A DNA stretch of 64,000 nucleotides from Paraburkholderia fungorum (GTDB taxonomy: Bacteria > Pseudomonadota > Gammaproteobacteria > Burkholderiales > Burkholderiaceae), in the NCBI RefSeq assembly GCF_900099835.1, contig NZ_FNKP01000002.1:2232001-2296000 (forward strand), in the 5' to 3' direction. Both the position numbers and the translations under genes were made by a program. The notes beneath the pieces are model-generated. The model was not told the DNA's origin. It saw nothing but the letters and a program-made list of their open reading frames with translations, and did no database searches. This document shows positions 1 through 64,000 of this stretch, piece after piece (the first letter of the stretch is position 1; each line of letters starts with the position of its first letter).

Positions 1-540
1 GCCAAGCTGCTCGAGATCAACGGCACGGGCGCTGCTGCCGTCCTCGAATACGTCAAGCATCTGCGAGAGATCGCTCTCGAAACGATGCACGGCAATCAGA
101 CAAGCCCCGAAAAGATGTCATCGGCGCAGTCCGGTCGCGCGATGGAGCTCATGCAACAAGCGTTGGTGAATCTGGCTGACCGGTTGCGAATCAGCTATGG
201 CGAAGGCGCATTGGGAGAACTACTTTGCATGATTGCGAAGGCCTCGCAACTGTTCAAGCTGACGTTCAAGGACGGTGATCCGGTTGGCAAGATCGATCAC
301 AAGAGCGGCATTACGTTGCGCTGGCCGGCATGGTTCGCGCCGACGATGTCCGACATGATGAATCGCGCCACTACGCTGCATACGCTGTGCAATTCCGCAC
401 TCCTCAGTCGAGAAACCGCGATCAAGATACTGGCGGCCGAGTACGACATCGAAGATGTTAAGGCAGAAAAACTGTTGGCCGATGCCGACATGGCGCTGCG
501 CAACGCTGCTGCTCAGGTGCAGGCAAAGATCAACGAATAA
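1..540 (+). CDS. Phage portal protein, C-terminal part (cut by window edge)
   Basis: The frame is open from base 1 and ends with TAA at 538-540, giving the last 179 residues; the start lies left of the window. The helical tail resembles the C-terminal part of SPP1 gp6-type portal proteins (residues such as SSAQSGRAMELM and the block around WPAWFAP). Portals form the dodecameric ring at one capsid vertex through which DNA passes. Scaffold and major capsid genes directly downstream support this. A hairpin with a T-run follows the stop. The family call is inferred from motifs and position. Confidence 0.72.
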   Translation, partial: AKLLEINGTGAAAVLEYVKHLREIALETMHGNQTSPEKMSSAQSGRAMELMQQALVNLADRLRISYGEGALGELLCMIAKASQLFKLTFKDGDPVGKIDHKSGITLRWPAWFAPTMSDMMNRATTLHTLCNSALLSRETAIKILAAEYDIEDVKAEKLLADADMALRNAAAQVQAKINE

Positions 541-576
541 CCGAATTACCCCGGCTTGATGCCGGATATCAACCAT

Positions 577-599
577 GGCCGCTCGATGCGGCCTTTTTC
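577..599 (+). terminator. Stem-loop with T-run after the portal gene
   Basis: GGCCGC (577-582), loop of 5, GCGGCC (588-593), then TTTTT. It has the form of an intrinsic terminator but sits inside the late gene run, so it may only attenuate or end mRNA 3' ends. Confidence 0.6.
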
Positions 600-614
600 T
601 TTTGTGAGGGCTAG

Positions 615-1235
615 ATGCCTAATCTGCTTCGCCAGTTGATGTTGCAAACCCGCCTGATGTCGCCTGAAGGTGACGATCCAGCCGGCGGCGGTGGAACTCC
701 ACCGGTTGTGGCTCCTGTTCAGGGCAAGGAAGTGTTTTCGCGCGAATACGTGCAGGAGTTGCGGCAGGAAAACGCCAGCTACCGCACGCGCGCCAACGAT
801 GCCGAGAGGAAGGCTCAGGAAGCCGAAACCAAGGCGTTGAAGGCACAGGAAGAAGCTGACGCCAAGGCTGCGAAAGCTGCCAGCGATGCCGACGCCAAGG
901 TCCAGGAAACGCATACAGCGGCCGATCAACGCATCATCCGCGCAGAACTCAAAGCCGAAGCCATCAAGGCTGGCATGGTCGACCTTGACGGTCTGAAACT
1001 CGCCGATCTGTCGGCAGTGAAGATCGACGAAAAAGGCGATGTCGTCGGCGCTGAGGACATGCTGAAGGCGCTGAAAGAAGCGAAGCCGTACCTGTTCAAG
1101 GAAGCAACCAGTTCCAGCAACCCCGGCACTCCGCCCGCAAAAGAAAAACCGAAGCCGTTTGACGCACGCACTGCTACGCCCGAAGAGCGCAAGGCAGAAG
1201 CGAAGCGTCTTGGTATCAGCATCAAAGAGCATTAA
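615..1235 (+). CDS. Phage scaffold / minor structural protein (coiled coil)
   Basis: 206 residues, highly charged. A Gly/Pro-rich start (about 20-38) is followed by a long Ala/Lys/Glu coiled coil (about 45-120) and a Pro/Lys-rich tail. This composition and the place between portal and major capsid genes match phage capsid scaffolding proteins (the GP20-like minor structural group), which template procapsid assembly and leave before DNA packaging. GAGGG lies a few bases before the ATG. No protease domain is visible, so self-cleavage is not suggested. Function rests on position and composition. Confidence 0.68.
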   Translation: MPNLLRQLMLQTRLMSPEGDDPAGGGGTPPVVAPVQGKEVFSREYVQELRQENASYRTRANDAERKAQEAETKALKAQEEADAKAAKAASDADAKVQETHTAADQRIIRAELKAEAIKAGMVDLDGLKLADLSAVKIDEKGDVVGAEDMLKALKEAKPYLFKEATSSSNPGTPPAKEKPKPFDARTATPEERKAEAKRLGISIKEH

Positions 1236-1322
1236 GTCGCGCCAGTAACGGCGCAACCCCGTGAGTCCTGACGACGAGGGGAAAGCAATCAATTCCCTTC
1301 TTTTCATCAGGACTTACACACC

Positions 1323-2681
1323 ATGCCGTTGAATAACCTCCCGACCGCTCTGCAAAGCGCGATTCAGACCGGCTTTCTTGAGCATCAGTTCAAACTGCCG
1401 CTCAAGGCGAAGCTTGGCTTCCGTGACATCGCCGACCGCGAAGCGTTCACCGCGAACATCGGTGAAACGATCACCAAAACCCGTACCGGGCTGCTGCCGG
1501 CCGTTACGACCGCGATGTCGCCGGCTGCCAACAGCGACATCACCAGCGGCCTGACTCCGCAAAACTACTCGATCGAGCAGTACATTTTGTCGATCGCGCA
1601 ATACGCGGCCAACATGCAATTGAACGTGGTGACGCAGCGCGTTGCCATCGCCGACTTCTTCCTGCGCAACGCCTACGCGCTGGGTGAGCAGGCGTTCCGC
1701 TCGGTCGATACGCTGGCCCAGCAGGCCCTGTACAACACTTACCTCGGTGGCAATACCCGCGTCCGCACGACGCTGGGCTCGGCCGGCACGACGATCTCTG
1801 TCGACGACATCCGCGGCTTCCAGACCACGTTCAATAGTGCCGGCCAGATGGTCACGGTGTCGGGTTCGAATCCGGTCAATGTGACTGTCGGTGGCGATGT
1901 CTACTCGCTCACCGGCTTTGCCGCTGACGGCTCGAACGTCTCGACCACGCCGGGTGGCGTCTCTGGCACATTGACGTTCTCCACCAGCGTGACGGTGGCA
2001 GACGGCACCGCAGCGCAGCCGGTCGTGTCGGCCGTTGCTCCGTACGTTCTGCGACCGAGCACGACGTCCGCCAATGTGATGGCCGCCACCACGGCTGCAA
2101 TCTCATCGGCCAACGACATCAACAACGGCAAGTTGACGATGAACATGATCCTGAACGCCAAGGCGACGATGTCGGCCAACGGCGTTCCGGTCAGCAACAG
2201 CTCGGGTATGTACAACCTGTACATCGACCCGATCCAGGCAACGGGCCTGTACAGCGATCCGGCGTTCCAGCAGTTCTTCCGCGGTCAGGTGACGACCGAG
2301 GAATATCGCCGCGGCATCATCGCCGAAATGCTCGGTGTTCGCTTGCAGGAAACGAACCTCAACCCGGTTCAGACGCTGGCCGGTGTGGGCACGGTTCGCC
2401 GCGCACTGCTATGCGGTCAGGGCGCGCTGGTCGAGGGCGAATTCACTGCCGATGCGTACAACGCGGCGATGGAATCCGACGATGGCGACATGATTGCCGT
2501 GGTCGAAGGCATTGCCCACGTGACGCGTGAGCCGCTTGACGCGCTCAAGCAGGTTGTGACGCAGACGTGGTCGTACATCGGCGGCTTCGTTGTGCCGAGC
2601 GACATCACGACCACCGCCGCAACGATCCCGACCGCTTCTTCGTCGGCGTTCAAGCGCGGCATCATGCTCGAATCTCTGTAA
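1323..2681 (+). CDS. Major capsid protein
   Basis: 452 residues. It follows the scaffold gene and precedes head-tail connector genes, the standard place for the major head protein. The N-terminal part (1-160) is helix-rich and the C-terminal part (265-452) is mixed alpha/beta, as in HK97-fold capsid proteins that also carry the P22-like 'encapsulating' type. Residues about 173-245 are Gly/Ser/Thr/Val-rich and look like an inserted beta domain. ATG at 1323 is chosen because the homologous-looking N-terminus (MPLNNLPTAL) begins there. No maturation protease gene is seen nearby. Confidence 0.75.
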   Translation: MPLNNLPTALQSAIQTGFLEHQFKLPLKAKLGFRDIADREAFTANIGETITKTRTGLLPAVTTAMSPAANSDITSGLTPQNYSIEQYILSIAQYAANMQLNVVTQRVAIADFFLRNAYALGEQAFRSVDTLAQQALYNTYLGGNTRVRTTLGSAGTTISVDDIRGFQTTFNSAGQMVTVSGSNPVNVTVGGDVYSLTGFAADGSNVSTTPGGVSGTLTFSTSVTVADGTAAQPVVSAVAPYVLRPSTTSANVMAATTAAISSANDINNGKLTMNMILNAKATMSANGVPVSNSSGMYNLYIDPIQATGLYSDPAFQQFFRGQVTTEEYRRGIIAEMLGVRLQETNLNPVQTLAGVGTVRRALLCGQGALVEGEFTADAYNAAMESDDGDMIAVVEGIAHVTREPLDALKQVVTQTWSYIGGFVVPSDITTTAATIPTASSSAFKRGIMLESL

Positions 2682-2689
2682 TCGAGTCA

Positions 2690-2718
2690 GGGACCGGGAG
2701 TAATCCCGGCTCCTTTTC
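2690..2718 (+). terminator. Short hairpin with T-rich tail after the capsid gene
   Basis: CCGGGA (2694-2699), 4-base loop, TCCCGG (2704-2709), then CTCCTTTTC. The T-run is short, so this is a weak terminator or an mRNA-stabilising hairpin. Confidence 0.4.
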
Positions 2719-2758
2719 AAGCCGCTGTTCGCGCGGCGGCTTCATAAAGGAGATTGAT

Positions 2759-2956
2759 ATGCCAAGACCCAAGCAGGAACCGGTTGTTGCTGAGAGCGGC
2801 GAACCCAAGGCCGAGCGTTTTGTGCTGAAAAAGAATCATGGCCTGCTGCTGCAGGGCCGATCAAGCCAGCACTTTTCCGCCGGCACAGAGTTCGATCCCA
2901 TCAAGGATCGAGAACTCGTCTCTCAGTTGTTTCAATCCGGCGCTATCTTCGAGTAA
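2759..2956 (+). CDS. Small phage structural protein, unknown function
   Basis: 65 residues, beginning MPRPKQEP. The start at 2759 has AAGGAG just upstream; reading further upstream in the same frame runs back over the capsid gene and has no ribosome site. The N-terminal third is charged; the rest (KKNHGLLLQG, AGTEFDPIKD) looks like a small beta fold. In this position phages often carry a head decoration or connector accessory protein, but no family is recognised. Confidence 0.65.
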   Translation: MPRPKQEPVVAESGEPKAERFVLKKNHGLLLQGRSSQHFSAGTEFDPIKDRELVSQLFQSGAIFE

Positions 2957-2959
2957 TTT

Positions 2960-3355
2960 ATGGCCTTCGTCCCCTACACCTTCACAGATGCGCAACTGGT
3001 CGACGTCCGGCGCTTTTGTGGGTATCCGGCGTATGGCGACGGCGCTGTAGTATTCCCGATGCCGTGGATCATGCGCCAATATTTGGCGCTCGAATACCGG
3101 TTGCAACACATCAGCGAGAACGAAGGTGCGGTAGTCGTCAACACGTACCTCACGAACCTGACTACGCTGGAAAATGCGATCCCCGGCACGAGCGCAAACC
3201 TCGATACAGACGTCGCAGCGGTATGGACTCACAACAAAAACGAGTTACGCGACCGCGATGCCCTGTTCGATTCGTGGCGTCGACGTCTTTGCAACTTTCT
3301 GGGCATTCCTCCTGGACCGAATTTCGGCGGATGCTCTAACGCGTTGGTGGTCTGA
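2960..3355 (+). CDS. Head-tail connector-region protein (possible DUF4054-like)
   Basis: 131 residues with the N-terminus YTFTDAQLVDVRRFCGYPAYG, a conserved LENAIPGTSANLDTD block near residue 80 and a C-terminal FLGIPPGPNFGG. I recall this set from small phage proteins lying between capsid and tail genes (DUF4054-type or head-tail adaptors), but cannot verify the family here. The TGA stop overlaps the next gene's ATG (TGATGG), so translation is coupled. Probably a neck/adaptor component. Confidence 0.65.
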   Translation: MAFVPYTFTDAQLVDVRRFCGYPAYGDGAVVFPMPWIMRQYLALEYRLQHISENEGAVVVNTYLTNLTTLENAIPGTSANLDTDVAAVWTHNKNELRDRDALFDSWRRRLCNFLGIPPGPNFGGCSNALVV

Positions 3356-3999
3356 TGGACGCCGCCACCCTCCAGCAAAAGATCTACTCGGGCTATGGCA
3401 AAGCAGCATTGCGTATCGGCCCGGCCTACGATCTTTTCCGCCCGACATCGGCCATATCACCAACAGCGCAGCCGAACCAGATTGCCACTTTGAATGCGAG
3501 CTTCAACTCGCAGGACATGACGTACAGCAAGCCGAATGTGTATGGTAAGCCGCTCTGGTATGCCTTAGTCGACGGAACGCAGACGCAGGTTGGCGACTAC
3601 CTGATTGGCGACGGTCAGACGTTTTTTATCGCCGCCATGCAAACAACGCTGCCGATACTGGCGGTGCAATGCACGAACACGCTGAACATTTTCCGGCCGC
3701 AACAACAGACGGCCGCGGGCGAGAATCCGTATGGCGGAACGGTCGACGAGAACCAGACCGAACTAATGACCGCGTGGCCTGCTTCTGTGCTCCAGGGCAC
3801 CAAGGGAGAAAAGGACGGCGCGGTACTCCCGGGCGACGTGCGATTGCCGTGGTGGGCGATCCTATTACCCGCATGGCCGGGCGTGATCTTACGTAGCGCC
3901 GACATTATTACCGACGACATTAATCGCCGTTTCATCATATCGAGCGCTGAAATTACCGATCTGGGCTGGCGAATCACGGCGATGCAGGCGCAGACATGA
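3355..3999 (+). CDS. Phage neck / head-completion protein, unknown family
   Basis: 214 residues. It overlaps its neighbours at both ends (start shared with the stop of the gene at 2960, end overlapping the gene at 3996), which marks it as part of one translated neck module. Sequence is Gly/Ala/Thr-rich, mostly predicted beta, with no signal peptide or membrane segment. Location between adaptor and tail-end genes suggests a head-closure protein. No family recognised with certainty. Confidence 0.6.
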   Translation: MDAATLQQKIYSGYGKAALRIGPAYDLFRPTSAISPTAQPNQIATLNASFNSQDMTYSKPNVYGKPLWYALVDGTQTQVGDYLIGDGQTFFIAAMQTTLPILAVQCTNTLNIFRPQQQTAAGENPYGGTVDENQTELMTAWPASVLQGTKGEKDGAVLPGDVRLPWWAILLPAWPGVILRSADIITDDINRRFIISSAEITDLGWRITAMQAQT

Positions 4000-4838
4000 G
4001 TGATATTTCCGATGTACTCAACGTCCTGACGACGCAATGCGCCTCGTTTGTGTATCCAAATGGCACCGGTCAACCATCCGTCTGCGGCAAAACCGTTCGC
4101 GTTTATCCCGGCTGGCCAACGTCATCGTCTCTCGATCAGGATCTGCAACTTGGCAACGTCAACGTCAGCATTTTTCCTGCCGGACCCGAAAAGAACGTCA
4201 CGCGCTATCGACCAAAGCAGCAGGTTATGTCGATTGTGGAGGCGACGCTTTCGCTGACCGCTTCGGGCAATGTCGTGACAGTCGGCGGGGCGATGCCATC
4301 GCCATTCACGGCGCACAATCTGGCGCTGCTGGTGAACTCGATGCCGTTCATCTACTCGGCGCAGGCGACTGACACGCTGACGTCGATCGCCACAGGGCTT
4401 GCGACATTACTTGCGGCGGTGTATCCGGGCACCACATCCAGCGGCCCAGTTATCACTTTGCCGCCAAACGTCCTGCCCCTTGTTGCGCGCGTGGGCACAT
4501 CCGGTCTGGTGACAACTGAGTGGGAGCGCCAGCAGCAGCGAGCACAAATAACCGTCTGGGCGCCAGAGCCTACATCCCGCAACCTGGTTTCTGCCGCGAT
4601 CAAACAGGCGTTCTCTCAGATTGCCTTCGTCACGATGCCGGATGGTTATGGTGCGCGCGTGCAAGCTGCGGGCGGCTCGTTTTCAGATTCGCTGGAAAAA
4701 GCAAAAACATACCGTCGAGACCTGTTTTACGAGGTCGAATACGCGACGACCGTCAGCGAGAAGATCGCCACTGTCGTTGCCACGCAAGTCACCTTCGAGA
4801 CGCAAGACGGCGTTCCGATCATCACACGCACTTATTAG
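3996..4838 (+). CDS. Phage tail-terminator / neck region protein
   Basis: 280 residues, start overlapping the previous stop by 4 bases (ATGA). Residues 1-75 include a PGWPTSSSLDQDL block followed by NVSIFPAGPEKNVTRY; residues about 185-250 (WAPEPTSRNLVSAAIKQAF) look like the fold used by tail-terminator proteins that process short 'interval' inputs. The middle third (85-160) is an insert of unknown type. Place before the sheath gene supports a role at the tail's head-proximal end; this is inference. Confidence 0.58.
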   Translation: MSDISDVLNVLTTQCASFVYPNGTGQPSVCGKTVRVYPGWPTSSSLDQDLQLGNVNVSIFPAGPEKNVTRYRPKQQVMSIVEATLSLTASGNVVTVGGAMPSPFTAHNLALLVNSMPFIYSAQATDTLTSIATGLATLLAAVYPGTTSSGPVITLPPNVLPLVARVGTSGLVTTEWERQQQRAQITVWAPEPTSRNLVSAAIKQAFSQIAFVTMPDGYGARVQAAGGSFSDSLEKAKTYRRDLFYEVEYATTVSEKIATVVATQVTFETQDGVPIITRTY

Positions 4839-4846
4839 GAGCCGAC

Positions 4847-5020
4847 ATGGCTGACGAGAAGCAAGCGCCGGTTGTGCCGGCAAATCCTGATTTCTACCTG
4901 GTCGTTGTCCATCCGTTTGGCGATTATCGCCGCGGCGACCCGATCGCCGATGCCAACGAAATCACCTCTGTTCTGGACGGCGACAACAAGCATCACGTCC
5001 ACAAAGTTTTTCCGCAGTAA
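4847..5020 (+). CDS. Small phage protein before tail sheath
   Basis: 57 residues (MADEKQAPVVPANPDF...). AGGAG lies 4-8 bases before the ATG. The protein has the same layout as the small one at 2759: short charged Pro-rich start and a compact C-terminal part (HPFGDYRRGDPI). Such small proteins before sheath genes are common in phages but have no fixed role. An intrinsic-type hairpin follows the gene. Confidence 0.6.
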   Translation: MADEKQAPVVPANPDFYLVVVHPFGDYRRGDPIADANEITSVLDGDNKHHVHKVFPQ

Positions 5021-5042
5021 TCCCCTCTTTCTCGCACTGCAG

Positions 5043-5065
5043 AGTCACCTTCGGGTGGCTTTTTT
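5043..5065 (+). terminator. Intrinsic-type hairpin between small gene and sheath gene
   Basis: AGTCACC, TTCG tetraloop, GGTGGCT, then TTTTTT. The UUCG loop makes it stable. It may separate transcript segments with different dosage. Confidence 0.62.
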
Positions 5066-5084
5066 CATTTCTGGAGCACGCTAA

Positions 5085-7073
5085 ATGCCCATCTATCAGA
5101 GTGGCCAGCTCAATTTGGCCGGCCAGCTTCCGCCTGGCGCATACGTCCAGGTTGTTGCGCCGCCGCCTGTTGTGCAGGGCATTGCGACCAATGGCCTCGG
5201 CCAAGTCGGCGTCGCCTCCTGGGGTCCGGTCAATAGCGCCTATGGCGTTGGTTCCCCGCAGATTGCTGGCCTGTCGCTTGGCCCGGTGACGAACCGCAAA
5301 TACGACCTCGCGACAGCAATGGCCGTTGCGTTCAGTCTCGGCCAAAGCAGCAACGTCGCTGTTCGCGTGACCGATGGCACTGATACTGCGGCCACATCAG
5401 CGCTGAAGGACGGCTCAGCCACGACGGGCGCGACACTCACTGGTTTCTATACCGGTGTTGTCGGCAACACGCTGACCGCCACAATGGCGAACGGCACCAA
5501 GCCGAACACTTTCAAGTGCACGGTCGCGCTTCCCGGCTATCTGTCGGAGATTTACGACAACCTCGGCGTCGGCGTGATTCCCGGCACCACCACTCCCGGC
5601 ACGGGCTATACCTCGGTGCCAGCACTGTCGATCAGCGCTCCCGCAGCCGGCGGCACGCAGGCAATCGCTCAGGCAACCCTCAAGGTGCTGTCGGCGAACA
5701 TCACTGGCAGCGGTGGCACGGGCGGTACCGGTTACGTCACTGGCGACACGATCACGCTCGCTAACGGCGTTGTCCTGACCGCGACTGCTACCTCTGGCGT
5801 CATCACGGCACTGGCTGTCACGAATGCAGGCTCACTCGGCGGCGGAGCTGCTCCGGTCTCGGGTAATGCGCAGATCCAGACGTCTGGTGCTGGCACGGGC
5901 GCAATCATCAACCTCGTGTGGGGTCTGGGTTCGCCGAGCGTGATCGTTCCGGGACTCGGCTACACCACCGCAACGGCTACGCTCACAGGCGGCGGCGCTG
6001 GTACTCCCGGCACGTACACCTTCGGTGTCGGTTGCTGGACGAACCTCGTCAACGCGATCAATCAGGGGCAGTCTGGTGTGCGTGGCGCATCACAACTGGT
6101 GATTGCCACGGTCGGCACGTCGGCTGCGGCTCCGGCACTCGCCACCTACACGTTCTCGGGCGGCACAGACGGCGCTGCTGGCGTAACCGATGCAACGCTG
6201 GTCGGAACGAATTCGACACCTCCCACGGGCATGTACGCGCTGCAGAACGCAGGCGTGCTGACGATGAACCTGATCGACCATTCGACGTCCACCCAGTGGA
6301 ACACGATGGCGCAGTTCGGGATTCTGTACGGCATCTTCGGTGCAGGCCAGGCCCCGGTTGGCACCAACGTTGCCAGCACCGCGTCCTTGCTCGCCTCGGC
6401 CGGCGTCGACAACTACAGCTTCAAGGATCTGGTCGGTGACTGGGTGTACTGGCAGGACACGGTCAATAACGTCCAGCGCCTACTGGGGCCGGCCACCTTC
6501 TGGGCGCCGATGCGCGCGAACCTCGCACCGAATCAGTCGACGCTGAACAAGCCGGTCAACGGAATTATCGGCACGCAGCGATCGACACAGAACCTGCTGT
6601 ATGCGGATTCGGAAGCACTCGCCGCAGTACAAGGCCGTCTTGACTACCTCGCCAATCCGGCGCCGGGCGGAAACTACTTTGCCTTCCAGACGGATATGAA
6701 TTGCTCGACGTACGCCGCGACTAACTCGGAAGCGTACACGTCGATGACGAACTTCCTCGCGCTTACGCTGGCGTCGAATTTCGGCTGGGTTGTCGGCAAT
6801 CCGCAGACGACCGATCTGCGGCAGGAAGTGAACGACGCGATCACCGGCTTCCTGTCGAATCTCTGGCTGAATCTCGGATACATCGGCAATGTTAATGCGC
6901 CGACGCAGATTCCGTTTTCGGTGCAGACGAACGCTGCCAACAACCCAACGGCACAGGTCGCAACCGGCTTGATGCAGACGCTGGTCAAGGTCACGTACTT
7001 GTCGATCGTCCGCGTGTTCGTGATCTCGCTGCAAGGCGGCTCGACCGTGCAGGTCACAGTCAGCAACGCTTAA
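5085..7073 (+). CDS. Contractile tail sheath protein
   Basis: 662 residues. The N-terminus (PPGAYVQVVAPPP, then GLGQVGVASWGPVN) is the usual sheath start, and the C-terminal 250 residues (QRSTQNLLYADSEALAAV, AITGFLSNLWLNLGYIG, VKVTYLSIVRVFVISLQGG) match the sheath C-terminal domain. The protein forms the contractile outer tube around the tail tube. It is longer than most sheaths because of a Gly/Thr-rich beta-repeat insert at about residues 162-312. The tail tube gene follows directly, as in other myoviruses. Confidence 0.85.
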   Translation: MPIYQSGQLNLAGQLPPGAYVQVVAPPPVVQGIATNGLGQVGVASWGPVNSAYGVGSPQIAGLSLGPVTNRKYDLATAMAVAFSLGQSSNVAVRVTDGTDTAATSALKDGSATTGATLTGFYTGVVGNTLTATMANGTKPNTFKCTVALPGYLSEIYDNLGVGVIPGTTTPGTGYTSVPALSISAPAAGGTQAIAQATLKVLSANITGSGGTGGTGYVTGDTITLANGVVLTATATSGVITALAVTNAGSLGGGAAPVSGNAQIQTSGAGTGAIINLVWGLGSPSVIVPGLGYTTATATLTGGGAGTPGTYTFGVGCWTNLVNAINQGQSGVRGASQLVIATVGTSAAAPALATYTFSGGTDGAAGVTDATLVGTNSTPPTGMYALQNAGVLTMNLIDHSTSTQWNTMAQFGILYGIFGAGQAPVGTNVASTASLLASAGVDNYSFKDLVGDWVYWQDTVNNVQRLLGPATFWAPMRANLAPNQSTLNKPVNGIIGTQRSTQNLLYADSEALAAVQGRLDYLANPAPGGNYFAFQTDMNCSTYAATNSEAYTSMTNFLALTLASNFGWVVGNPQTTDLRQEVNDAITGFLSNLWLNLGYIGNVNAPTQIPFSVQTNAANNPTAQVATGLMQTLVKVTYLSIVRVFVISLQGGSTVQVTVSNA

Positions 7074-7079
7074 CCCGTC

Positions 7080-7100
7080 GCCCCGCAAGGGGCTTCTTTC
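7080..7100 (+). terminator. Short GC hairpin after sheath gene
   Basis: GCCCC, GCAA loop, GGGGC, then TTCTTT. The tetraloop is stable but the T-run is broken, so this is either a weak terminator or a processing hairpin between sheath and tube genes. Confidence 0.45.
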
Positions 7101-7115
7101 ATTTAGGAGCGCCGC

Positions 7116-7562
7116 ATGGGTGCTAGTAGTTTCAATATCGGCCGCGACGGGTCGCAGATCACGATCTTCGATTCTGTCGCTGGTCAGGTCACGTTCGGTG
7201 GGATGACCTCATTCGATTCACGCGCTCGCACGAAGGAGTTGGAATCGGAGCAGATCACTGGCAACACGATCTTCCGCAATGTTCCCAATGGGCATGAAGG
7301 AACGTTCGAATTCGACCGGCAGGACTCGAGCATCGAAGCGTACTTCGCCCAGCTCGAAGCCAATTTTTACGCCGGGTTGCCCCCTCCGGTTGCAGTCATT
7401 ACGCAAACCATCCAGGAATTGAGCGGTGGCCTGACCCAGTTTCAGTACACCGGTGTCCAATTGAAACTGGATGACGCTGGGGCATGGAAGGGGTTGGATA
7501 AGGTCAATCCGAAAGTGGGTTGGAAAGCTTCGAAAAAAATTCCGCTGAGTGTGGGCTTCTAA
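7116..7562 (+). CDS. Tail tube protein
   Basis: 148 residues, with AGGAG ahead of the ATG. It follows the sheath gene immediately and has the size and beta-rich pattern of myovirus tube proteins, including the stretch around the segment LQL-type beta strands near 120-135 and a Lys-rich C-terminal end. It would stack as hexameric rings to form the inner DNA conduit. Identification rests on order and size more than on motifs. Confidence 0.72.
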   Translation: MGASSFNIGRDGSQITIFDSVAGQVTFGGMTSFDSRARTKELESEQITGNTIFRNVPNGHEGTFEFDRQDSSIEAYFAQLEANFYAGLPPPVAVITQTIQELSGGLTQFQYTGVQLKLDDAGAWKGLDKVNPKVGWKASKKIPLSVGF

Positions 7563-7565
7563 ACA

Positions 7566-7949
7566 ATGTCAAAAGTTACCATCAAGCCGCACACCGAGGC
7601 ACCCACGCCGACGCAGGAAGTGCTGCGCGCCACGAGTGAGGAGTTTTCAGTAACCGACTCGCTTGGCCGTGTCATCGTTCTGAAGAAGCCCGGCGTTTTA
7701 GCCCAGTTCGATCTGATCGAGGCGCTGGGCGATCTGGCCAAGAACGACGTCTACCGGGTGATGTGCATCCCTGCCATCTACGTGATGTCGATCGATGGCG
7801 CATTTGCCCCGCCGCCGAGCAACAAAACGCAGATGCGTGCCCTCATCGCGCGCCTTGGCGAAGAGGGTTTTGAGGCGATCAACAAGGGAATCAGGGAGCG
7901 TTTCCCGCAGGAAGCAGAAAGCGAAGGAGACGAAGTAGTAAAAAAATAG
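7566..7949 (+). CDS. Tail assembly chaperone, short product (G-like)
   Basis: 127 residues. It lies between tail tube and tape measure, where lambda G/GT-type chaperones are found in nearly all long-tailed phages. The last codons are GTA AAA AAA TAG, a perfect A AAA AAA slippery heptamer (7940-7946) directly before the stop. A second product is expected by -1 frameshift (see 7566-8122). The chaperone binds the tape measure protein before tube polymerisation. Confidence 0.75.
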   Translation: MSKVTIKPHTEAPTPTQEVLRATSEEFSVTDSLGRVIVLKKPGVLAQFDLIEALGDLAKNDVYRVMCIPAIYVMSIDGAFAPPPSNKTQMRALIARLGEEGFEAINKGIRERFPQEAESEGDEVVKK

Positions 7950-8122
7950 TCGGCGCCACACCCATCCGGCAATGCCTATGGCTTGTGAAAAATGGCATTC
8001 CGTTTGATGTGGCGTTTGCTGTGGATGACGCGAAGCGTACCGCCTGGTCGATCATCTTCTCTGAGATGGAGAGTGGAAAGACCTACAACTTTGACTCTCA
8101 TGCCTACGAGGTGCGGCCATGA
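7566..8122 (+). CDS. Tail assembly chaperone, frameshifted long product (GT-like)
   Basis: If ribosomes slip back one base at the A AAA AAA heptamer (7940-7946), reading continues IVGATPIRQCLWLVKNG and on to TGA at 8120-8122, adding 58 residues for a total of 185. The downstream frame has no usable start codon near its beginning; its first in-frame ATG is far inside (about 8065). It ends with a 4-base overlap (ATGA) with the next gene. These three facts together support programmed -1 frameshifting as in lambda G/GT. The efficiency and any stimulatory RNA structure are not known. Confidence 0.72.
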
Positions 8123-8595
8123 GGGAGTTCAGAAGTTTTGGTGCCTTTGCTCAACATCTCGAGATGCTGGCAGTTCGTGGCCCGGAAATCACTCACCTGA
8201 TGGTCGAGGCTGGCGCGGAGGAGATCAAGGAAACTGCGCAAGGCGAGATCGGGTTTTACCAGCATGACATCGCGCCCTTTCCAGACTGGGCGGAATTAAG
8301 CCCGGAATACGAAAAGTCCAAGGTCGCCGCCGGCTTTGAGCCCGATGCGCCACTGTTGCGTACCGGCGAAATGAAGAAAAGCATTGGCATGTCGGTCGAA
8401 GGTCACGAGGCAGTCGTTGGCTCGAACGACAAGGTGCTTGAGTATCACGAATTTGGCACCGACAAGATGCCGCCGCGGCCGGTTCTTGGGCCTGCCGCGC
8501 ACTTCAGCAAGCCGCGCATTTTCTCGATGATGGCAAAAACCACCTTCGCATGGCTGGCCGGCGTCCGGCTAAGAAAAGTTCAGCGCTTGAAATAG
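8119..8595 (+). CDS. Tail completion protein (HK97 gp10 / virion morphogenesis type)
   Basis: 158 residues. The middle holds LLRTGEMKKSI and the C-terminal part YHEFGTDKMPPRPVLGPA, the two hallmark blocks of HK97 gp10-like and phage virion morphogenesis proteins, which cap or complete the tail. The ATG overlaps the stop of the frameshifted chaperone (ATGA). It is oddly placed between chaperone and tape measure, rather than beside the neck genes, but such placements occur. The next gene on the minus strand converges on it with a short overlap. Confidence 0.7.
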   Translation: MREFRSFGAFAQHLEMLAVRGPEITHLMVEAGAEEIKETAQGEIGFYQHDIAPFPDWAELSPEYEKSKVAAGFEPDAPLLRTGEMKKSIGMSVEGHEAVVGSNDKVLEYHEFGTDKMPPRPVLGPAAHFSKPRIFSMMAKTTFAWLAGVRLRKVQRLK

Positions 8596-8825
8596 GCGAA
8601 CAGAAAGATCACAGCGCCGATCGACAGAAAGATGCCTATATACGGGATAAACAGGCACATCGTCGGTAAGCACAGCGCAAACGCTTTGTTCATAGGCGGT
8701 CGTGCCTCCCACTGCGCACGCCAACCGTACGAATGTCCGCTCACGCTTCTGACGCGCGGTTTCGGATACTGAATCCACGAAAACCGGTCGGCTAGCCATT
8801 CCTGCGCACGAAAACGCCAGTCCAT
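8580..8825 (-). CDS. Small membrane protein on the opposite strand (likely moron)
   Basis: 81 residues; the N-terminal half is basic and Trp/Arg-rich, the C-terminal half is a hydrophobic segment (about 52-77) ending in KR. The ATG at 8825 has GGGAGGG upstream. It sits between tail completion and tape measure genes but reads against them, which is typical of a gene expressed from the lysogen. Single-span proteins of this size in prophages include superinfection-exclusion factors; nothing in the sequence proves that. Confidence 0.6.
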   Translation of the reverse strand: MDWRFRAQEWLADRFSWIQYPKPRVRSVSGHSYGWRAQWEARPPMNKAFALCLPTMCLFIPYIGIFLSIGAVIFLFAYFKR

Positions 8826-8863
8826 ATTGATCCCTCCCGTTAAGCCATTGAGTTTAAACCAGA

Positions 8864-10765
8864 ATGATTGACGTCTACTCGATCGGCACGACGCTGAGAC
8901 TGCACGATCTCGTCACGCCACAACTGCTGAAGCTGTCCGAGCAGTTCGCGAAGGTTGATGCGTTGGCCCTGCAGGTCAATAAGCGCCTCAAGGCAATGGG
9001 CGCCGAAGTCGTCGGCATGAAGAATCTCGCGGCAGCGGCAGGAAAACTCGATCTCGGCCTGAAGGGCGTCAAGGATCAGGCTCTAATCGCCGAAAAGGCT
9101 ATGGGATCCCTTAAGGGGTCTTTGCCTTCGGGCATTGGCATCGAGAGGGAGTTGATAGCCGCCAATGCTGAAGCCGTCCGTCTTGAGGCGCGGCTTGCGG
9201 GCATGCGGTGGAATCGCGTTCCGGGTGGTGGCGGCATGTTTCCGCCTCTTCCTCCAGGTCCCGGCGGTGGTGGCGGCGCAGGCGGTGGTGGTCGCAGGCA
9301 CGGTCCTCATGGCGGCAATCTGCACGTTGGATCCGGCGGATTTGGTGTCGGCGGCGTCGGCATGGGTCTCGCCGATAGCGCGATGATCCCTCTGGCCGCT
9401 GGATTCGCCGCTGCCTACGTTGGGCACGCCTTTTACGAAAGCGCCAAGGAGTATCAGGACGAGTTCATGCGATTCAAGTCGCTGAATCTGGGCGATAAGG
9501 TCAATGACGAAGCTGACAAATTCGTCAAGGCTACGAAGACCTTCGGCGTTTCGCAGTCCGAGTTGATGAAGGCGATGGCCGAATCGGTCGGCTTGTTTGG
9601 ATCGTTTGACGAAGCCTCGAAATACACGCCCGCTCTGGTGTCGCTCGGCAAGGCAAATGCTGGCATTTTTGGCGACAAACTTGGCGCAATGGATGAAGAA
9701 GGTCTTAAGAATCTTCTGAAATTCATCGATCGACGTGGCGGCTTCAAGAATGAGGAAACATTTCAACGTAACCTCAATCTCGCCGAGAAGATGGTCACTG
9801 GGTCCGGTGGCTTTCTAAAGTTTCAGGATCTGGGCACTTTTTCCCAGAATGCCGGAACCGCCTTCCGCAGCCTGTCAGACGAAGGCCTCTTGCACATGGA
9901 AGGCCTGATGATTGAGCAAGGCGGCCAGAAGGCTGGTACAGCGCTCATGAGCCTGTATCAGAACCTCGTTGCAGGTCGTACGCCGATCAAGACGATGCAC
10001 CTGCTCGAGGATCTGGGCATCGGTCGCACAGTCGAACACGTGACCGGGACCGTTGGCGGCAAGAAGTCGACAAGCACATCGTTTGAGCTTTCCCCTGAGT
10101 ACGCGCCAATGATTCAGGCAGATCCCGCTCAATTCTTTGGCGCTGTACTTCCAGGACTGTTGGCCAAGAAAGGAATCAAATCTGAGTCAGGCATCCTGAA
10201 GGCCGTCAACGACATTCTGTCGAACCGAAACGCGTCGAACCAAGGCTCCATCATGACGGCACAGGAATTCCAGGTGCTGCGTGACTACAAGCTGGCCAAA
10301 GGTGCGATGGGCGCGAATGATGTGATGAAGATGTATGAGGGATCAGCGTCCGGTGCTGAAAAGGATTTTGCGGCAGCTTGGGCTGATTTCAAGAACCAGT
10401 TTGGCAAGACAATGCTTCCGACCATCACCAACATGCTGAAGGTCGGAACCGCCGCATTGCGGTCAATAGGTCAACCAGTCGACGAAGCGAAGCTCGACAA
10501 GGCCATCAAAAACGATCCCTCGGTGCAGAGCGGCAGATGGGGCAAGCTTGGCGACATGCTCGGCTGGAATGGCAATTCGCATTCTTCATCTTCCGTGCCG
10601 TCCGGTTCCAGCAAGGATAGTGGGGTGGTCCATACGACGATCAACATTGATGGTCGTAAAGTGGCTCAAGCCGTCACCCCTTATATATCCGGCCCGCTCG
10701 GCTCTGGCCTCTACGCGGGAGGCGTCGATAACACAGTTAGCCTCCCAATGCCGGGCCTGAAATGA
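8864..10765 (+). CDS. Tail tape measure protein
   Basis: 633 residues, the largest structural gene here after the sheath. Coiled-coil regions flank a Gly/Pro-rich linker (121-165) and a hydrophobic segment (about 166-190, SAMIPLAAGFAAAYVG). Tape measures set tail length and are ejected with the DNA. The chaperone pair upstream and baseplate genes downstream fix its identity. No lysozyme or peptidase domain is apparent. Using the usual 1.5 angstrom per residue would give a fairly short tail. The ATG at 8864 lacks a strong ribosome site. Confidence 0.75.
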   Translation: MIDVYSIGTTLRLHDLVTPQLLKLSEQFAKVDALALQVNKRLKAMGAEVVGMKNLAAAAGKLDLGLKGVKDQALIAEKAMGSLKGSLPSGIGIERELIAANAEAVRLEARLAGMRWNRVPGGGGMFPPLPPGPGGGGGAGGGGRRHGPHGGNLHVGSGGFGVGGVGMGLADSAMIPLAAGFAAAYVGHAFYESAKEYQDEFMRFKSLNLGDKVNDEADKFVKATKTFGVSQSELMKAMAESVGLFGSFDEASKYTPALVSLGKANAGIFGDKLGAMDEEGLKNLLKFIDRRGGFKNEETFQRNLNLAEKMVTGSGGFLKFQDLGTFSQNAGTAFRSLSDEGLLHMEGLMIEQGGQKAGTALMSLYQNLVAGRTPIKTMHLLEDLGIGRTVEHVTGTVGGKKSTSTSFELSPEYAPMIQADPAQFFGAVLPGLLAKKGIKSESGILKAVNDILSNRNASNQGSIMTAQEFQVLRDYKLAKGAMGANDVMKMYEGSASGAEKDFAAAWADFKNQFGKTMLPTITNMLKVGTAALRSIGQPVDEAKLDKAIKNDPSVQSGRWGKLGDMLGWNGNSHSSSSVPSGSSKDSGVVHTTINIDGRKVAQAVTPYISGPLGSGLYAGGVDNTVSLPMPGLK

Positions 10766-11730
10766 GCGATATCAAACTGATTCTCGGCGACTTCACGTTT
10801 CAGGACATGGAGATTCCTGAGTCGATAGGGTTTGGCGGTGATCAGCGGCTGTCGATCAAGAAGCTGGTCGGCGGTGTACGAGTCATCGACGCGATGGGCG
10901 GTGATGCGCGTCCATTGGAATGGTCGGGTGTCTTCTTCCCAACGCAGAGTGGCCAATCTGCGCTTGATCGCGCAGAAGCTGTTCAGTCAATGCTTCTGAC
11001 TGCGCAGCCTATCACGCTGAGTTGGGACAGGCTGCAGTTCTCGGTTTTTATCAGAACTTTCGAGCCCGATTACCGCTTCGCCCGCATCCCATACAAGATC
11101 GTCTGCGAAGTTTTGCAGGATCTGACACTGCCGAACGATATTGCCGCTGGTCCGAACGCGGATGACCTTATCAACGGCGATCTGAACTCAGCTAACACGC
11201 TGACGTCCGCAACGGGCGACAGTACTCTCTCAGGCCTGATGAGTTCCGTTTCTACTGCGGTATCGAACGTCAAAACATTCGTAGGCGCATCACTCAGCAC
11301 AGTGGCGTCCGTGCTCGGCCCGATTCACCAGGCGGTTTCCTACGTAACGTCGTCTATCGGGACGGTCGACAACATCCTCGCCAGTGTCGGCGTTCCGGCG
11401 GGCGTGCTGCCGTCCGTTTCAGTCCTGCAAAACGTCGGTGTTTTCTCGTCTATCGTGAATGCGACCACGCTTCAAGTTCAGTATTCGCAGATCGGTGCCC
11501 TGCTCGGCCGCATGCAGACCAATCTCGGTCAGATCAACTCCAGTGGCCGGGTGATCACGGTCGGCGGCGGAAATCTGTTTGACGTCGCCTCGAAACAGTA
11601 TGGCGATCCGAGTGCGTGGACGCAGATTGCGCAAGCTAACAACCTCAGCGATCCGACGCTTGTCGGTGTTTCGACTCTCATCATCCCGCCGTATAACAAC
11701 GGCGCCAGTGGCGGCATTCTCTCCTCGTGA
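10762..11730 (+). CDS. Baseplate-region protein with C-terminal LysM domain
   Basis: 322 residues; starts 4 bases inside the tape measure gene (ATGA). The N-terminal part (GDFTFQDMEIPESIGFGG) resembles the 'DNA circularisation'/gpN or baseplate hub adaptor group. Residues about 262-312 (GNLFDVASKQYGDPSAWTQIAQAN, ending in LIIPP) form a LysM-type peptidoglycan-binding module. Such a protein would sit at the tube tip and contact peptidoglycan during injection. The gpD-like gene starts 4 bases after its stop. Confidence 0.68.
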   Translation: MSDIKLILGDFTFQDMEIPESIGFGGDQRLSIKKLVGGVRVIDAMGGDARPLEWSGVFFPTQSGQSALDRAEAVQSMLLTAQPITLSWDRLQFSVFIRTFEPDYRFARIPYKIVCEVLQDLTLPNDIAAGPNADDLINGDLNSANTLTSATGDSTLSGLMSSVSTAVSNVKTFVGASLSTVASVLGPIHQAVSYVTSSIGTVDNILASVGVPAGVLPSVSVLQNVGVFSSIVNATTLQVQYSQIGALLGRMQTNLGQINSSGRVITVGGGNLFDVASKQYGDPSAWTQIAQANNLSDPTLVGVSTLIIPPYNNGASGGILSS

Positions 11731-11733
11731 TCT

Positions 11734-12852
11734 ATGACAGCATTCCTTTCTCCGTCCGGGCGGCAACCGCGGGGCGCAGTGAAGGTCAACGGGGAACTGA
11801 TTACGGGTTGGCTCGACTTTGAGCTGGACAACAACACGTACTATGCCGCTGACACGTTCCGTTGCAAATTCGCTGGCGCGCTTCTCCCTGTCGACCGGAA
11901 CGCCATCTGGTTCTCAAACCAGCAGGACATGTTTGTCGAGTTGTTCATCGGCTTTCCCAAAGACGTCAACTCCTTTAGCCCAAGCGACCTCACCAGTTGG
12001 ATATATGGGCAGGTCGATCACATCGAGATTGATCCGGTTACCAACACAATCGACGTCGACGGCCGGGATCTTACGAGAGTATTTATTGACGAAAAGACCA
12101 CGCAGAAGTGGCCGAATCAGACCTCCAGTCAGATCGCTACGGCACTTGCCAAGAAGCACGGTCTTACGCCAGTCGTTACCGCGACGACCACGACTGTCGG
12201 AAAGTACTACGAGATCGATCACGTCAATATGACGGATGAGCGGTCGGAGTGGGACATCCTCAACTATCTGGCAGACCTGGAGGGGTTCAAGGTTTGGGTA
12301 CGCGGCCAATCGCTGTACTTTCAGCCCGCGCCAGATCCGACGAAAGCAACGCCCTACCCGATCGTTTGGCAGCCTGCCAGCACAAGTTCGGGGCCGAAAG
12401 CTAACTTCGAAGCGATCAAGTTGCAGCGGGCGCTTACAGTCTCCCGCGGCATACAGGTCAAGATCCGCTCGTGGAACAAGAAGTACGCAAAGGGCTTCAC
12501 AGTCAACTACCCCTCGTCCGTTAAAACGATCAAGGTCGGCTCGTCGTCGATCGGAAGCGGCGGCCAGATTTACTCCAAGACAGTTGCCAACTTGACTCAG
12601 GACCAGGCGCTTCAGTACGCACAAAACTGGTACAAGCAGCTCGTCGCGCACGAGATGAAGATCGAAGGGCTGACGATGCCGGGCGATAACGATCTGGACA
12701 TCACGTCGATCATTCAGTTTGACGGGACAGGAACAGCTTTCGATCAGCAGTATTTTCCTGACAACATAAATCGCTCGATGAGCTTTGACGGCGGCTATTC
12801 AATGACCGTTAGCGCAAAGAACCATGCGCCTAATTCAGAGGTAGTTGTATGA
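11734..12852 (+). CDS. Baseplate hub protein, gpD / late control D type
   Basis: 372 residues. The N-terminus (VKVNGELITGWLDFEL) and the central WDILNYLADLEGFKVWVRG match the gpD/gp27-like hub fold of P2-, Mu-like phages and type VI VgrG. It forms the central hub on which the spike sits. The stop overlaps the spike gene start (ATGA). Position between the LysM protein and the spike gene fits. Confidence 0.78.
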   Translation: MTAFLSPSGRQPRGAVKVNGELITGWLDFELDNNTYYAADTFRCKFAGALLPVDRNAIWFSNQQDMFVELFIGFPKDVNSFSPSDLTSWIYGQVDHIEIDPVTNTIDVDGRDLTRVFIDEKTTQKWPNQTSSQIATALAKKHGLTPVVTATTTTVGKYYEIDHVNMTDERSEWDILNYLADLEGFKVWVRGQSLYFQPAPDPTKATPYPIVWQPASTSSGPKANFEAIKLQRALTVSRGIQVKIRSWNKKYAKGFTVNYPSSVKTIKVGSSSIGSGGQIYSKTVANLTQDQALQYAQNWYKQLVAHEMKIEGLTMPGDNDLDITSIIQFDGTGTAFDQQYFPDNINRSMSFDGGYSMTVSAKNHAPNSEVVV

Positions 12853-13547
12853 GCGGTGCACGCCTGGCCAATGCCATTCGTCAGCAGGCCCGCATGTCGA
12901 CGAATGACTTCGCCTTACCTCGCCTCGCGACGATCAGTAGTTACGACGCGTCGAATCACGCTGTCAAGGTGCAGCTTCAGCCGGAAGATCCCGAAATTGG
13001 ACCGCAGGAATCCAACTGGATGCCCCTCGGAGCGATCGGTATCGGCAATGGTTGGGGCTTCGCTGTTGGACCGCAGATCGACGATCAGGTGCTAGTCGTC
13101 TATGAAAACGGCGACTTCAGCAGCGGGACGATTGTCGCGCGTGTCTTCTCAGTTGCTCAAAAGGCAATAGCGGTGCCATCTGGAGAGATATGGGCAGTTC
13201 ATCAGACCGGCTCATTCGTGAAGATGGTAACCAATGGCGACATCGATGTAAGCACTGCGGGAAATCTTAACGCGAATGTCGCTGGAAACATGACGGCCAA
13301 CGTGACTGGGAATGCCAGCACTAGCGCGACCAACGCCTCTGTGACCGCCACTGGCACCGCATCCGTGACCGCTCCATCGATCAGTTTAGGTGCGACGGGT
13401 CAAAGCCTGATGAGTTTTGTCACGTCAGCAATGGTTGCGTTCTTCAACGCGCACACGCACACGTCAACGACACCCGGCACACCGACCAGCACGCCCAATC
13501 AGACGATGGGAAGTGGGCAACTCACGAGCACTGTTAAAGGCGGCTGA
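12849..13547 (+). CDS. Baseplate spike protein (gpV/gp45-like)
   Basis: 232 residues. The N-terminal OB-fold region (about 20-115) is followed by a Thr/Ala/Asn-rich repeat (135-185) likely forming a beta helix, and HTHTS near residue 200 that may coordinate a metal at the spike tip, as in P2 gpV and phi92 gp138. It punctures the outer membrane on contraction. The gene overlaps both neighbours. Confidence 0.78.
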   Translation: MSGARLANAIRQQARMSTNDFALPRLATISSYDASNHAVKVQLQPEDPEIGPQESNWMPLGAIGIGNGWGFAVGPQIDDQVLVVYENGDFSSGTIVARVFSVAQKAIAVPSGEIWAVHQTGSFVKMVTNGDIDVSTAGNLNANVAGNMTANVTGNASTSATNASVTATGTASVTAPSISLGATGQSLMSFVTSAMVAFFNAHTHTSTTPGTPTSTPNQTMGSGQLTSTVKGG

Positions 13548-13948
13548 TGGTGGACATCAATCATTACTGGGGCGGCGATCTTTCGGTCTCCGCCTCTGGC
13601 GACCTATTGCTCGCCGATCAGCCGACTACTGGCACGCAGCGCGTCTATCGGCGCCTTCTAACCAATCCGGCTCTTTCGGATGCCTCCGGCAACCCGATCG
13701 CATCGCCCGACTACACCTGGCATCCGACTTATGGCGCTGGCGTGCCGCGCAAAGTCGGCTCACCCGGCAATGTGCCTGTTACACGTGCCCTGATACGCGG
13801 GCAGATGTTGCTTGAGTCGGCTGTCGCTCAATCGCCTTCACCCACGATCGAGCTGACGCAGGTCAACAACGCCGTAAGCGCCAGTATCAAGTACACCGAC
13901 GCCAACACGGCGACGCCGCAGTTTCTTGAATTCGACGTCAATACCTGA
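13547..13948 (+). CDS. Baseplate wedge protein (gpW/gp25-like)
   Basis: 133 residues, ATG overlapping the spike gene stop. Size, Asp/Gly/Leu-rich start (GGDLSVSASGDLLLAD) and position between spike and gpJ match the gp25-like wedge proteins of P2-type baseplates, which nucleate sheath assembly. The classical gp25 EPR triad is not obvious here, so the assignment leans on order. Confidence 0.62.
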   Translation: MVDINHYWGGDLSVSASGDLLLADQPTTGTQRVYRRLLTNPALSDASGNPIASPDYTWHPTYGAGVPRKVGSPGNVPVTRALIRGQMLLESAVAQSPSPTIELTQVNNAVSASIKYTDANTATPQFLEFDVNT

Positions 13949-13951
13949 TCG

Positions 13952-15085
13952 ATGGCAAATCTCAATACACAATCGTTCTCATCGATCGTATCGAACTTCG
14001 CGGCAGCCGTTCAAGGTTCCGCGACATCGCTGATCGACTTCACTATTGGTTCGGTGCTACGTGCGATTGCGGAAGCCATGGGTGGCGTCGCTCTGTGGTT
14101 GCAAGGCCTGATTCTGCAAGTTGCTGCGCTCACGCGGGCAGCTACGTCGAACGGTACAGATCTTGATTCATGGTTTGCGCAGTTCAATTTCGCACGCCTG
14201 CCAGCAGTCTCCGCCAGCACACAGGAGACCTTCGCCCGCTACACGCCAACCAACCAGGCAGTCATCCCGGTTGGTGCAGTTGTGCAGACGAACGATGGCG
14301 CGGTGATGTTCGAGGTGATCGTCGACACGACGAATGCGGCTTATAGCGCGTCCAGCAACGGGTACATCCTGCCAGCCGGTCAGGCAAGTGTGAACGTTAC
14401 GGTCCAATGCACGACCGCGGGAACGACAGGAAATGTCGCAGCCGCTGCGCTCAACACGCTCGGGACTGCCATTTCGGGCGTCGATTACGTCACCAACAGT
14501 GCTGCGGTCATCAATGGCGAGGCTGCCGAAACCGATGCTGCTGCGCGCGCCCGATTCGTGCTCTACATCGCGAGTCTCGAGGCCGCAACATTGCTCGCAG
14601 TGATGAACGCCATAGCGAGCGTCCAGAGCAACATGACCGGCATCATTGCCGAGAACACGCAGTACAACGGATCGACGCAATACGGGTACTTCACGACCAT
14701 CATTAACGATGGCAGCGGCTCGGCCACCTCGACCGAACTGGAGAATGCATCGAATGCCATCGAGGCAGTCAGGCCATTGACTGTGACCTACGGCGTACAT
14801 GCGCCAATCCCGGTTACGGTCACGGTTTCGCTCACCATCACCACGTCCAGCAGCTACACGCACTCGACCGTGGCCGCAGCGGTGCAGTCTGCGATCAACA
14901 CCTATATCGAAAGCATCGACACCACGTCATCTGGCGCGACGCTGCCGTACACAAGCATCGCGGCGCAGGCCTACGCCGTTGCGGGCGTCACCAATGTGAC
15001 GGCCGTTCTTGTCAATGGGGGAACGTCCGATCTGACGATCACGTATCAACAGTCCTTCGCGCCTGGCGCAATTGTGGTGACTTGA
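13952..15085 (+). CDS. Baseplate J-like protein
   Basis: 377 residues. Features of the baseplate J/gp47 family are the N-terminal helix region (RAIAEAMGGVALWLQ), the middle GGEAAETDAAARARF-like block (residues near 190) and a C-terminal repeat. It joins wedge subunits and carries the fibres. The next gene starts 1 base after its stop. Confidence 0.82.
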   Translation: MANLNTQSFSSIVSNFAAAVQGSATSLIDFTIGSVLRAIAEAMGGVALWLQGLILQVAALTRAATSNGTDLDSWFAQFNFARLPAVSASTQETFARYTPTNQAVIPVGAVVQTNDGAVMFEVIVDTTNAAYSASSNGYILPAGQASVNVTVQCTTAGTTGNVAAAALNTLGTAISGVDYVTNSAAVINGEAAETDAAARARFVLYIASLEAATLLAVMNAIASVQSNMTGIIAENTQYNGSTQYGYFTTIINDGSGSATSTELENASNAIEAVRPLTVTYGVHAPIPVTVTVSLTITTSSSYTHSTVAAAVQSAINTYIESIDTTSSGATLPYTSIAAQAYAVAGVTNVTAVLVNGGTSDLTITYQQSFAPGAIVVT

Positions 15086-15086
15086 T

Positions 15087-15773
15087 ATGGCTACAGGCGA
15101 TCAGTCTGACATTCTTTCTCGCCTCCAGTCTTACCTGCCGCGCGGCTGGTTTGGCGACTGGAGCGAGTCGCCCATCATTACAGGGCTGCTGACCGGCATT
15201 TCGTCTGTTTTCGCGACGATGTACCTGCTGGTGATGTTCTTCTGGGCACAGACCCGGCTGGATACGTCGACAGGTGGCTGGATCGATATTTGGGCATCTG
15301 ACTTTCTCGGCACATCACTGCCGCGCAAGCCCAACGAGACCGACGCCAGCTACATCGCGCGTATCAAGCTCGCGATCTTCGGTGCGAAGGGCACCCGACC
15401 GGCAATGGTTACGGCGCTCACGAACCTGACGGGACGCGCGCCGATCATCTTCGAGCCGGCGCGACCTTTAGACAGCGGGTGCATGGGTGCAAATACAGGC
15501 GTGGCGAGTTTCTGCGGCGTCTCGCGCATGGGCTCGATTGCATGCCCTTTTGGCGCACTAATCACCGCTTTCCGGCCGCTCGTCAGTGGCGGCTCCGCCG
15601 GCGCTGCGTATGCGAATGCGCCAATGTGGTCTGCAATGGCCGCACCCCTGTCGCATGGGTACACCGGGTCGCTCGCCGACGAAACAACGGCCGCTACTGA
15701 CGCGGACATTCTGGCGCTGATCAACATCATTCGGCCGATCGCCACGAACATCGGCGTCGCGATCACCAACTGA
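15087..15773 (+). CDS. Baseplate protein I-like
   Basis: 228 residues immediately after gpJ. Residues 1-50 (DILSRLQSYLPRGWFGDW) and the helix around 70-100 (GWIDIWASDFLGTSLPR) resemble the gpI/gp48-type proteins that follow gpJ in Mu- and P2-like baseplates. It would link the wedge to the fibre. No membrane segments are predicted apart from one hydrophobic helix near 40-55. Two terminators follow. Confidence 0.68.
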   Translation: MATGDQSDILSRLQSYLPRGWFGDWSESPIITGLLTGISSVFATMYLLVMFFWAQTRLDTSTGGWIDIWASDFLGTSLPRKPNETDASYIARIKLAIFGAKGTRPAMVTALTNLTGRAPIIFEPARPLDSGCMGANTGVASFCGVSRMGSIACPFGALITAFRPLVSGGSAGAAYANAPMWSAMAAPLSHGYTGSLADETTAATDADILALINIIRPIATNIGVAITN

Positions 15774-15793
15774 TACACAGCAATTCATGACTA

Positions 15794-15817
15794 GGCCGCC
15801 ATAGAGCGGCCTTTTTT
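15794..15817 (+). terminator. Intrinsic terminator after baseplate genes (first of two)
   Basis: GGCCGC (15794-15799), 6-base loop, GCGGCC (15806-15811), then TTTTTT. A second terminator begins 14 bases downstream. Confidence 0.65.
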
Positions 15818-15830
15818 CTTTTCATTTGCC

Positions 15831-15857
15831 AAGCCCGCCATCGTGCGGGCTTTTTTT
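15831..15857 (+). terminator. Intrinsic terminator before fibre gene (second of two)
   Basis: AAGCCCGC, short loop, GCGGGCTT followed by seven T. Together with the previous hairpin it divides baseplate from fibre transcription, although the fibre gene starts only 12 bases further on. Confidence 0.65.
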
Positions 15858-15868
15858 ATGGGTGAGCC

Positions 15869-17650
15869 ATGCGGCGCATTGAAACTTACGTAGGGCAGCA
15901 AGTTTATGAGTGGGCCTTCTCTGCCCCCTCACAGTATGCGATGACGGCAATGGCGAAGGTGTGCGCCGCCATGATGGGCACGAGCGGCACCATCAATGGT
16001 CTGGCTTGCACTCCGACGAGCCCTGCGACTATGACGGTACAGATCGGTGCCGGTGAGTTGTATCAAAACGCTCCGCTTGAGGCGACGGCGTGCGGAACTT
16101 TGCCGGCCGACACCAGCCACACGATTCTGAAGCAGGGGATCCAGCTCAATACCTACACCACGTCGACCTTCGCGGCCCCGACGACCAGCGGCCAGTCGAT
16201 CAACTATCTGATCGAAGCTCAATATCAGGATTCGGACATCAGTCTTGATCCGACAACCGGCAATACGCCCGTTGTGCTCCAGTTCTACAACGCTAACACC
16301 CCAGCCAGCCCTTGGTCGGGACCGAACAATAGCGGTGCTACGAGCAACACGTTCCGCGATGGCATCGTTGCGTATCAGATCAAGGCAGGCGTAGCTGCAA
16401 CGACTGGATCGCAGGCAACTCCATCGCCGGACACTGGATGGATTGGCCTTTGGGTGGTGACCGTGCCGTTCGGCGCCACGTCGCTGACGTCGTCGAATAT
16501 CAGCCAATACTCCGCGGCGCCAATCCTGCCGACCGGCATGTTGCAGTCGATCATGAGCGGCAACCTCGCTTATGGCGTCGACGGCGGGTCTGCCAACACA
16601 ATTCAGGCATCGTTCCCGATCCCCGTCACTACGGTGACGGAAAACATGGATCTGTGGGTCAAGATCAAGGCCGCTAATACCGGCGCTACCACGTTCACGC
16701 CTAACCCCGGCACCATCAGCGCATCGCCTGTTGTCGGAGCCGCCCACGCTGCGCTCCAGGGGGGCGAACTAGTCGCAAGTGGCCGAGCTAACCTGATCTG
16801 GCGTCAGGACATCACTTCGTGGGTGTTGGTTGAGTGTACTGGCGCAGCGATTCAGGTTGCTCCTGCCACGCAGAGCGCACACGCGGTTCAGTTTTCTCAG
16901 ATTCCCGCGATCGTTGGGCAATTCTCGAATTTGAAGGCATCCGCTGCTAGCGGAGCAACGTCTGTCACTTTCACGGCTGACACGATCGTCGTGGGGACTG
17001 CGTTGAATGGGTTGACGTATCGACTTACCGGCTTTAGTCAAACATTCACGCCCAGCACAGCAGGCGCAGGCGGGATGGACACGGGAAGTGCGACAGCCGG
17101 AACCATCGTTGCTGTTTATGCTGGATACAATCCGTCGACAGGCGCAACGACGATTTTCGGTACGCTCGAAGGATCGGCCGCAGCCCCTACCGTATATGCA
17201 AAGGCAAACGCACCGTCAGGCTATACCGCGACGTCGCTGCTCGCAGTCGTACCAATTAGCACGACAGTCAACGCATTTGCGCCGTTCAATGTGACTAATC
17301 GCGCAACCGCAGCCGCATCGACGCTGTTCCTGAACGGAACAACTTCTGCCACCAGCCTCACTAGCTACACATCGTTCACGACGGCGTCGGTTCCGAAGAC
17401 TGCGGCATTCATGACGGGTAGCATTTCCGTCACCAACTCTATTTCGTCAAATAGTCATGTGCTGCTAGCCTCTTCGACAGCAGGTACGGGGGCGTATGAC
17501 ATAGCCTGCAACAGCAATGGCGTCGGTGGCACCAGTAGCGCGTTCCGTTTGGCGCTTAGCACGCCGCAAACCATTGCATACGCGGCGTACGGAAGCTCGG
17601 CGAGCAACGTTGTTACCTACGGGCTGCTGGTGAACGGATGGGAGATTTAA
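15869..17650 (+). CDS. Tail fibre / receptor-binding protein
   Basis: 593 residues, with GGTGA before ATG. The N-terminal 100 residues (ETYVGQQVYEW, TVQIGAGELYQNAPLEATA) look like the baseplate-attachment region seen in Burkholderia phage fibres, and the rest is Ser/Thr/Ala/Gly-rich, beta-type and low in charged residues. It would decide the host surface receptor. The small gene starting 3 bases after it is the likely partner. Confidence 0.72.
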   Translation: MRRIETYVGQQVYEWAFSAPSQYAMTAMAKVCAAMMGTSGTINGLACTPTSPATMTVQIGAGELYQNAPLEATACGTLPADTSHTILKQGIQLNTYTTSTFAAPTTSGQSINYLIEAQYQDSDISLDPTTGNTPVVLQFYNANTPASPWSGPNNSGATSNTFRDGIVAYQIKAGVAATTGSQATPSPDTGWIGLWVVTVPFGATSLTSSNISQYSAAPILPTGMLQSIMSGNLAYGVDGGSANTIQASFPIPVTTVTENMDLWVKIKAANTGATTFTPNPGTISASPVVGAAHAALQGGELVASGRANLIWRQDITSWVLVECTGAAIQVAPATQSAHAVQFSQIPAIVGQFSNLKASAASGATSVTFTADTIVVGTALNGLTYRLTGFSQTFTPSTAGAGGMDTGSATAGTIVAVYAGYNPSTGATTIFGTLEGSAAAPTVYAKANAPSGYTATSLLAVVPISTTVNAFAPFNVTNRATAAASTLFLNGTTSATSLTSYTSFTTASVPKTAAFMTGSISVTNSISSNSHVLLASSTAGTGAYDIACNSNGVGGTSSAFRLALSTPQTIAYAAYGSSASNVVTYGLLVNGWEI

Positions 17651-17652
17651 CG

Positions 17653-17829
17653 ATGATCTACGTTCAATTCGCAGACAGCACCGACGCCGTCATCATTGCG
17701 TACTTCAGCAACGCGCAGGACGCTTCGGCGTTTCCGAATCAAGGCACGGTGGCGGCCAGCGACGCTCGCTGGAAGACGTTCTACAGCGCATCGCCGTTAC
17801 AGAGTTACTTGCCGGCCCCGACCGCATAA
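17653..17829 (+). CDS. Small fibre-associated protein
   Basis: 58 residues (MIYVQFADSTDA...). GGAG lies 10 bases before ATG 17653. The location right after the fibre gene is that of fibre-assembly chaperones, and phages often carry small C-terminal attachment proteins of this size there. The sequence shows no known domain. The end overlaps the 3' end of the convergent acyltransferase gene by 25 bases. Confidence 0.6.
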   Translation: MIYVQFADSTDAVIIAYFSNAQDASAFPNQGTVAASDARWKTFYSASPLQSYLPAPTA

Positions 17830-18869
17830 TGCTTTCTCTTGATGCGCGGCAGTCGGTTCTTGAGCGTCAAGGCCGGCTTCTCGAGCAGGTGCCACGAAGC
17901 GAAGGAGATCACCAGCACGATCGGCAGGCTGATCATTGATATGGTTGCCGCCTCCGGGTGTGGTCCCAGAGCATGCGCGACAGTCTGCTGCACGGGAAAG
18001 GCGTAAAGGTAGACGCCATAGGATACGTCGCCTACCTTACTGATCGCTGCGGAGACCTTTGAATGCATCTGGGCTGTGATTAGCGAGATCAAAGGCAAGG
18101 TGATGATGGCCACTACCTCGGCGATCGATGATTGAGCGAAAAATGCGAACGCCAGAATCGATACGAACAGCACTTCCTTGTTCTTGACCCAATGATCTGG
18201 GGCGAATGCGAAAGCTGCGCCGATGAAGTACAAAATGCCCAGTCGCATCAACTGGGAATACAGCATGACCCGAAGGACGACGCCGTTATCCGTGAAAACC
18301 GTCGACGGGACGGCGAAGTGCAGCCATGCGAATGTCAGCGCTATCAGCACGCAGCCGCGAAAATTCAGGCATCTCGTTATGCCTGCGACCGCGACCAGAA
18401 GGTACATGAACGCCTCTAGCGGGAGCGTCCAGAGCGATCCGTTCACAACGTTCGGAATGGGGTTTGTCGCAAAAACACCAGGCAGCTCGTACCTGATGTC
18501 CAGAAGCAGGGTTCGCAGATAATCGGCCGTCTTCGCGTGGGTAAAGTATTGATGCAAAGACAGCGGCGTCAGAATCGGGCCCAGCACAAATACGCTGAGC
18601 AGGACCACGCAGAAAAGCGCTGGGAAAAGCCTGAGCAATCGCTTGACGATAAATTCGACCGCCCCGGAACTGCGATAGTAAGACCCAGCAATGAGATAGC
18701 CGCTGATGACAAAGAAAACGTCGACAGCAAGTTCTCCGCCTGATCCGTAACGCGTAAAAGCAGCGACAGGTTCTGATGGGGCGGTGGCAGACAGCGGGAA
18801 ACTGTGGCTCAGAAGGACCGCGATGGCTGCAATGAGGCGTATCAGGTCGAAGCTATTTTTTCTGTTCAT
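17805..18869 (-). CDS. Acyltransferase 3 family membrane protein (probable O-antigen/surface acetylase)
   Basis: 354 residues with about ten membrane helices. The N-terminus NSFDLIRLIAAIAVLLSHSF (conserved His 22) and FFVISGYLIAGSYY near residue 55 are signatures of acyltransferase-3 proteins such as OafA, which acetylate lipopolysaccharide or other glycans at the inner membrane. It lies next to the tail fibre gene and reads against it; prophages often carry such enzymes to alter the receptor of the host cell. The acyl donor and target are not deducible from sequence. Confidence 0.8.
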   Translation of the reverse strand: MNRKNSFDLIRLIAAIAVLLSHSFPLSATAPSEPVAAFTRYGSGGELAVDVFFVISGYLIAGSYYRSSGAVEFIVKRLLRLFPALFCVVLLSVFVLGPILTPLSLHQYFTHAKTADYLRTLLLDIRYELPGVFATNPIPNVVNGSLWTLPLEAFMYLLVAVAGITRCLNFRGCVLIALTFAWLHFAVPSTVFTDNGVVLRVMLYSQLMRLGILYFIGAAFAFAPDHWVKNKEVLFVSILAFAFFAQSSIAEVVAIITLPLISLITAQMHSKVSAAISKVGDVSYGVYLYAFPVQQTVAHALGPHPEAATISMISLPIVLVISFASWHLLEKPALTLKNRLPRIKRKHYAVGAGK

Positions 18870-19029
18870 GGTGGGTCTCTAGAACCGTAAATCTTACACC
18901 ACGTTTCCCCATGAAACGGTCGCCAATACCGAGTAAGTATTGCCCCTGGATTGACAGGGGCGTTACTTTACTTCCTGGCCAATCACTATCCGGACTTGCT
19001 CCGCTCAAGCAGCCGTTGCAAATTGACGA
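18870..19029. other. Gap between acyltransferase and PhyH-like genes
   Basis: 160 bases on the minus-strand side of the acyltransferase start. Possible promoter for that gene; no clear motif. Nothing else seen. Confidence 0.3.
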
Positions 19030-19872
19030 TTAAACCAGTTCAACGGCTTGTGAAGCTTTGATCGAATTGATTTGTTCGACGACTTCTGGCGGGATTGTGT
19101 GGTGTGCTCGATCAATCCAGAAACCGCATCCGCTCGGAACCAGCGACCGGCCTGAAGTGATGACGTCGGGTTCTGAGTAGTAGTGGAAAACCAGCGATTT
19201 TCTTGTTTTCGACTTGTCGTTGATCGGGCTGCCACCGTGAAGCAAGTGGGCATGCCAAATCAGCACGTCGCCCTTCTTGGCGGAGAAGCGAGTTTTTGTC
19301 AGCGCAGCTTCAGCTACAGAGCGGTCCATATAGGCATGCCACTCGCCCATCTCCGCCGGCACGCTGGCAATGCTACCGGTACTGAAGCGCATTTGTTCGA
19401 TCTTGTGGCTGCCCGGATAGTACTCGAGTTGGCCAGCATCTTCATGCGCATCTTCCAGGGCGACCCAGATGGCAATTAGATGGCCATGGGTGATGGGCGT
19501 GAGATACAGGGTGTCGACGTGGGCCGGCTGGGCGCTTCCCTGCTCAAAATACAAGCTGCCTTCTAGGGCGGGGGCGAAGCCTAGCAAATCGCGCAAAACC
19601 GGGAGAATTCGGTCGTCAAGAGCCAAGCCTCTGACTTCTTCCATCTCGAGATGCAGGTCGTTTATCTTGACGCGACCGTTTCGGAGTTCGTCATCGGATA
19701 TAAGTCCGAGAACGGTTCGCTTCCCGTGTTCGACCACATCGACCGGAATTGAAAGAGGACGCTCCTCAACCTTTGCCCGGATTGAGGCCAATACCGCGTC
19801 AACTTCTTCACTGGAAAATACAGAAGGCAGGACGGCAAAGCCGTCTCTATGAAATTGATCTTTTGGGTCCAT
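19030..19872 (-). CDS. Phytanoyl-CoA dioxygenase (PhyH)-like Fe(II)/2-oxoglutarate oxygenase
   Basis: 280 residues. The facial triad is visible: H118 and D120 in the HVD motif, the distal His in LLHGGSP (H212), and the 2-oxoglutarate-binding Arg in KTRKS (R224). The fold covers the whole length. Substrates of PhyH-type enzymes vary widely (lipids, sugars, antibiotics, nucleotides), so none is assigned. It reads in the same direction as the acyltransferase, 160 bases upstream of it. Its GC content looks lower than that of the structural genes, consistent with transfer. Ribosome site is weak. Confidence 0.78.
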   Translation of the reverse strand: MDPKDQFHRDGFAVLPSVFSSEEVDAVLASIRAKVEERPLSIPVDVVEHGKRTVLGLISDDELRNGRVKINDLHLEMEEVRGLALDDRILPVLRDLLGFAPALEGSLYFEQGSAQPAHVDTLYLTPITHGHLIAIWVALEDAHEDAGQLEYYPGSHKIEQMRFSTGSIASVPAEMGEWHAYMDRSVAEAALTKTRFSAKKGDVLIWHAHLLHGGSPINDKSKTRKSLVFHYYSEPDVITSGRSLVPSGCGFWIDRAHHTIPPEVVEQINSIKASQAVELV

Positions 19873-20057
19873 TTTCTGGGGTTTTTTAAAAGGCGGTTGA
19901 TTTTATTTAGTAAAAACTCGCGCCAAGTCATTCCCGCATAAACGGGGTTCCCGACCAGACTTGGTCGACCGCGATTATGGCATGTCTTTCCGGCACTTCA
20001 ATCAACCGGTAACAATGACGTGGCGTCACAGACACGCTAGGTCCATCGGCGAGATTT

Positions 20058-20777
20058 TCAGAATGTATAGTTCGCCGACAGCATGAATTCGCCCTTGATG
20101 CCCGCCGGCACGTTCTTTCCCTGCCATGCTCCGATCGGTGCATAGAGATAGTTTGCGCGCACCGAGAATGGACCTTTGGCGATGGACGCGCCGAACAGCG
20201 CTCCGAGCTGAATTCGCGGCGGGTGCGTGAGCGTTTCCTGAGTCCCTGCAGGCCCGAAAATGCCGTCCGACTGAGCGGTGGCAATTGCCGTCCACGTGCT
20301 CTTGTAGAGCGCCGGCCCAGCTTCGACGCCGATCTGCCATCCAGAGCCGAGATCCCAATATGGCTCAAACGTCAATGAGATGGCTTGCATGCCGCCGGTG
20401 CTGTCGAACTTGCGAAAGTCGCCGCAATTATTATCGACGCAAGACTGAGTGACGACGCTGTAGCCACCCTGCTGGCCGACATTTGAGAAGTCTGCCGCGT
20501 CCTGCGGGTTCATCGATGACCATTTGACCTTGCCGAAGTTGGAGTAAGTCAGGTGGAAGCGCAGCCCCGGCTTCCATGAGCGCGGCGGTGCTTCGATGGC
20601 ATTGAGGACGATGCCAGCGCGGCCGCCGTAGCTGCCGTTAGGCGTCGAGTGGCTGAAGCCTTTAGAGAAGTAGACGCCGTCGCCAACGGGTGTGGCTGAA
20701 GTGACGCCAAGCCCTGCCTCAAAGCCGAACCAGCTTTGTTCGGCGTGCGCGCTTGCTGCGGCACAGCCGAGCGACAT
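20058..20777 (-). CDS. Outer-membrane beta-barrel protein
   Basis: 239 residues from the ATG at 20777, with a signal-peptide-like start ending ASAHA before EQSWFGFEAG, alternating beta strands and a C-terminal aromatic residue (NYTF), all typical of outer-membrane barrels. The ATG follows the regulator's stop by 2 bases (TAG CG ATG), so translation is probably coupled. The leader from this ATG has only 12 residues and no basic residue; the in-frame stretch upstream (YKWRAAAIA) would complete a signal peptide but lacks a standard start. The barrel may serve as a prophage-coded surface change. Confidence 0.68.
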   Translation of the reverse strand: MSLGCAAASAHAEQSWFGFEAGLGVTSATPVGDGVYFSKGFSHSTPNGSYGGRAGIVLNAIEAPPRSWKPGLRFHLTYSNFGKVKWSSMNPQDAADFSNVGQQGGYSVVTQSCVDNNCGDFRKFDSTGGMQAISLTFEPYWDLGSGWQIGVEAGPALYKSTWTAIATAQSDGIFGPAGTQETLTHPPRIQLGALFGASIAKGPFSVRANYLYAPIGAWQGKNVPAGIKGEFMLSANYTF

Positions 20778-20779
20778 CG

Positions 20780-21082
20780 CTATGGCTGCGGCTCTCCATT
20801 TGTATCCAGGTCGATCGTGGCTCCGGCCTGGCGCATACGTTCCAAAACGCGGTCGATAGCCTCTGCGCCCAGCTCGATGCGTGCGAGGCCGAAGAACAGC
20901 GTCTGCGCTCCGATGTCCCTCCGCTTCTCCCCCGCTTCCGTGTATCCCCGCCAATGACGTCCGCTCGACAGTCCGAACAGTTTTGCCATCTGCGCGCTCG
21001 ACAGGCCGAGTTCGTCCTTGAGGCGCTGAAGCTCTTCCGCAGAAGGTGCCTTGTACTTCATGTCGAAGTGATCCAGTGCCAT
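20780..21082 (-). CDS. Small HTH regulator-like protein upstream of OMP
   Basis: 100 residues. Residues about 26-50 (SSAQMAKLFGLSSGRHWRGYTEAG) form an XRE-type helix-turn-helix pattern. The C-terminal half is helical and may dimerise. Its stop lies 2 bases before the ATG of the outer-membrane protein, so the two form one unit. It may control this pair or prophage genes nearby. No strong ribosome site precedes ATG 21082; an alternative start is the Met at residue 8 (21061). Confidence 0.62.
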   Translation of the reverse strand: MALDHFDMKYKAPSAEELQRLKDELGLSSAQMAKLFGLSSGRHWRGYTEAGEKRRDIGAQTLFFGLARIELGAEAIDRVLERMRQAGATIDLDTNGEPQP

Positions 21083-21208
21083 TAAAGGCGCGAAAAAATC
21101 GGTTCATGTTTTTCCTCTCGGAGATGGTGGCCGCGCCAAGTGCGCTTCCAGTAGTTCTCAGGGTAGGCGCAATGCGCCTACTTGTCAATCATCAAATCAC
21201 ACGACCAG

Positions 21209-21232
21209 TAGCCGCCATCGAGCGGCTTTTTC
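21209..21232 (+). terminator. Intrinsic-type hairpin before holin gene
   Basis: GCCGC (21211-21215), loop of 6, GCGGC (21222-21226), then a T-rich run. It precedes the holin gene by about 25 bases and reads in its direction. Confidence 0.55.
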
Positions 21233-21255
21233 TTTTTCATCCGGGGTTTCTCCAC

Positions 21256-21465
21256 ATGTCCATTGGCGAACAACTCGCAGACATCAGCCGCAGCGACGTC
21301 ATTGCGAGCGCGGCAAAAGTCACGCCTCCCGTTTCAGTCGCCAGCCTGACCCTCTTGGGTTATCCGATTGCCGATTGGGTCTTGTTGCTAACGGCTCTTT
21401 ACACAGGTCTACAGATTTGGGTCCTTGTTCGCGACAAGTTTCTTTTGAGGCACCGCAAGCATTAG
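21256..21465 (+). CDS. Holin
   Basis: 69 residues beginning MSIGEQLADISRSD. ATG 21256 is preferred over in-frame codons further upstream because the usual holin N-terminus starts here. A hydrophobic region (about 29-58, VASLTLLGYPIADWVLLLTALYT then IWVLVRD) and a Lys/Arg/His-rich C-terminus fit small phage holins. It is followed after 9 bases by the muramidase gene, the normal holin-endolysin order. Confidence 0.78.
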   Translation: MSIGEQLADISRSDVIASAAKVTPPVSVASLTLLGYPIADWVLLLTALYTGLQIWVLVRDKFLLRHRKH

Positions 21466-21474
21466 GAGTTATCC

Positions 21475-21960
21475 ATGAACCTCGTCTTGCTCGAAGCCGA
21501 GCTGCGCCGCGATGAGGGTGTGCGGTACACGCCATACCTCGATACTGCAAAGCCACCGAAGCACACGGTCGGCGTCGGCCACAACATCGACGTCTCCCCC
21601 CTTCCTACTGACTGGACGTTCCCGCTCAGCGATGCGCAAGTGAATCAACTTCTCGCGCGCGACATATCAACCAGCGTGGCCAAGCTCAACGCGGCGCTGC
21701 CGTGGTGGCAACATCTGGATGATGTCCGTCAACGGGTCGTAGCCAACATGTGTTTCAACATGGGTATTGGTAACTCTGCGACTGGGACTGGCTTGCTCGG
21801 CTTCAAGAGTGCTTTGGGCGCAATGCAGCGCGGTTCATATGCAATCGCTGCTGCTGCCATGAAAAACAGCGCGTGGTACGGCCAGGTGGGCGCCCGCGCA
21901 CAACGTCTCTGTCAGGCGATGGAGACCGGAATAATGCCGATCATTGCCGGCGTCGCCTGA
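21475..21960 (+). CDS. GH24 muramidase (phage endolysin)
   Basis: 161 residues. Catalytic Glu 14 in RRDEGVR, Asp 23 in YLDTA and Thr 31 in HTVGVGH correspond to the T4 lysozyme triad. The length matches T4-type lysozymes. No signal peptide or SAR helix is visible, so release depends on the holin. It hydrolyses the N-acetylmuramic acid to N-acetylglucosamine bond. GGAG precedes the ATG. Confidence 0.86.
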   Translation: MNLVLLEAELRRDEGVRYTPYLDTAKPPKHTVGVGHNIDVSPLPTDWTFPLSDAQVNQLLARDISTSVAKLNAALPWWQHLDDVRQRVVANMCFNMGIGNSATGTGLLGFKSALGAMQRGSYAIAAAAMKNSAWYGQVGARAQRLCQAMETGIMPIIAGVA

Positions 21961-21965
21961 CGCCC

Positions 21966-22172
21966 TCACCACATCCCCGCCTTGAACTCTTCCTCATCCC
22001 ATCCGTATTTCCAAGCGGCGTGCCGCGGCGTTCCTGCTGAGAACGGGTTCTTCTTGTCGCCTCGGGCATGCGCCTCACGGCCTAACTGAACGGCCCGCTC
22101 CTCTTCGTCAGTGAATGAGAGGGTTGGTGGATCGACATCGCCAAAAATCAAATTCCTGAGACGTTTCAACAC
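21966..22172 (-). CDS. Small ribosome modulation factor-like / CrpP-like protein
   Basis: 68 residues from GTG 22172, with GGAGG six bases upstream. The C-terminal half, with GREAHARGDKKNPF and HAAWKYGWDEEE, follows the RMF/CrpP pattern (G-x-x-A-x-x-x-G and a Trp-x-x-Gly-Trp end). RMF binds ribosomes in hibernation; CrpP was described in fluoroquinolone resistance. It reads against the lysis genes, so it may be expressed in the lysogen. No proof of function. Confidence 0.6.
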   Translation of the reverse strand: MLKRLRNLIFGDVDPPTLSFTDEEERAVQLGREAHARGDKKNPFSAGTPRHAAWKYGWDEEEFKAGMW

Positions 22173-22222
22173 GCTTGCCTCCGGCGTTTGTAATCCCGGG
22201 AGTATGCCACTTTGAATAACAC

Positions 22223-22245
22223 AGCCGCCTACGGGCGGTTTTTTT
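22223..22245 (+). terminator. Intrinsic terminator downstream of muramidase
   Basis: CCGCC (22225-22229), TACG loop, GGCGG (22234-22238), then seven T. It precedes the HNH-like gene by a few bases. Confidence 0.6.
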
Positions 22246-22251
22246 ACGCCT

Positions 22252-22683
22252 ATGAAAATCGCACACGAACACGAACAGAAGGAAACGTTGGCGTTCTCGG
22301 TCTTCTACCCGGACCACCCGCCTCGCACCGAGTCAGCGCTGTTCCGAAAGACAAAGCATCACCTTGTCGCGGTGCTTGACACCCCATGTTGGGTATGCGG
22401 CACGAAGGAGAAACGCGAGGTCCATCACTGGCACGCCGAATGGGCAGACAGCGAAGGAATCGACTGGGACAAGATGCGGGCGCTTCATCCGGCCTTCCCA
22501 TGGTCGACGTTTAACGAGCCGTCCGACTTCATCGACAGTGAATACAACATGCGCATTCTCTGCGAAAAGCATCACCGCGGAGTCGGTCACGGCATCCACA
22601 TGGTTCCGCTACCCATCTGGGAAATGCAGCGCATCAAGCGCGACGATTTCATTTTCAGCGAAGACGAAAAGGAGCAAGCATGA
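22252..22683 (+). CDS. HNH-like nuclease domain protein
   Basis: 143 residues. C46-x2-C49, the HHWH block at 58-61, N99, and C104-x2-H107 with H108 give the HNH zinc and catalytic pattern, with a partial beta-beta-alpha layout. It sits within the lysis cassette rather than beside a terminase, where phage HNH proteins usually assist DNA packaging. A homing-type or damage-related role is also possible. No ribosome site is apparent before ATG 22252. Confidence 0.62.
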   Translation: MKIAHEHEQKETLAFSVFYPDHPPRTESALFRKTKHHLVAVLDTPCWVCGTKEKREVHHWHAEWADSEGIDWDKMRALHPAFPWSTFNEPSDFIDSEYNMRILCEKHHRGVGHGIHMVPLPIWEMQRIKRDDFIFSEDEKEQA

Positions 22684-22889
22684 ACCCCACATCAAGCATC
22701 CAAACCGGCGCGATCACAATGACCGCCGCCTCGCTTGTGCCGATCATCGATTGGATCGCTCAGGCTATGCACGTTGTCATTCCGATGGAAGCGCAGCTGC
22801 AGATTTCGGCATTGGTCATCACGGCTGGCCACGCGGCGTACAACTACGCGATCGCGCGTGCTGCCGCGAAGTCTGCTCCCGCCGCATGA
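22680..22889 (+). CDS. Second small membrane protein in lysis cassette (holin- or antiholin-like)
   Basis: 69 residues. Hydrophobic stretches at about 14-30 and 44-60 suggest one or two membrane passes. Its start overlaps the HNH stop (ATGA) and its stop overlaps the next gene's start (ATGA). The place suggests an antiholin, second holin or spanin partner. The length is too short for a normal i-spanin coiled coil. Confidence 0.55.
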   Translation: MNPTSSIQTGAITMTAASLVPIIDWIAQAMHVVIPMEAQLQISALVITAGHAAYNYAIARAAAKSAPAA

Positions 22890-23086
22890 TCCGCCTCGCG
22901 CTCTGCCTGCTGCTGGGCGGCTGCACGTCGATTCAAATCCTTCCGTCGCTCAATACCACCACCTATGACGTCAACGGTGCGCTGATCTATATCGAGCCCG
23001 ATCCGATGACCAACTACTCCGCTGCCGTCACCTATTCCACTACGACCGGCTACAAGTTGAAGCTGGGCGCGAAGTGGAAATTCTGA
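22886..23086 (+). CDS. Small lipoprotein in lysis cassette
   Basis: 66 residues. A type II signal peptide with lipobox LLGGC places the lipidated Cys at residue 13. The start overlaps the preceding gene by 4 bases. Small outer-membrane lipoproteins next to holins are often o-spanins (Rz1-type), but Rz1 is Pro-rich and this one is not. It may substitute for a spanin. Confidence 0.6.
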   Translation: MIRLALCLLLGGCTSIQILPSLNTTTYDVNGALIYIEPDPMTNYSAAVTYSTTTGYKLKLGAKWKF

Positions 23087-23107
23087 ATCCCACCTGAAGG
23101 AACCACC

Positions 23108-23551
23108 ATGAAGAAGATCATCGCCGCTTTTGCGGCTGGCATCGTTGCGCTCGCTCTTGGCGCATGCTCGACGTCGCAACTCTCGACCGCTCAGCAACTC
23201 TTCGCATCCGATTGCTCGGTTGTGAATGCTGACCTGCAAGCGCTCTCGACGTCGACGCTTTTGAATGCCGATCAGCAAGGCAAGATCACCCAACTACTGA
23301 CCGCGAACAAAGCGGTGTGCTCGGCAGTCGCATCTGCTGACGTGTCGACGTTGAAGAACATCAATGACTCGTTGCTGCCGGCCGCGATCATCGTCGTGTC
23401 TGCTGTCCCGGCGATTCCGAATCAGCCGGCGATCCTGCTTGCACTCAACACGATTGGACCGGTCCTGCAGCAGCTCGTAGACCAAGCAATCACAGCGTCG
23501 ACTGCCTCGAGCGCTACTGCCGCATCGGCTCCGGTTGCTGCGAGTCAGTAA
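23108..23551 (+). CDS. Lipoprotein of unknown function
   Basis: 147 residues, with lipobox LGAC (lipid-modified Cys at 20), then an Ala/Ser/Thr-rich, mostly helical mature part. AAGGA precedes the ATG. The stop overlaps the lipase start (TAATG). It is translated just before the lipase, and its size and composition suit a periplasmic partner or chaperone. Confidence 0.6.
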   Translation: MKKIIAAFAAGIVALALGACSTSQLSTAQQLFASDCSVVNADLQALSTSTLLNADQQGKITQLLTANKAVCSAVASADVSTLKNINDSLLPAAIIVVSAVPAIPNQPAILLALNTIGPVLQQLVDQAITASTASSATAASAPVAASQ

Positions 23552-24147
23552 TGACTCCGCGCGACTTCGCGCTGTTGGCCCAAGAAGCGTACGCAGCGAC
23601 TCCAGATATTGGCGTCGCCGATAGCGCCTCGCGGGCTATCGTGCGCCATACGGCTGATGGACTTTGCATCGCGTTTCCGGGCACTGACAACCTCGACTGC
23701 TGGGGAGCTGATTTCGACGTCGCGCCGATCACGGTTCCGGGCATCGGTGTCGTGCATCGCGGCTTCTGGCAGTCGTGGCAGGCGATTGCCGCACAGGTCA
23801 TCACGACAATCGGCGATCAACCGGTGACACTCGTCGGGCACTCCCTCGGCGCCGCTATCGCAATCCTCGCGGCAGCATCAATGACTGTCGCTGGCAACCC
23901 GCCAGTGGCCGTCTATGCGTTCGAGCCTCCGCGCATCAGCCCTGACCTTGCCGTCAGAACGCTGCTCGTCAAAGTGCCGTTGCATCTCTACAAGAATGGC
24001 AATGATCTGGTCACGGATGTTCCGCCTGGTTGGCAGCATGCAGGGCTGTTGACTCACATCGGTACGCCAGCGTTGCCCTTCTCGAACATCCGCGACCATG
24101 CAATCAGTCGCGTCATTAACGCATTTCCGTCTGGAGCGCCAGTCTAG
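23551..24147 (+). CDS. Class 3 lipase-family hydrolase
   Basis: 198 residues. GHSLG (96-100) supplies nucleophile Ser 98; Asp 152 in NGNDLVT and His 183 in DHAIS complete a catalytic triad of the lipase class 3 fold. There is no signal peptide. It may cut host membrane lipids during lysis, aid phage release, or act on lipids from competitor cells. Class 3 lipases occur in some prophages of Burkholderia relatives. The start overlaps the lipoprotein stop. Confidence 0.75.
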   Translation: MTPRDFALLAQEAYAATPDIGVADSASRAIVRHTADGLCIAFPGTDNLDCWGADFDVAPITVPGIGVVHRGFWQSWQAIAAQVITTIGDQPVTLVGHSLGAAIAILAAASMTVAGNPPVAVYAFEPPRISPDLAVRTLLVKVPLHLYKNGNDLVTDVPPGWQHAGLLTHIGTPALPFSNIRDHAISRVINAFPSGAPV

Positions 24148-24238
24148 TCCAGTCGTAATTTCAGTAGGAATCCTATTGATTTTATCTATGACGACAGGCG
24201 AACGGCTGTAAACCCGCTTAACAAGCGGTATGTTGTAC

Positions 24239-24332
24239 GTGGAGTGAATGCCTAGGAGACGTCCTAGGCAAGATAGGTAGGCGATGCCATAGGACTAGCA
24301 TCGCTCGCCGGTTCGAATCCAGCCACTCTGCA
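24239..24332 (+). ncRNA. tRNA-like cloverleaf element in prophage
   Basis: 94 bases. GTGGAGTG (24239-24246) can pair with CACTCTGC (24324-24331) with two wobbles. Inside are TGCCTAGGA/TCCTAGGCA (24249-24270), GCGATGC/GCATCGC (24281-24304) and a T-arm-like GCCGG TTCGAAT CCAGC (24307-24323) with one mismatch. A T-loop of TTCGAAT is diagnostic of tRNA, but D- and anticodon arms are not standard: the first arm is 9 bp with a 4-base loop and the second has a 10-base loop. An alternative 4-bp arm with a 7-base loop (GGCAAGA) at 24263-24277 has no U33. No 3' CCA is encoded. It lies between the convergent lipase and small minus genes. Confidence 0.3.
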
Positions 24333-24345
24333 TCTGTTGCATCCC

Positions 24346-24371
24346 GTCCGAGGCATTGCGCTTCGGACGGC
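24346..24371. terminator. Hairpin between convergent genes
   Basis: CCGTCCGA pairs with TCGGACGG around an 11-base loop. No T-run follows, so this is a candidate bidirectional stop or an RNA-processing hairpin between the tRNA-like element and the gene at 24380. Confidence 0.35.
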
Positions 24372-24379
24372 ACCCCTCT

Positions 24380-24580
24380 CTAGCTCGCTTCGTGCGACGC
24401 GCCAATTTCCATAAGTCGAGCCATCACCCGCCCACGATAGTCAATATCCGCCTCGTCTGTTCGACGCTTGATATTGACCATGGACAAACACCCAATTCCA
24501 TCCAGAGCGTAGCCGCTCACAATCGCGGCCATACCAATCAAGTCCCTGTCGTGCCAATCCTTTTCGCCGCACGTGAACAT
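24380..24580 (-). CDS. Small prophage protein, unknown
   Basis: 66 residues from ATG 24580 with GGGAGG upstream. It starts MFTCGEKDWHDRD and has an RxRxMARLMEIG pattern near the end. No known domain. It is part of a four-gene minus-strand run of short genes (24380-25389) with good ribosome sites and small gaps. Confidence 0.6.
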   Translation of the reverse strand: MFTCGEKDWHDRDLIGMAAIVSGYALDGIGCLSMVNIKRRTDEADIDYRGRVMARLMEIGASHEAS

Positions 24581-24608
24581 CCCGCCTCCCGCGCATAGTG
24601 CACATCAA

Positions 24609-24902
24609 TCAGCCCGCCTCATGCGGCGGCGCATCCTTCAGCCATTCCAAAACTTCTGGGTTCACAGAAAACACAGGCTCCGTCGCCCAAGTCTCGAGCG
24701 CATCTGCCCACTGCTCAAACTCATGCTCAGTGAAGTCGAATTCGCCCTCAATTCGTCCGCATCCTTCGTCACGCAGAAACGCATATCGCACCCGCTGGCC
24801 GTCCCAGTAGGCAACGGCAAAGTCAGTGAGATTGGCGACGGTGCCGAGTGGCTTGTCGCGCAATTGCTCGGCTAGTTGTTTGTGGAGCTGGTCGGGTGTC
24901 AT
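24609..24902 (-). CDS. Small acidic prophage protein
   Basis: 97 residues from ATG 24902, preceded by GGGAGG at 8 bases. This start is chosen over the longer reading because of the ribosome site. Acidic C-terminal half with aromatic residues (FDFTEHEFEQWADALE). No family recognised. The next gene upstream ends 10 bases before it. Confidence 0.65.
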   Translation of the reverse strand: MTPDQLHKQLAEQLRDKPLGTVANLTDFAVAYWDGQRVRYAFLRDEGCGRIEGEFDFTEHEFEQWADALETWATEPVFSVNPEVLEWLKDAPPHEAG

Positions 24903-24912
24903 CGTATCCTCC

Positions 24913-25113
24913 CTATCTATCTGCGAAGCCGTCCTGTTCGTCATCGGACCCTGTTGCCCTGACCCAGTGAACACAACCTTGATCCGGCATCGCCTGAACA
25001 TACTTCCGATCACTGCGCATACAAAGGCAGCACGCACCGCCTGCGAGTTCGGATGCCCAATGCTCGCATCCTCGGCATGGTCTGGGTGTCCCATATGGAT
25101 TGGCTAGTGCCAT
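24913..25113 (-). CDS. Small Cys-rich prophage protein
   Basis: 66 residues. Cys residues are spaced C-x2-C near 13-16, then CCLC near 28-31, and a later CVHW, which would suit a small metal-binding knuckle. It is too short to assign. AAGGA precedes the ATG at 25113. It belongs to the same minus run. Confidence 0.55.
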   Translation of the reverse strand: MALANPYGTPRPCRGCEHWASELAGGACCLCMRSDRKYVQAMPDQGCVHWVRATGSDDEQDGFADR

Positions 25114-25119
25114 GGCGCG

Positions 25120-25389
25120 TCATTCCTTCGGCCGCTCATCCATCGTACCGTCTCGCCAGCCTTCCTCAAGCAACAGCACTCGCAACTCTTCCAGCGCAAC
25201 CAGATTGCCGCCACCCTTCTCTTTCCAGCACTTGTCGATCACCCGATGCAACTCCTGGATCGCCCGGATACGACGGCGCGTGCGCTCAATCTCGAGAATC
25301 AGGTTGCGGACTTCTCGGTCCCCTTTGCGTTCAACCCATAGTCGGCGCAAGTCATAAAGCGTCGGGAATTCGAAGTCTGGAAGCGGCAT
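25120..25389 (-). CDS. Small helical prophage protein
   Basis: 89 residues from ATG 25389 (MPLPDFEF). It is rich in Arg, Glu and Leu and looks coiled-coil (residues 20-60). The start is chosen because the upstream extension would run over the LexA-type box region and lacks a ribosome site. Its promoter probably overlaps that box. Function unknown. Confidence 0.55.
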   Translation of the reverse strand: MPLPDFEFPTLYDLRRLWVERKGDREVRNLILEIERTRRRIRAIQELHRVIDKCWKEKGGGNLVALEELRVLLLEEGWRDGTMDERPKE

Positions 25390-25398
25390 GGCAAAACA

Positions 25399-25414
25399 CT
25401 GTATAAAAACACAG
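25399..25414. promoter_or_regulatory. LexA-type SOS box
   Basis: CTGT-N8-ACAG (CTGTATAAAAACACAG) matches the E. coli/betaproteobacterial SOS consensus core in all 8 conserved positions and is AT-rich between. It lies between the divergent genes at 25389(-) and 25477(+), 63 bases before the SRAP ATG and 10 bases before the other start. SRAP genes are SOS associated by definition of the family name. One or both genes should rise on DNA damage. Confidence 0.72.
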
Positions 25415-25450
25415 TATAGCCAGGATTCTCGGCATTGCATCTGACACTAT

Positions 25451-25479
25451 CATGGGAGTGTTCCTAGGAGGCTCCCATG
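25451..25479 (+). promoter_or_regulatory. Hairpin over the SRAP start codon
   Basis: CATGGGAG (25451-25458) and CTCCCATG (25472-25479) are perfect complements and enclose a loop with the ribosome site AGGAGG (25466-25471); the start ATG (25477) is in the right arm. Such a fold could limit initiation. Confidence 0.45.
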
Positions 25480-26139
25480 TGCACCAGCTATGAACCCGCT
25501 CAAGGCGATCTGTTCGAGGCATTCACCGATTTCCCGGTCCCGAGGTTCGAATACAAGCGCGAGACGTACAAAGACTACGTGGCCCCAATCCTCAGGCTGA
25601 GCGAAGGCGAGCGGCGCACCGATCCCGCCACCTTCGGCATGGTGCCGAGGAAACACATTCCGCCTGGCGTGAAGGTGTTCGACACGATGAATGCGCGCGC
25701 GGAGACGATCGGCGAAAAACGTAGCTTCAGCGGCGCATGGAAAAAGCTGCAGCTTTGCCTGATTCCTTGCGCGTGGTTCTACGAGCCGAACTACGAGACT
25801 GGCAAGCCGGTGCGCTGGAGGATCGGACTGGACAACAGGCCGCTGGCGATTGCCGGGCTGTGGCGAACATGGGATGAGCCGGAAGGCCTAGCCATGTCAT
25901 TCACGATGCTGACAGTCAACGCCGATGATCATCCGCTGATGAAGCGCTTCCACCGGCCCGGTGCCGAGAAACGTTCGGTCGTCATCTTGCGGCCCGAAGA
26001 ATACGACGATTGGCTGGGCGCTCGGTCGACCGATGAAGCGCGGTCATTCCTAAACCTGTTCCCGGCTGATGAGATGAAGGCAGAGGCTTATCCGTTGCCG
26101 CCGCGAACGTCTAAAGAGACGCTAGACCTATCTATATAG
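25477..26139 (+). CDS. SRAP (YedK/HMCES) abasic-site protein
   Basis: 220 residues. Cys 2, revealed after Met removal, is the residue that forms a thiazolidine link with abasic sites. N72 in MNARAET, E103 in FYE and the H159 region (RFHRPGAEKRS) complete the SRAP active-site set, though the family's usual HRMP is here HRPG. It guards single-stranded DNA during replication. Strong AGGAGG site and an SOS box upstream. It is the last prophage gene that I recognise. Confidence 0.88.
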   Translation: MCTSYEPAQGDLFEAFTDFPVPRFEYKRETYKDYVAPILRLSEGERRTDPATFGMVPRKHIPPGVKVFDTMNARAETIGEKRSFSGAWKKLQLCLIPCAWFYEPNYETGKPVRWRIGLDNRPLAIAGLWRTWDEPEGLAMSFTMLTVNADDHPLMKRFHRPGAEKRSVVILRPEEYDDWLGARSTDEARSFLNLFPADEMKAEAYPLPPRTSKETLDLSI

Positions 26140-26438
26140 TAGGGGCCAATTTCCAGTGGCCTACGCTACGGTAGCTAGGGTGGTAGCTAAATACGAAAAT
26201 CGCGACATGGATCCGCTGAAATCGTTGCCAGATATACCGCCAATTGGTTTAACCACCTACCGACACAGTAAGTCATAGGAAAGTCCCGCAAAAAACCACT
26301 GAACGGCGCTATTGTAATGCGGCGCGCATGCGCCTCTGTTCCGTATTACGGCCTTTGCGGACTCAATCTGAAGAGATGTGAGCGCTGCCGCTCGCCAGAG
26401 TGGACGGCGGCACGCTCACGTGCAGCTCAAATAACCGC
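26140..26438. other. Probable prophage-host junction (attachment region)
   Basis: No recognised gene. The stretch between SRAP and the transglutaminase gene has two direct repeats GGTAGCTA (26170-26177 and 26182-26189) and is lower in GC than its flanks. A frame (running to a TAG at 26276-26278, ending DMDPLKSLPDIPPIGL and then TTYRHSKS) stays open and could be the 3' remnant of a gene interrupted by integration. No integrase is in the window. The exact attR core cannot be placed without the left junction. Confidence 0.4.
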
Positions 26439-27266
26439 CTACTGCGTCTGTTGGGCGCTAACGGTCACCGACACCTTCAGTTCCTCTTCCAACCCGCCTA
26501 TGCGTCGCCCACGCACCGGCGCAGCCGCTTCATAGTCGCGAGCGACCGCCAGACGGCAATAAATCTCGCTGGCAAACGCGGCGTGCGTGACGTCGATGGA
26601 AATCCAGCCCTTACCCTCGAGCCACACATCCACCCACGCATGGCTCGCGCCGTGAGGCGCCTCGACCGATGCCGCAGCCGGAGAAATCTCGCCCGGTTCG
26701 ATATAGCCGCTCACGTAGCGCGCCGGAATTCCGCGCGCGCGGCAGCAGGCCAGCATCAGATGCGCATGGTCCTGACACACGCCGTTGCCCAACGCCAGCG
26801 CCTGCGCGGCCGTGCTGGTGACTTCGGTAATGCCCGAGTTGTACTTCACGCGCTGCACGATCTGCTCGGACAGCGCGATCAGGCTGCTCGAACTGTCGAG
26901 AGCCGGCACCGCTTGAGCGAGTTCGCGGATCGCCGCGTCGGCCTCGGTCAGCCGCGTTGCGCAGGTGAAATGTTCGAGCGGAATCGGGCCGACCGCGTCG
27001 CGCAAAAGCCCGTCGACGAGAGGAATCGTCTCCACTTCGCCCGACACATGCAGGCGGATCTCGTTATGCGGCTTGTTGATCACCAGCGTGTGCAGCACGT
27101 TGCCGTACGCGTCGAAGGTCGCGTCGAGCTTGCCCGGCGCGTCGATGTGCCAGCGCCGCACCACCTGCGCGGCGCCGCTTGCAGGCGTCAGACGCAGTTG
27201 CTGGATCGAATAGTGAACGGTCGCTTCATAGCGATAGGAAGTGTCGTGGCGGATCGTCAGGTACAT
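26439..27266 (-). CDS. Transglutaminase-like cysteine protease (locus A)
   Basis: 275 residues from ATG 27266, with GGAG upstream. Triad C164 (NGVCQDHA), H209 (ASHAWVDV) and D225 (ISIDVTH) is intact. The N-terminal 100 residues form the beta domain of bacterial transglutaminase-like proteins. It lies 11 bases after the alpha-E gene and reads in the same direction. Domain pairs of this type are predicted to process or ligate peptides and are associated with circularly permuted ATP-grasp and alpha-E genes. Substrate unknown. Confidence 0.82.
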   Translation of the reverse strand: MYLTIRHDTSYRYEATVHYSIQQLRLTPASGAAQVVRRWHIDAPGKLDATFDAYGNVLHTLVINKPHNEIRLHVSGEVETIPLVDGLLRDAVGPIPLEHFTCATRLTEADAAIRELAQAVPALDSSSSLIALSEQIVQRVKYNSGITEVTSTAAQALALGNGVCQDHAHLMLACCRARGIPARYVSGYIEPGEISPAAASVEAPHGASHAWVDVWLEGKGWISIDVTHAAFASEIYCRLAVARDYEAAAPVRGRRIGGLEEELKVSVTVSAQQTQ

Positions 27267-27277
27267 AAAAAACTCCG

Positions 27278-28228
27278 TCAGGCGACTGGCAGCATCAGAT
27301 ACGTACGCGCCACCATATTGCCCAGCTCGAACACGCGAGCCAGGAACTGTGTCAGATAGGCGTGCAGGCCGGCTTCGAAAATCTGCCGGATGTCGGAATA
27401 CACGAGTTCGGCGCGCAGCTTGCCGGCGAAACGTTCGCACTGATTCGAGCCCGAAGTGCGCAGCATCGCCAGGTTCGCGCAGACGCCTTCAAGCGACGCA
27501 AGCAGCGAACGCGGCATCTGCTGGTTCAGGATCATCAGTTCGACCACGCGCGCGGGCGTGACCACATCGCGATACACCTTGCGATAAATTTCCAGCGCGG
27601 ACACCGAACTCAGGATCGAGGTCCAGTAATAGAAATCTTCGAGCTGACGCGCGGCGTCGCGTGAATTCGGTTCGACGTCGGCGAAACGCACGTCGAGAAT
27701 CCGCGCGGTGTTGTCGGCCCGTTCGAGGTAGGTGCCGAGCTGCGTGAAGAAGAACGCGTCGTCCTGCAACGCAGTGCCGATCGTCACGCCGCGCGACAGA
27801 TGCGAGCGGAACTTGACCCACTCGAACAGCGCGCCCGGATTACTCGCCGCCTGCCCCGACGAAATGCGCTCGTTGAATTCGAGCCACGTATCGTTGATGG
27901 TCTCCCACCATTCGGTCGTCAACGTGCCGCGCACGGCCCGGGCGTTTTCGCGCGCGGCCTGCAGACACGAATGAATGCTCGACGGGTTGGTCGAATCCGC
28001 GACCATGAAATGCAGCACGTGTTCGTGCGTCGGTTCGTCGTAGCGCTGCGCGAACGCGGTTTCGAGTTCGGAGATGCGCAGCACCGAACGTTGCGCGCGC
28101 GCTTCCTGTTCGGTCGTCTGCGGCAACAGCAGTGCCTTCAGATTGATGTCGAGCATGCGGGCGGTGTTCTCCGCGCGCTCCATGTAGCGGGCCATCCAGA
28201 AAAGATGATCGGCAGTGCGGCTTAGCAT
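27278..28228 (-). CDS. Alpha-E domain protein (locus A)
   Basis: 316 residues, all-helical. It starts LSRTADHLFWMARYMERAENTARML, the typical N-terminus of the alpha-E (DUF403) family, and has a helix-rich remainder. The family has no known catalysis; it always travels with circularly permuted ATP-grasp and transglutaminase genes and is thought to be an accessory or scaffold. The genes lie in order ATP-grasp, alpha-E, transglutaminase. Confidence 0.85.
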   Translation of the reverse strand: MLSRTADHLFWMARYMERAENTARMLDINLKALLLPQTTEQEARAQRSVLRISELETAFAQRYDEPTHEHVLHFMVADSTNPSSIHSCLQAARENARAVRGTLTTEWWETINDTWLEFNERISSGQAASNPGALFEWVKFRSHLSRGVTIGTALQDDAFFFTQLGTYLERADNTARILDVRFADVEPNSRDAARQLEDFYYWTSILSSVSALEIYRKVYRDVVTPARVVELMILNQQMPRSLLASLEGVCANLAMLRTSGSNQCERFAGKLRAELVYSDIRQIFEAGLHAYLTQFLARVFELGNMVARTYLMLPVA

Positions 28229-28421
28229 GACGGCGTTCCGTATCTGATGACGCGAGGCCTTAAGTCGAAGTAAGAAGGCTCGCGCTGGTTATCCGTGTGC
28301 GCCGGCGGCGTGCTGCATGTTGCGTGTCGCATCGTGCGAGCTACCCCGGCGCGCTGGGTTGGCGAAGCGCCAGCCTGGCCGCCCGGCTGCGGACGGCATG
28401 GCGAGCGCATCGGCAACTGCG

Positions 28422-29831
28422 TCAGTCGACCATCCACGTATCTTTGGTGCCGCCCCCCTGCGACGAATTGACGACCAGCGAGCCCTCCTGCAACGCCACG
28501 CGCGTGAGTCCTCCGGCCACCATCGTGACGGTCTTGCCGGACAGCACGAACGGCCGCAGATCGATATGGCGCGGCGCGATGCCCGCTTCGACAAACGTCG
28601 GACACGCGGACAACGCCAGCGTAGGCTGCGCGATATAACCGGCCGGACGCGCGATCAGACGTTCGCGGAACGACTCGATTTCAGCCTTCGTCGAGGCCGG
28701 CCCGACCAGCATTCCGTAGCCGCCCGCGCCGTGCACTTCCTTGACGACCAGTTCCGGCAGATGCGCGAGCGTGTACGCGAGGTCTTCAGGCTTGCGGCAC
28801 TGGAACGTGGGCACGTTATTCAGGATCGGTTTCTCACCGAGGTAAAACTCGATCATTTCCGGCACGTACGGATAGATCGATTTGTCGTCGGCGATACCGG
28901 TGCCCATTGCATTCGCGAGCGCCACGCGGCCCGCGCGATACGCAGTGAGCAGACCCGGCACGCCGAGCGCCGAGTCGGCGCGGAACGCGAGCGGGTCGAG
29001 AAAGTCATCGTCCACGCGACGGTAGATCACGTCGACGCGCTTGGGCCCCTGCGTCGTGCGCATGAACACATAGTTGTCGTCGACGAACAGGTCTTTGCCT
29101 TCCACCAGTTCCACGCCCATCTGCTGCGCGAGGAAGGTGTGCTCGAAATACGCGGAGTTGTACATGCCCGGCGTGAGCACGACGACCACCGGATCGTCGA
29201 CGCCTTCGGGCGCGACCGAACGCAACGTATCGAGCAGCAGATCGGGATAATGCGCGACCGGCGCAATGCGGTTCTGCACGAACAGCTCGGGAAAAAGCCG
29301 CATCATCATCTTGCGGTTTTCGAGCATATAGGAGACGCCCGACGGCACGCGCAGATTGTCTTCGAGCACGTAGAACTCGCCCTCGTCGCCGGCCCGCACC
29401 ACGTCGACCCCGGCAATATGCGCGTAAACACCGAGCGGCACATTCACGCCCTGCATCTCGGGCCGGTACTGCGCATTGGTATAGACCTGCTCGTCCGGAA
29501 CGATGCCCGCGCGCACGATATTGCGATCGTGATAGACGTCGTGGATGAACAGATTGAGCGCCTGCACCCGCTGGCGCAGGCCGGCTTCCAGCGTGGACCA
29601 TTCGCCGCGCGGAATGATGCGCGGAATCAGGTCGAATGGAATCAGCCGCTCGGTGCCGGACAGATCGCCGTTCACTGCGAACGTGATTCCGACCCGGCGA
29701 AACAGCAGATCGGCTTCCGCACGCTTGCGTGCGATCGCCTCGTTGCCCTGCTGGACCAACCATCGCTCGAAGCGCGAATAGTGTGGCCGCACGGCATCGT
29801 CATGATGACGCATCTCGTCATAGCATCGCAT
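28422..29831 (-). CDS. Circularly permuted ATP-grasp protein (locus A)
   Basis: 469 residues from ATG 29831 (MRCYDEMRHHDD). The core GEFYVLEDNLRVPSGVSYMLENR, then VVLTPGMYNSAYFEH and EGKDLFVDDNYVFMRT, is that of DUF404/DUF407-type circularly permuted ATP-grasp enzymes. ATP-grasp enzymes make amide or thioester bonds from carboxylates and ATP. The acceptor and donor here are unknown. A 193-base gap separates it from alpha-E. A longer start at 29879 is possible but has no better ribosome site. Confidence 0.82.
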   Translation of the reverse strand: MRCYDEMRHHDDAVRPHYSRFERWLVQQGNEAIARKRAEADLLFRRVGITFAVNGDLSGTERLIPFDLIPRIIPRGEWSTLEAGLRQRVQALNLFIHDVYHDRNIVRAGIVPDEQVYTNAQYRPEMQGVNVPLGVYAHIAGVDVVRAGDEGEFYVLEDNLRVPSGVSYMLENRKMMMRLFPELFVQNRIAPVAHYPDLLLDTLRSVAPEGVDDPVVVVLTPGMYNSAYFEHTFLAQQMGVELVEGKDLFVDDNYVFMRTTQGPKRVDVIYRRVDDDFLDPLAFRADSALGVPGLLTAYRAGRVALANAMGTGIADDKSIYPYVPEMIEFYLGEKPILNNVPTFQCRKPEDLAYTLAHLPELVVKEVHGAGGYGMLVGPASTKAEIESFRERLIARPAGYIAQPTLALSACPTFVEAGIAPRHIDLRPFVLSGKTVTMVAGGLTRVALQEGSLVVNSSQGGGTKDTWMVD

Positions 29832-30100
29832 GTCACGCCCCGCTCTTGTTGTCGGATAGAAGGCGAATGCGCTGCGCATTCGGTGTTCGACAATCGATCA
29901 AGCAAGCGCTATGCCATTGAGCTTTTAGCGTGTTGAAACACGTTGCATGCACGCTAACGGCGCATCCCGACCGGCACGGCTTCGCCGCCATCGTACTGCG
30001 GCGGATCACGATGCGCTAGTACGGTGCATACGTAGCACCGCGGTGCGCATTCGCACAACGCGCACGACGCATAAAACATGACGCTTCTGTGAACGGACAT
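29832..30100. other. Intergenic region upstream of ATP-grasp gene
   Basis: No gene seen. It separates the convergent-side end of the HU terminator from the ATP-grasp start and should hold the promoter for locus A (minus strand). No clear repeat or operator was found. Confidence 0.4.
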
Positions 30101-30135
30101 AAAAAAATCCCCGTGGATTTTCACCCACGGGGATT
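30101..30135 (-). terminator. Intrinsic terminator of the HU gene
   Basis: AATCCCCGTGG and CCCACGGGGATT pair around a short loop. On the minus strand the hairpin is followed by a run of seven T (AAAAAAA at 30101-30107 on the plus strand). It ends the HU transcript. Confidence 0.78.
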
Positions 30136-30215
30136 CAGACTACTTGCACTGCGGATCTGCTCAAACGTCAAACGCGATTGAAGAAAACTTCGAAGCGCGC
30201 CAACGGATGAAACGA

Positions 30216-30668
30216 TCAGCCTGCTGCAGCGTCTTTCAGCTTCTTCAGCGGACGTGCCTTGATGCGCACGCTAGCCGGCTTGGCCGGGAACCAGCGCTCT
30301 TCACCCGAGAACGGGTCTTTGCCGAAGCGCTTCTTCTTCGCCGGAACAGCTTGCACGACGATCTTCAGAAGACCCGACAGCGTGAATTCGCCAGCGCCCT
30401 TCTTGTGCACTGCGCCGAGGATGGTGTCTTCGAGCGCGGCCAGAACAGCCTTGGCGGTCTTCGGTTCCACAGCGGCTTTTTCAGCGACGTGAGCAGCCAG
30501 CGAGGCCTTCGTGAAGGTGTCCTTGATCGGCGACAGTGCGCTGGAAGCCTTCACGGCGACCTTCTTAGCTGCGACGGCTTTCTTCGCAGGAACTTTCTTT
30601 GCAGCAACCTTCTTGGTCGGTACCGGGGCAGCAGCCTTCTTGGCCACCTTTTTTGCGGAAGTCGGCAT
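30216..30668 (-). CDS. HU-family DNA-binding protein with Lys/Ala-rich N-terminal arm
   Basis: 150 residues from ATG 30668, with AGGAG upstream. The first 45 residues are AKK/AAKK repeats like histone H1 tails; residues about 48-145 form an HU fold ending KKRFGKDPFSGEERWF and KPASVRIKARPL, which corresponds to the HU beta-arm and C-terminus. Betaproteobacteria are known to carry HU proteins with such arms. It would bend or compact DNA. Monocistronic with its own terminator. Confidence 0.83.
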   Translation of the reverse strand: MPTSAKKVAKKAAAPVPTKKVAAKKVPAKKAVAAKKVAVKASSALSPIKDTFTKASLAAHVAEKAAVEPKTAKAVLAALEDTILGAVHKKGAGEFTLSGLLKIVVQAVPAKKKRFGKDPFSGEERWFPAKPASVRIKARPLKKLKDAAAG

Positions 30669-31173
30669 GTTTCTCCTACCTGTAGTGGTCAGTGAATTGC
30701 ACGAAGCGCATACGGTATGTGCACGCTTCAACGCCGGATTCTACAAGCGCTAATGCGATTTGCGCGACTCTTTTGTGTATCAGCGCGAAGGTTTGTTGCG
30801 CGGCGCTGACTCCGCAACACATTTTGAGCCTTGTTTTAGCGGGTAAACGTGCGTTGTGCGAGCTGGCAACACGAACACGTAACGCTCGTTACAGATCGTT
30901 TCGATGCATGAATAAAGACACTTTTCGTCTTCGGGATAGGTTCGACAGAAGTCGGAAGATCGTCAAAAGATGGCTGCTTGTCAGCTTTCGGGTGGCCGAT
31001 GAGAGACGCATGAATCGCGCTCGGGCGACTGATGTTTCAGCCGCCGTGTCGTGGCGTTTCCGTCGCGGCCCGCGCCCGCTGCATTCACAATCACGCTTCA
31101 TACAGCGGAGAAAATACGGTCGCAGCAGCGCGACGCGGGCGATCGTCGGCACCATTCTCGCATCGGCCAAACG
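30669..31173. other. Intergenic region between HU gene and MocR regulator
   Basis: 505 bases with no reliable gene; open frames here lack ribosome sites. It should contain the HU promoter and the end of the MocR transcript. Confidence 0.4.
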
Positions 31174-32652
31174 CTATTTCACGAGGCGCGGCAGAAGCCC
31201 GGCGAGCTTCGCGAGCGCCGCGTCGATATGCTCGACCGCGATGCTGCCGTAACCGAACATCAAGCCCGGCTGCGGTTTCATCTCCCGATGAAACGGCGCC
31301 AGCCCGTACAGTCCGATCGATGCCGAACGCGCCGCGTTGACGACCGCGTCCTCCATCAACGGCGCTTTCAGATACGCCGCCAGGTGAATGCCCGCAGTCG
31401 GCACGATCGGCTCGAACCATGCGGCGAGATCGCCTTGCAGATGGTCGAGCAGCGTCGCCCGGCGCGCCGCGTAGGTCTTGTGCATGCGTCGCAGGTGCTT
31501 GGCGAAGTCGCCGTTGAGCATGAACGATGCAAGCGCGGTTTGCGTCAGCGTGCAGCCGTGACAGTCGGCAATCTGGCGTGCCTTGAGCAGCGGACCGTAA
31601 AGCGACGCCGGCGGCACAACGTAACCCATCCGCAATTCCGGGAAGATGGTTTTGGAAAACGTCCCCACGTAGGCGACGAGCCCCGCGCGATCCAGGCTTT
31701 TCAGCGGCTCCATGGGCCGTCCTTCGAAGCGGTATTCGCAGTCGTAGTCGTCCTCGATAATCACCGCGCCGCGCTTTTGCGCCCATTCGAGCAGTTCGAC
31801 GCGACGCTCGAGACTCATCGGCATGCCGAGCGGAAACTGGTGCGAAGGCGTCACGTAGACGAGCCGCGCCTTGTCCGGCAGCTGGCCGACGATCAGTCCT
31901 TCGCGATCCACCGGCACCGGCACGACCCGCGCGCCGGTCGCCGTAAAACATGCATGCGCAGGCGGATAACCGGGGTCTTCGATCGCGGCGATCTCACCTG
32001 GGCGCAACGTGATACGCGCCATCAGGTCGAGCGCATGCTGAGCGCCTTGCGTGACGATGACGTCCTCCCAATTGCTCGTCACGGCCCGGTTGAACGCCAG
32101 GTAGCGCGAAATCGCGAGGCGCAACTCCTGCTCGCCCGCCACCTCGCGATACATGCCCGTACCGCGCGCCTGCGTACGCAACGCGTGATTCACACAGCGG
32201 CGCCACACGTCGAACGGAAACAGCGACTTGTCGGTTGCACCGCCCACGAAGTCTTGCGGCGACGGCACCGACGGACGCGGCAACGGGAAGCTCTCGGGCA
32301 TCTGCTCCCACAGCGGCTGCGGACGCGCGGCAGCGTCCCGCGCCTTCTTCGTGCGCTCACGCGACGACTCGGCCGCCTTCGCATGCGACGAGCGCTCCAG
32401 CGGCAAACGCTGCAAACCATCGGCAACGAAGGTGCCCGACCCGGCGCGCGTGCTCAGATAGCCTTCAGAAAGCAGGCGCTCGAAAACGTCGAGCGTGGTT
32501 TTGCGCGACACGCCCAGTTGCGTGGCGAGATCGCGCGTGGACGGCAATCGCGTGCCGCCCGCAAGACGTCCTTCGAGGATACCGGCGCGCAACTGGCGAT
32601 AAATCTGTCCGGACAGATCGTGATGCCCTTCGACAGCGATATGAATGTCCAT
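31174..32652 (-). CDS. MocR/PdxR-type transcriptional regulator (GntR-HTH plus aminotransferase domain)
   Basis: 492 residues. The first 75 residues (LSGQIYRQLRAGILEGRLAG, STRDLATQLGVSRKTT) are a GntR winged helix-turn-helix; a basic linker (about 85-110) leads to a fold-type I aminotransferase-like domain with the PLP lysine in YVGTFSKTIFPELR. MocR proteins sense PLP or amino compounds and regulate vitamin B6 or amino acid genes. It lies next to a POT transporter reading in the same direction, behind a strong terminator. Target genes cannot be assigned. Confidence 0.85.
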   Translation of the reverse strand: MDIHIAVEGHHDLSGQIYRQLRAGILEGRLAGGTRLPSTRDLATQLGVSRKTTLDVFERLLSEGYLSTRAGSGTFVADGLQRLPLERSSHAKAAESSRERTKKARDAAARPQPLWEQMPESFPLPRPSVPSPQDFVGGATDKSLFPFDVWRRCVNHALRTQARGTGMYREVAGEQELRLAISRYLAFNRAVTSNWEDVIVTQGAQHALDLMARITLRPGEIAAIEDPGYPPAHACFTATGARVVPVPVDREGLIVGQLPDKARLVYVTPSHQFPLGMPMSLERRVELLEWAQKRGAVIIEDDYDCEYRFEGRPMEPLKSLDRAGLVAYVGTFSKTIFPELRMGYVVPPASLYGPLLKARQIADCHGCTLTQTALASFMLNGDFAKHLRRMHKTYAARRATLLDHLQGDLAAWFEPIVPTAGIHLAAYLKAPLMEDAVVNAARSASIGLYGLAPFHREMKPQPGLMFGYGSIAVEHIDAALAKLAGLLPRLVK

Positions 32653-32845
32653 GCGAGTGGCTACCTCGACGATCGGGAAAGGAGTTTTTCTGATGACCAG
32701 ATTGAAGGCGTTAGCTTAACGCCGGTCGATGCCGTCCGGCGGACTTTTACGATCTGCGCTATTCCCATGCGGAAGTACGCGTGAAAAGCGATGTCGTTCA
32801 CGAATCGATGCAGACGTATAGACAAAAGTCCGGCCGCCAGAATGC

Positions 32846-32888
32846 AAAATGGCGCGCCTCAAATGAAGAGGCGCGCCATTTTTTTAAG
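32846..32888. terminator. Strong bidirectional terminator between transporter and regulator
   Basis: AAATGGCGCGCCTC and GAGGCGCGCCATTT pair perfectly (14 bp) around AAATGAA, with T-runs on both sides. It separates the POT transporter and MocR genes. Confidence 0.8.
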
Positions 32889-32904
32889 CCGACTATCTGT
32901 CGAG

Positions 32905-34446
32905 TTACTCCGCTACAGCGGCATGCGAAGCGGCATTTTGCCGCTCGTCCTCACGCGCCTGCGCGGAGCAACGCTGATGCTCACGCGAGAGTTTGCCCAT
33001 CAGCGGCAACAGCAGAATCGCCACCAGTGCGCCCGCCGCCGCCAGCCAGCCGAGGCCGGTGAACAGCTTCGTATAGAGCGGCAGCGATTCGAGCGGATCG
33101 AGATCGCCGGCCGGCATCTGCGCGAAATTCGCCACCACGCTGCCCAGATACTGCGACACGCCGGTCGCCACGAGGTACGCGCCCATCATGAAACCGCTCA
33201 TTCGCGCGGGGACGTAGCGCGCGATCATCGCGAGACCCAGGCCGCTCACCAGCAGTTCGCCGAGCGAGTACAAACCGTAGCCGCCGACCATGAACCACGA
33301 CGACACGCGGCCGTTCACCGCGTATTTGCCGCTCGCTGCATAAACGAAGAAGCCCGCCGCGACGACCGCGAAACCGAACGCATATTTCACCGCGACCGGC
33401 ACGTCCTTGCCGCTGTTCGCGAGTTTCGTATAGAGCATCGCGAGCAACGGGCTCAGCAGCATGATCCAGATCGGATTGAGCGCCTGAAACTGCGCGGCGC
33501 TCCACGTGAACCAGGTCTGCCCGAACAGCACGAAACGCGGATCGACATTGCGCAGCGCGAACAGCGTGAGCGACGTCGACATCTGCTGATAGAACACGAA
33601 GAACAGGATGACCTGGGCGGTCAGGATCAGCGCGGCGGCGAGACCCGAACGCTCCGAGCGCTCCGCTTTCATCAGCATGTAGCCGAAGATCGCCAGAATC
33701 GCGACGCCCGCCGTGTACACGCAGGCCACGGCGATCGCCTTGTGCTGCAGCACGAACATCGTGCCCGCGCCAACCGCGATGCCGCCCAGCGCCACCGCGC
33801 CGACGCGCGTCCAGCGCACCGGTTGCTCGTCCGGCGCCGAGCCGATGTGCGCGAGCGTGCGGAACATGATGAAGTAGTTCACCACTGCCAGCAGCATGCC
33901 CGCGCAGCACACGGCGAACGCGGCGTGCCAGCCCCAGTGATCCTTGATCCACGGCGTCGCGAGCATCGACACGGTCGAGCCGACGTTGACCGCCATGTAA
34001 TAGATCGTGAACGCGCTGTCGATGCGCGCGTCGTCGCCTTCGTAAATGCGGCGCACGAGGTTCGCGGCGTTCGCCTTGAAGAGGCCGTTGCCGACCACGA
34101 TCACGCCGAGCGACGCGTACATGAACGACAGTTGGTCGTTCGGCAACGCCAGCATCAGATAACCCGCCGACAGCACGATCGCGCCGAAAATCATCGTGCG
34201 GCGCGCGCCCAGAACCTTGTCGCCGATCCAGCCGCCGATCGACGGCGCCGCGTACACGAGCGCGGTGAACGCGCCCCATGTCAGCGTCGCCTGGCTGTCG
34301 GCGAACTTCAGCTTGTCGATCATGAACAGCACGAGCAGCGCAGCCATGCCGTAGTAGCCGAAACGCTCCCACATCTCGATCAGGAAGACCGTCGAAAACG
34401 AACGGGTCTGCGAGACGCGTGCGCCCGGCGGATGGGATGAAATCAT
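32905..34446 (-). CDS. POT/PTR-family peptide:proton symporter
   Basis: 513 residues, about 12-14 helices. The N-terminal FSTVFLIEMWERFGYYGM (ExxER family motif) and FTIYYMAVNVGS in the middle are POT signatures. It imports di- or tripeptides with protons. It is of the E. coli DtpA/DtpB type; the sub-type is not assigned. It ends just before the strong terminator and is upstream of MocR. Confidence 0.85.
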   Translation of the reverse strand: MISSHPPGARVSQTRSFSTVFLIEMWERFGYYGMAALLVLFMIDKLKFADSQATLTWGAFTALVYAAPSIGGWIGDKVLGARRTMIFGAIVLSAGYLMLALPNDQLSFMYASLGVIVVGNGLFKANAANLVRRIYEGDDARIDSAFTIYYMAVNVGSTVSMLATPWIKDHWGWHAAFAVCCAGMLLAVVNYFIMFRTLAHIGSAPDEQPVRWTRVGAVALGGIAVGAGTMFVLQHKAIAVACVYTAGVAILAIFGYMLMKAERSERSGLAAALILTAQVILFFVFYQQMSTSLTLFALRNVDPRFVLFGQTWFTWSAAQFQALNPIWIMLLSPLLAMLYTKLANSGKDVPVAVKYAFGFAVVAAGFFVYAASGKYAVNGRVSSWFMVGGYGLYSLGELLVSGLGLAMIARYVPARMSGFMMGAYLVATGVSQYLGSVVANFAQMPAGDLDPLESLPLYTKLFTGLGWLAAAGALVAILLLPLMGKLSREHQRCSAQAREDERQNAASHAAVAE

Positions 34447-35375
34447 CGTGTACCTCTAGTTCAAACGGTTACGGCGTCGCACGGTCTGGCCGCGCGGCGC
34501 GAAATACGGGATCTGGAAAAACAGTCGGCGAAGATTGCGCCGTTCGGCTGGCAAGTCGGCGCTGTCCGGCACGTCGTCATCGACGCAACGGTCACGCGCT
34601 AATTCGCCAAGGCCAGCGGAAAAACCAGAAGATGGGGTATGGAGGCCCGCCTCGCGGCAAGCTGCGCCGGATTGGACTCAGGCGCGGGTTCAAGCTCGGC
34701 CTCAGGCTCCGGCCAGCGGAGCGGGCTCAATGATAAAGCATCGCGGAAAACCGGGCTCCGGCGAGGGCTTTGGCGGGCTGTACGCCCGCGCGGGGAAGTG
34801 TCGGCAGTAATGATCGTGTCCTTACGCCCGGCACCGTTCGGATGGAACGTGCCGGACAACGCTCCGCCCCGCAGGATCGCTGCGGGCGGAATGATAAACA
34901 GCGGTCGGATAGCCGTGCGATTCGACAGGCAATTTTGCCTCCGCTTTGCTCGCCGGCATCGTTCCGCAAACGGCGCCAATTCTGCAAATAAGACCCCGCT
35001 GACGTCACTCAGGGAATCCACTGATTTGGAGTTCATTACTTGTCGTTTCATTCGCACACGTAGCCGAAGCGTGGGCTTGCCTTTGAAAAAATCTCTTTTG
35101 CATCAATCCGTTAGGCCGATTTATATTCACGCCTCTTAAATCGGACTTACACGGCGGATACTCCCGCTTTTACCGAATGCCCTTACGACGACCTGAAAGC
35201 CGCCGGTCAATTCGTCTGATGCGAGTTTCAATTCTGGCAACATAAGCGTATTGCTTCAAAATAATGCGTTGTTTGCATCACCGGAGCCAGCCGGCCGACC
35301 GGCTCAAAACCGTCACCGTATCAAAACATATTTACCTTTACCAAACAAATTTTGACGGGCTCACTTCCACTCGCT
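34447..35375. other. 929-base intergenic region
   Basis: No reliable gene. It separates the divergent POT transporter (-) and XRE-cupin regulator (+) genes and should hold both promoters. An imperfect hairpin CCGCCCCGCAG/CTGCGGGCGG (34864-34889) is present. Long frames here lack coding character. AT content rises near 35240-35375, next to the regulator start. Confidence 0.4.
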
Positions 35376-35948
35376 ATGGCTACGACAATTCAAACAAGCA
35401 ATCCCGCACTCGAAATCGGCAGCAAGATTCGCGCGCTGCGGCAACGGCTCAAGCGCACGCTGGACGACACCGCGACTGCGGCAGGCATTTCCAAACCGTT
35501 TTTGTCGCAGGTCGAGCGCGGGCTGGCGTCGCCTTCTCTCACGTCGCTGGCGGGAATCGCGCACGCGCTCGGCGTCAACGTCCAGTATTTCGTCGACACC
35601 CCGAGCGAAGAACGCAGCGTGAGCCGGGGCGATCATTTGAAGTTCTTCGGCTTTGCCGATTCGGCGAATCTGTTTGCGCGCCTCACCAACCTGACAGGCG
35701 GCCGTCAGCTCGAAGCGATCCTCGTCAAGATGCCGCCGGGGCAGAAGCGTTCGGAGGTCACCACGCACGCGGGCGAAGAATTCCTTTACGTGCTGGACGG
35801 AGAGATTTCGCTGACGCTCGAAGGCAAGACGTTCGTGCTGGCAGCGGGCGACACCGCGCACTATGAATCGACGGTGCCGCACAGCTGGGCGAACACGGCG
35901 CGCAAGGAGTCGGTGGTGGTGTGGGTAGGAACGCCGCGCCTGTTTTAA
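35376..35948 (+). CDS. XRE-cupin transcriptional regulator
   Basis: 190 residues from ATG 35376. Residues 14-70 form an XRE helix-turn-helix (IGSKIRALRQRLKRTLDDTATAAGISKPFLSQVERG), residues 110-185 a cupin beta barrel with the small-molecule pocket motif (THAGEEFLYVLDGE). Such proteins usually regulate metabolic or detoxification genes next to them. The neighbour genes are unrelated, so the regulon is unclear. An upstream TTG start would add 8 residues but is less likely. Confidence 0.83.
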   Translation: MATTIQTSNPALEIGSKIRALRQRLKRTLDDTATAAGISKPFLSQVERGLASPSLTSLAGIAHALGVNVQYFVDTPSEERSVSRGDHLKFFGFADSANLFARLTNLTGGRQLEAILVKMPPGQKRSEVTTHAGEEFLYVLDGEISLTLEGKTFVLAAGDTAHYESTVPHSWANTARKESVVVWVGTPRLF

Positions 35949-36004
35949 CGGGCAGTTGAAAACCGCTGGGCACGTTCCACGCGTTCAGCGGATAACCGCG
36001 CCGT

Positions 36005-36304
36005 TCAGAAGATCACCGACAGCGCCACCGCGAGCCAGAGCGCTATCACGCCCGACAGAAACAGATGTCGCGCAATGCGAACGCGCGAATCGCTGGTTTC
36101 CGGCTCGACCGGACTCGTGGCCATCCAGGGCACGAGTCCGAGACAGGCGAAGCCGATCAGCGCAAACACGAAAACGAAAATGTCGATGACGCGCCAGCGT
36201 GTCGGCTCATACATGCCCCAGTAGCCGAGAAACACGATACCAATCGAGAAGATGGTTGCCGACGCCCCACTGAGTGCGGGCACGGATCCGGCTGGACTCG
36301 GCAT
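36005..36304 (-). CDS. Small membrane protein
   Basis: 99 residues with three hydrophobic segments (about 17-32, 40-60 and 83-99). No known family. It lies between the XRE-cupin regulator and the ketopantoate reductase gene, on the same strand as the latter and 98 bases after it. Confidence 0.6.
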   Translation of the reverse strand: MPSPAGSVPALSGASATIFSIGIVFLGYWGMYEPTRWRVIDIFVFVFALIGFACLGLVPWMATSPVEPETSDSRVRIARHLFLSGVIALWLAVALSVIF

Positions 36305-36402
36305 GCTTCACCTCCGGTGATTAAGCTGTGACAAGCTTCCTTCTCCGCTTTGCTCGTGCTTTCCTCGTGCTTCCGTCATGCTTCCCGCGCTACCTCACCC
36401 GC

Positions 36403-37338
36403 TCAGGACGTGCGGGTCTGCCGCGCTTCATACGTCTTCAGATGACTATAGGCGATACGCAGCAACGACACGCCATGCTCGCCCTTTTGCGCATCGCCGC
36501 CGCGCGAGATCAGGTCGCCGAGAATGTGATCCGCCTCGGTATGCGAGTGATTTTCGACGTCGCGCAGCATCGACGCAGTGAGCGGCGTCGGCGTAAAGAG
36601 CGTTTGCGTGGCGCGGGTGTCGAAATCCGGGCCCATCGTGAAGCCCTGATGCTCGGCCACCGCGCGGCACTCGCCCAGCAGATTTTCTATCACGCGCTTG
36701 CCGTCGGGCGCAGCCAGAATATCGCCGATCGAACCACGCATCAGGCACGTGCTCGCCGCGAGCGTCGCGAGGAACACCCACTTTTCCCACATGCGCAGCA
36801 AAATATTGTCGCTGACCGACACGTCGAAATTCGCGCCGGCCATCGCGTCGGCAATCGCCTGAACGCGTTCGGACGTGCCGCCCGTCAGTTCGCCGAATGT
36901 GACGGCCTGCATGTCGTTCAGATGCACGATCTGCTGCTGCGCGTTCAGCGTCGCGGCAATCACGCACTGGCCGCCGAGCACGCGCGACGCGCCGAACTTC
37001 TCCTTGAGCACGTCGATATGGCGCATGCCGTTGAGCATCGGCAGAATCAGCGTCGACTCGCCGACCAGCGGCGCGAACGAATCAATTGCGTCGTCGAGGC
37101 TATAGGCTTTGCAACTCAGCAGCACGAGATCGAAAGGCTCGGCATTGACGCCCGCGAGAATGGTTTTGACGCCGTGCAGCGTGAGATCGCCGCGCACGCT
37201 TTTGATGACCAGTCCATCGCGCTGCAGCTTTTCCGCACGGCCGGGGCGCACGAGAAACGTCACGTCTTCACCCGCCGCCGCGAGACGTCCGCCGAAGTAA
37301 CCGCCTACCGCGCCCGCCCCAACTACTAGAATTCGCAT
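36403..37338 (-). CDS. panE: 2-dehydropantoate 2-reductase-like (PanE)
   Basis: 311 residues. N-terminal GAGAVGGYFGGRL is the NADPH-binding Rossmann motif; LSCKAYSLDDA and LPMLNGMRHID carry the Lys and Asn typical of ketopantoate reductases. It would reduce 2-dehydropantoate to pantoate for pantothenate and CoA synthesis. Many bacteria have several paralogues of this family, so the physiological substrate is not certain. The gene is alone on its strand. Confidence 0.78.
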   Translation of the reverse strand: MRILVVGAGAVGGYFGGRLAAAGEDVTFLVRPGRAEKLQRDGLVIKSVRGDLTLHGVKTILAGVNAEPFDLVLLSCKAYSLDDAIDSFAPLVGESTLILPMLNGMRHIDVLKEKFGASRVLGGQCVIAATLNAQQQIVHLNDMQAVTFGELTGGTSERVQAIADAMAGANFDVSVSDNILLRMWEKWVFLATLAASTCLMRGSIGDILAAPDGKRVIENLLGECRAVAEHQGFTMGPDFDTRATQTLFTPTPLTASMLRDVENHSHTEADHILGDLISRGGDAQKGEHGVSLLRIAYSHLKTYEARQTRTS

Positions 37339-37585
37339 CTTTGGCCTCTTGATAGATTTCAGTCACGCGCGCTGCGGCGATGATCTCCTGCTGGCCGCGC
37401 GCGCAGTGCGTGTGCTGAAATGTAGCAAAGAATGACGCAGGGCATCGCGCACGATTGCGGGCTTCGACATGCTGCAATGCACTGTTGCGAAAGGCGGCTT
37501 AAATCAGATCAATCGTGCGATTGTGCTGCGCGGCACGTTGCAGCGATCGCCGCGCGCGAAACGGGCCGTGTGCAGTTCCAGCGCA

Positions 37586-38557
37586 TCAAGCCGGAAGCGT
37601 GCCGCAGATCGTGTCTTCGTAGAGCGCGAGCATGCCGGGCACGTCCACCGCGATACACACTTTGCAGTCGGGCCGGCTGTCCCACTCCGGCGCGGGAACG
37701 GGCAGGGTCGACGGCTTCTGGATGGTCTGCCCGACCGCGATGCCGTCGGTCAGCACGCGCACCGGACCGCTGCGCGTCGTATAGAGATGCGGTGCGATGA
37801 CATACGCAACCGCTGACGAATCGTGCACGTAAATGCCTTGCAGTTGCGCGCTCTGTTCGTGAAAAGCCTCATAGTGCCGCGACACTTGCCACACGAACTC
37901 ACCGGGCACGCCGCCGCGATCGCGCAACGAAGCGAGATACTCGCGACTCATGATGGTGGGTTGCGTGACATCGAGCCCGACGATCGCAACCGGCCACGCT
38001 GCGCCGAGCACGATATCGGCCGCATCGGGATCGCCGAGAATATTGGCCTCCGCTGCAGGCGACACGTTGCCGAGCACGCCGTCGATGCCGAATGCGCCGC
38101 CCATGATCACCACCTGCTTGACGAGCGGCGCTATCTGCGGATCGTCGGCGAGCGCAAGCGCGAGATTCGTGAGCGGCCCCACCGCGAGCAAGGTCACCTC
38201 GCCCGGATGCGCGCGTACGGTGTCGATGATGAAGCGATGCGCGGGACGGGCGTCGAGCGGCGCTTCGTCCGTTGTATCCAGTTCGATATTGCCCAGACCG
38301 TTGTCGCCGTGAATCCATGCGAGCGGTTCGGGCGCTACGCGCCTGAGCGGCGCAGCGGCGCCCTGCGCAACCGGCACGCCCTGTGCGAAACGTCCGGCCA
38401 GAAAACGCGCATTACGTGTGGTCGTTTCGATCGTGGCGTTGCCGAATACGCTCGTCAGCCCCAGCAATTCGACATCGGGATGCAACGCCTGAAACACGAG
38501 CGCCATTGCATCGTCCACGCCGGGGTCGGTGTCGTAGATGATCTTGTGCTTGCTCAT
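37586..38557 (-). CDS. Nucleoside hydrolase (IunH type)
   Basis: 323 residues from ATG 38557. DTDPGVDDAMAL near the N-terminus is the Ca-binding signature of inosine-uridine preferring hydrolases. It cleaves ribonucleosides into base and ribose. The gene overlaps the cytidine deaminase stop by 4 bases (ATGA), so it is in one operon with deaminase and transporter. A longer 5' extension has no ribosome site. Confidence 0.88.
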   Translation of the reverse strand: MSKHKIIYDTDPGVDDAMALVFQALHPDVELLGLTSVFGNATIETTTRNARFLAGRFAQGVPVAQGAAAPLRRVAPEPLAWIHGDNGLGNIELDTTDEAPLDARPAHRFIIDTVRAHPGEVTLLAVGPLTNLALALADDPQIAPLVKQVVIMGGAFGIDGVLGNVSPAAEANILGDPDAADIVLGAAWPVAIVGLDVTQPTIMSREYLASLRDRGGVPGEFVWQVSRHYEAFHEQSAQLQGIYVHDSSAVAYVIAPHLYTTRSGPVRVLTDGIAVGQTIQKPSTLPVPAPEWDSRPDCKVCIAVDVPGMLALYEDTICGTLPA

Positions 38558-38943
38558 AGATAGAACGCGTCCGGTAATTGCTCGCGCGCGGTGGTGTCGC
38601 GTGTCGCGCCGTGCAGATTGCCGAGGCGGATCGGCAGATCGGGGCCGCCCAGTTCGATGATCACCTGACGGCACGCGCCACAAGGCGAAATCGGGCCGTC
38701 CGTATCGCCGATAACAGCCAGTGCCGCAAACTGGTCACGCTGATACCCCGCCGCAATTGCGCTGAAAAACGCGGTACGTTCCGCGCAATTGCACAAACCG
38801 TACGACGCATTCTCGACATTGCAGCCGTCGAATACCTTGCCGTCTTTAGTCAGCAGCGCAGCACCGACCTTGAATTTCGAATAAGGCGCATAGGCCTTTT
38901 CTCGCGCGACGCCCGCGCGTTCCAGCAATTGTTCCATCTTCAT
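38554..38943 (-). CDS. cdd: Cytidine deaminase
   Basis: 129 residues. The zinc motif is seen in GCNVENASYGLCNCAERTA (H/C-A-E) and PCGACRQV (PCxxC). It converts cytidine and deoxycytidine to uridine. The length suits the small tetrameric type. It is placed between the NupC transporter and nucleoside hydrolase and overlaps the latter. Confidence 0.9.
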   Translation of the reverse strand: MKMEQLLERAGVAREKAYAPYSKFKVGAALLTKDGKVFDGCNVENASYGLCNCAERTAFFSAIAAGYQRDQFAALAVIGDTDGPISPCGACRQVIIELGGPDLPIRLGNLHGATRDTTAREQLPDAFYL

Positions 38944-38958
38944 ACAGCGATCCTCGAT

Positions 38959-40236
38959 TCAGTTCAGCGTCAGGAACATGCCCGCAATCGTCGCGCTCAT
39001 CAGGTTCGAGAGCGTCGCGGCGAGCACGACACGCAGTCCGTAGCGCGCGACTTCGGCGCGGCGTTCGGGCGCGACGGCGCTAAAGCCGCCCGTCAGCACC
39101 GCGATCGACGCGAAGTTCGCGAAGCCGCACAGCGCGAACGACAGGATAGCAATGGTACGCGGATCGAGCACCTGCAAACCGGCCGCCGTCACGCTCGCGG
39201 CGTCTTTCAGATACGGCGACAGCGACGCATATGCGACGAACTCGTTGAGAATCAGCTTCTGCCCAAGAAAATTACCGGCAATCGCGGCCTCGTTCCACGG
39301 CACGCCGATCAGATAAGCGAGCGGCGCGAACACGGTGCCGAGGATCGATTGCATCGACAGTTGCGGATGGCCGAACCAGCCGCCGATGCCGCCCACGATG
39401 CCGTTCACCAACGCAATCAGCCCGACGAACGCAATCAGCATCGCGCCGACCATCACAGCGATTTTCAGGCCGACCGTCGCGCCGGAACTCGCTGCTTCGA
39501 TCACGTTGGCCGGGCGCTTCTCGTCGAAGCTGAGGTTCTCCAGATGCACGCGGCTCGGCTCGGTGGTCGGGTGAATGATCTTTGCGAACAGCAAGCCGCC
39601 GGGCACCGCCATGAACGACGCGGCGAGCAGGTACTGGATCGGTACGCCAAGGCCCGCATAACCGGCCAGCACCGAACCGGCGACCGCCGCCATACCGCTC
39701 GACATCACCGTGAACAGTTCGGCGCCGGTCATGTCGCGCGCAAACGGCTTGACCACGGCGGGCATTTCGCTTTGACCGAGGAAGATGGTTGTGACCGCCG
39801 AAAACGATTCGAGCTTCGATACACCCAGCAGTTTCTGAAACACCGTGCCGAGTACGATCACGATCCAGCGCATGATACCGATGTAGTACAGCACCGAAAT
39901 CAGCGCGGTGACGAAGATGATGGCCGGCAGCACGCGCACCGCGAAAACGAAACCGCCGTCGCCGAATACCTCGAACATTTTCGATTGAACGAGTCCGCCG
40001 AACAGGAACTCGATACCGGCATTGCCGTAGCCGAGTACATCGTTGACGCCGGACGCGGCGGCCGAAAGAATCGTCTTGCCCACCGGCACAAAAAGAATGA
40101 ATGCGCCGATGCCGATTTGCGCAAGCAGCGCACTGATTACAGTTCGTAAGCGAATCGCCCGGCGATTGGTGGAGAAGAGGTAGGCAATGAATAGCAATAC
40201 GACTATAGCCAGAAGGTTTCGCGCGATAAGTGCCAT
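38959..40236 (-). CDS. NupC-family concentrative nucleoside transporter
   Basis: 425 residues with about eight to ten membrane helices. GQSEMPAVVKPF and the later GVPWNEA and NFASIAVLTGG blocks belong to CNT transporters (NupC type), which carry nucleosides with protons or sodium. It is the first gene of the operon and feeds the deaminase and hydrolase. Confidence 0.88.
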   Translation of the reverse strand: MALIARNLLAIVVLLFIAYLFSTNRRAIRLRTVISALLAQIGIGAFILFVPVGKTILSAAASGVNDVLGYGNAGIEFLFGGLVQSKMFEVFGDGGFVFAVRVLPAIIFVTALISVLYYIGIMRWIVIVLGTVFQKLLGVSKLESFSAVTTIFLGQSEMPAVVKPFARDMTGAELFTVMSSGMAAVAGSVLAGYAGLGVPIQYLLAASFMAVPGGLLFAKIIHPTTEPSRVHLENLSFDEKRPANVIEAASSGATVGLKIAVMVGAMLIAFVGLIALVNGIVGGIGGWFGHPQLSMQSILGTVFAPLAYLIGVPWNEAAIAGNFLGQKLILNEFVAYASLSPYLKDAASVTAAGLQVLDPRTIAILSFALCGFANFASIAVLTGGFSAVAPERRAEVARYGLRVVLAATLSNLMSATIAGMFLTLN

Positions 40237-40459
40237 GTCTCGTGATCTTTTCTTGTTTGTTTAAGTGGCACTGATGCTAAACGAAACCGGCGCGGATTAA
40301 AAAACTTTATCCAGATCTTTTGGCTCTATTCGACTCTATCTGGCAGAGAATTTTTACGGTTGATGCGTAGCGAATTTTCGACTGAGGTGTTTGAGGTTTC
40401 AGGGCGTGGCACGAACCGGAAGCCTGCAATGGAGCCTCCGGCCGCGCAGTTCCAAAACC

Positions 40460-41218
40460 TCAGTGTGCGACGAAGCCGCCATCCACGGGCAACGCTACGC
40501 CGACAATCAGACTGGCACCGGGGCTGCATAACCAGAGCACGGCCGCCGCAACCTCTTCGGACCTCCCCATCCGACCGATAGGCTGATCCTTGAGGAACAC
40601 TTTCATCGCCTCTGGATCGATCTCGCCGCCCATCGGCGTGTCGATGCAACCCGGGCAGATTGCGTTCACGCGTATGCCCTGCGCCGCGACGTCGAGAGCG
40701 GCGCTCTTGGTTAGACCGATCACGCCGTGCTTACTGGCGTGATACGCCGCGCGACCCGCGAGGCCGACCAGGCCGCCGAGCGACGAGCAGTTCACGATTG
40801 CGCCGCTACCCTGCTTCTTCATCTGCAGCAGTTCGTGTTTCATGAAGGTCCAGATGCCGCGCAGATTGACGGCCAGCACTTCGTCATAACCGTCGGCGGG
40901 TTCCGCTGACATCTCGCACATCGGGCCGAGGATGCCGGCGTTGTTATAGGCCATGTCGAGGCGGCCGAACTCCGCGACGGTGCGATCGACTGCGGCCTTG
41001 GCCTGCGCTTCATCGGTGACGTCGCACACAATGCCGATGGCCCGGTGTCCGGCGGCTGTCAACATCCCGGTTGCCGTGTTGAGTTTTTCCGCGTCGCGGT
41101 CGACGAGTGCAACGGCAGCGCCTGCTTCGGCGAAAGCCTTGGCCGTTTCCAAACCCATTCCCGAGCTGGCGCCCGTCACTAGCGCGACCTGACCTCTGAA
41201 ATCGTAGGTGGGATTCAT
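40460..41218 (-). CDS. SDR-family NAD(P)-dependent oxidoreductase
   Basis: 252 residues. TGASSGMG (cofactor loop), NNAG, Ser in NCSSLGG and YHASK (Tyr-x-x-x-Lys) make the classical SDR set. It is the third gene of a minus-strand group behind the LysR-divergent promoter: decarboxylase-like lipoprotein, shikimate dehydrogenase-like and SDR. Substrate unknown. Confidence 0.85.
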   Translation of the reverse strand: MNPTYDFRGQVALVTGASSGMGLETAKAFAEAGAAVALVDRDAEKLNTATGMLTAAGHRAIGIVCDVTDEAQAKAAVDRTVAEFGRLDMAYNNAGILGPMCEMSAEPADGYDEVLAVNLRGIWTFMKHELLQMKKQGSGAIVNCSSLGGLVGLAGRAAYHASKHGVIGLTKSAALDVAAQGIRVNAICPGCIDTPMGGEIDPEAMKVFLKDQPIGRMGRSEEVAAAVLWLCSPGASLIVGVALPVDGGFVAH

Positions 41219-41321
41219 ATCAATAGTCCTGGAGGTTGATGTTGTCGTCAGCGCATGGGCTGACGTTCCCCCAATTGAATTGGGGCTGATTAGATATGGC
41301 GCGAAGCGGTTTGGCCGGCTC

Positions 41322-42125
41322 TTACCCGGCCCGCTTGCACAGCAGAAAATCCAGCATCATTTGCTGGACCGCATCGACCATCTGCGCGCCGTTCGCTGTC
41401 TTGCAGCCTGCCGACTGAGCCGCTTTCAGAAACGGCGTCACGCCGTGCCCGGCAATCACGTCGCCGACGAACATGGATGAATCCAGCAGATCCGCGCCAA
41501 CAGGAAGAGGATCGGTGTCGGCGAATCCCATTGGAGTCGCGTTGAATACCAGCGTGCATCCTGTTGGATCGGCGGGGCCGACACGCACACGCCCCTCGCT
41601 AACACGCGACACGATCTCCGTCAGATGTATTGCCCGGGATTCATCTGTATCGCTAATGATCAGTTCGTGCACACCCGCTTTGAGCAATGCGATTGCTATC
41701 GCGCTACCCGCCGCACCGGCGCCGACCAGCAATGCGCGGCCATCCTTCACGTGAGCGCCGTGGTCCGTTTGCGCTTTCACGAACGCGAGACCGTCGAGCA
41801 TGTCGCCATGCCATGTACCGTCCACGTTGCGGCGCATGACACTGACACAACCCAGCAGCCGTGCGGTATCGGAAGTGGTGGCGCAGTAGGCGAACGCCGC
41901 GGATTTGTGCGGCATCGTGACCAACAGTCCGTCGACGTTCGCTGTCAGCGTCAGTGCCTGCATGGCCGTTTGCAGATCGGCCTTCGCGACCTGCATCGGC
42001 ACGCATAAACCGTTGTAGTTGCGAGCTGCGAAACCACGGCTCAACTGCTGCGGTGATTTCACGAACCTGATCGGATCGCCGATGATCGGAAACAGACGCG
42101 TCGCGCCATCGAGCTTTTCAGGCAT
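41322..42125 (-). CDS. Shikimate/quinate dehydrogenase-like protein
   Basis: 267 residues from ATG 42125. VTMPHK (catalytic Lys), the GAGAAGSAIA nucleotide loop and NATPMGF belong to the AroE/YdiB family. The usual VNT...NTD block is altered (RRNVDGTWHGDMLDGLAF), so a role outside the main aromatic pathway, for example with quinate or a similar hydroxy acid, is more likely than AroE itself. It sits between two redox genes under a probable LysR regulator. Confidence 0.75.
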   Translation of the reverse strand: MPEKLDGATRLFPIIGDPIRFVKSPQQLSRGFAARNYNGLCVPMQVAKADLQTAMQALTLTANVDGLLVTMPHKSAAFAYCATTSDTARLLGCVSVMRRNVDGTWHGDMLDGLAFVKAQTDHGAHVKDGRALLVGAGAAGSAIAIALLKAGVHELIISDTDESRAIHLTEIVSRVSEGRVRVGPADPTGCTLVFNATPMGFADTDPLPVGADLLDSSMFVGDVIAGHGVTPFLKAAQSAGCKTANGAQMVDAVQQMMLDFLLCKRAG

Positions 42126-42174
42126 CCGGTTTCTCTCTGGTCGAGCATTGCAAGCCGTGTTCGCTTCAAGCGGA

Positions 42175-42972
42175 TCAACCGGGTCTCTTTTCAAGCACGT
42201 CCTTCACCACAGGAAGCGCAGTGAAAACATTCGGCCAACCCGTATAGAACGCCAGTTGCGTCATGACTTCAGCGGCCTGTTCTTTGGTCAGTCCGTTATC
42301 CATTGCCCGGTTCAAATGGTAAGTCAGTTGCGCGACCTGCCCGCTTGCAACCAGCGCGCTGACCGTCACCAGGCTACGGTCGCGCGGCGCAAGTCCCGGT
42401 CGCAGCCACAGGTCGTTGAACAGCGCGTCTCGCGTGAATTGAACGACACCTGGCGACACCGCGCCGAAGTTGTTTTGCACCGTGCTCTCACGTTGTGCTT
42501 CTGCGGCCTTGTCGAGGGGAAGAAATTCAACGGACGCCTGCGGAAGCTGCGCCGTCGTAATTCCACGCCTTTCGAATACGGTGCTCGTTACCTTCACAGC
42601 CGCAGTCGCATTGGCCCAACCGGAATAGAACGCGAGGTGCGTGACGATCTCTGAAATCTCGCTGGGCTTGAGACCGCTGTCGAGTGCGAGATCGAGGTAG
42701 AACGGCAACTCCGTGCTCTGATTGCGCGCGATCAGCACCGACAGCGTGACCACGCTTCGATCCCGTGCCGAAAGTTGCGGCCGCTTCCAGAGGTCGCCCA
42801 ACACTATGTCAGTCGTATAGCGCTCGAGAGCGGGGGAAACGGCGCGCATTCCTTCGAATGCGTTCGCGGAGGTGGAGCGGTTCGAATTATCCATATCAGT
42901 CTTCCTATCGATTTGCGAACAGGCGGCGACGCCGAGCGCGAGCGTCAGCATCGTTACAACGAGTGATTTCAT
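42175..42972 (-). CDS. Two-domain carboxymuconolactone decarboxylase-family lipoprotein
   Basis: 265 residues from ATG 42972 with GGAG upstream. A lipobox (VAAC) ends a signal peptide, then two CMD-like helical repeats follow, about 60-140 and 170-255 (SVVTLSVLIARNQ..., SLVTVSALVASGQ...). CMD proteins are usually cytoplasmic decarboxylases or peroxiredoxin-like AhpD; a lipoprotein form is unusual and points to the periplasm or outer membrane. It is the first gene of the LysR-divergent group. Confidence 0.75.
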   Translation of the reverse strand: MKSLVVTMLTLALGVAACSQIDRKTDMDNSNRSTSANAFEGMRAVSPALERYTTDIVLGDLWKRPQLSARDRSVVTLSVLIARNQSTELPFYLDLALDSGLKPSEISEIVTHLAFYSGWANATAAVKVTSTVFERRGITTAQLPQASVEFLPLDKAAEAQRESTVQNNFGAVSPGVVQFTRDALFNDLWLRPGLAPRDRSLVTVSALVASGQVAQLTYHLNRAMDNGLTKEQAAEVMTQLAFYTGWPNVFTALPVVKDVLEKRPG

Positions 42973-43036
42973 GAGTCGGCTCCTCATTGGTGCTCGCGCG
43001 TCCCTGCGATTCACCGCCTACCCTTGCAAATGTAAT

Positions 43037-43052
43037 GTACTCACTCATGTAC
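43037..43052. promoter_or_regulatory. GTAC-N8-GTAC element in the LysR/decarboxylase intergenic region
   Basis: GTAC at 43037-43040 and 43049-43052 flank TCACTCAT in the region between the divergent decarboxylase-family and LysR genes. LysR regulators bind dyads in such shared promoters. Confidence 0.35.
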
Positions 43053-43080
43053 GACTAGGCGCTAGAATCGGCAAACACCT

Positions 43081-43095
43081 ATGAAGTGAGTTCAT
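43081..43095. promoter_or_regulatory. LysR-type operator, copy 1 (ATGAA-N5-TTCAT)
   Basis: ATGAAGTGAGTTCAT is a perfect 5-bp dyad ending 2 bases before ATG 43098 of the LysR gene. A closely related copy lies after the gene at 44017-44031. Binding here would block LysR's own expression. Confidence 0.5.
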
Positions 43096-43097
43096 CA

Positions 43098-44006
43098 ATG
43101 CGTCGCGAAAGTTATAACGATCTGCTGGCTCTCATCGTCGTCGCGCGGGAGCGCAGTTTTACGCGGGCCGCCGCGCAACTCGGCGTATCGCAATCAGCGC
43201 TGAGTCACACCATTCGTTCGCTCGAAACCCGTCTCGGGCTGAGGTTGCTGACCCGAACTACACGCAGCGTCGCGCCGACCGAAGCGGGCGAGCGCCTTCT
43301 TCAAACCATCGCGCCCCGGTTTGAAGAGATCGATGCGGAACTGGCGGCCGTCACCGAGTTCCGGGACAAACCGGCGGGCACGATCCGCATTACCGCGACT
43401 GACTACGCGACCGAAACGGTCCTGTGGCCGAGATTGTCGAAAGTCCTGCACGACTACCCGGATATCAAGGTCGAGATTACGACGGACTATGGTCTCTCCG
43501 ATATCGTCGCGGATCGCTATGACATAGGCGTTCGCCATGGCGATCAGGTCGCCAGGGACATGATCGCGGTACGCCTCGCGCCGGAAATGCGTATGGCCAT
43601 CGTGGGCACGCCGGAATACCTCGCGAAACATGCGCGGCCGAAGAAGCCGCAGGACCTGACGCGACACCAATGCATCAATTTGCGTTTGCCGACGCTGGGC
43701 GGGTTCTATCCATGGGAACTCAAAAAGGGCAGCCGGGAAGTGCAGGTCCGGGTCGATGGACAACTCGCGTTTAACGGGACCTACCAGATGCTGGCGGCTG
43801 CGCTGTCGGGATATGGCCTCGCCTATATCCCGGCCGACCTGGCCCAGGAACACGTCGAAGCGGGTCGTCTCGTCAAGGTACTCGAAGAATGGTGTCCGGT
43901 CTTCCCCGGCTTGCATGCCTGCTATGCAACCCGGCGCGAATTCTCGCGGGCGATGACAGTAGTGATCGACGCAATCCGTTATCGCCATGACGAATCGAAA
44001 ACATGA
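43098..44006 (+). CDS. LysR-family transcriptional regulator
   Basis: 302 residues from ATG 43098. The N-terminal helix-turn-helix (FTRAAAQLGVSQSALSHTIRSLE) and a C-terminal sensor domain are complete. It is divergent from the decarboxylase/shikimate-type/SDR operon and precedes the aldo-keto reductase gene; two copies of a 15-bp dyad flank it. It probably controls both sides. Confidence 0.86.
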   Translation: MRRESYNDLLALIVVARERSFTRAAAQLGVSQSALSHTIRSLETRLGLRLLTRTTRSVAPTEAGERLLQTIAPRFEEIDAELAAVTEFRDKPAGTIRITATDYATETVLWPRLSKVLHDYPDIKVEITTDYGLSDIVADRYDIGVRHGDQVARDMIAVRLAPEMRMAIVGTPEYLAKHARPKKPQDLTRHQCINLRLPTLGGFYPWELKKGSREVQVRVDGQLAFNGTYQMLAAALSGYGLAYIPADLAQEHVEAGRLVKVLEEWCPVFPGLHACYATRREFSRAMTVVIDAIRYRHDESKT

Positions 44007-44016
44007 AATACGATTC

Positions 44017-44031
44017 ATGAACTCAATTCAT
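44017..44031. promoter_or_regulatory. LysR-type operator, copy 2 (ATGAA-N5-TTCAT)
   Basis: ATGAACTCAATTCAT, with perfect 5-bp arms; the reverse complement of copy 1's centre (CTCAC) differs from this one's CTCAA in only one base. It lies just after the LysR stop and 132 bases before the aldo-keto reductase start. Confidence 0.5.
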
Positions 44032-44162
44032 GGGAGCTTGCAGTTTTAGGGGCTTTATCGCTAGATATAGGCTCTCTATCATCTCTCTCTAACGACGAAC
44101 GGGCGCTCACGGCATCGAGCACGAAGCGCTCTCGCAACCGCAGGCCCACCCTGCATGGAGAG

Positions 44163-45182
44163 ATGATGATGGACTATGGATATCTGGGTCGCAGCGCCCT
44201 CAAGGTTTCGCCGCTCTGCCTGGGCGCGATGATGTTCGGCGGCGAAACGGATGAAGCCACCTCGCGCCGGATTATCGACAAGGCGTTCGATCAGGGCGTG
44301 AATTTTATCGACACCGCCGACGTGTATCACGCCGGCCGGTCTGAAGAAATCGTCGGACGCGCGATTGCGCAGCGACGCGACGATTGGGTCGTGGCGACCA
44401 AGTTTGGTTATCCGGCTTCCGCTACTGCTCGTCCCAACGAACAGGGACAGTCGCGCAAATGGATTTGCCAGACAGTCGATGCGAGCCTGAAGCGTCTGGG
44501 CACCGACTACATCGACGTACTTTATTTTCACCGCTCGCTGAACGATGCGCCTCTCGAAGAGGGATTGCGCGCGATTAGCGACCTGATTCGCCAGGGCAAG
44601 GTGCGTTACTTCGGATTGTCCAATTTCCGCGCGTGGCGTATTGCGGAAGTCGTGCGTCTCGCCGATCAGCTCGGCATTGATCGCCCTGTTGCACTCGAAC
44701 CGGTGTACAACATGGTCGACCGCACGGCCGAGGTCGAGCTGATGCCTGCTGCGGGACACTACGGCATTGGCGTCGTGCCCTACAGCCCGCTCGCGCGCGG
44801 GGTGCTGACCGGCAAATACGCGCCCGACGGCGCGCCGCCTGCCGATTCGCGCGCGGGTCGCGGTGACAAGCGTATTCAGCAGACGGAGTGGCGTCCCGAA
44901 TCGCTCGCTATTGCGCAGAAAGTCGCGGCACACGCTGCTGAACGCGGAACGACTTCGATCGCGTTCGCTATTGCCTGGGTGTTGAAGAACAAGCTTGTGA
45001 GTTCCGCTATTGCCGGTCCGCGCACGGAAGCGCATTGGGACAGCTATATGGATGCACTGACACTGCAACTCGGTCCTGACGATGAGAAGTTTGTGGACAG
45101 TCTGGTGCCTCCGGGTCATGCGTCGACGCCGGGATATACGGATCCCAACTATCCGGTTGAAGGCCGACAAGTGACGGGTTGA
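44163..45182 (+). CDS. Aldo-keto reductase
   Basis: 339 residues. DTADVYH (catalytic Asp/Tyr), the Lys in WVVATKFGYP and the later FHRSLNDAPLEE match the AKR fold. It reduces carbonyls with NADPH. Three ATG codons are in tandem (44163, 44166, 44169) with GGAG four bases before the first. Placed after the LysR gene and probably under it. Confidence 0.83.
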   Translation: MMMDYGYLGRSALKVSPLCLGAMMFGGETDEATSRRIIDKAFDQGVNFIDTADVYHAGRSEEIVGRAIAQRRDDWVVATKFGYPASATARPNEQGQSRKWICQTVDASLKRLGTDYIDVLYFHRSLNDAPLEEGLRAISDLIRQGKVRYFGLSNFRAWRIAEVVRLADQLGIDRPVALEPVYNMVDRTAEVELMPAAGHYGIGVVPYSPLARGVLTGKYAPDGAPPADSRAGRGDKRIQQTEWRPESLAIAQKVAAHAAERGTTSIAFAIAWVLKNKLVSSAIAGPRTEAHWDSYMDALTLQLGPDDEKFVDSLVPPGHASTPGYTDPNYPVEGRQVTG

Positions 45183-45459
45183 TCTGCTGGTTTGCGCAAA
45201 CCGTAGCAGCCTGGTACAGCAAAGATGTGATTGTGCGTTGCTGCTACGAGGACTTAATGCGTGGCTTTTTTTGGCAATTCATACTTGAAATCATCGAATA
45301 ACTCGATGTACCAAGGAATTTGTTACCGCATTAATCCAGGTCGTGTATTGCACAATTGAATCAATGCAATTAGCGACGGAAAAATCGTGCCTGCACCGCT
45401 GTATGGGTATACAGTCCAAGCATGGATCGCACCCGGTGGTCCTCATTTCTGGAGACATC

Positions 45460-45651
45460 ATGCGACCATCGACTAAAGGTATTGCACATACGGCGGATAA
45501 AGTGAGCGAGTTTGCTCTGTCGCGACAGGCCCAGGCGCAAGCGCTCGACAAGGCCGACCGCGCAAGAGCAGAACAACGAAGCGCCAACGATGCGCGTATC
45601 GATTCCAATGCGAGCAAATGGCGCTATGCGGTAGCAGAAGAGAAGGCTTGA
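45460..45651 (+). CDS. Small charged protein
   Basis: 63 residues from ATG 45460, with GGAG at 6 bases. The start is chosen over a longer 102-residue reading because of this site. It is helix-rich with Ala, Arg and Gln (SRQAQAQALDKADRARAEQ). No family recognised. Confidence 0.5.
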   Translation: MRPSTKGIAHTADKVSEFALSRQAQAQALDKADRARAEQRSANDARIDSNASKWRYAVAEEKA

Positions 45652-45766
45652 TGTTGCGAAGCCGAAGCTCATGTCCTGAATGATGTGGGCACCTCTTCGG
45701 TTCGCCGGTAAATAACATCGCACCATTGAACCCTGTCGACAGCGGCTCTACACGTGCCGATTCGCC

Positions 45767-46162
45767 TTAACGCTGCGGATCGTGGCAGCAAACGCAAATC
45801 TTGTTTCCTTCCGGATCGCGGAAATACGCGCCATAGTAATCGGGGTGGTACTCGGTTCGTAGACCGGGTGCCCCTTCACAAGCACCCTCGTTATCCAGCG
45901 CGCTAGCGTATGTGCGGTCCACCGTTCGTCGATCGGGCGCGAGCAACGCCACCATTTGCCCGTTTCCATGTTCTGCCGCATTGCAGTCGTGTGGCCTGCC
46001 AATCAGAAACAGTGGGCGAGTTGCCCCATCGGCCACCCAGCCTGCCCATGGTCTACCGGGCTCGCAGAACTTCAGCTTGTGCCCGAGCGAATTCATGATG
46101 CTCGAATAGAATTTGAAGGCACGATCAAAATCGTTCACGCCGATAAAAACATGTGAAATCAT
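45767..46162 (-). CDS. VOC-superfamily protein
   Basis: 131 residues: HVFIGVNDFDRAFKFYSSIM at the start and YYGAYFRDPEGNKICVCCH at the end form the paired beta-alpha-beta modules of vicinal oxygen chelate proteins (glyoxalase/bleomycin resistance group). Metal ligands His 4 and Glu near 120 are suggested. Substrate unknown. Confidence 0.8.
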   Translation of the reverse strand: MISHVFIGVNDFDRAFKFYSSIMNSLGHKLKFCEPGRPWAGWVADGATRPLFLIGRPHDCNAAEHGNGQMVALLAPDRRTVDRTYASALDNEGACEGAPGLRTEYHPDYYGAYFRDPEGNKICVCCHDPQR

Positions 46163-46262
46163 CGTGTACGTCTCCAGAGCAGGCAGTGATGTTGATCCAC
46201 ATTACCACGGCGGAACTGGAGTCGACTTCCATCATCGTTCCTGCGCTCCGCGCGCTATTCCC

Positions 46263-47696
46263 TCACTGACCTGTCGATGCCGTGGCCACCGTTTCCGCCG
46301 CATCCCACCCGCCTCCGAGCGACCGATACAAAGCAACCGCCGCAAGTGCGTGTTCGCGCTTCGCCTGGTTTAGCGACTCCGAGTCACGCAAAAACGCCTC
46401 CTGTGCAGCGAGAACATCGAGGAAACTGGATGCACCATTCTTGTATAGTTCCGTCGACAACTTCAGCGCATGATTCGATGCATCCAATGCGCCACCCAGC
46501 CGTTGCACCTGAACTCCACCACTCACCAGATCGCTACGGTTGTCCTCGATTTCCTTTAGCGCCTGCAACATCGTCTGTTGCAAACCGAGTTGCGATTCGC
46601 GCATGCGACTCTCGCTTGCGTCGATGTTAGCGGTAATTCGACCGGCGTTGAAAATCGGACTCGCTGCATTCAATGCGGCGCTAAAGAGATTGTCGGTCAG
46701 CGTCGGCATGCCGAGATACGACGAAGCAAGCAGGCCGTCCACGAGATTGATCTTGAACTGCGGATAGCGCTGCGCTTTCGAAACCCCCACTTCCGCCGCA
46801 CGCTGTTCGACCGTCGCATATGCGGTGCGCACATCGGGGCGCTGCAATAGCGCGTCGGACGGCAGCACCTGAGGCGCGCTCTGCGCGGGCACGGGAATAT
46901 CGCGGGCATTGGCGAGCAGCAAACTGTCGATGCTCTCGGGCGTACGCCCCGAATACACCGCAATCAAACTCAATTGATGTTGCACGGCAGACTGAATCCG
47001 CGGAATCTGCGATTGCAAATCTTCGAGTTGATTCTGCGCACGCGCGACGTCGAGTTGCGTCGACAGTCCGTAGTGCAGCCGCTCCTGCGTGAGCTTCAGC
47101 GCGCGAGCGCGAATCTGCTCGTTGTCGCTGAGAATCTGCAATTGCGATTGCGCCCAGCGCAGATCGATATAAGCTGCTGCGGTGTTGGCCGCGAGAGCAA
47201 GCCTCACCTGATTCAACCCGGCCTGACGTCCCGACACTTGCGCCTGAGCCGCGAGAACCGCGAGACGTTCGCCGCCGAACACATCAGGCGTCCAGCTCGC
47301 CGTCAGTCCAATACCCGCCTGACGCACATAGCCGAGCGGTGGCGGCGTGTTCTGCCGTGTGTTCGACGCGGTGGCGTTCGCATTCAATTCGGGCAGCAAT
47401 GCCGAGCGATTCTGCGTGACCAGATCCTGTGCCTGCTTCACGCGCTCCACTGCCGCTTGCACATCGAGATTACCCGTCAATACCGACTCGACCAGTTGAT
47501 GCATCACGGGGTCGCCGAATTGCTCCCACCATGTATTGGCATTCACACTGTCTTGCGGCGCATCGACACTCCACGCGGCCGGCGCGATGGTCTTCACGGT
47601 TTGCGGCAAATCCGCGTGCGTTGCCGGTTGCACCGCGCACGCAGCGAGCGTCAACAATGCAGCGCTCGCCAGTACTTTCATCAGAATGGGCTTCAT
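46263..47696 (-). CDS. Outer-membrane efflux lipoprotein (OprM/NodT family)
   Basis: 477 residues. Signal peptide with lipobox LAAC (lipid-modified Cys 20), then the two long coiled-coil and beta-strand repeats of TolC-type outer membrane factors (for example SRMRESQLGLQQTMLQALKEIEDN). It is the outer-membrane duct for the EmrA/EmrB-type pump encoded upstream; 10 bases separate it from the MFS gene. Confidence 0.88.
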   Translation of the reverse strand: MKPILMKVLASAALLTLAACAVQPATHADLPQTVKTIAPAAWSVDAPQDSVNANTWWEQFGDPVMHQLVESVLTGNLDVQAAVERVKQAQDLVTQNRSALLPELNANATASNTRQNTPPPLGYVRQAGIGLTASWTPDVFGGERLAVLAAQAQVSGRQAGLNQVRLALAANTAAAYIDLRWAQSQLQILSDNEQIRARALKLTQERLHYGLSTQLDVARAQNQLEDLQSQIPRIQSAVQHQLSLIAVYSGRTPESIDSLLLANARDIPVPAQSAPQVLPSDALLQRPDVRTAYATVEQRAAEVGVSKAQRYPQFKINLVDGLLASSYLGMPTLTDNLFSAALNAASPIFNAGRITANIDASESRMRESQLGLQQTMLQALKEIEDNRSDLVSGGVQVQRLGGALDASNHALKLSTELYKNGASSFLDVLAAQEAFLRDSESLNQAKREHALAAVALYRSLGGGWDAAETVATASTGQ

Positions 47697-47706
47697 GTCG
47701 ATTTCC

Positions 47707-49293
47707 TCAGTGAGCTTCCGGCGGCGGCGCGGTATTGCCGAATGGGCGAGAGAACAGCACGCTCAACAAACCCACCACGAAACAAAGTGCTACGGCGAGA
47801 AACGCGTCGGAGAAAGTGAGCACGAGTGCTTCGCGCATCAGTACCGAATGCAATTCGCCGAGTCCCGCGTTGGCCGCATTCAACACGTTTCCGCCAACCG
47901 ATGCGAGATAGTCGGCCTGCTTCTGCAAGATGGATTCGACTACGGGGCGTCCCGCGTTCAGATGTTCATCGAGACGTTCATAGTGAAAGTTCAGGCGATC
48001 GTTGAGCATCGTGCTACTCACTGCAATGCCAATCGCGCCGCCCAGATTACGCATCAGATTGAAGAGACCGCTCGCGGAGCGCAGCCTCGACGGCGGCAAT
48101 GCGCCGAGCGCCATCGTCACAATCGGCGGAATACAGAATTGCTGGCCGATACCGCGCAATGCTTGCGGGATCAGCAACTGTTGCCAGCCCCAGTCACTCG
48201 TCAACGGTACATACAGGTAGCAGCCGATGCCGAACAGCGCGAGTCCGAACACCATCAGCAGGCGCATATCGACAAAGCGCGCCAGCATCGAATAAGCTCC
48301 CAACGCCAGCAACTGAAAACAGCCGACCGATAACAACGCGAGGCCAATCTGCAACGAATCGAAGCCACGTACCCGCGCTAAAAACACCGGCGTCAGAAAC
48401 ACCGTGCAGAAAATTCCAATGCCAGTAATGAACGACAGCAAACTGCCAATGCCAAAATTGCGGACCGCGAGTGCGCGCAAATCGACAATCGGCTCTTTAG
48501 CGGTGAACGCATGCACGAGAAAAAGAAAGCCGCATATCGCCGACACCCACGCACAGAAAACGATCACGTCGTCGCCGAACCAGTTCTTGCGCGGCCCTTC
48601 TTCGAGCACGTATTCCAGGCAACCGAGAAAGCCCGACATCAGCAGAATGCCGAGATAGTCGCCTCTTTTCAGCAGTGAAAGATCGACCCTGTCGATGTGG
48701 ACATACTTCGGCACCAGTACCGTGACGGCAATACCCGGCAGCAGGTTCAGATAGAAAAGCCAATGCCACGACCATTGCGACGTAATCCATCCACCGATCA
48801 CAGGCCCGATAGTCGGCGCGAGCGACGCCAGTGCGCCGATCGTGGTCGACGCAATCAGACGCTGTTTGCCGGGGAAAAGAACGAACGCTGTCGTGAACAC
48901 GGTAGGAATCATCGCGGCGCCGAGCGCGCCTTGCAAACCGCGAAACAGGATCATCGAATTGATGTCCCACGCGAGGCCGCACAACATGCTGGTAATCGTG
49001 AAACCGAGTGCGGAAAACGTAAATAACCAGCGCGTCGAGAACACACGGGTGAGCCACCCGGACATCGGAATCACGATGATTTCCGCGATCAGATACGACG
49101 TCTGCACCCACGAGAGTTCATCCTGACTCGCGGACAAACCGCCGCCAATATCTCTGAGCGATGACGCGACGATCTGGATATCGAGTGTCGCCATGAAAAA
49201 GCCGACGCACATCAGCGCAAACGCCAGTACTTTGGTGCGCGTCGGTTGGTCGGCGGGATTGTCGAGAACCTGAGTCATGATCGTGTTATCCAT
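47707..49293 (-). CDS. DHA2 (EmrB-type) MFS drug exporter
   Basis: 528 residues from ATG 49293, 14 membrane helices. Motifs such as SWVQTSYLIAEIIVIPMSGWL and GALASLAPTIGPVIGGW are those of DHA2 proton:drug antiporters. The start overlaps the membrane-fusion gene's stop. It exports hydrophobic compounds through the EmrA and outer-membrane partners. Confidence 0.9.
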   Translation of the reverse strand: MDNTIMTQVLDNPADQPTRTKVLAFALMCVGFFMATLDIQIVASSLRDIGGGLSASQDELSWVQTSYLIAEIIVIPMSGWLTRVFSTRWLFTFSALGFTITSMLCGLAWDINSMILFRGLQGALGAAMIPTVFTTAFVLFPGKQRLIASTTIGALASLAPTIGPVIGGWITSQWSWHWLFYLNLLPGIAVTVLVPKYVHIDRVDLSLLKRGDYLGILLMSGFLGCLEYVLEEGPRKNWFGDDVIVFCAWVSAICGFLFLVHAFTAKEPIVDLRALAVRNFGIGSLLSFITGIGIFCTVFLTPVFLARVRGFDSLQIGLALLSVGCFQLLALGAYSMLARFVDMRLLMVFGLALFGIGCYLYVPLTSDWGWQQLLIPQALRGIGQQFCIPPIVTMALGALPPSRLRSASGLFNLMRNLGGAIGIAVSSTMLNDRLNFHYERLDEHLNAGRPVVESILQKQADYLASVGGNVLNAANAGLGELHSVLMREALVLTFSDAFLAVALCFVVGLLSVLFSRPFGNTAPPPEAH

Positions 49294-50395
49294 GAGCGGG
49301 GGCATTGCTGGAATCGCCGGCACCGAGGTGGACTTTCACCGTGGCCGAGAGGCCGGGCCGCAACACGCCTTGCATGTCTTTCGGAACATCGAGACGCACT
49401 CGCACCGGCACGCGCTGCACGATCTTCGTGAAGTTGCCGGTGGCGTTTTCGGCGGGCAGCACGCTGAAAGTTGCACCGGTCGCGGGAGCCAGGCTTTCGA
49501 CCACGCCGTGAATCCGCTTGCTCGATGCATCGAGATCTACATCAACCCCATCACCGACACGCATTTTCTTCAACTGGTCTTCCTTGAAGTTCGCGTCGAT
49601 CCACAACCCGCTCGACGGAACCACCGTGAGCAGCGAAACGCCCGTATTCGCCAGCAGGCCCACGCGCGCGGTGCGATTGCCTACATAACCATCGATTGGG
49701 GAGCGGATCGTGGTGTACTCGACATTCAGCGCTGCAACGCGCTGAGCGGCCTGCGCGGTGGCGATGCGCGCCTCGGCGTCGCCGATCTGCGCATCGAGCA
49801 CCGCGATCTGCCGCTGCGCTGCGATCAATGCCGCGCTGCTGCGATCCACGGCGGCGTGCGCCTTGGTCAGATCGGCGTCGGCCCGCTCGACCACCTGGCT
49901 CGATACCGCGTCGTCTTTCACGAGTTCGCGATAACGCGTCTGATCGGCGGCGCTGCGGGTCAATTCCGCGCCCGACGCGCGAACCTCGGCGGCCTGTTCG
50001 TTGATCGTCGCAAGCTGCAGCGATTTCTTCGCCTGCAACTCGGTGACGGCCGCCTGCGCGCTCTGAACTTCCGCGCTGGCTTGTGCGAGGCGGGCATCGT
50101 AATCGCGTGCATCGAGCCGGATCAGCACCTGGTTCGCGTGCACGAACTGGTTGTCCTGCACCAGCACGTCCGTGACGAAACCGTTCACCTTCGGTGCCAT
50201 CACGGTGACGTCGCCCCCTACGTACGCATCGTCGGTGGTTTCGACGAAGCGGCCGACGAAGAACCAGTACGACACGGCCAGCGCCAGCGCGATCAGGACC
50301 GTGATGACCGAGAGCAGCATCCACGGAATGCGTCTTGCCTGTCTGGCGGTCTGAGCCGCGTTGGGCGGCGCGATAGTCGAAGGTGTAGTGGACAT
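49286..50395 (-). CDS. EmrA/HlyD-type membrane fusion protein
   Basis: 369 residues, one N-terminal membrane helix (residues 23-45) and then a biotinyl-lipoyl domain (VETTDDAYVGGDVTVMAPKVNG), a coiled-coil hairpin (100-200) and beta barrel (250-360). It joins the inner and outer membrane components of the tripartite pump. Confidence 0.9.
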   Translation of the reverse strand: MSTTPSTIAPPNAAQTARQARRIPWMLLSVITVLIALALAVSYWFFVGRFVETTDDAYVGGDVTVMAPKVNGFVTDVLVQDNQFVHANQVLIRLDARDYDARLAQASAEVQSAQAAVTELQAKKSLQLATINEQAAEVRASGAELTRSAADQTRYRELVKDDAVSSQVVERADADLTKAHAAVDRSSAALIAAQRQIAVLDAQIGDAEARIATAQAAQRVAALNVEYTTIRSPIDGYVGNRTARVGLLANTGVSLLTVVPSSGLWIDANFKEDQLKKMRVGDGVDVDLDASSKRIHGVVESLAPATGATFSVLPAENATGNFTKIVQRVPVRVRLDVPKDMQGVLRPGLSATVKVHLGAGDSSNAPAHG

Positions 50396-50405
50396 GATGT
50401 CGATA

Positions 50406-50418
50406 TGTGCGTATGCAC
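50406..50418. promoter_or_regulatory. MarR operator copy 1 (GTGCGTATGCAC)
   Basis: TGTGCGTATGCAC lies 11-22 bases upstream of the emrA-type start (50395). The 12-base core is palindromic apart from the centre. It recurs at 50923 and 51421. Confidence 0.7.
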
Positions 50419-50477
50419 TCGGTGCGTTGAAAAAAACGGCGCAATGCGCCGGCCTTCTTTAACTCTTCATTCGTGCT

Positions 50478-50900
50478 TCAAACTGAATCGCGCGTGATCG
50501 CGAACAATTCCCCGCGCAACGCCGCCGCGCGCTGCTCGCCGAAGCGGTTTTCAAACTCGGCTTGCGCGGCATACCAATGCGTGCGCCCCGCTTTCAGGCG
50601 CTCCTCGCCTGCCGCCGTGAGCACGATTGAAAGCGTACGTCCGTCTGCGCCGAGGGTCTCGCCCGAGATCAGGCCATTGCGGCGCAGCGGCTGAATCGTG
50701 CGGACCAGCGTGGTGCGTTGCATCCGCATCGCTTCGGCCATTTGCTTCATCGTCATCGGACCTGTGCGTTTCAGGCGGCCTAGCAACGAAAACTGCGTGA
50801 TGGTCAGCCCAACATTCGCCAGATGCCGGTCGTAAAGCTGCGAGACGTAACGCGCGGCCTGACGTATCGCAAAGCAGTCGTCGTCGAATAGACCTTCCAT
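50478..50900 (-). CDS. MarR-family regulator (second of the pair)
   Basis: 140 residues from ATG 50900 (MEGLFDDDCFAIRQ), with a winged helix-turn-helix region (MTMKQMAEAMRMQRTTLVRTIQPLRRNGL). It is probably a repressor of the pump operon directly downstream. A copy of the 12-base operator lies 22 bases upstream of the start. Confidence 0.87.
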   Translation of the reverse strand: MEGLFDDDCFAIRQAARYVSQLYDRHLANVGLTITQFSLLGRLKRTGPMTMKQMAEAMRMQRTTLVRTIQPLRRNGLISGETLGADGRTLSIVLTAAGEERLKAGRTHWYAAQAEFENRFGEQRAAALRGELFAITRDSV

Positions 50901-50922
50901 TGCCGTGCTTCCCGGTTCATGA

Positions 50923-50934
50923 GTGCGTATGCAC
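50923..50934. promoter_or_regulatory. MarR operator copy 2 (GTGCGTATGCAC)
   Basis: Identical to copy 1 in all 12 bases and in the same orientation, in the region before the second MarR gene. Confidence 0.7.
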
Positions 50935-50981
50935 ATAACAGCGCGAAATAAAGCCCGCCGGAACGGGCATATACGTGCCGA

Positions 50982-51404
50982 CTAACCTGTGATGCTGAAC
51001 AACTCAGCGCGCAGTGTTTTAGCGCGCCCCTGTCCGAACTTCTGCTCAAACTCGTCCTGCGCCGCGCGCCATGCAATCGCGGCCTGATCGAAGGTCGCTT
51101 CGCCTTTCTCCGTGAGACTGAACAGAAACGTACGACCGTCATGTTCCGCCGATTCAGTCGACACCAGGCCATCGCGCTGCAACGGTTTCATTGCGCGGAC
51201 CAGCGTGGTGCGTTCCATCACCATCGCGTCGGCGAGATCCACCATGGCGAGGTTCGGCGTGCGCGCGAGCTTGGCGAGAATCGTGAACTGCGCAGCCGTC
51301 AGCCCGACCACGCCGAGATGGCGCTCGTAGATTTGCGTGACGTGCCGCGCCGCCTGGCGCAGCGCGAAACAGTTGCATTCGTCGTAAGAGATGGGACGTG
51401 TCAT
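50982..51404 (-). CDS. MarR-family regulator (first of the pair)
   Basis: 140 residues from ATG 51404 (MTRPISYDECNCFALRQ), with winged helix region (LDALADAMVMERTTLVRAMKPLQRDGL-like). It is close to the following regulator in layout (both start with D/N-C-F-A-x-R-Q-A-A-R), so the two are a tandem duplication. Both read toward the pump genes. Confidence 0.85.
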   Translation of the reverse strand: MTRPISYDECNCFALRQAARHVTQIYERHLGVVGLTAAQFTILAKLARTPNLAMVDLADAMVMERTTLVRAMKPLQRDGLVSTESAEHDGRTFLFSLTEKGEATFDQAAIAWRAAQDEFEQKFGQGRAKTLRAELFSITG

Positions 51405-51420
51405 GAAAAGCAGTGTATGT

Positions 51421-51432
51421 GTGCATACGCAC
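51421..51432. promoter_or_regulatory. MarR operator copy 3 (inverted, GTGCATACGCAC)
   Basis: GTGCATACGCAC, the exact reverse complement of the other copies, is 17 bases upstream of the first MarR start. It lies in the promoter region of the whole regulator-pump unit. Confidence 0.7.
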
Positions 51433-51673
51433 AGAGTCAAGTTTCTTTTGAATCTCGACGCTGACTGCTGACCTGCGAACCCACGGCCTACCCGCGCATC
51501 AAAAACGGCTCTTCATACATACGTCCGTTTGAAATTTCGCCGCAAGCCGCACCGCGCGTAGCGACAACGCACGCCCGGAGTTTGGATTAACGCCACTATA
51601 TACAATTGCTCAGTAGCGGCTTAATGTTCAGCCCGCCAACATTAAAAATTAAAAACAGATCAAGGAGACGTTA

Positions 51674-51784
51674 ATGTCATCCCACGCCGCATCATCGAGG
51701 ACCGCAATCCAGGTGGCATATGCCGATGCGGATTTCCGTATTAATACCGCTTCAACCGCATTGATCCCCCACTGGTTTACCTGA
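51674..51784 (+). CDS. Possible small leader or degraded frame
   Basis: 36 residues (ATG at 51674) with a clear AAGGAG site upstream. It could be a small peptide, a leader for the DUF2957-type gene or a decayed gene. No similarity is recognised. Confidence 0.3.
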   Translation: MSSHAASSRTAIQVAYADADFRINTASTALIPHWFT

Positions 51785-52069
51785 GAAAGGCGTAATCACC
51801 GGTATTGCCGGTGGCCATTGGTGCGTAGGGTTCATCACGCCCGCCAGTCATGGCTCCGCGTATTTGAGAACTGCAAACCGTGCCGATCCGGCCAGCACTC
51901 ACGGTAATCGTTTCGCGCGCATTTTCAGCCGATTATCCCGCGACTCGCCCGCCAATCCGCGCACGTCGCCACTTGGGCAATTAGCATTCGCCGAATAACC
52001 AGAAGTATTCGCATGGTTCAGATATTCCATGCGCATTAATAACGAAAGACAGCATCGAGGAGACACACC

Positions 52070-53695
52070 ATGACATTCAGACTGCGGAAAGCGTTATCCG
52101 CTCCAACTGTGCTCAGCGCACTCGCGCTGTCCGTATTGCTAGCAGCTTGCGGCGGCGGCAAACCCGACGATCCGGCCGCTGTCGCGGTCCCGCAATGTTC
52201 GGGCAGCACCTGTCCGGCCCAAGGCCAGCCGCCGAGCACGCCGGCAGTCGCCGCGAAGCTGTGCCCCGACACGCTCGACTACTCGACCACCTATACCGGC
52301 GGCTCGGGCAGCGGCGAATATGTGAAGGTGAAATTCGACTCGACGAAGAAGCAATACCAGATGACCTTCATCGATTCCGCCGTGCCGACCTCGGCGGGAC
52401 AGGTGAACACCACGCGCGCGGGCCTGACGATCACCGGCGACTACGACAACCCCAGCGGCGCGCTCGCATTGCCGACCGCCGAACAGAATCGCTGCGCGAT
52501 CGTGCTGAAAAACGGCGCGACCGCCGACGGCAGCTATAGCGTCACGATCAATCCGCAAGATCCGCCGATGCTGTTCGTCGGCCAGGGGATTCTCGGCGGC
52601 GGCATTCCAGGCGCGACGATCCAGTTCGACGGCATCAGCACACTCGGCTTCCCGATTGGCCTGGTGCCGTCGCGCACCTTCGACTCATATCCGTTCCTCG
52701 GCTTCAGCGAGACCGTCACCGATTTCACGCAGGTTGCCGGCACCTATAACGAAGTCGGCTTCCGGGTGAATCCCGAAGGCTCGACCGTGCAGAGCACGGA
52801 CGGCGGCATCACCATGACCGGCTGGGCGCCGACCGCCATTCAGACCACCGAGACGCTCAACGCTGACGGCACCTGCACGTCGAGTTCATCGCTCTACTCG
52901 TGCTCGCTGACCGGCACGCCGTGGACCTTGCGCACCAATGCCGACGGCACGCCGGACAATGTTTTCATCAGCAATACGCCAGCCACTTCGCCGACCCTCG
53001 GCTACCCGGCAGTCGGCGTGGGCACCGAGCAGGTGCTGTTCGCGCAGAGCCTTGCGCACGGCATCATGATTGTCGGCAAAGTGAACAACCAGCTTGTGCC
53101 GGTGATGATCCGCGTCGGTTACGCGCACACCGATGCCGGTACCGATATCGCCAGCATCTTCAACAACGCGCTCGACGATCAACTCGGCATATCGCTGCTG
53201 GCACCCGCGACCACGGTCGATCAGACCACGCTGACGGGCGGCTATATCGGCGCGAATAGTGCGTCGGCGTGCGGCGCGGTGACCACGATCGGCCAGAATC
53301 CGTCGACCATTTACGACAACGGTACCTACGTCTATGCGGCGACGGGTTCGTGCAGCGACGGCAGCGCGTCGTTCAATGCGGGCGTGAACTACGGCGCCAC
53401 GTTGTTCCAGAATCCGACGGCGGCGTTGCTGAATCCGTTCACGTCATCGGTATCGAGCAATCTCGCGCTCGATTACACGCAGACGCAACCGGGCTTCATC
53501 AACGTGACCGCGAACAAAGACCTGATGTCCGGCAGCACGTCCATCTTCAAGGCGGGCGATACCGGCGTGATGGTCAAGGTCGGTCCGGTGTACGGGCTGC
53601 TGATGAACGGCATCAACCCAACGTACCTGACCAACGACCCGAGCAACGTCTACCACGTCAACCCGTTCCTCGCGATCGGCGCGTTTGTCGAGTAA
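52070..53695 (+). CDS. DUF2957-type lipoprotein
   Basis: 541 residues. A signal peptide with lipobox LAAC (lipid Cys at 27) leads to a Gly/Ser-rich linker and a long beta-rich region. The overall layout matches the DUF2957 proteins common in Burkholderia. Function unknown. Many Ser, Thr, Gly and Asn residues and few charges suit an outer-membrane-anchored surface protein. A DUF3443-type gene is at the right edge of this window; in other genomes the two families are often close together. Confidence 0.75.
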   Translation: MTFRLRKALSAPTVLSALALSVLLAACGGGKPDDPAAVAVPQCSGSTCPAQGQPPSTPAVAAKLCPDTLDYSTTYTGGSGSGEYVKVKFDSTKKQYQMTFIDSAVPTSAGQVNTTRAGLTITGDYDNPSGALALPTAEQNRCAIVLKNGATADGSYSVTINPQDPPMLFVGQGILGGGIPGATIQFDGISTLGFPIGLVPSRTFDSYPFLGFSETVTDFTQVAGTYNEVGFRVNPEGSTVQSTDGGITMTGWAPTAIQTTETLNADGTCTSSSSLYSCSLTGTPWTLRTNADGTPDNVFISNTPATSPTLGYPAVGVGTEQVLFAQSLAHGIMIVGKVNNQLVPVMIRVGYAHTDAGTDIASIFNNALDDQLGISLLAPATTVDQTTLTGGYIGANSASACGAVTTIGQNPSTIYDNGTYVYAATGSCSDGSASFNAGVNYGATLFQNPTAALLNPFTSSVSSNLALDYTQTQPGFINVTANKDLMSGSTSIFKAGDTGVMVKVGPVYGLLMNGINPTYLTNDPSNVYHVNPFLAIGAFVE

Positions 53696-53718
53696 GTCCG
53701 CATCGGCCTACTCGAAAT

Positions 53719-53757
53719 GAAAACGGCTCGTCGGGATAAACCGGCGAGCCGTTTTTT
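53719..53757. terminator. Bidirectional terminator between converging genes
   Basis: AAACGGCTCG(T)CGG and CCGGCGAGCCGTTT pair around ATAAA, with an A-run before and T-run after. It ends both the DUF2957-type gene and the transglutaminase gene. Confidence 0.82.
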
Positions 53758-53771
53758 CATTCACGCCAAAC

Positions 53772-54668
53772 TCAAAGCGCGAGTACCGTCACCCCTACTT
53801 CCACGCGATGCGCGCCGCCGCCGAGAATCATCCCGCGCAATAGAGACACGTCGCTGTAATCGCGGCCGATGGCGAGCGTCACATGATCGAGGTCGGCGAG
53901 CACGTCGTTGGTCGGATCGAGATCGATCCAGCCGCTGCCGGGACAATACACCGAGACCCACGCATGCGACGCGTCCGCACCAATCAGGCGTGGCTGCCCC
54001 GGCGGCGGATCGTTACGCAGATAACCGCTCACGTAACGCGCGGGCAACCCTAGCGAACGCAGACAGCCGATCATCACCTGCGCGAAATCCTGACACACGC
54101 CGCTCTTCAATTCGAAAGCGCGCTCGGCCGGCGTATCGAACATCGTGGCCGACGGCTTATACGCGAAGTCTTCGTGAATGCGATGCATCAGATCGATCGC
54201 GCCCGCCGCCACCGGCTGGCCGGGCGGAAAACTCGGCAACGCATAGTCGCGCAGCGACGCACGCAGCGCGATATTCGGCGACGCGAAACAGAACTCGACC
54301 TCCGCCCGAAACTGACCGCCGACACGAAACCGCAATGCGTCGGCCACTTCGTCCCAGGCGGGCGTCGCGTCGGGATCGAGATCGGTCCAGCGCGGCGTGA
54401 GCGCCACCGTCGTTTCGCTGACGAGTTGCAGGCGCTCGTGCGGCGTATCGAGTGCGAAGTACAGCACGTCGTTGCCGAATGCATCGATACGGCTATTCAG
54501 ATACGACGGCTCCGGCTCGATCCGCTCGTCGTGCGAGACGACACGCTGCCACGAACACGCAATCGGACGGATCGTCGCGAGATGCTGCGCGGTCTCGACA
54601 TACGTGGAATAACGATAAGTAGTGCGGTGCGAAACCGACAGGACGACGGGTGCGTTTTTCATGACCAT
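53772..54668 (-). CDS. Transglutaminase-like protein (locus B, third gene)
   Basis: 298 residues from ATG 54668 (or 296 from ATG 54662). Triad C192 (SGVCQDF), H235 (ASHAWVSV) and D251 (DLDPTND). The gene start overlaps the previous stop (54659) by several bases, so it is translated with the ATP-grasp/alpha-E gene. It is the same family as the locus A protein. Peptide cleavage or ligation is predicted from the family context. Confidence 0.83.
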   Translation of the reverse strand: MVMKNAPVVLSVSHRTTYRYSTYVETAQHLATIRPIACSWQRVVSHDERIEPEPSYLNSRIDAFGNDVLYFALDTPHERLQLVSETTVALTPRWTDLDPDATPAWDEVADALRFRVGGQFRAEVEFCFASPNIALRASLRDYALPSFPPGQPVAAGAIDLMHRIHEDFAYKPSATMFDTPAERAFELKSGVCQDFAQVMIGCLRSLGLPARYVSGYLRNDPPPGQPRLIGADASHAWVSVYCPGSGWIDLDPTNDVLADLDHVTLAIGRDYSDVSLLRGMILGGGAHRVEVGVTVLAL

Positions 54669-57337
54669 ACCTGTGACGCCACCGTGCTCGCGTGACTGAA
54701 ATAGCGCGCGCTGATTTCATGCGCGGCCGCGCCGACGAAGCCGCCGATCAGATCGCACACGCCGGTCAGACGCTCGTACGAACCGTTTTCGTCGACGCTG
54801 CACAGCGATTCGAGCGACGGCAACGACGAAGCCGGCGGCATCAATTCCGCAAACGGGCGATGCCGCGTGCTGCCCGCCGCCACGGCGATCTCATCGAGCT
54901 TCTTGCGCAAACGGTCGTACACACCGTAGATGCCGCGCGGATTGGTCGGCTCGATCACCAGCAGGTCGAGCAACGCCGGCACTTCGAAACGGCCCGGATA
55001 CAGCGAGCGATACGTCAGCGTGCTGTCGAACAATTGCAGCAGCAGGTCGAAACCGGCGGGCGTCGCGAGCTGACCTTTGTCGGCGATGACGCGCAGAAAC
55101 GATGCCATCGACGAAACGCGCTCGATGTGACGTCCGACGAACAGCAAACGCCATGCTTCGTCGCGTGTCATGCGGTCGCCCTGCGCGCCGCTGATCGCCG
55201 ATAGCTGCACCGACAGGTGTTCGAGCGCATTCACCAGCGTGACGCGGTCGTAGCGGTCGTGACGCTCGCCGCGGCCATTGCTCTGCGATTGAGATTGGGA
55301 TTGAGACTGCGCCTGCGCTTGCGACAAACCACCGCCGTTCAACCCGGCAGCCACCGGCATCAACGTCTGCAACGCATCGCGAAAATCGTTACGCGCGGCG
55401 AGAATCGTGCGCCAGTGATCGTTCGACAGCCGCCCGCGCACTTCGCCGTTCGAGCGTGCCTGACAATTCAGGTTCTGGCCGATGCTGGCCATCCCCGCGC
55501 TTTCGCTCAGATTCGCGATCAGCGCGCGTTCGAAGTGTTGGGGCGAATGCGGTGAAAACAGGTCGCCGGATTGCACCAGCCCGCACTGCATTGCAAGTTC
55601 GACCAGGGTCGGGAACATCGCGTCGGCGTCGTTGCCTTCCAGCGAGCCGAGAATCAGCCGCAGCAGGCGCACGTTGTTTTCCGCGCGTTCGCCATAACGT
55701 CCGGCCCAGAACAGATTTTCCGCCGCGCGGCTCGACACGGTGCGATGCTTGCGCGCGAGGTCGGCGGGTTGCATCGGCGAAGGCAGCAGCGTGAAGGTCG
55801 AAGTCGGCTGGCTCGACAGCACCCATGTATCGACGCTGCTGCCGCCGTACTGCATCGATACCGTGGTCTGCCGCTCGGCGGCCATCCGCGTGAAGCCGCC
55901 TGGCATCACATGCCAGCCGCCGTTGGCGTCGGCGATTGCATAGACGCGCAGCACACTCGGACGACGCCCAATAGTGCCCTCTTCGTAACGCGGCGTGCAC
56001 GAAAAGCGCTGCGGCTGCTGGATGGTGAACGTATCGGGCAGCGCTTCGATCCGCTCTCGCCATGCGTCCAGCTTCTGCCGGCCCTGCTCGATGCCCGGCG
56101 GTGCATCGCGCCCGCTGACCGGCCATGTCGGCACGATGAACGCCTCGTCCAGCCGCGCGAACGCGTGCTCGCGCGCCGCCGTTTCGCCGCACCACCAGGT
56201 CGCGACGCTCGGCAATACGAGGTCTTCGCCAAGCAGCGTTTCGGCGATGCCGGGCAAAAACCCATGCAACGCGGGCGACTCGACAAAACCCGACCCCGGC
56301 ACGTTCGATACGATCACGTTACCCGCGCGCATCACCTGCAACAAACCGGGCACGCCGATGCTCGAATCGGCGCGCAATTCGACCGGATCGCAGAACGCGT
56401 CGTCAAGACGGCGCAGCACCACATGCACGCGCTCCAACCCCGCCAGCGTCTTCAGATACAGCTTGTCGTCGCGCACGGTCAGGTCCTTGCCTTCGACCAG
56501 CGTGACGCCCAGATAGCGCGCCAGAAACACGTGCTCGAAATACGTTTCGCTATACGGCCCTGGCGTGAGCAACGCGATATGCGGCGACGTATCGGCGCGG
56601 CTGCCCTCGGCGCTGTCGTCGTGCCGCATCGTGGCCTGGGCCGCCTGCGCGAGCGTCGCGATCAGTTGCGAATAGGTTGGCGCGAGACGGCTCACGCGCA
56701 TCGAACGGAACGGATCGGCGAACAGCGACGACACGATGAGCCGGTTTTCCAGCGCATAACCGAGACCGGACGGCGCTTCGGTGCGATGCTGCATCACCGT
56801 CCAGTCGCCGCCGGGCGTACGCGCGAGATCGACCGCGACGACCTGCAGATACTGGCCGCCCGGCGGCGTATAACCTTTCACCGGGCGCAGATAGCCGGGA
56901 TGCCCGAACACCAGCGCGGGTGGCAACTGCCCGCGTTCGAGCAGGGTCTGCGGCCCGTAAATATCGGCGACGATTGCATTGAGCAGATGCGCGCGCTGCA
57001 TCACGCCCTGCTCGATATGCGCCCACTCGTCCTCGCTGATCAGGAACGGCAGCAGGTCGAGCGCCCATGGACGCGACTCGCCGTTATCCGCGTAGACGTT
57101 GTAGCTGATGTCGTTATCGCGGATCTGCTGCGCGACCGACGCGACGTGATCCTCCAGCCGCGCCACGCCATCTTCGCCGAGCCGCTCGAAGAACTGACGC
57201 CACGGTTCGCGCAGTGCGCCCGTGGCGTCGCGCAACTCGTCCCAATGTCCCTCGTAGCCCGGCAACAGGCGTAACAGGGACGAAGCGTCCGCGTGGGCCG
57301 CGGACGTTTCGAAGGGAAAAGTCGATTGAAAAGCCAA
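54659..57337 (-). CDS. Circularly permuted ATP-grasp fused to alpha-E (locus B, second gene)
   Basis: 892 residues. The N-terminal half (1-520) is the ATP-grasp part with DNDISYNVYADNGESRPW, GLGYALENRLIVSS and LTPGPYSETYFEH; the C-terminal 350 residues from SSRAAENLFWAGRYGERAENNVR form the alpha-E part. In locus A these are separate genes. A (Gln-Ser) low-complexity stretch (about residues 670-685) lies within the alpha-E region. The fusion supports a physical complex between the two domains. Substrate unknown. Confidence 0.86.
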   Translation of the reverse strand: MAFQSTFPFETSAAHADASSLLRLLPGYEGHWDELRDATGALREPWRQFFERLGEDGVARLEDHVASVAQQIRDNDISYNVYADNGESRPWALDLLPFLISEDEWAHIEQGVMQRAHLLNAIVADIYGPQTLLERGQLPPALVFGHPGYLRPVKGYTPPGGQYLQVVAVDLARTPGGDWTVMQHRTEAPSGLGYALENRLIVSSLFADPFRSMRVSRLAPTYSQLIATLAQAAQATMRHDDSAEGSRADTSPHIALLTPGPYSETYFEHVFLARYLGVTLVEGKDLTVRDDKLYLKTLAGLERVHVVLRRLDDAFCDPVELRADSSIGVPGLLQVMRAGNVIVSNVPGSGFVESPALHGFLPGIAETLLGEDLVLPSVATWWCGETAAREHAFARLDEAFIVPTWPVSGRDAPPGIEQGRQKLDAWRERIEALPDTFTIQQPQRFSCTPRYEEGTIGRRPSVLRVYAIADANGGWHVMPGGFTRMAAERQTTVSMQYGGSSVDTWVLSSQPTSTFTLLPSPMQPADLARKHRTVSSRAAENLFWAGRYGERAENNVRLLRLILGSLEGNDADAMFPTLVELAMQCGLVQSGDLFSPHSPQHFERALIANLSESAGMASIGQNLNCQARSNGEVRGRLSNDHWRTILAARNDFRDALQTLMPVAAGLNGGGLSQAQAQSQSQSQSQSNGRGERHDRYDRVTLVNALEHLSVQLSAISGAQGDRMTRDEAWRLLFVGRHIERVSSMASFLRVIADKGQLATPAGFDLLLQLFDSTLTYRSLYPGRFEVPALLDLLVIEPTNPRGIYGVYDRLRKKLDEIAVAAGSTRHRPFAELMPPASSLPSLESLCSVDENGSYERLTGVCDLIGGFVGAAAHEISARYFSHASTVASQVWS

Positions 57338-57366
57338 GATGGTGTCGTTTTAAGAGTGGTTGGATT

Positions 57367-60300
57367 TCACCAGTAGCGCAGATCGAGCGTGAACGGAAAC
57401 TCGAGACTGCGATGCGGCGCATCGGCCCTGAGCGGTCCCGGCGTATGACCCGACGCAAAGAAACGCGAGCGCCGCCGGCTTTCCGCCTCGTAGGCGTTCA
57501 CCGGGAAGGTCTCGTAGTTGCGCCCGCCCGGATGAGCGACATGATACTGGCAACCGCCCACCGAGCGGCCAGTCCAATTGTCAACCAGGTCGAAGGTGAG
57601 CGGCGCGTCGACCCCGATCGTCGGATGCAGCGCCGAAGGCTGCGCCCACGCCCTGAAGCGCACGCCCGCCACATACTCGCTGACGCGGCCGGTCGGCTGC
57701 AACGGCACCGGCACACCGTTCACCGTCAGCACATGACGGTTCCCGTTCAGCCCGAGCGCGTGTACTTCGAGCCGCTCCACCGACGAATCCACATAGCGCA
57801 CCGTGCCGCCCGGCGAGCCCTCTTCGCCCATCACATGCCAGGGTTCGAGCGCATTGCGGATCGTCAGCGACACGCCGTTCACCGTGGTCTCGCCGACCAG
57901 CGGAAAGCGGAATTCGAAGTGCGGCGCGAACCAGCTGCTGTCGAACGCGAAACCGGCGCGGTTCAGTTCACCGATCACATCGTCGAAATCCATCTTGACG
58001 AAGGTGCCGAGCAGGAAGCGGTCGTGCAGCTCGGTGCCCCAGCGCGTGAGCCGCTGCGTGTACGGTGTGTGCCAGAAACGCGCCACCAGCGCGCGCAGCA
58101 GCAGTTGCTGGACGAGGCTCATGCGCGCGTGCGGCGGCATTTCAAAACCGCGCAATTCGAGCAGGCCGAGGCGGCCGGTCGGGCCGTCGGGCGAATACAG
58201 CTTGTCGATGCAGAATTCGGCGCGGTGCGTGTTGCCGGTCACGTCGATCAGGATGTTGCGCAGCGAGCGGTCGATCATCCACGAAGGCAGGTTCGCGCTG
58301 TCGCGTCCGCCGAGCAGGTCGATCTGGCGCTGCAATTCGCGGAACGCGACTTCGAGTTCATACACCTGGTCGTTGCGTGCTTCGTCGACGCGCGGCGCCT
58401 GGCTGGTCGGCCCGATAAACAGCCCCGAAAACAGATACGACAGCGACGGATGGTTGTGCCAGTAAGCAATCAAACTCGCGAGCAGATCGGGGCGTCGCAG
58501 GAACGGACTGTCCGCGGGCGTCGCGCCGCCGAGCACGAAGTGGTTGCCGCCGCCGGTGCCGGTGTGCCGGCCGTCGGTCATGAACTTTTCGCTGCTCAGA
58601 TAGGTTTCGGACGCCGACTGGTACAGATACTCCGTGTGATCGACCAGCTGCTCCCAGTTCGCGGCCGGATGAATGTTCACCTCGATCACGCCCGGGTCCG
58701 GCGTCACCTGCAGCACTTTCAGACGCGCATCGCGCGGCGGCGGATAGCCTTCGAGCACGACCTGCATCTTCAGATCGGCGGCTGTGGCTTCGATCGCGGC
58801 GAGCAGGTCGAGGTAATCGTCGAGTTCGGTCAGCGGCGGCATGAACACGTGCAGCAGCGTGCGACCGCTGCCGAAGGTCTTCTCCTCGGCCTTCGGACCG
58901 GCTGCGCGCTTCGGATCGCGCGCCTCGACGCAAATGGCCGTGCGCAACGTTTCCTTCGACGACACGCCGCGCGCCGGCGGCTGTTCGCCCGGCTGACGGG
59001 CATAAGCCAGCACGCTGCTGCCGGGCATCCCGCTCAGCAGATCCCCCGCGGACAACGACAACGCGGCGGCCCGGCGCGCGTTTTCCGTAGTGAGCGCGGG
59101 GCGCTGACCGGCGGCTTCGGTGCCGTCGTATTGCAGACGCAACTGTGAGGCGGCGCGCAACGGCACCGGCGGCGCGAACGGATCGTGCGCGTGCTGATAC
59201 GGATAATCGGTCTTCGACACCCACGGCAGCGAGTCGAGCGGCAGGCGGTAGCCCATCGGCGAATCGCCGGGAATCAGGTACATGCGTTCGTCGCGGAAAA
59301 ACCAGCGGCCGCTCACCCACTTCGGCGCTTCGCCCGGGATATCGCGCTCGCGTCCGAGCGGCAGCACATAGCCGGTCACGCCGCTCAAACCCGCATCGAA
59401 CACGCGACGCAGGCGCAGGCGCTCCAGTTCGTCGTCGAGTTTGGTGTCGAACGGATCGACGTTGACCGGCAGACGGCGCTCGCGCCACAGGTAGTACCAG
59501 GTGTCCTCGTAGCCGGGCTGGATGGTGTCCGTTTCGAGCGACAGCTTGCCTGCCAGATGCGCGAGGAAACGCTGCGCGTCGGCGGCGGTGTAGCGGCCCG
59601 GCTCGCGTTCGTCGGCGAACAGCGACGGGTCGTGCCAGCACGGCTCGCCGTCCGCGCGCCAGTAAAGCGACATCGCCCAGCGCGGCAATTGCTCGCCCGG
59701 ATACCACTTGCCCTGGCCGATATGCAGGAAGCCGTTCGCGCCGTAGCGCGCGCGCAGCTTTTCCATCAGCGCGACCGCGTAGCCGCGCTTGGTCGGCCCG
59801 AGCGCGTCGGTGTTCCATTCGGCGGCGTCGCGGTCGCGCACCGACACGAAGGTCGGCTCGCCGCCCATCGTCAGGCGCACGTCCATATTGGCGAGTTGCC
59901 GGTCGACCTCGGCGCCCATCTTCAGCACGTCGCCCCACACTTCTTCCGTGTACGGCCTGGTGACGCGGGGCGTTTCCAGCACCCGCTCGATCGACATCTC
60001 GTGGCTGAATTCGACCTCGGACTCATCGACCGCGCCCGAAATCGGCGCCGCGCTGCCCGGCTCCGGCGTACACGCGACCGGAATATGCCCTTCGCCCGCC
60101 AGCAGCCCCGAGGTCGGATCGAAACCGATCCAGCCCGCGCCCGGCAGATACACCTCGCACCACGCGTGCAGGTCGGTGAAGTCGACTTCGGTGCCGCTCG
60201 GGCCGTCGATCGATTTGACGTCGGGCGCAAGTTGCAGCAGGTAACCGGACACGAAACGCGCGGCCAGTCCCAGTTGCCGCAACGTCTCGACCAGCAGCCA

Positions 60301-60852
60301 GCCCGAGTCGCGGCACGAACCCGCCGCGCTCACCAGCGTTTCCTCCGGCGTCTGCACGCCAGGCTCCATTCGGATCAGATAGCGGATTTCACGTTGCAGC
60401 CGCTGGTTCAGCGCGACGAGGAAGTCGGCGGTCACGGTCGGCGTCAGGTCGATACTCGCGACGAACTCGGCGAAACGCGGCGTCATCGGACGCTTGATGC
60501 GGTACGGCGCCAGTTCGACGGCGAGCCCTTCCGAATACTCGAACGGGAACTGCTCGGCCGACGGCTCCAGGAAGAAGTCGAACGGGTTGTAGACCGCCAT
60601 CTCGGCGATCAGGTCGACGGTGATCTTGAACTCGCGCGTCTTCTCGGGAAAGACCAATCGCGCCTGATAGTTGGCGAATGCGTCCTGTTGCCAGTTGATA
60701 AAGTGTTCGGCCGGTTCGACTCGCAGCGAATACGAGAGGATCGGAGTACGGCAATGCGGCGCAGGCCTGAGACGCACGACCTGGGGCGACAGCGCGACCA
60801 GCCTGTCGTAGCGGTAATGTGTGACGTGATGCAACGCGACGCGTATGGACAC
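57367..60852 (-). CDS. Large transglutaminase-DUF2126 protein (locus B, first gene)
   Basis: 1161 residues from GTG 60852, preceded by AGGAG. The N-terminal 270 residues contain the transglutaminase triad C180 (GSCRDS), H229 (DLHAWCEV) and D245 (GFDPTSG); the remaining 900 residues form a DUF2126-type region (WGDVLKMGAEVDRQLANMD..., then GGGNHFVLGG and NHPSLSYLFSG). A longer start at 60894 would lack a ribosome site. It is the first gene of a three-gene operon that includes the ATP-grasp/alpha-E fusion 29 bases after it. Confidence 0.85.
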   Translation of the reverse strand: MSIRVALHHVTHYRYDRLVALSPQVVRLRPAPHCRTPILSYSLRVEPAEHFINWQQDAFANYQARLVFPEKTREFKITVDLIAEMAVYNPFDFFLEPSAEQFPFEYSEGLAVELAPYRIKRPMTPRFAEFVASIDLTPTVTADFLVALNQRLQREIRYLIRMEPGVQTPEETLVSAAGSCRDSGWLLVETLRQLGLAARFVSGYLLQLAPDVKSIDGPSGTEVDFTDLHAWCEVYLPGAGWIGFDPTSGLLAGEGHIPVACTPEPGSAAPISGAVDESEVEFSHEMSIERVLETPRVTRPYTEEVWGDVLKMGAEVDRQLANMDVRLTMGGEPTFVSVRDRDAAEWNTDALGPTKRGYAVALMEKLRARYGANGFLHIGQGKWYPGEQLPRWAMSLYWRADGEPCWHDPSLFADEREPGRYTAADAQRFLAHLAGKLSLETDTIQPGYEDTWYYLWRERRLPVNVDPFDTKLDDELERLRLRRVFDAGLSGVTGYVLPLGRERDIPGEAPKWVSGRWFFRDERMYLIPGDSPMGYRLPLDSLPWVSKTDYPYQHAHDPFAPPVPLRAASQLRLQYDGTEAAGQRPALTTENARRAAALSLSAGDLLSGMPGSSVLAYARQPGEQPPARGVSSKETLRTAICVEARDPKRAAGPKAEEKTFGSGRTLLHVFMPPLTELDDYLDLLAAIEATAADLKMQVVLEGYPPPRDARLKVLQVTPDPGVIEVNIHPAANWEQLVDHTEYLYQSASETYLSSEKFMTDGRHTGTGGGNHFVLGGATPADSPFLRRPDLLASLIAYWHNHPSLSYLFSGLFIGPTSQAPRVDEARNDQVYELEVAFRELQRQIDLLGGRDSANLPSWMIDRSLRNILIDVTGNTHRAEFCIDKLYSPDGPTGRLGLLELRGFEMPPHARMSLVQQLLLRALVARFWHTPYTQRLTRWGTELHDRFLLGTFVKMDFDDVIGELNRAGFAFDSSWFAPHFEFRFPLVGETTVNGVSLTIRNALEPWHVMGEEGSPGGTVRYVDSSVERLEVHALGLNGNRHVLTVNGVPVPLQPTGRVSEYVAGVRFRAWAQPSALHPTIGVDAPLTFDLVDNWTGRSVGGCQYHVAHPGGRNYETFPVNAYEAESRRRSRFFASGHTPGPLRADAPHRSLEFPFTLDLRYW

Positions 60853-61280
60853 ACCGGACTCCTGGATGAAGGATGGCAGCCCGCCAAAAAGCAAGCTTCA
60901 TGCCGTTGATCGAAAACCGCGTGAACTGTGATGAACTGTCGTACCGCTTCTAGCTTGCCTTATCTGCCCGGATCACCGCCTGTTGCGAAGTGTGCCGCAT
61001 GCCATGCGCGCCCGGTCGGACGATTAACGCAGCTTTTCCCCGCCTTTTGCGCCACTGCGGCGACACTGATGCAAGACCGCCGCGAGCCCGCCTCGGGACT
61101 TCTGCAAGACCGCCGCCGCGCCACGCACCAAAGCGGCGCAGCGCCCGTGCACGATCATGCACGTAATGTGCGTTAAACGAGTGACGGATGGCAAACGCGG
61201 CATGAAGATTGCGGCCTCATCGGCTCGTTCACGTTATTCATCCCACTTACGACTGCCACCCATCACCCCGGGCCCGATCG
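60853..61280. repeat. Intergenic region with 14-bp direct repeat, between divergent locus B genes
   Basis: TGCAAGACCGCCGC occurs at 61070-61083 and 61103-61116, 33 bases apart. The region separates the large transglutaminase gene (-) and metallopeptidase gene (+) and should hold both promoters. No gene is seen. Confidence 0.5.
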
Positions 61281-62666
61281 ATGAAAACTTTCCACTGCAA
61301 TCATTGCTCGCACCTCGTTTTCTACGAAAACGTCCGCTGCGAACGCTGTGAGTCATTGCTCGGCTATGTGCCTGAATGCGAGGAAATCAGCGCCTTCGAA
61401 GATGCCGGCGAAGGCCGCTGGCGCAGCCTGCATCCAGCCGCCGAGGGCGCGCTGTTCCGCCAGTGCCACAACTACGCGGTCGAGAACGTCTGCAACTGGA
61501 TGATTCCCGCCGATTCGCCCGACACATTGTGCCGTGCGTGCCAGTTGACCCGCACGATTCCGAACCTGAGCGCGCCGGATAACCGGCTCTATTGGTATCG
61601 GCTGGAAATGGCAAAGCGGCGCCTGCTTTACACGCTCGCGGAACTCGGTCTCGATGTGAAATCGCGTCAGGCGGACCCGGAGCACGGCCTCGCGTTCGAG
61701 TTTCTCGAAGACGGCGGCGACGGCGCGCACGTGATGACCGGTCACGACAACGGGCTGATCACGCTGAACATCGCCGAGGCCGACGACGCTTACCGCGAAA
61801 AGGTGCGCACCGCGATGGGCGAACCGTATCGCACGCTGCTCGGCCATTTTCGTCATGAGACAGGGCACTACTATTTCAGCCAGCTGGTGGAGAACAATCC
61901 GCGCTGGCTCGAACCGTACCGCAAGCTGTTCGGCGACGAAAGCGCCGACTATGGCGAGGCGCTGAACGCGTACTACCGCGACGGCGCGCCGGCCGACTGG
62001 CAGGCGTCGTATATCAGCGCGTATGCGACGATGCATCCGTGGGAAGACTGGGCGGAGACGTGGGCGCACTACATGCTGATCGTCGACGTGCTGGATACGT
62101 CTACTTCTTACGGCGTCGCCCTGCTGCCGGACGATCCGAGCGAGCCGACGCTGACGGACCGTACGCCGGTCGAAGACGCGAGCTTCGAGAATCTGATGAA
62201 GCGCTGGTTTCCGCTCACTTATGCATTGAACAGCCTGAACCGCAGTCTCGGCATGGCGGACGGATATCCGTTCACGCTGGCGGTTCCGGTGGTGGAAAAG
62301 CTGCGTTTCGTGCATCGCGTGATTGCGGGTGCGGGGGACAAGTCGCAGCCAAGGGAAGCGGCGACGCCTGCGGGTGAGGTGGCGCAGGGGAAGGTTCAGC
62401 TCGACGCTGCGGCTGCGGTTGCGCCGGTTGCGGTCGCGGCGCCGAACGCAGGGCAAGCAGATGCTCAATCCGGCGCACAGGCTGTCGTGCCGCCATCGCC
62501 ACCACCGGCGCCCGCGCCCGCAACCAATTCAGCGCCGGTCGCTCCTGTTCAGCCTCCGGTTGACCCAGCTGCACCGGTCGCGCCATCGGCATCGGAGCAA
62601 ACCGGCGCACAACCCCAAACGACACCGCCCGCCACCGGCGAAGCTCCTGTGCCGCAGAGTCAATGA
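61281..62666 (+). CDS. Zinc-ribbon metallopeptidase-like protein of locus B
   Basis: 461 residues from ATG 61281. N-terminal zinc ribbon C6-x2-C9 and C20-x2-C23, a second Cys set C62, C71, C84, C87, and HExxH (H192, E193, H196) in RHETGHYYF, the metallopeptidase signature. The C-terminal 100 residues are Ala/Pro-rich. Proteins of this type (zinc-binding peptidase group, PF10005-type) travel with transglutaminase/ATP-grasp loci. It could process the product or remove a tag. No signal peptide is visible, so a cytoplasmic role is likely. Confidence 0.78.
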   Translation: MKTFHCNHCSHLVFYENVRCERCESLLGYVPECEEISAFEDAGEGRWRSLHPAAEGALFRQCHNYAVENVCNWMIPADSPDTLCRACQLTRTIPNLSAPDNRLYWYRLEMAKRRLLYTLAELGLDVKSRQADPEHGLAFEFLEDGGDGAHVMTGHDNGLITLNIAEADDAYREKVRTAMGEPYRTLLGHFRHETGHYYFSQLVENNPRWLEPYRKLFGDESADYGEALNAYYRDGAPADWQASYISAYATMHPWEDWAETWAHYMLIVDVLDTSTSYGVALLPDDPSEPTLTDRTPVEDASFENLMKRWFPLTYALNSLNRSLGMADGYPFTLAVPVVEKLRFVHRVIAGAGDKSQPREAATPAGEVAQGKVQLDAAAAVAPVAVAAPNAGQADAQSGAQAVVPPSPPPAPAPATNSAPVAPVQPPVDPAAPVAPSASEQTGAQPQTTPPATGEAPVPQSQ

Positions 62667-62729
62667 CGCAAAGGCATAGCTTCTGCCGAGGCTTTTATCG
62701 AAGCCTCCATCAAGCCGCCATGCCAACAA

Positions 62730-62766
62730 GAAAGCCCGCCGCCGGATCAACCGGCAGCGGGCTTTC
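62730..62766. terminator. Bidirectional hairpin between converging genes
   Basis: GAAAGCCCGC(C)GCCGG and CCGGC(A)GCGGGCTTTC pair around ATCAA. It lies between the metallopeptidase gene and the DUF3443-type gene; its flanks have A/T-runs only within the stem, so termination strength is uncertain. Confidence 0.6.
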
Positions 62767-62797
62767 GTCATCAGGATGAACGCTTGACAACCATCAA

Positions 62798-64000
62798 TCA
62801 GTAAGCCACGTATGGCCCCGTTCCACCGGGCGTCGGCTGCTGCTCGACGGCGGCGTAGACGGTGCGGCCATAAAAGAACGGTAGCCCCCAATCGAATACC
62901 GACGACGTCACGAAAGCCGGACCGGCCAGCAAAGGCAGCGCCGAGTCGCCCGCATAAGTCTGCGCGATCGACGTCGCATTGCCCACCGAGAAGCTCACCG
63001 CGCTCGTCACGCCGTTCACGCCTTCGATCGTCGCGCCCAACTGCACCGTCGACAACGGACAGTAATACGCGCTGTTCGGGCTGGCACACGCAGGCATCTG
63101 ACTGGTCTGGAAGAACAGCCCGGTCGAGCCGCTGTCGAGGATACTGCGCAAATACGTCGTGCCGTTCTGCACCGTTGTGAACGTGCCATTCGACGCACTG
63201 ACGCCGATCACCTGCGCACCGCCCAACGTGTTGTTGCTCTGCGTGCCGATGCCGAATATGAGTTGACCGCTGACCGATTGCGCGCCGCCCGAAACCGTCG
63301 GCAGGCTCAGCAACGAGCCGTTGTTGTCGGTCGCAAAGTACGGGATCGGATTGGCGACCTGATATTTCTCGGCGAGCGGAATCGACGTACAGGCGGTGCC
63401 GGTGCAACCGTAGTACGTACCCGCGAGTGCCTGCTGCACGCAGTTCGCGCCGCAGTCGTGCTTGAATACGCCGATGCCGAGAATCCCGTTGGCCTGCAAC
63501 GTGGACGGCGTATTACGCGACGCGCCGACGCTCGCGCAATCGGAAGGCACCGACGCGTAGCTCGGGTCGATCACCTGAATCGGCAACGACGCGGCAGTTT
63601 CGCCCGCAATCTGCACGTCGGCGAGCTTCACCGAACCCCACGTGTAGCCGTCGAAAAACTGCATGCACTCGGCCACCAGATTGCCGGACGCGTCCTGCTG
63701 CTGCGGCAGGGTCATCGACGCGGGCAACTGATTGGCGAACACCCGCACTCCCCACGAACCGGTATCGACCAGCATATGGTCGATGGTCTGACAGGTGCTC
63801 GTGCCGGGCGCGCAAATCGTCACGCTGACAAACGGCATGTTGGGCACGTTGCTGACGCCGGAATCGACCGTCACGCGCACCGCATTGGCCGCGAGCACCT
63901 GAGACGAAGGCGCCGCGCTGGTCACGCTGGACGTCGTCGACGAACCGGTCGAGTTGCTGGAATTAGCCGTGGTGCTGGCGCCGCTGGAACCACCGCCTCC
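62798..64000 (-). CDS. DUF3443-type protein, C-terminal part (cut by window edge)
   Basis: The frame runs open to base 64000; at least 400 residues are in view. Two motifs resemble a pepsin-like aspartic pair: LVDTGSWGVRVF in the first half and LDSGSTGLFF later. The upstream part in view is Gly/Ser/Thr-rich, as in linkers after lipoprotein signal peptides. DUF3443 proteins are common in Burkholderia and often near DUF2957 genes. The start lies to the right. Confidence 0.76.
   Translation of the reverse strand, partial: GGGGSSGASTTANSSNSTGSSTTSSVTSAAPSSQVLAANAVRVTVDSGVSNVPNMPFVSVTICAPGTSTCQTIDHMLVDTGSWGVRVFANQLPASMTLPQQQDASGNLVAECMQFFDGYTWGSVKLADVQIAGETAASLPIQVIDPSYASVPSDCASVGASRNTPSTLQANGILGIGVFKHDCGANCVQQALAGTYYGCTGTACTSIPLAEKYQVANPIPYFATDNNGSLLSLPTVSGGAQSVSGQLIFGIGTQSNNTLGGAQVIGVSASNGTFTTVQNGTTYLRSILDSGSTGLFFQTSQMPACASPNSAYYCPLSTVQLGATIEGVNGVTSAVSFSVGNATSIAQTYAGDSALPLLAGPAFVTSSVFDWGLPFFYGRTVYAAVEQQPTPGGTGPYVAY

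Follow-up and report, generated by a model that had tools for sequence, protein, structure and literature searches.

A prophage-split Anbu operon and a second, fused ATP-grasp module as possible parts of one nitrogen-limitation pathway in Paraburkholderia fungorum

The window analysed here, a stretch of 64,000 nucleotides of Paraburkholderia fungorum DNA, holds two loci, A and B, that encode CP-ATP-grasp, alpha-E and transglutaminase-like domains in different arrangements (Table 1). Judged by its gene order and by the phylogeny of its ATP-grasp protein, locus A comprises the first three genes of an Anbu operon, which encodes ATP-grasp, alpha-E, transglutaminase and Anbu; the fourth gene, anbu, is cut off by a predicted prophage integrated in its codons 1–6. 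We think it fairly probable that loci A and B are co-regulated parts of one pathway of amide ligation and hydrolysis under nitrogen limitation, locus A being an Anbu operon split by the prophage. The comparison yields a testable condition, nitrogen limitation, and a unit of study, the A-type and B genes together; natural variants exist in the form of a lysogen with anbu split from its operon and of genomes that keep anbu without the other three genes there.

Table 1. Coordinates of genes, putative promoter-type elements and prophage-related features in the window
Feature	Coordinates	Strand	Pfam match or remark
Prophage part separating anbu from locus A	1..26259	.	remainder lies left of the window
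Remnant ORF after the core	26257-26276	-	M-T-Y-C-V-G-stop (TAG), 6 codons
Attachment core ATGACTTACTGTGTCGG	26260..26276	-	first six codons of native anbu, start codon included
CATTACAAT element of native anbu leader	26305..26319	-	stranded on the locus A side
Transglutaminase-like protein TG-A (locus A gene 3)	26439..27266	-	PF01841, PF08379
Alpha-E protein (locus A gene 2)	27278..28228	-	PF04168 E 8.6e-95
CP-ATP-grasp, amidoligase type (locus A gene 1)	28422..29831	-	PF14403 E 2.4e-167, PF04174
Sigma-54-type -24/-12 element ATGGCATAGCGCTTGCT	29901..29917	-	upstream of locus A
NtrC-like palindrome	29948..29964	-	2 mismatches; upstream of locus A
NtrC-like palindrome	30012..30028	-	2 mismatches; within conserved block
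Transglutaminase-like TG-B (locus B gene 3)	53772..54668	-	PF08379, PF01841
Fused CP-ATP-grasp/alpha-E (locus B gene 2)	54659..57337	-	PF14403 E 9.4e-137, PF04168 E 1.2e-50
Transglutaminase fused to DUF2126 (locus B gene 1)	57367..60852	-	start GTG 60852; PF09899 E 0, PF08379, PF01841
Sigma-54-type element ACGGCATGAAGCTTGCT	60890..60906	-	upstream of locus B
NtrC-like palindrome	61124..61140	+	2 mismatches; between locus B and peptidase
Divergent zinc-ribbon metallopeptidase Peptidase_Mx	61209..62666	+	PF15887 E 3e-107, PF10005

The seven open reading frames of the original prediction are all present and complete, with the domains it assigned to them; NCBIfam names none of the seven proteins. 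The ATP-grasp protein of locus A matches PDB 3n6x_A (E 1.9e-219), a structure with the putative label glutathionylspermidine synthase, and the Pfam matches of the window's ATP-grasps at E 0.001 are PF14403 and PF04174, with no GspS family among them. In the tree the locus A protein sits inside an Anbu-linked group, and the order ATP-grasp, alpha-E, transglutaminase of the Anbu operon is present at the locus, where TG-A starts at ATG 27266, 11 bases past the alpha-E gene. The same four families as in locus A plus anbu make up the Anbu operons of Pseudomonas, Yersinia and others. The three genes predicted for locus A are all real, but the operon has a fourth, anbu, that had been missed. In the genus sample, anbu and a separate alpha-E gene are no more than 2.5 kb apart in 63 of the 68 Anbu-bearing genomes; at the level of the order the figure is 54 of 76. 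The window's genome is one of the five genus exceptions: anbu does not follow directly downstream of locus A but lies 64 kb off, displaced by a 63.7-kb prophage integrated in its codons 1–6. The encoded protein matches solved Anbu chains starting at their residue 1 and, read by eye, has Thr1, Asp17 and Lys32, the residues named for Anbu in an excerpt of PMC6376114.

The prophage comprises 63,725 bases between two cores. When 109 kb were searched with up to three mismatches, the 17-base core gave a single further copy, at the anbu end of the prophage. A tyrosine integrase with an arm-binding domain adjoins anbu, and the genes between anbu and locus A include a CI-like repressor, helicase, terminase, head, sheath and baseplate. 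Two relatives, G187 and G213, in which anbu is contiguous with locus A and runs straight into it, represent the empty site. At the level of genes and sequence, all the marks of a site-specific prophage (integrase, structural genes, empty site in relatives and repeated core) are therefore present. An ordinary rearrangement might also have moved anbu away from locus A, and in two genus genomes (G198 and G173) anbu does occur there with the other three genes missing, an arrangement that looks like gene loss rather than phage activity. For the window's genome, however, the empty site, the cores that within the 109 kb are confined to the two ends, the integrase beside anbu and the structural genes in between refute rearrangement unless the assembly is wrong, and we give it almost no credence.

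Under prophage integration, the half core on the anbu side rebuilds M-T-Y-C-V-G ahead of the real anbu gene, and Anbu therefore keeps its presumed catalytic Thr1, but its gene stands away from both the operon promoter and its own leader. The native leader remains at locus A, ahead of the six-codon remnant. At the place of its CATTACAAT element, TACAAT is found in 14 of the 20 relatives with a printed leader, and sigma-70 scans of both anbu leaders, this element included, gave no match. The prophage part of the window (1–26259) had been missed from the letters alone, as had Anbu.

Locus B is, by its phylogeny and distribution, a paralogous module of old origin, and nearly all genomes in which it occurs have a separate alpha-E gene as well. 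Fused ATP-grasps form a clade with support of 100/100, the ATP-grasps of A and B fall in separate groups with this support, and the alpha-E domains of the two loci are 27% identical. Within the locus, TG-B overlaps the fused gene by 10 bases. DUF2126 is a candidate amidoligase of the glutamine synthetase fold; a profile of 18 of its sequences found nothing significant among PDB sequences, glutamine synthetase and glutamate-cysteine ligase included (best E 0.12, to another family), and the best match of the alpha-E profile (E 0.007 over 42 profile positions only) is not credible; structure prediction reached a mean pLDDT of 34 for DUF2126 from one sequence, an unusable model, and of 44 for alpha-E from two sequences.

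The active sites had been predicted to be intact, and comparison with relatives bears this out. The Cys-His-Asp residues are presumed, being assigned from the known transglutaminase fold, and each window transglutaminase was compared with the best-matching transglutaminase of each relative. The triad is invariant in TG-A (C164/H209/D225, 55 loci, the best match being of another class in some), in TG-B (C192/H235/D251, 34 loci) and in the transglutaminase of the DUF2126 protein (C180/H229/D245, numbered from GTG 60852, 40 loci), and the HETGH motif of the peptidase is kept in 18 loci. The peptidase, whose start is more likely ATG 61281 than the open-frame start at 61209, had been taken for a dedicated part of locus B. 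Among loci picked for DUF2126, 18 of the 20 from the genus (19 genomes) have it next to B, against none of 20 from other genera, and on this distribution it is a feature of the genus and not a dedicated part of B. No match to it was found in the 21 kb fetched of a B. cenocepacia record. We take the mycobacterial regions Rv2566-Rv2569c and Rv2409c-Rv2411c to hold the same families, with a zinc peptidase beside the fused gene.

The expected co-occurrence of these gene families was borne out, as was the joint conservation of the two arrangements. Of 63 genus genomes, 41 have the Anbu-linked alpha-E and DUF2126 on one contig, and in 39 of the 41 the distance is within 100 kb; this count includes by hand two genomes with a displaced anbu, G000 and G154. 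All 50 pairs of separate alpha-E and DUF2126 genes within 100 kb in the genus are on the same strand. Every one of the 26 order-level genomes with a fused gene has a separate alpha-E too, and so do, among the matches listed, 59 of 59 genus genomes and 36 of 37 at the level of the phylum, a sample that overlaps the order sample in some genomes; a 74%-complete genome has the fused gene without a listed separate alpha-E. The numbers of fused-gene genomes are lower bounds (at least 59 in the genus and at least 37 in the phylum). DUF2126 lies within 4 kb of the fused gene in 23 of the 26 order-level genomes, the exceptions being G060 and G125, where the two are on different contigs, and G103, where they are 10 kb apart on one contig; it lies within 3 kb in 57 of the 59 genus genomes among the matches listed. 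Fused and separate genes were distinguished by bit score and open-frame length, and the counts exclude partial DUF2126 matches in the genus (two pieces in G153, one of two in G208, and G157), secondary DUF2126 pieces in the order (G137, G051, G090, G046, G126 and G114) and a fragmentary alpha-E match in G051. In Burkholderia cenocepacia, on an Enterobacter roggenkampii plasmid and in several other genera, the A-type genes directly adjoin those of B.

These patterns bear on how the two loci relate. The original prediction saw two related systems with different substrates, B having its own peptidase, which we read as two independent systems. The separate ATP-grasp groups, the low alpha-E identity, the addition of DUF2126 (and, in most genus loci, of the peptidase) to B, and the frequency of A without B (in 30 of 150 order-level genomes Anbu and a separate alpha-E occur, while the fused gene and DUF2126 are both absent) agree with that interpretation. 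It fits poorly with the separate alpha-E held by every order-level fused-gene genome, with the joint clusters of several genera, with the sigma-54-type elements at both window loci and with the lack of a peptidase match beside B in the 20 loci outside the genus, and we now regard it as possible but rather unlikely. Redundancy, with the fused gene as a backup copy, would account for the ATP-grasp, alpha-E and transglutaminase domains shared by both loci; the low identity of the copies, their old split and the retention of DUF2126 by the fused gene in the proportions given above make it very unlikely. Joint function of A and B in one pathway is the reading that we prefer.

ATGGCATAGCGCTTGCT, upstream of locus A, is the only sigma-54 match in the window with at most one mismatch. 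A sigma-54-type element (at least 10/12) is present there in 21 of 21 loci, and the leader around it is likewise conserved; at locus B such an element occurs, with diverged flanks, in 16 of 21 genus loci and is missing from five. The B-region loci that were fetched contain 26 ATP-grasp genes, of which 14 have an element, against 2.6% of random stretches, and 12 have none. Nine sigma-54-type sites score 10/12 on the two strands of the whole window, in which neither loose sigma-54 matches (11 against 16 expected) nor NtrC-like sites (6 against 4.1 expected) are in excess.

Published data on relatives point to the same regulation. An excerpt of PMC5491218 gives I35_5080-5083 (BCAM1233-1236) of B. 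cenocepacia H111, annotated as DUF404/407, DUF403, transglutaminase-like and large transglutaminase-like protein, as shared targets of NtrC and sigma-54; this set corresponds to ATP-grasp, alpha-E, transglutaminase and the large protein, without the fused gene or TG-B. In another strain of the species, ATP-grasp, alpha-E, a partial transglutaminase match, transglutaminase-DUF2126, fused gene and TG-B follow in a run as one contiguous cluster, 81 bases downstream of an 11/12 sigma-54-type element. Its ATP-grasp is on a different branch from the Anbu-linked one of the window, and its linkage to B is accordingly evidence by analogy.

Published data link the Anbu operon of P. putida to the nitrogen-limitation response. 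Passages of PMC7801951 call PP_2685-2688 likely NtrB/NtrC-controlled, and one P. putida table gives 1.12, 4.81 and 1.45 for PP_2685 (Anbu), little change in two of three columns, while its neighbours are up 11- to 37-fold. Excerpts of two further papers have some of these genes up under nitrogen limitation (PMC3325844) and with nitrate as nitrogen source (PMC8050072), the latter also describing the stretch upstream of PP_2685 as cloned for a possible promoter of its own. For Yersinia, the excerpt of PMC6376114 reports phosphate release from ATP by the ATP-grasp of the Anbu operon, no specific complex of the operon proteins with Anbu and no peptidase activity shown for Anbu. Compared with Anbu operons elsewhere, anbu here is severed in its first codons by a prophage, and there is a further module 25 kb off, with a fused gene and DUF2126. 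The capsulation protein HvyA, a transglutaminase homologue named in a passage of a Caulobacter NtrC paper (PMC10274813), is not counted among these systems.

We found no known substrate or product for these gene families; for both loci we infer amide-bond chemistry. NtrC and sigma-54 would switch on A and B when nitrogen is short, and the two loci would together run a single amide-bond cycle. In it, the CP-ATP-grasp enzymes, aided by alpha-E, would use ATP to activate a carboxylate for coupling to an amine (peptide, polyamine or protein tag), with DUF2126 as a possible second ligase; the transglutaminase-fold enzymes would act on bonds of this kind by transfer or hydrolysis, and Anbu, here together with the zinc peptidase, would degrade the products. 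Glutathionylspermidine synthetase/amidase pairs a circularly permuted ATP-grasp ligase with a cysteine amidase, and the proposed cycle would work in a similar manner. For the lysogen, one would expect anbu to be expressed independently of the other genes.

The prophage itself could serve to switch the nitrogen-starvation pathway genetically: its integrase would be specialized on the catalytic-threonine codons of Anbu, which it would rebuild from its own attachment site, and the proteasome-like peptidase would then be under phage control. We consider this quite unlikely; if true, only the ligase half of the pathway, and not the peptidase half, would operate in lysogens until excision restored the operon. 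Matches to the integrase occur in eight genus genomes and lie beside anbu only in the window's genome and G174. Named genomes contributed 37 related integrases, and just one of them, from Paraburkholderia dilworthii, is beside anbu in the fetched flanks, some of which end at contig ends. The integrase of Burkholderia phage BcepC6B is 59.8% identical to the one beside anbu in the window's genome, and no sequence like the start of anbu was found in the 6.2 kb around it; relatives of DUF2126 or Anbu in viral contigs were not confirmed at the sensitivity of that search. G154 was considered as a second insertion and is not counted as a proven one, because its interval between TG-A and anbu has no tblastx similarity to the window prophage and holds only a 27-residue integrase-like remnant. 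In the window's genome, the phage attachment site covers the codons for the catalytic N-terminus of Anbu, a relative of the proteasome.

Anbu operons, as described in PMC6376114 and PMC5666114, consist of genes for ATP-grasp, alpha-E, transglutaminase and the proteasome-like protein Anbu, and locus A is such an operon parted from its anbu neighbour. The 8.58-Mb genome contains two genes of the proteasome family. The higher-scoring gene is on a different contig and probably encodes HslV; the second scores less well, is located 64 kb away from locus A and encodes a protein that matches solved Anbu chains from residue 1 (best E 4.2e-98). In two relatives (G187 and G213), anbu directly joins the end of the locus-A transglutaminase gene (TG-A) on the chromosome. 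Anbu was found in 68 of 77 genus genomes, and 63 of them have it no more than 2.5 kb from a separate alpha-E gene, the exceptions being the present genome, G174, G154, G198 and G173; at the order level, the same distance criterion holds for 54 of 76 genomes. ATP-grasp, alpha-E and transglutaminase are absent between the same flanks in G198 and G173 (L176 and L177), with Anbu remaining at its usual place. Two other genomes (L165 in G115, L173 in G131) have one cluster with two Anbu genes, which may correspond to the pair of Anbu subtypes of PMC5666114.

The DNA separating anbu from locus A is, we are sure, a prophage, 63,725 bases long between the two copies of a 17-base core that flank it. Its G+C content is 57.1%, versus 61.5% in the window outside it, and beside anbu is a gene for a tyrosine integrase that carries an arm-binding domain. 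No further core copy with three or fewer mismatches was found in the 109 kb examined. Comparison of 20 ORFs of the element with PHROGs identified an integrase, a CI-like repressor, a replication initiation protein, a DnaB-like helicase, NinG, NinI and an exonuclease; small and large terminase subunits, a major head protein, a tail sheath, baseplate proteins and an esterase; and, more weakly, tape-measure and tail-fibre proteins. One of the 20 lacked any PHROGs match, and others matched only families of unknown function. The element also carries a reverse transcriptase akin to phage-defence enzymes (PF00078; L011:14576-15928, minus strand; best PADLOC model RT, E 1.7e-33; RT_UG4, E 6.3e-22) and an acyltransferase (PF01757; window positions 17805-18869, minus strand), perhaps a surface-modifying lysogenic conversion gene.

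The core copy next to locus A matches the first 17 bases of the G187 anbu exactly, and the copy next to anbu has two silent differences, which suggests that the start codon and the Thr1 codon of the present anbu were supplied by the phage. The native anbu leader has stayed with locus A, where it now runs into Met-Thr-Tyr-Cys-Val-Gly and then a stop codon; it contains TACAAT, present at the same position in 14 of 20 relatives whose leader was compared, and a sigma-70 promoter scan of this leader found no promoter. A related but interrupted integrase occupies the same place in Paraburkholderia dilworthii (G174) and, among 37 related integrases in named genomes, is the only one to adjoin anbu within the fetched flanks. 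In G154, TG-A and anbu are approximately 29 kb apart (L174-L175) and a 27-residue integrase-like remnant adjoins anbu, which may reflect an old insertion into this site. Among the listed results of a search of open-licence papers, none described a prophage at anbu; within the reach of our searches, a prophage in the first codons of this gene is new.

All seven ORFs of the original prediction were recovered with the domains claimed for them (see table), and their active sites are intact as proposed: the presumed catalytic Cys/His/Asp residues of the three transglutaminase classes are invariant in 55, 34 and 40 loci, and the peptidase HExxH in 18, in alignments to each relative's best match, some of which, for the first two classes, belong to a different transglutaminase class.

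Genes of loci A and B in the window
Gene	Position	Strand
CP-ATP-grasp (circularly permuted ATP-grasp), locus A	28422-29831	minus
Alpha-E, locus A	27278-28228	minus
Transglutaminase, locus A (TG-A)	26439-27266	minus
Transglutaminase-DUF2126, locus B	57367-60852	minus
Fused CP-ATP-grasp/alpha-E, locus B	54659-57337	minus
Transglutaminase, locus B (TG-B)	53772-54668	minus
Zinc-ribbon metallopeptidase	61209-62666	divergent from locus B

Of 150 genomes drawn evenly from the order, 81 carry the separate alpha-E, 76 Anbu, 50 DUF2126 and 26 the fused gene; DUF2126 and the separate alpha-E were both present in 26/26 fused-gene genomes, the separate alpha-E was present in 50/50 DUF2126 genomes, and a single genome had Anbu without it. 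Among the matches listed, the separate alpha-E accompanies the fused gene in all of at least 59 fused-gene genomes of the genus and in 36 of 37 from a phylum draw of 200, the remaining one being a 74%-complete assembly. In the genus, 41 of 63 genomes carry Anbu-linked alpha-E and DUF2126 on one contig (median distance 32 kb; less than 100 kb in 39 of the 41), and gene order across relatives, the comparison originally called for, bears out the pairing: separate alpha-E/DUF2126 pairs within 100 kb lie on the same strand in 50/50 cases. The spacing in the genus is a conserved position rather than adjacency. In 20 loci from other genera, the parts are rearranged: in six, ATP-grasp, alpha-E, Anbu and transglutaminase-DUF2126 follow one another and the fused gene is lacking; a run of A-type genes, transglutaminase-DUF2126, the fused gene and TG-B is seen in others; and one (L172) has all parts, TG-A and Anbu included, in a single cluster. 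A B. cenocepacia record runs ATP-grasp, alpha-E, a partial transglutaminase match, transglutaminase-DUF2126, fused gene and TG-B, and an Enterobacter roggenkampii plasmid carries ATP-grasp, alpha-E, transglutaminase-DUF2126, fused gene and transglutaminase, with gene ends touching or overlapping at three of four joints. All 36 fused domains group together (support 100/100) in a tree of 70 ATP-grasp domains, in which the locus-A enzyme falls among seven Anbu-linked ones; locus B is therefore an old paralogous module rather than a recent duplicate of A.

We are fairly sure that A and B are under shared regulation. Scans used general consensus patterns for sigma-54 and NtrC sites. A -24/-12 element of sigma-54 type matching at 10 or more of 12 positions lies upstream of locus A in 21/21 loci (the window and 20 others, one of them from another genus, with a full match), within a leader that is also conserved; it is the only match in the window at one mismatch or fewer. 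At up to two mismatches, the window shows no excess of sigma-54 matches (11 versus 16 expected) or of NtrC-like palindromes (six versus 4.1 expected), three of the six palindromes falling, as noticed post hoc, in the upstream regions of A and B. Upstream of locus B, the element ACGGCATRRAGCTTGCT is nearly unchanged amid diverged flanks in 16 of 21 genus loci and absent in five. Across the fetched B regions, an element of at least 10/12 occurs within 300 bases upstream for 14 of 26 ATP-grasp genes, versus 2.6% of random stretches, and in the B. cenocepacia record one precedes the cluster by 81 bases. The case for regarding A-type and B genes as a single sigma-54-controlled set is new within the reach of our searches.

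Published work is in line with this reading. In B. cenocepacia H111, I35_5080-5083, annotated as DUF404/407, DUF403, transglutaminase-like and large transglutaminase-like, are among the common sigma-54 and NtrC targets (PMC5491218); the target rows consulted do not include the fused gene and TG-B, and these genes are equated with the B. cenocepacia cluster described above by annotation. P. putida PP_2685-2688 are termed likely NtrB/NtrC-controlled, with PP_2685 (Anbu) little changed in two of three table columns and its neighbours strongly up (PMC7801951); PP_2685 and its neighbours are up in two further studies (PMC3325844, PMC8050072). Across marine metagenomes, urea-use domains are tracked by DUF403, DUF404 and DUF407 (PMC3597751).

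The gene families and the Anbu operon were already known, and that part of the original prediction stands, as does co-occurrence; it had envisaged two related systems with different substrates, and we read A and B instead, with somewhat more confidence than doubt for the statement as a whole, as parts of one nitrogen-limitation pathway making and breaking amide bonds. Gene content, intact active sites, co-occurrence and promoter elements are direct observations; of the amide-bond chemistry we are much less sure. ATP-grasp, partnered by alpha-E, would join a carboxylate to an amine (the existence of the fused gene argues for contact between the two proteins), DUF2126, a putative ligase by its Pfam name, would perform a second ligation, the transglutaminase folds would transfer or hydrolyse, and Anbu or the zinc peptidase would degrade. 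The likeness to glutathionylspermidine synthetase/amidase lies in the logic of the pairing; no GspS family appears among the window's Pfam matches. PMC6376114 reports a search for complex formation with Anbu and for peptidase activity of Anbu, and neither was found. The peptidase proposed as dedicated to B adjoins it in 18 of 20 genus loci and in 0/20 loci of other genera; it is present in 12 of the 150 order-level genomes, seven of which also have DUF2126, and the two are adjacent in one of the seven, the present genome.

Some further arrangements were seen. G028 (L154) has four alpha-E genes, three on the contig shared with DUF2126 and Anbu. The five-gene cluster of the 90-kb E. roggenkampii plasmid p1_120063 (L181) is close to an IS6 transposase and arsC. 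A further transglutaminase-like gene, unlinked to A or B, lies by chaperone, usher and spore-coat-U genes on contig C1 (L012:7289-8350, plus strand).
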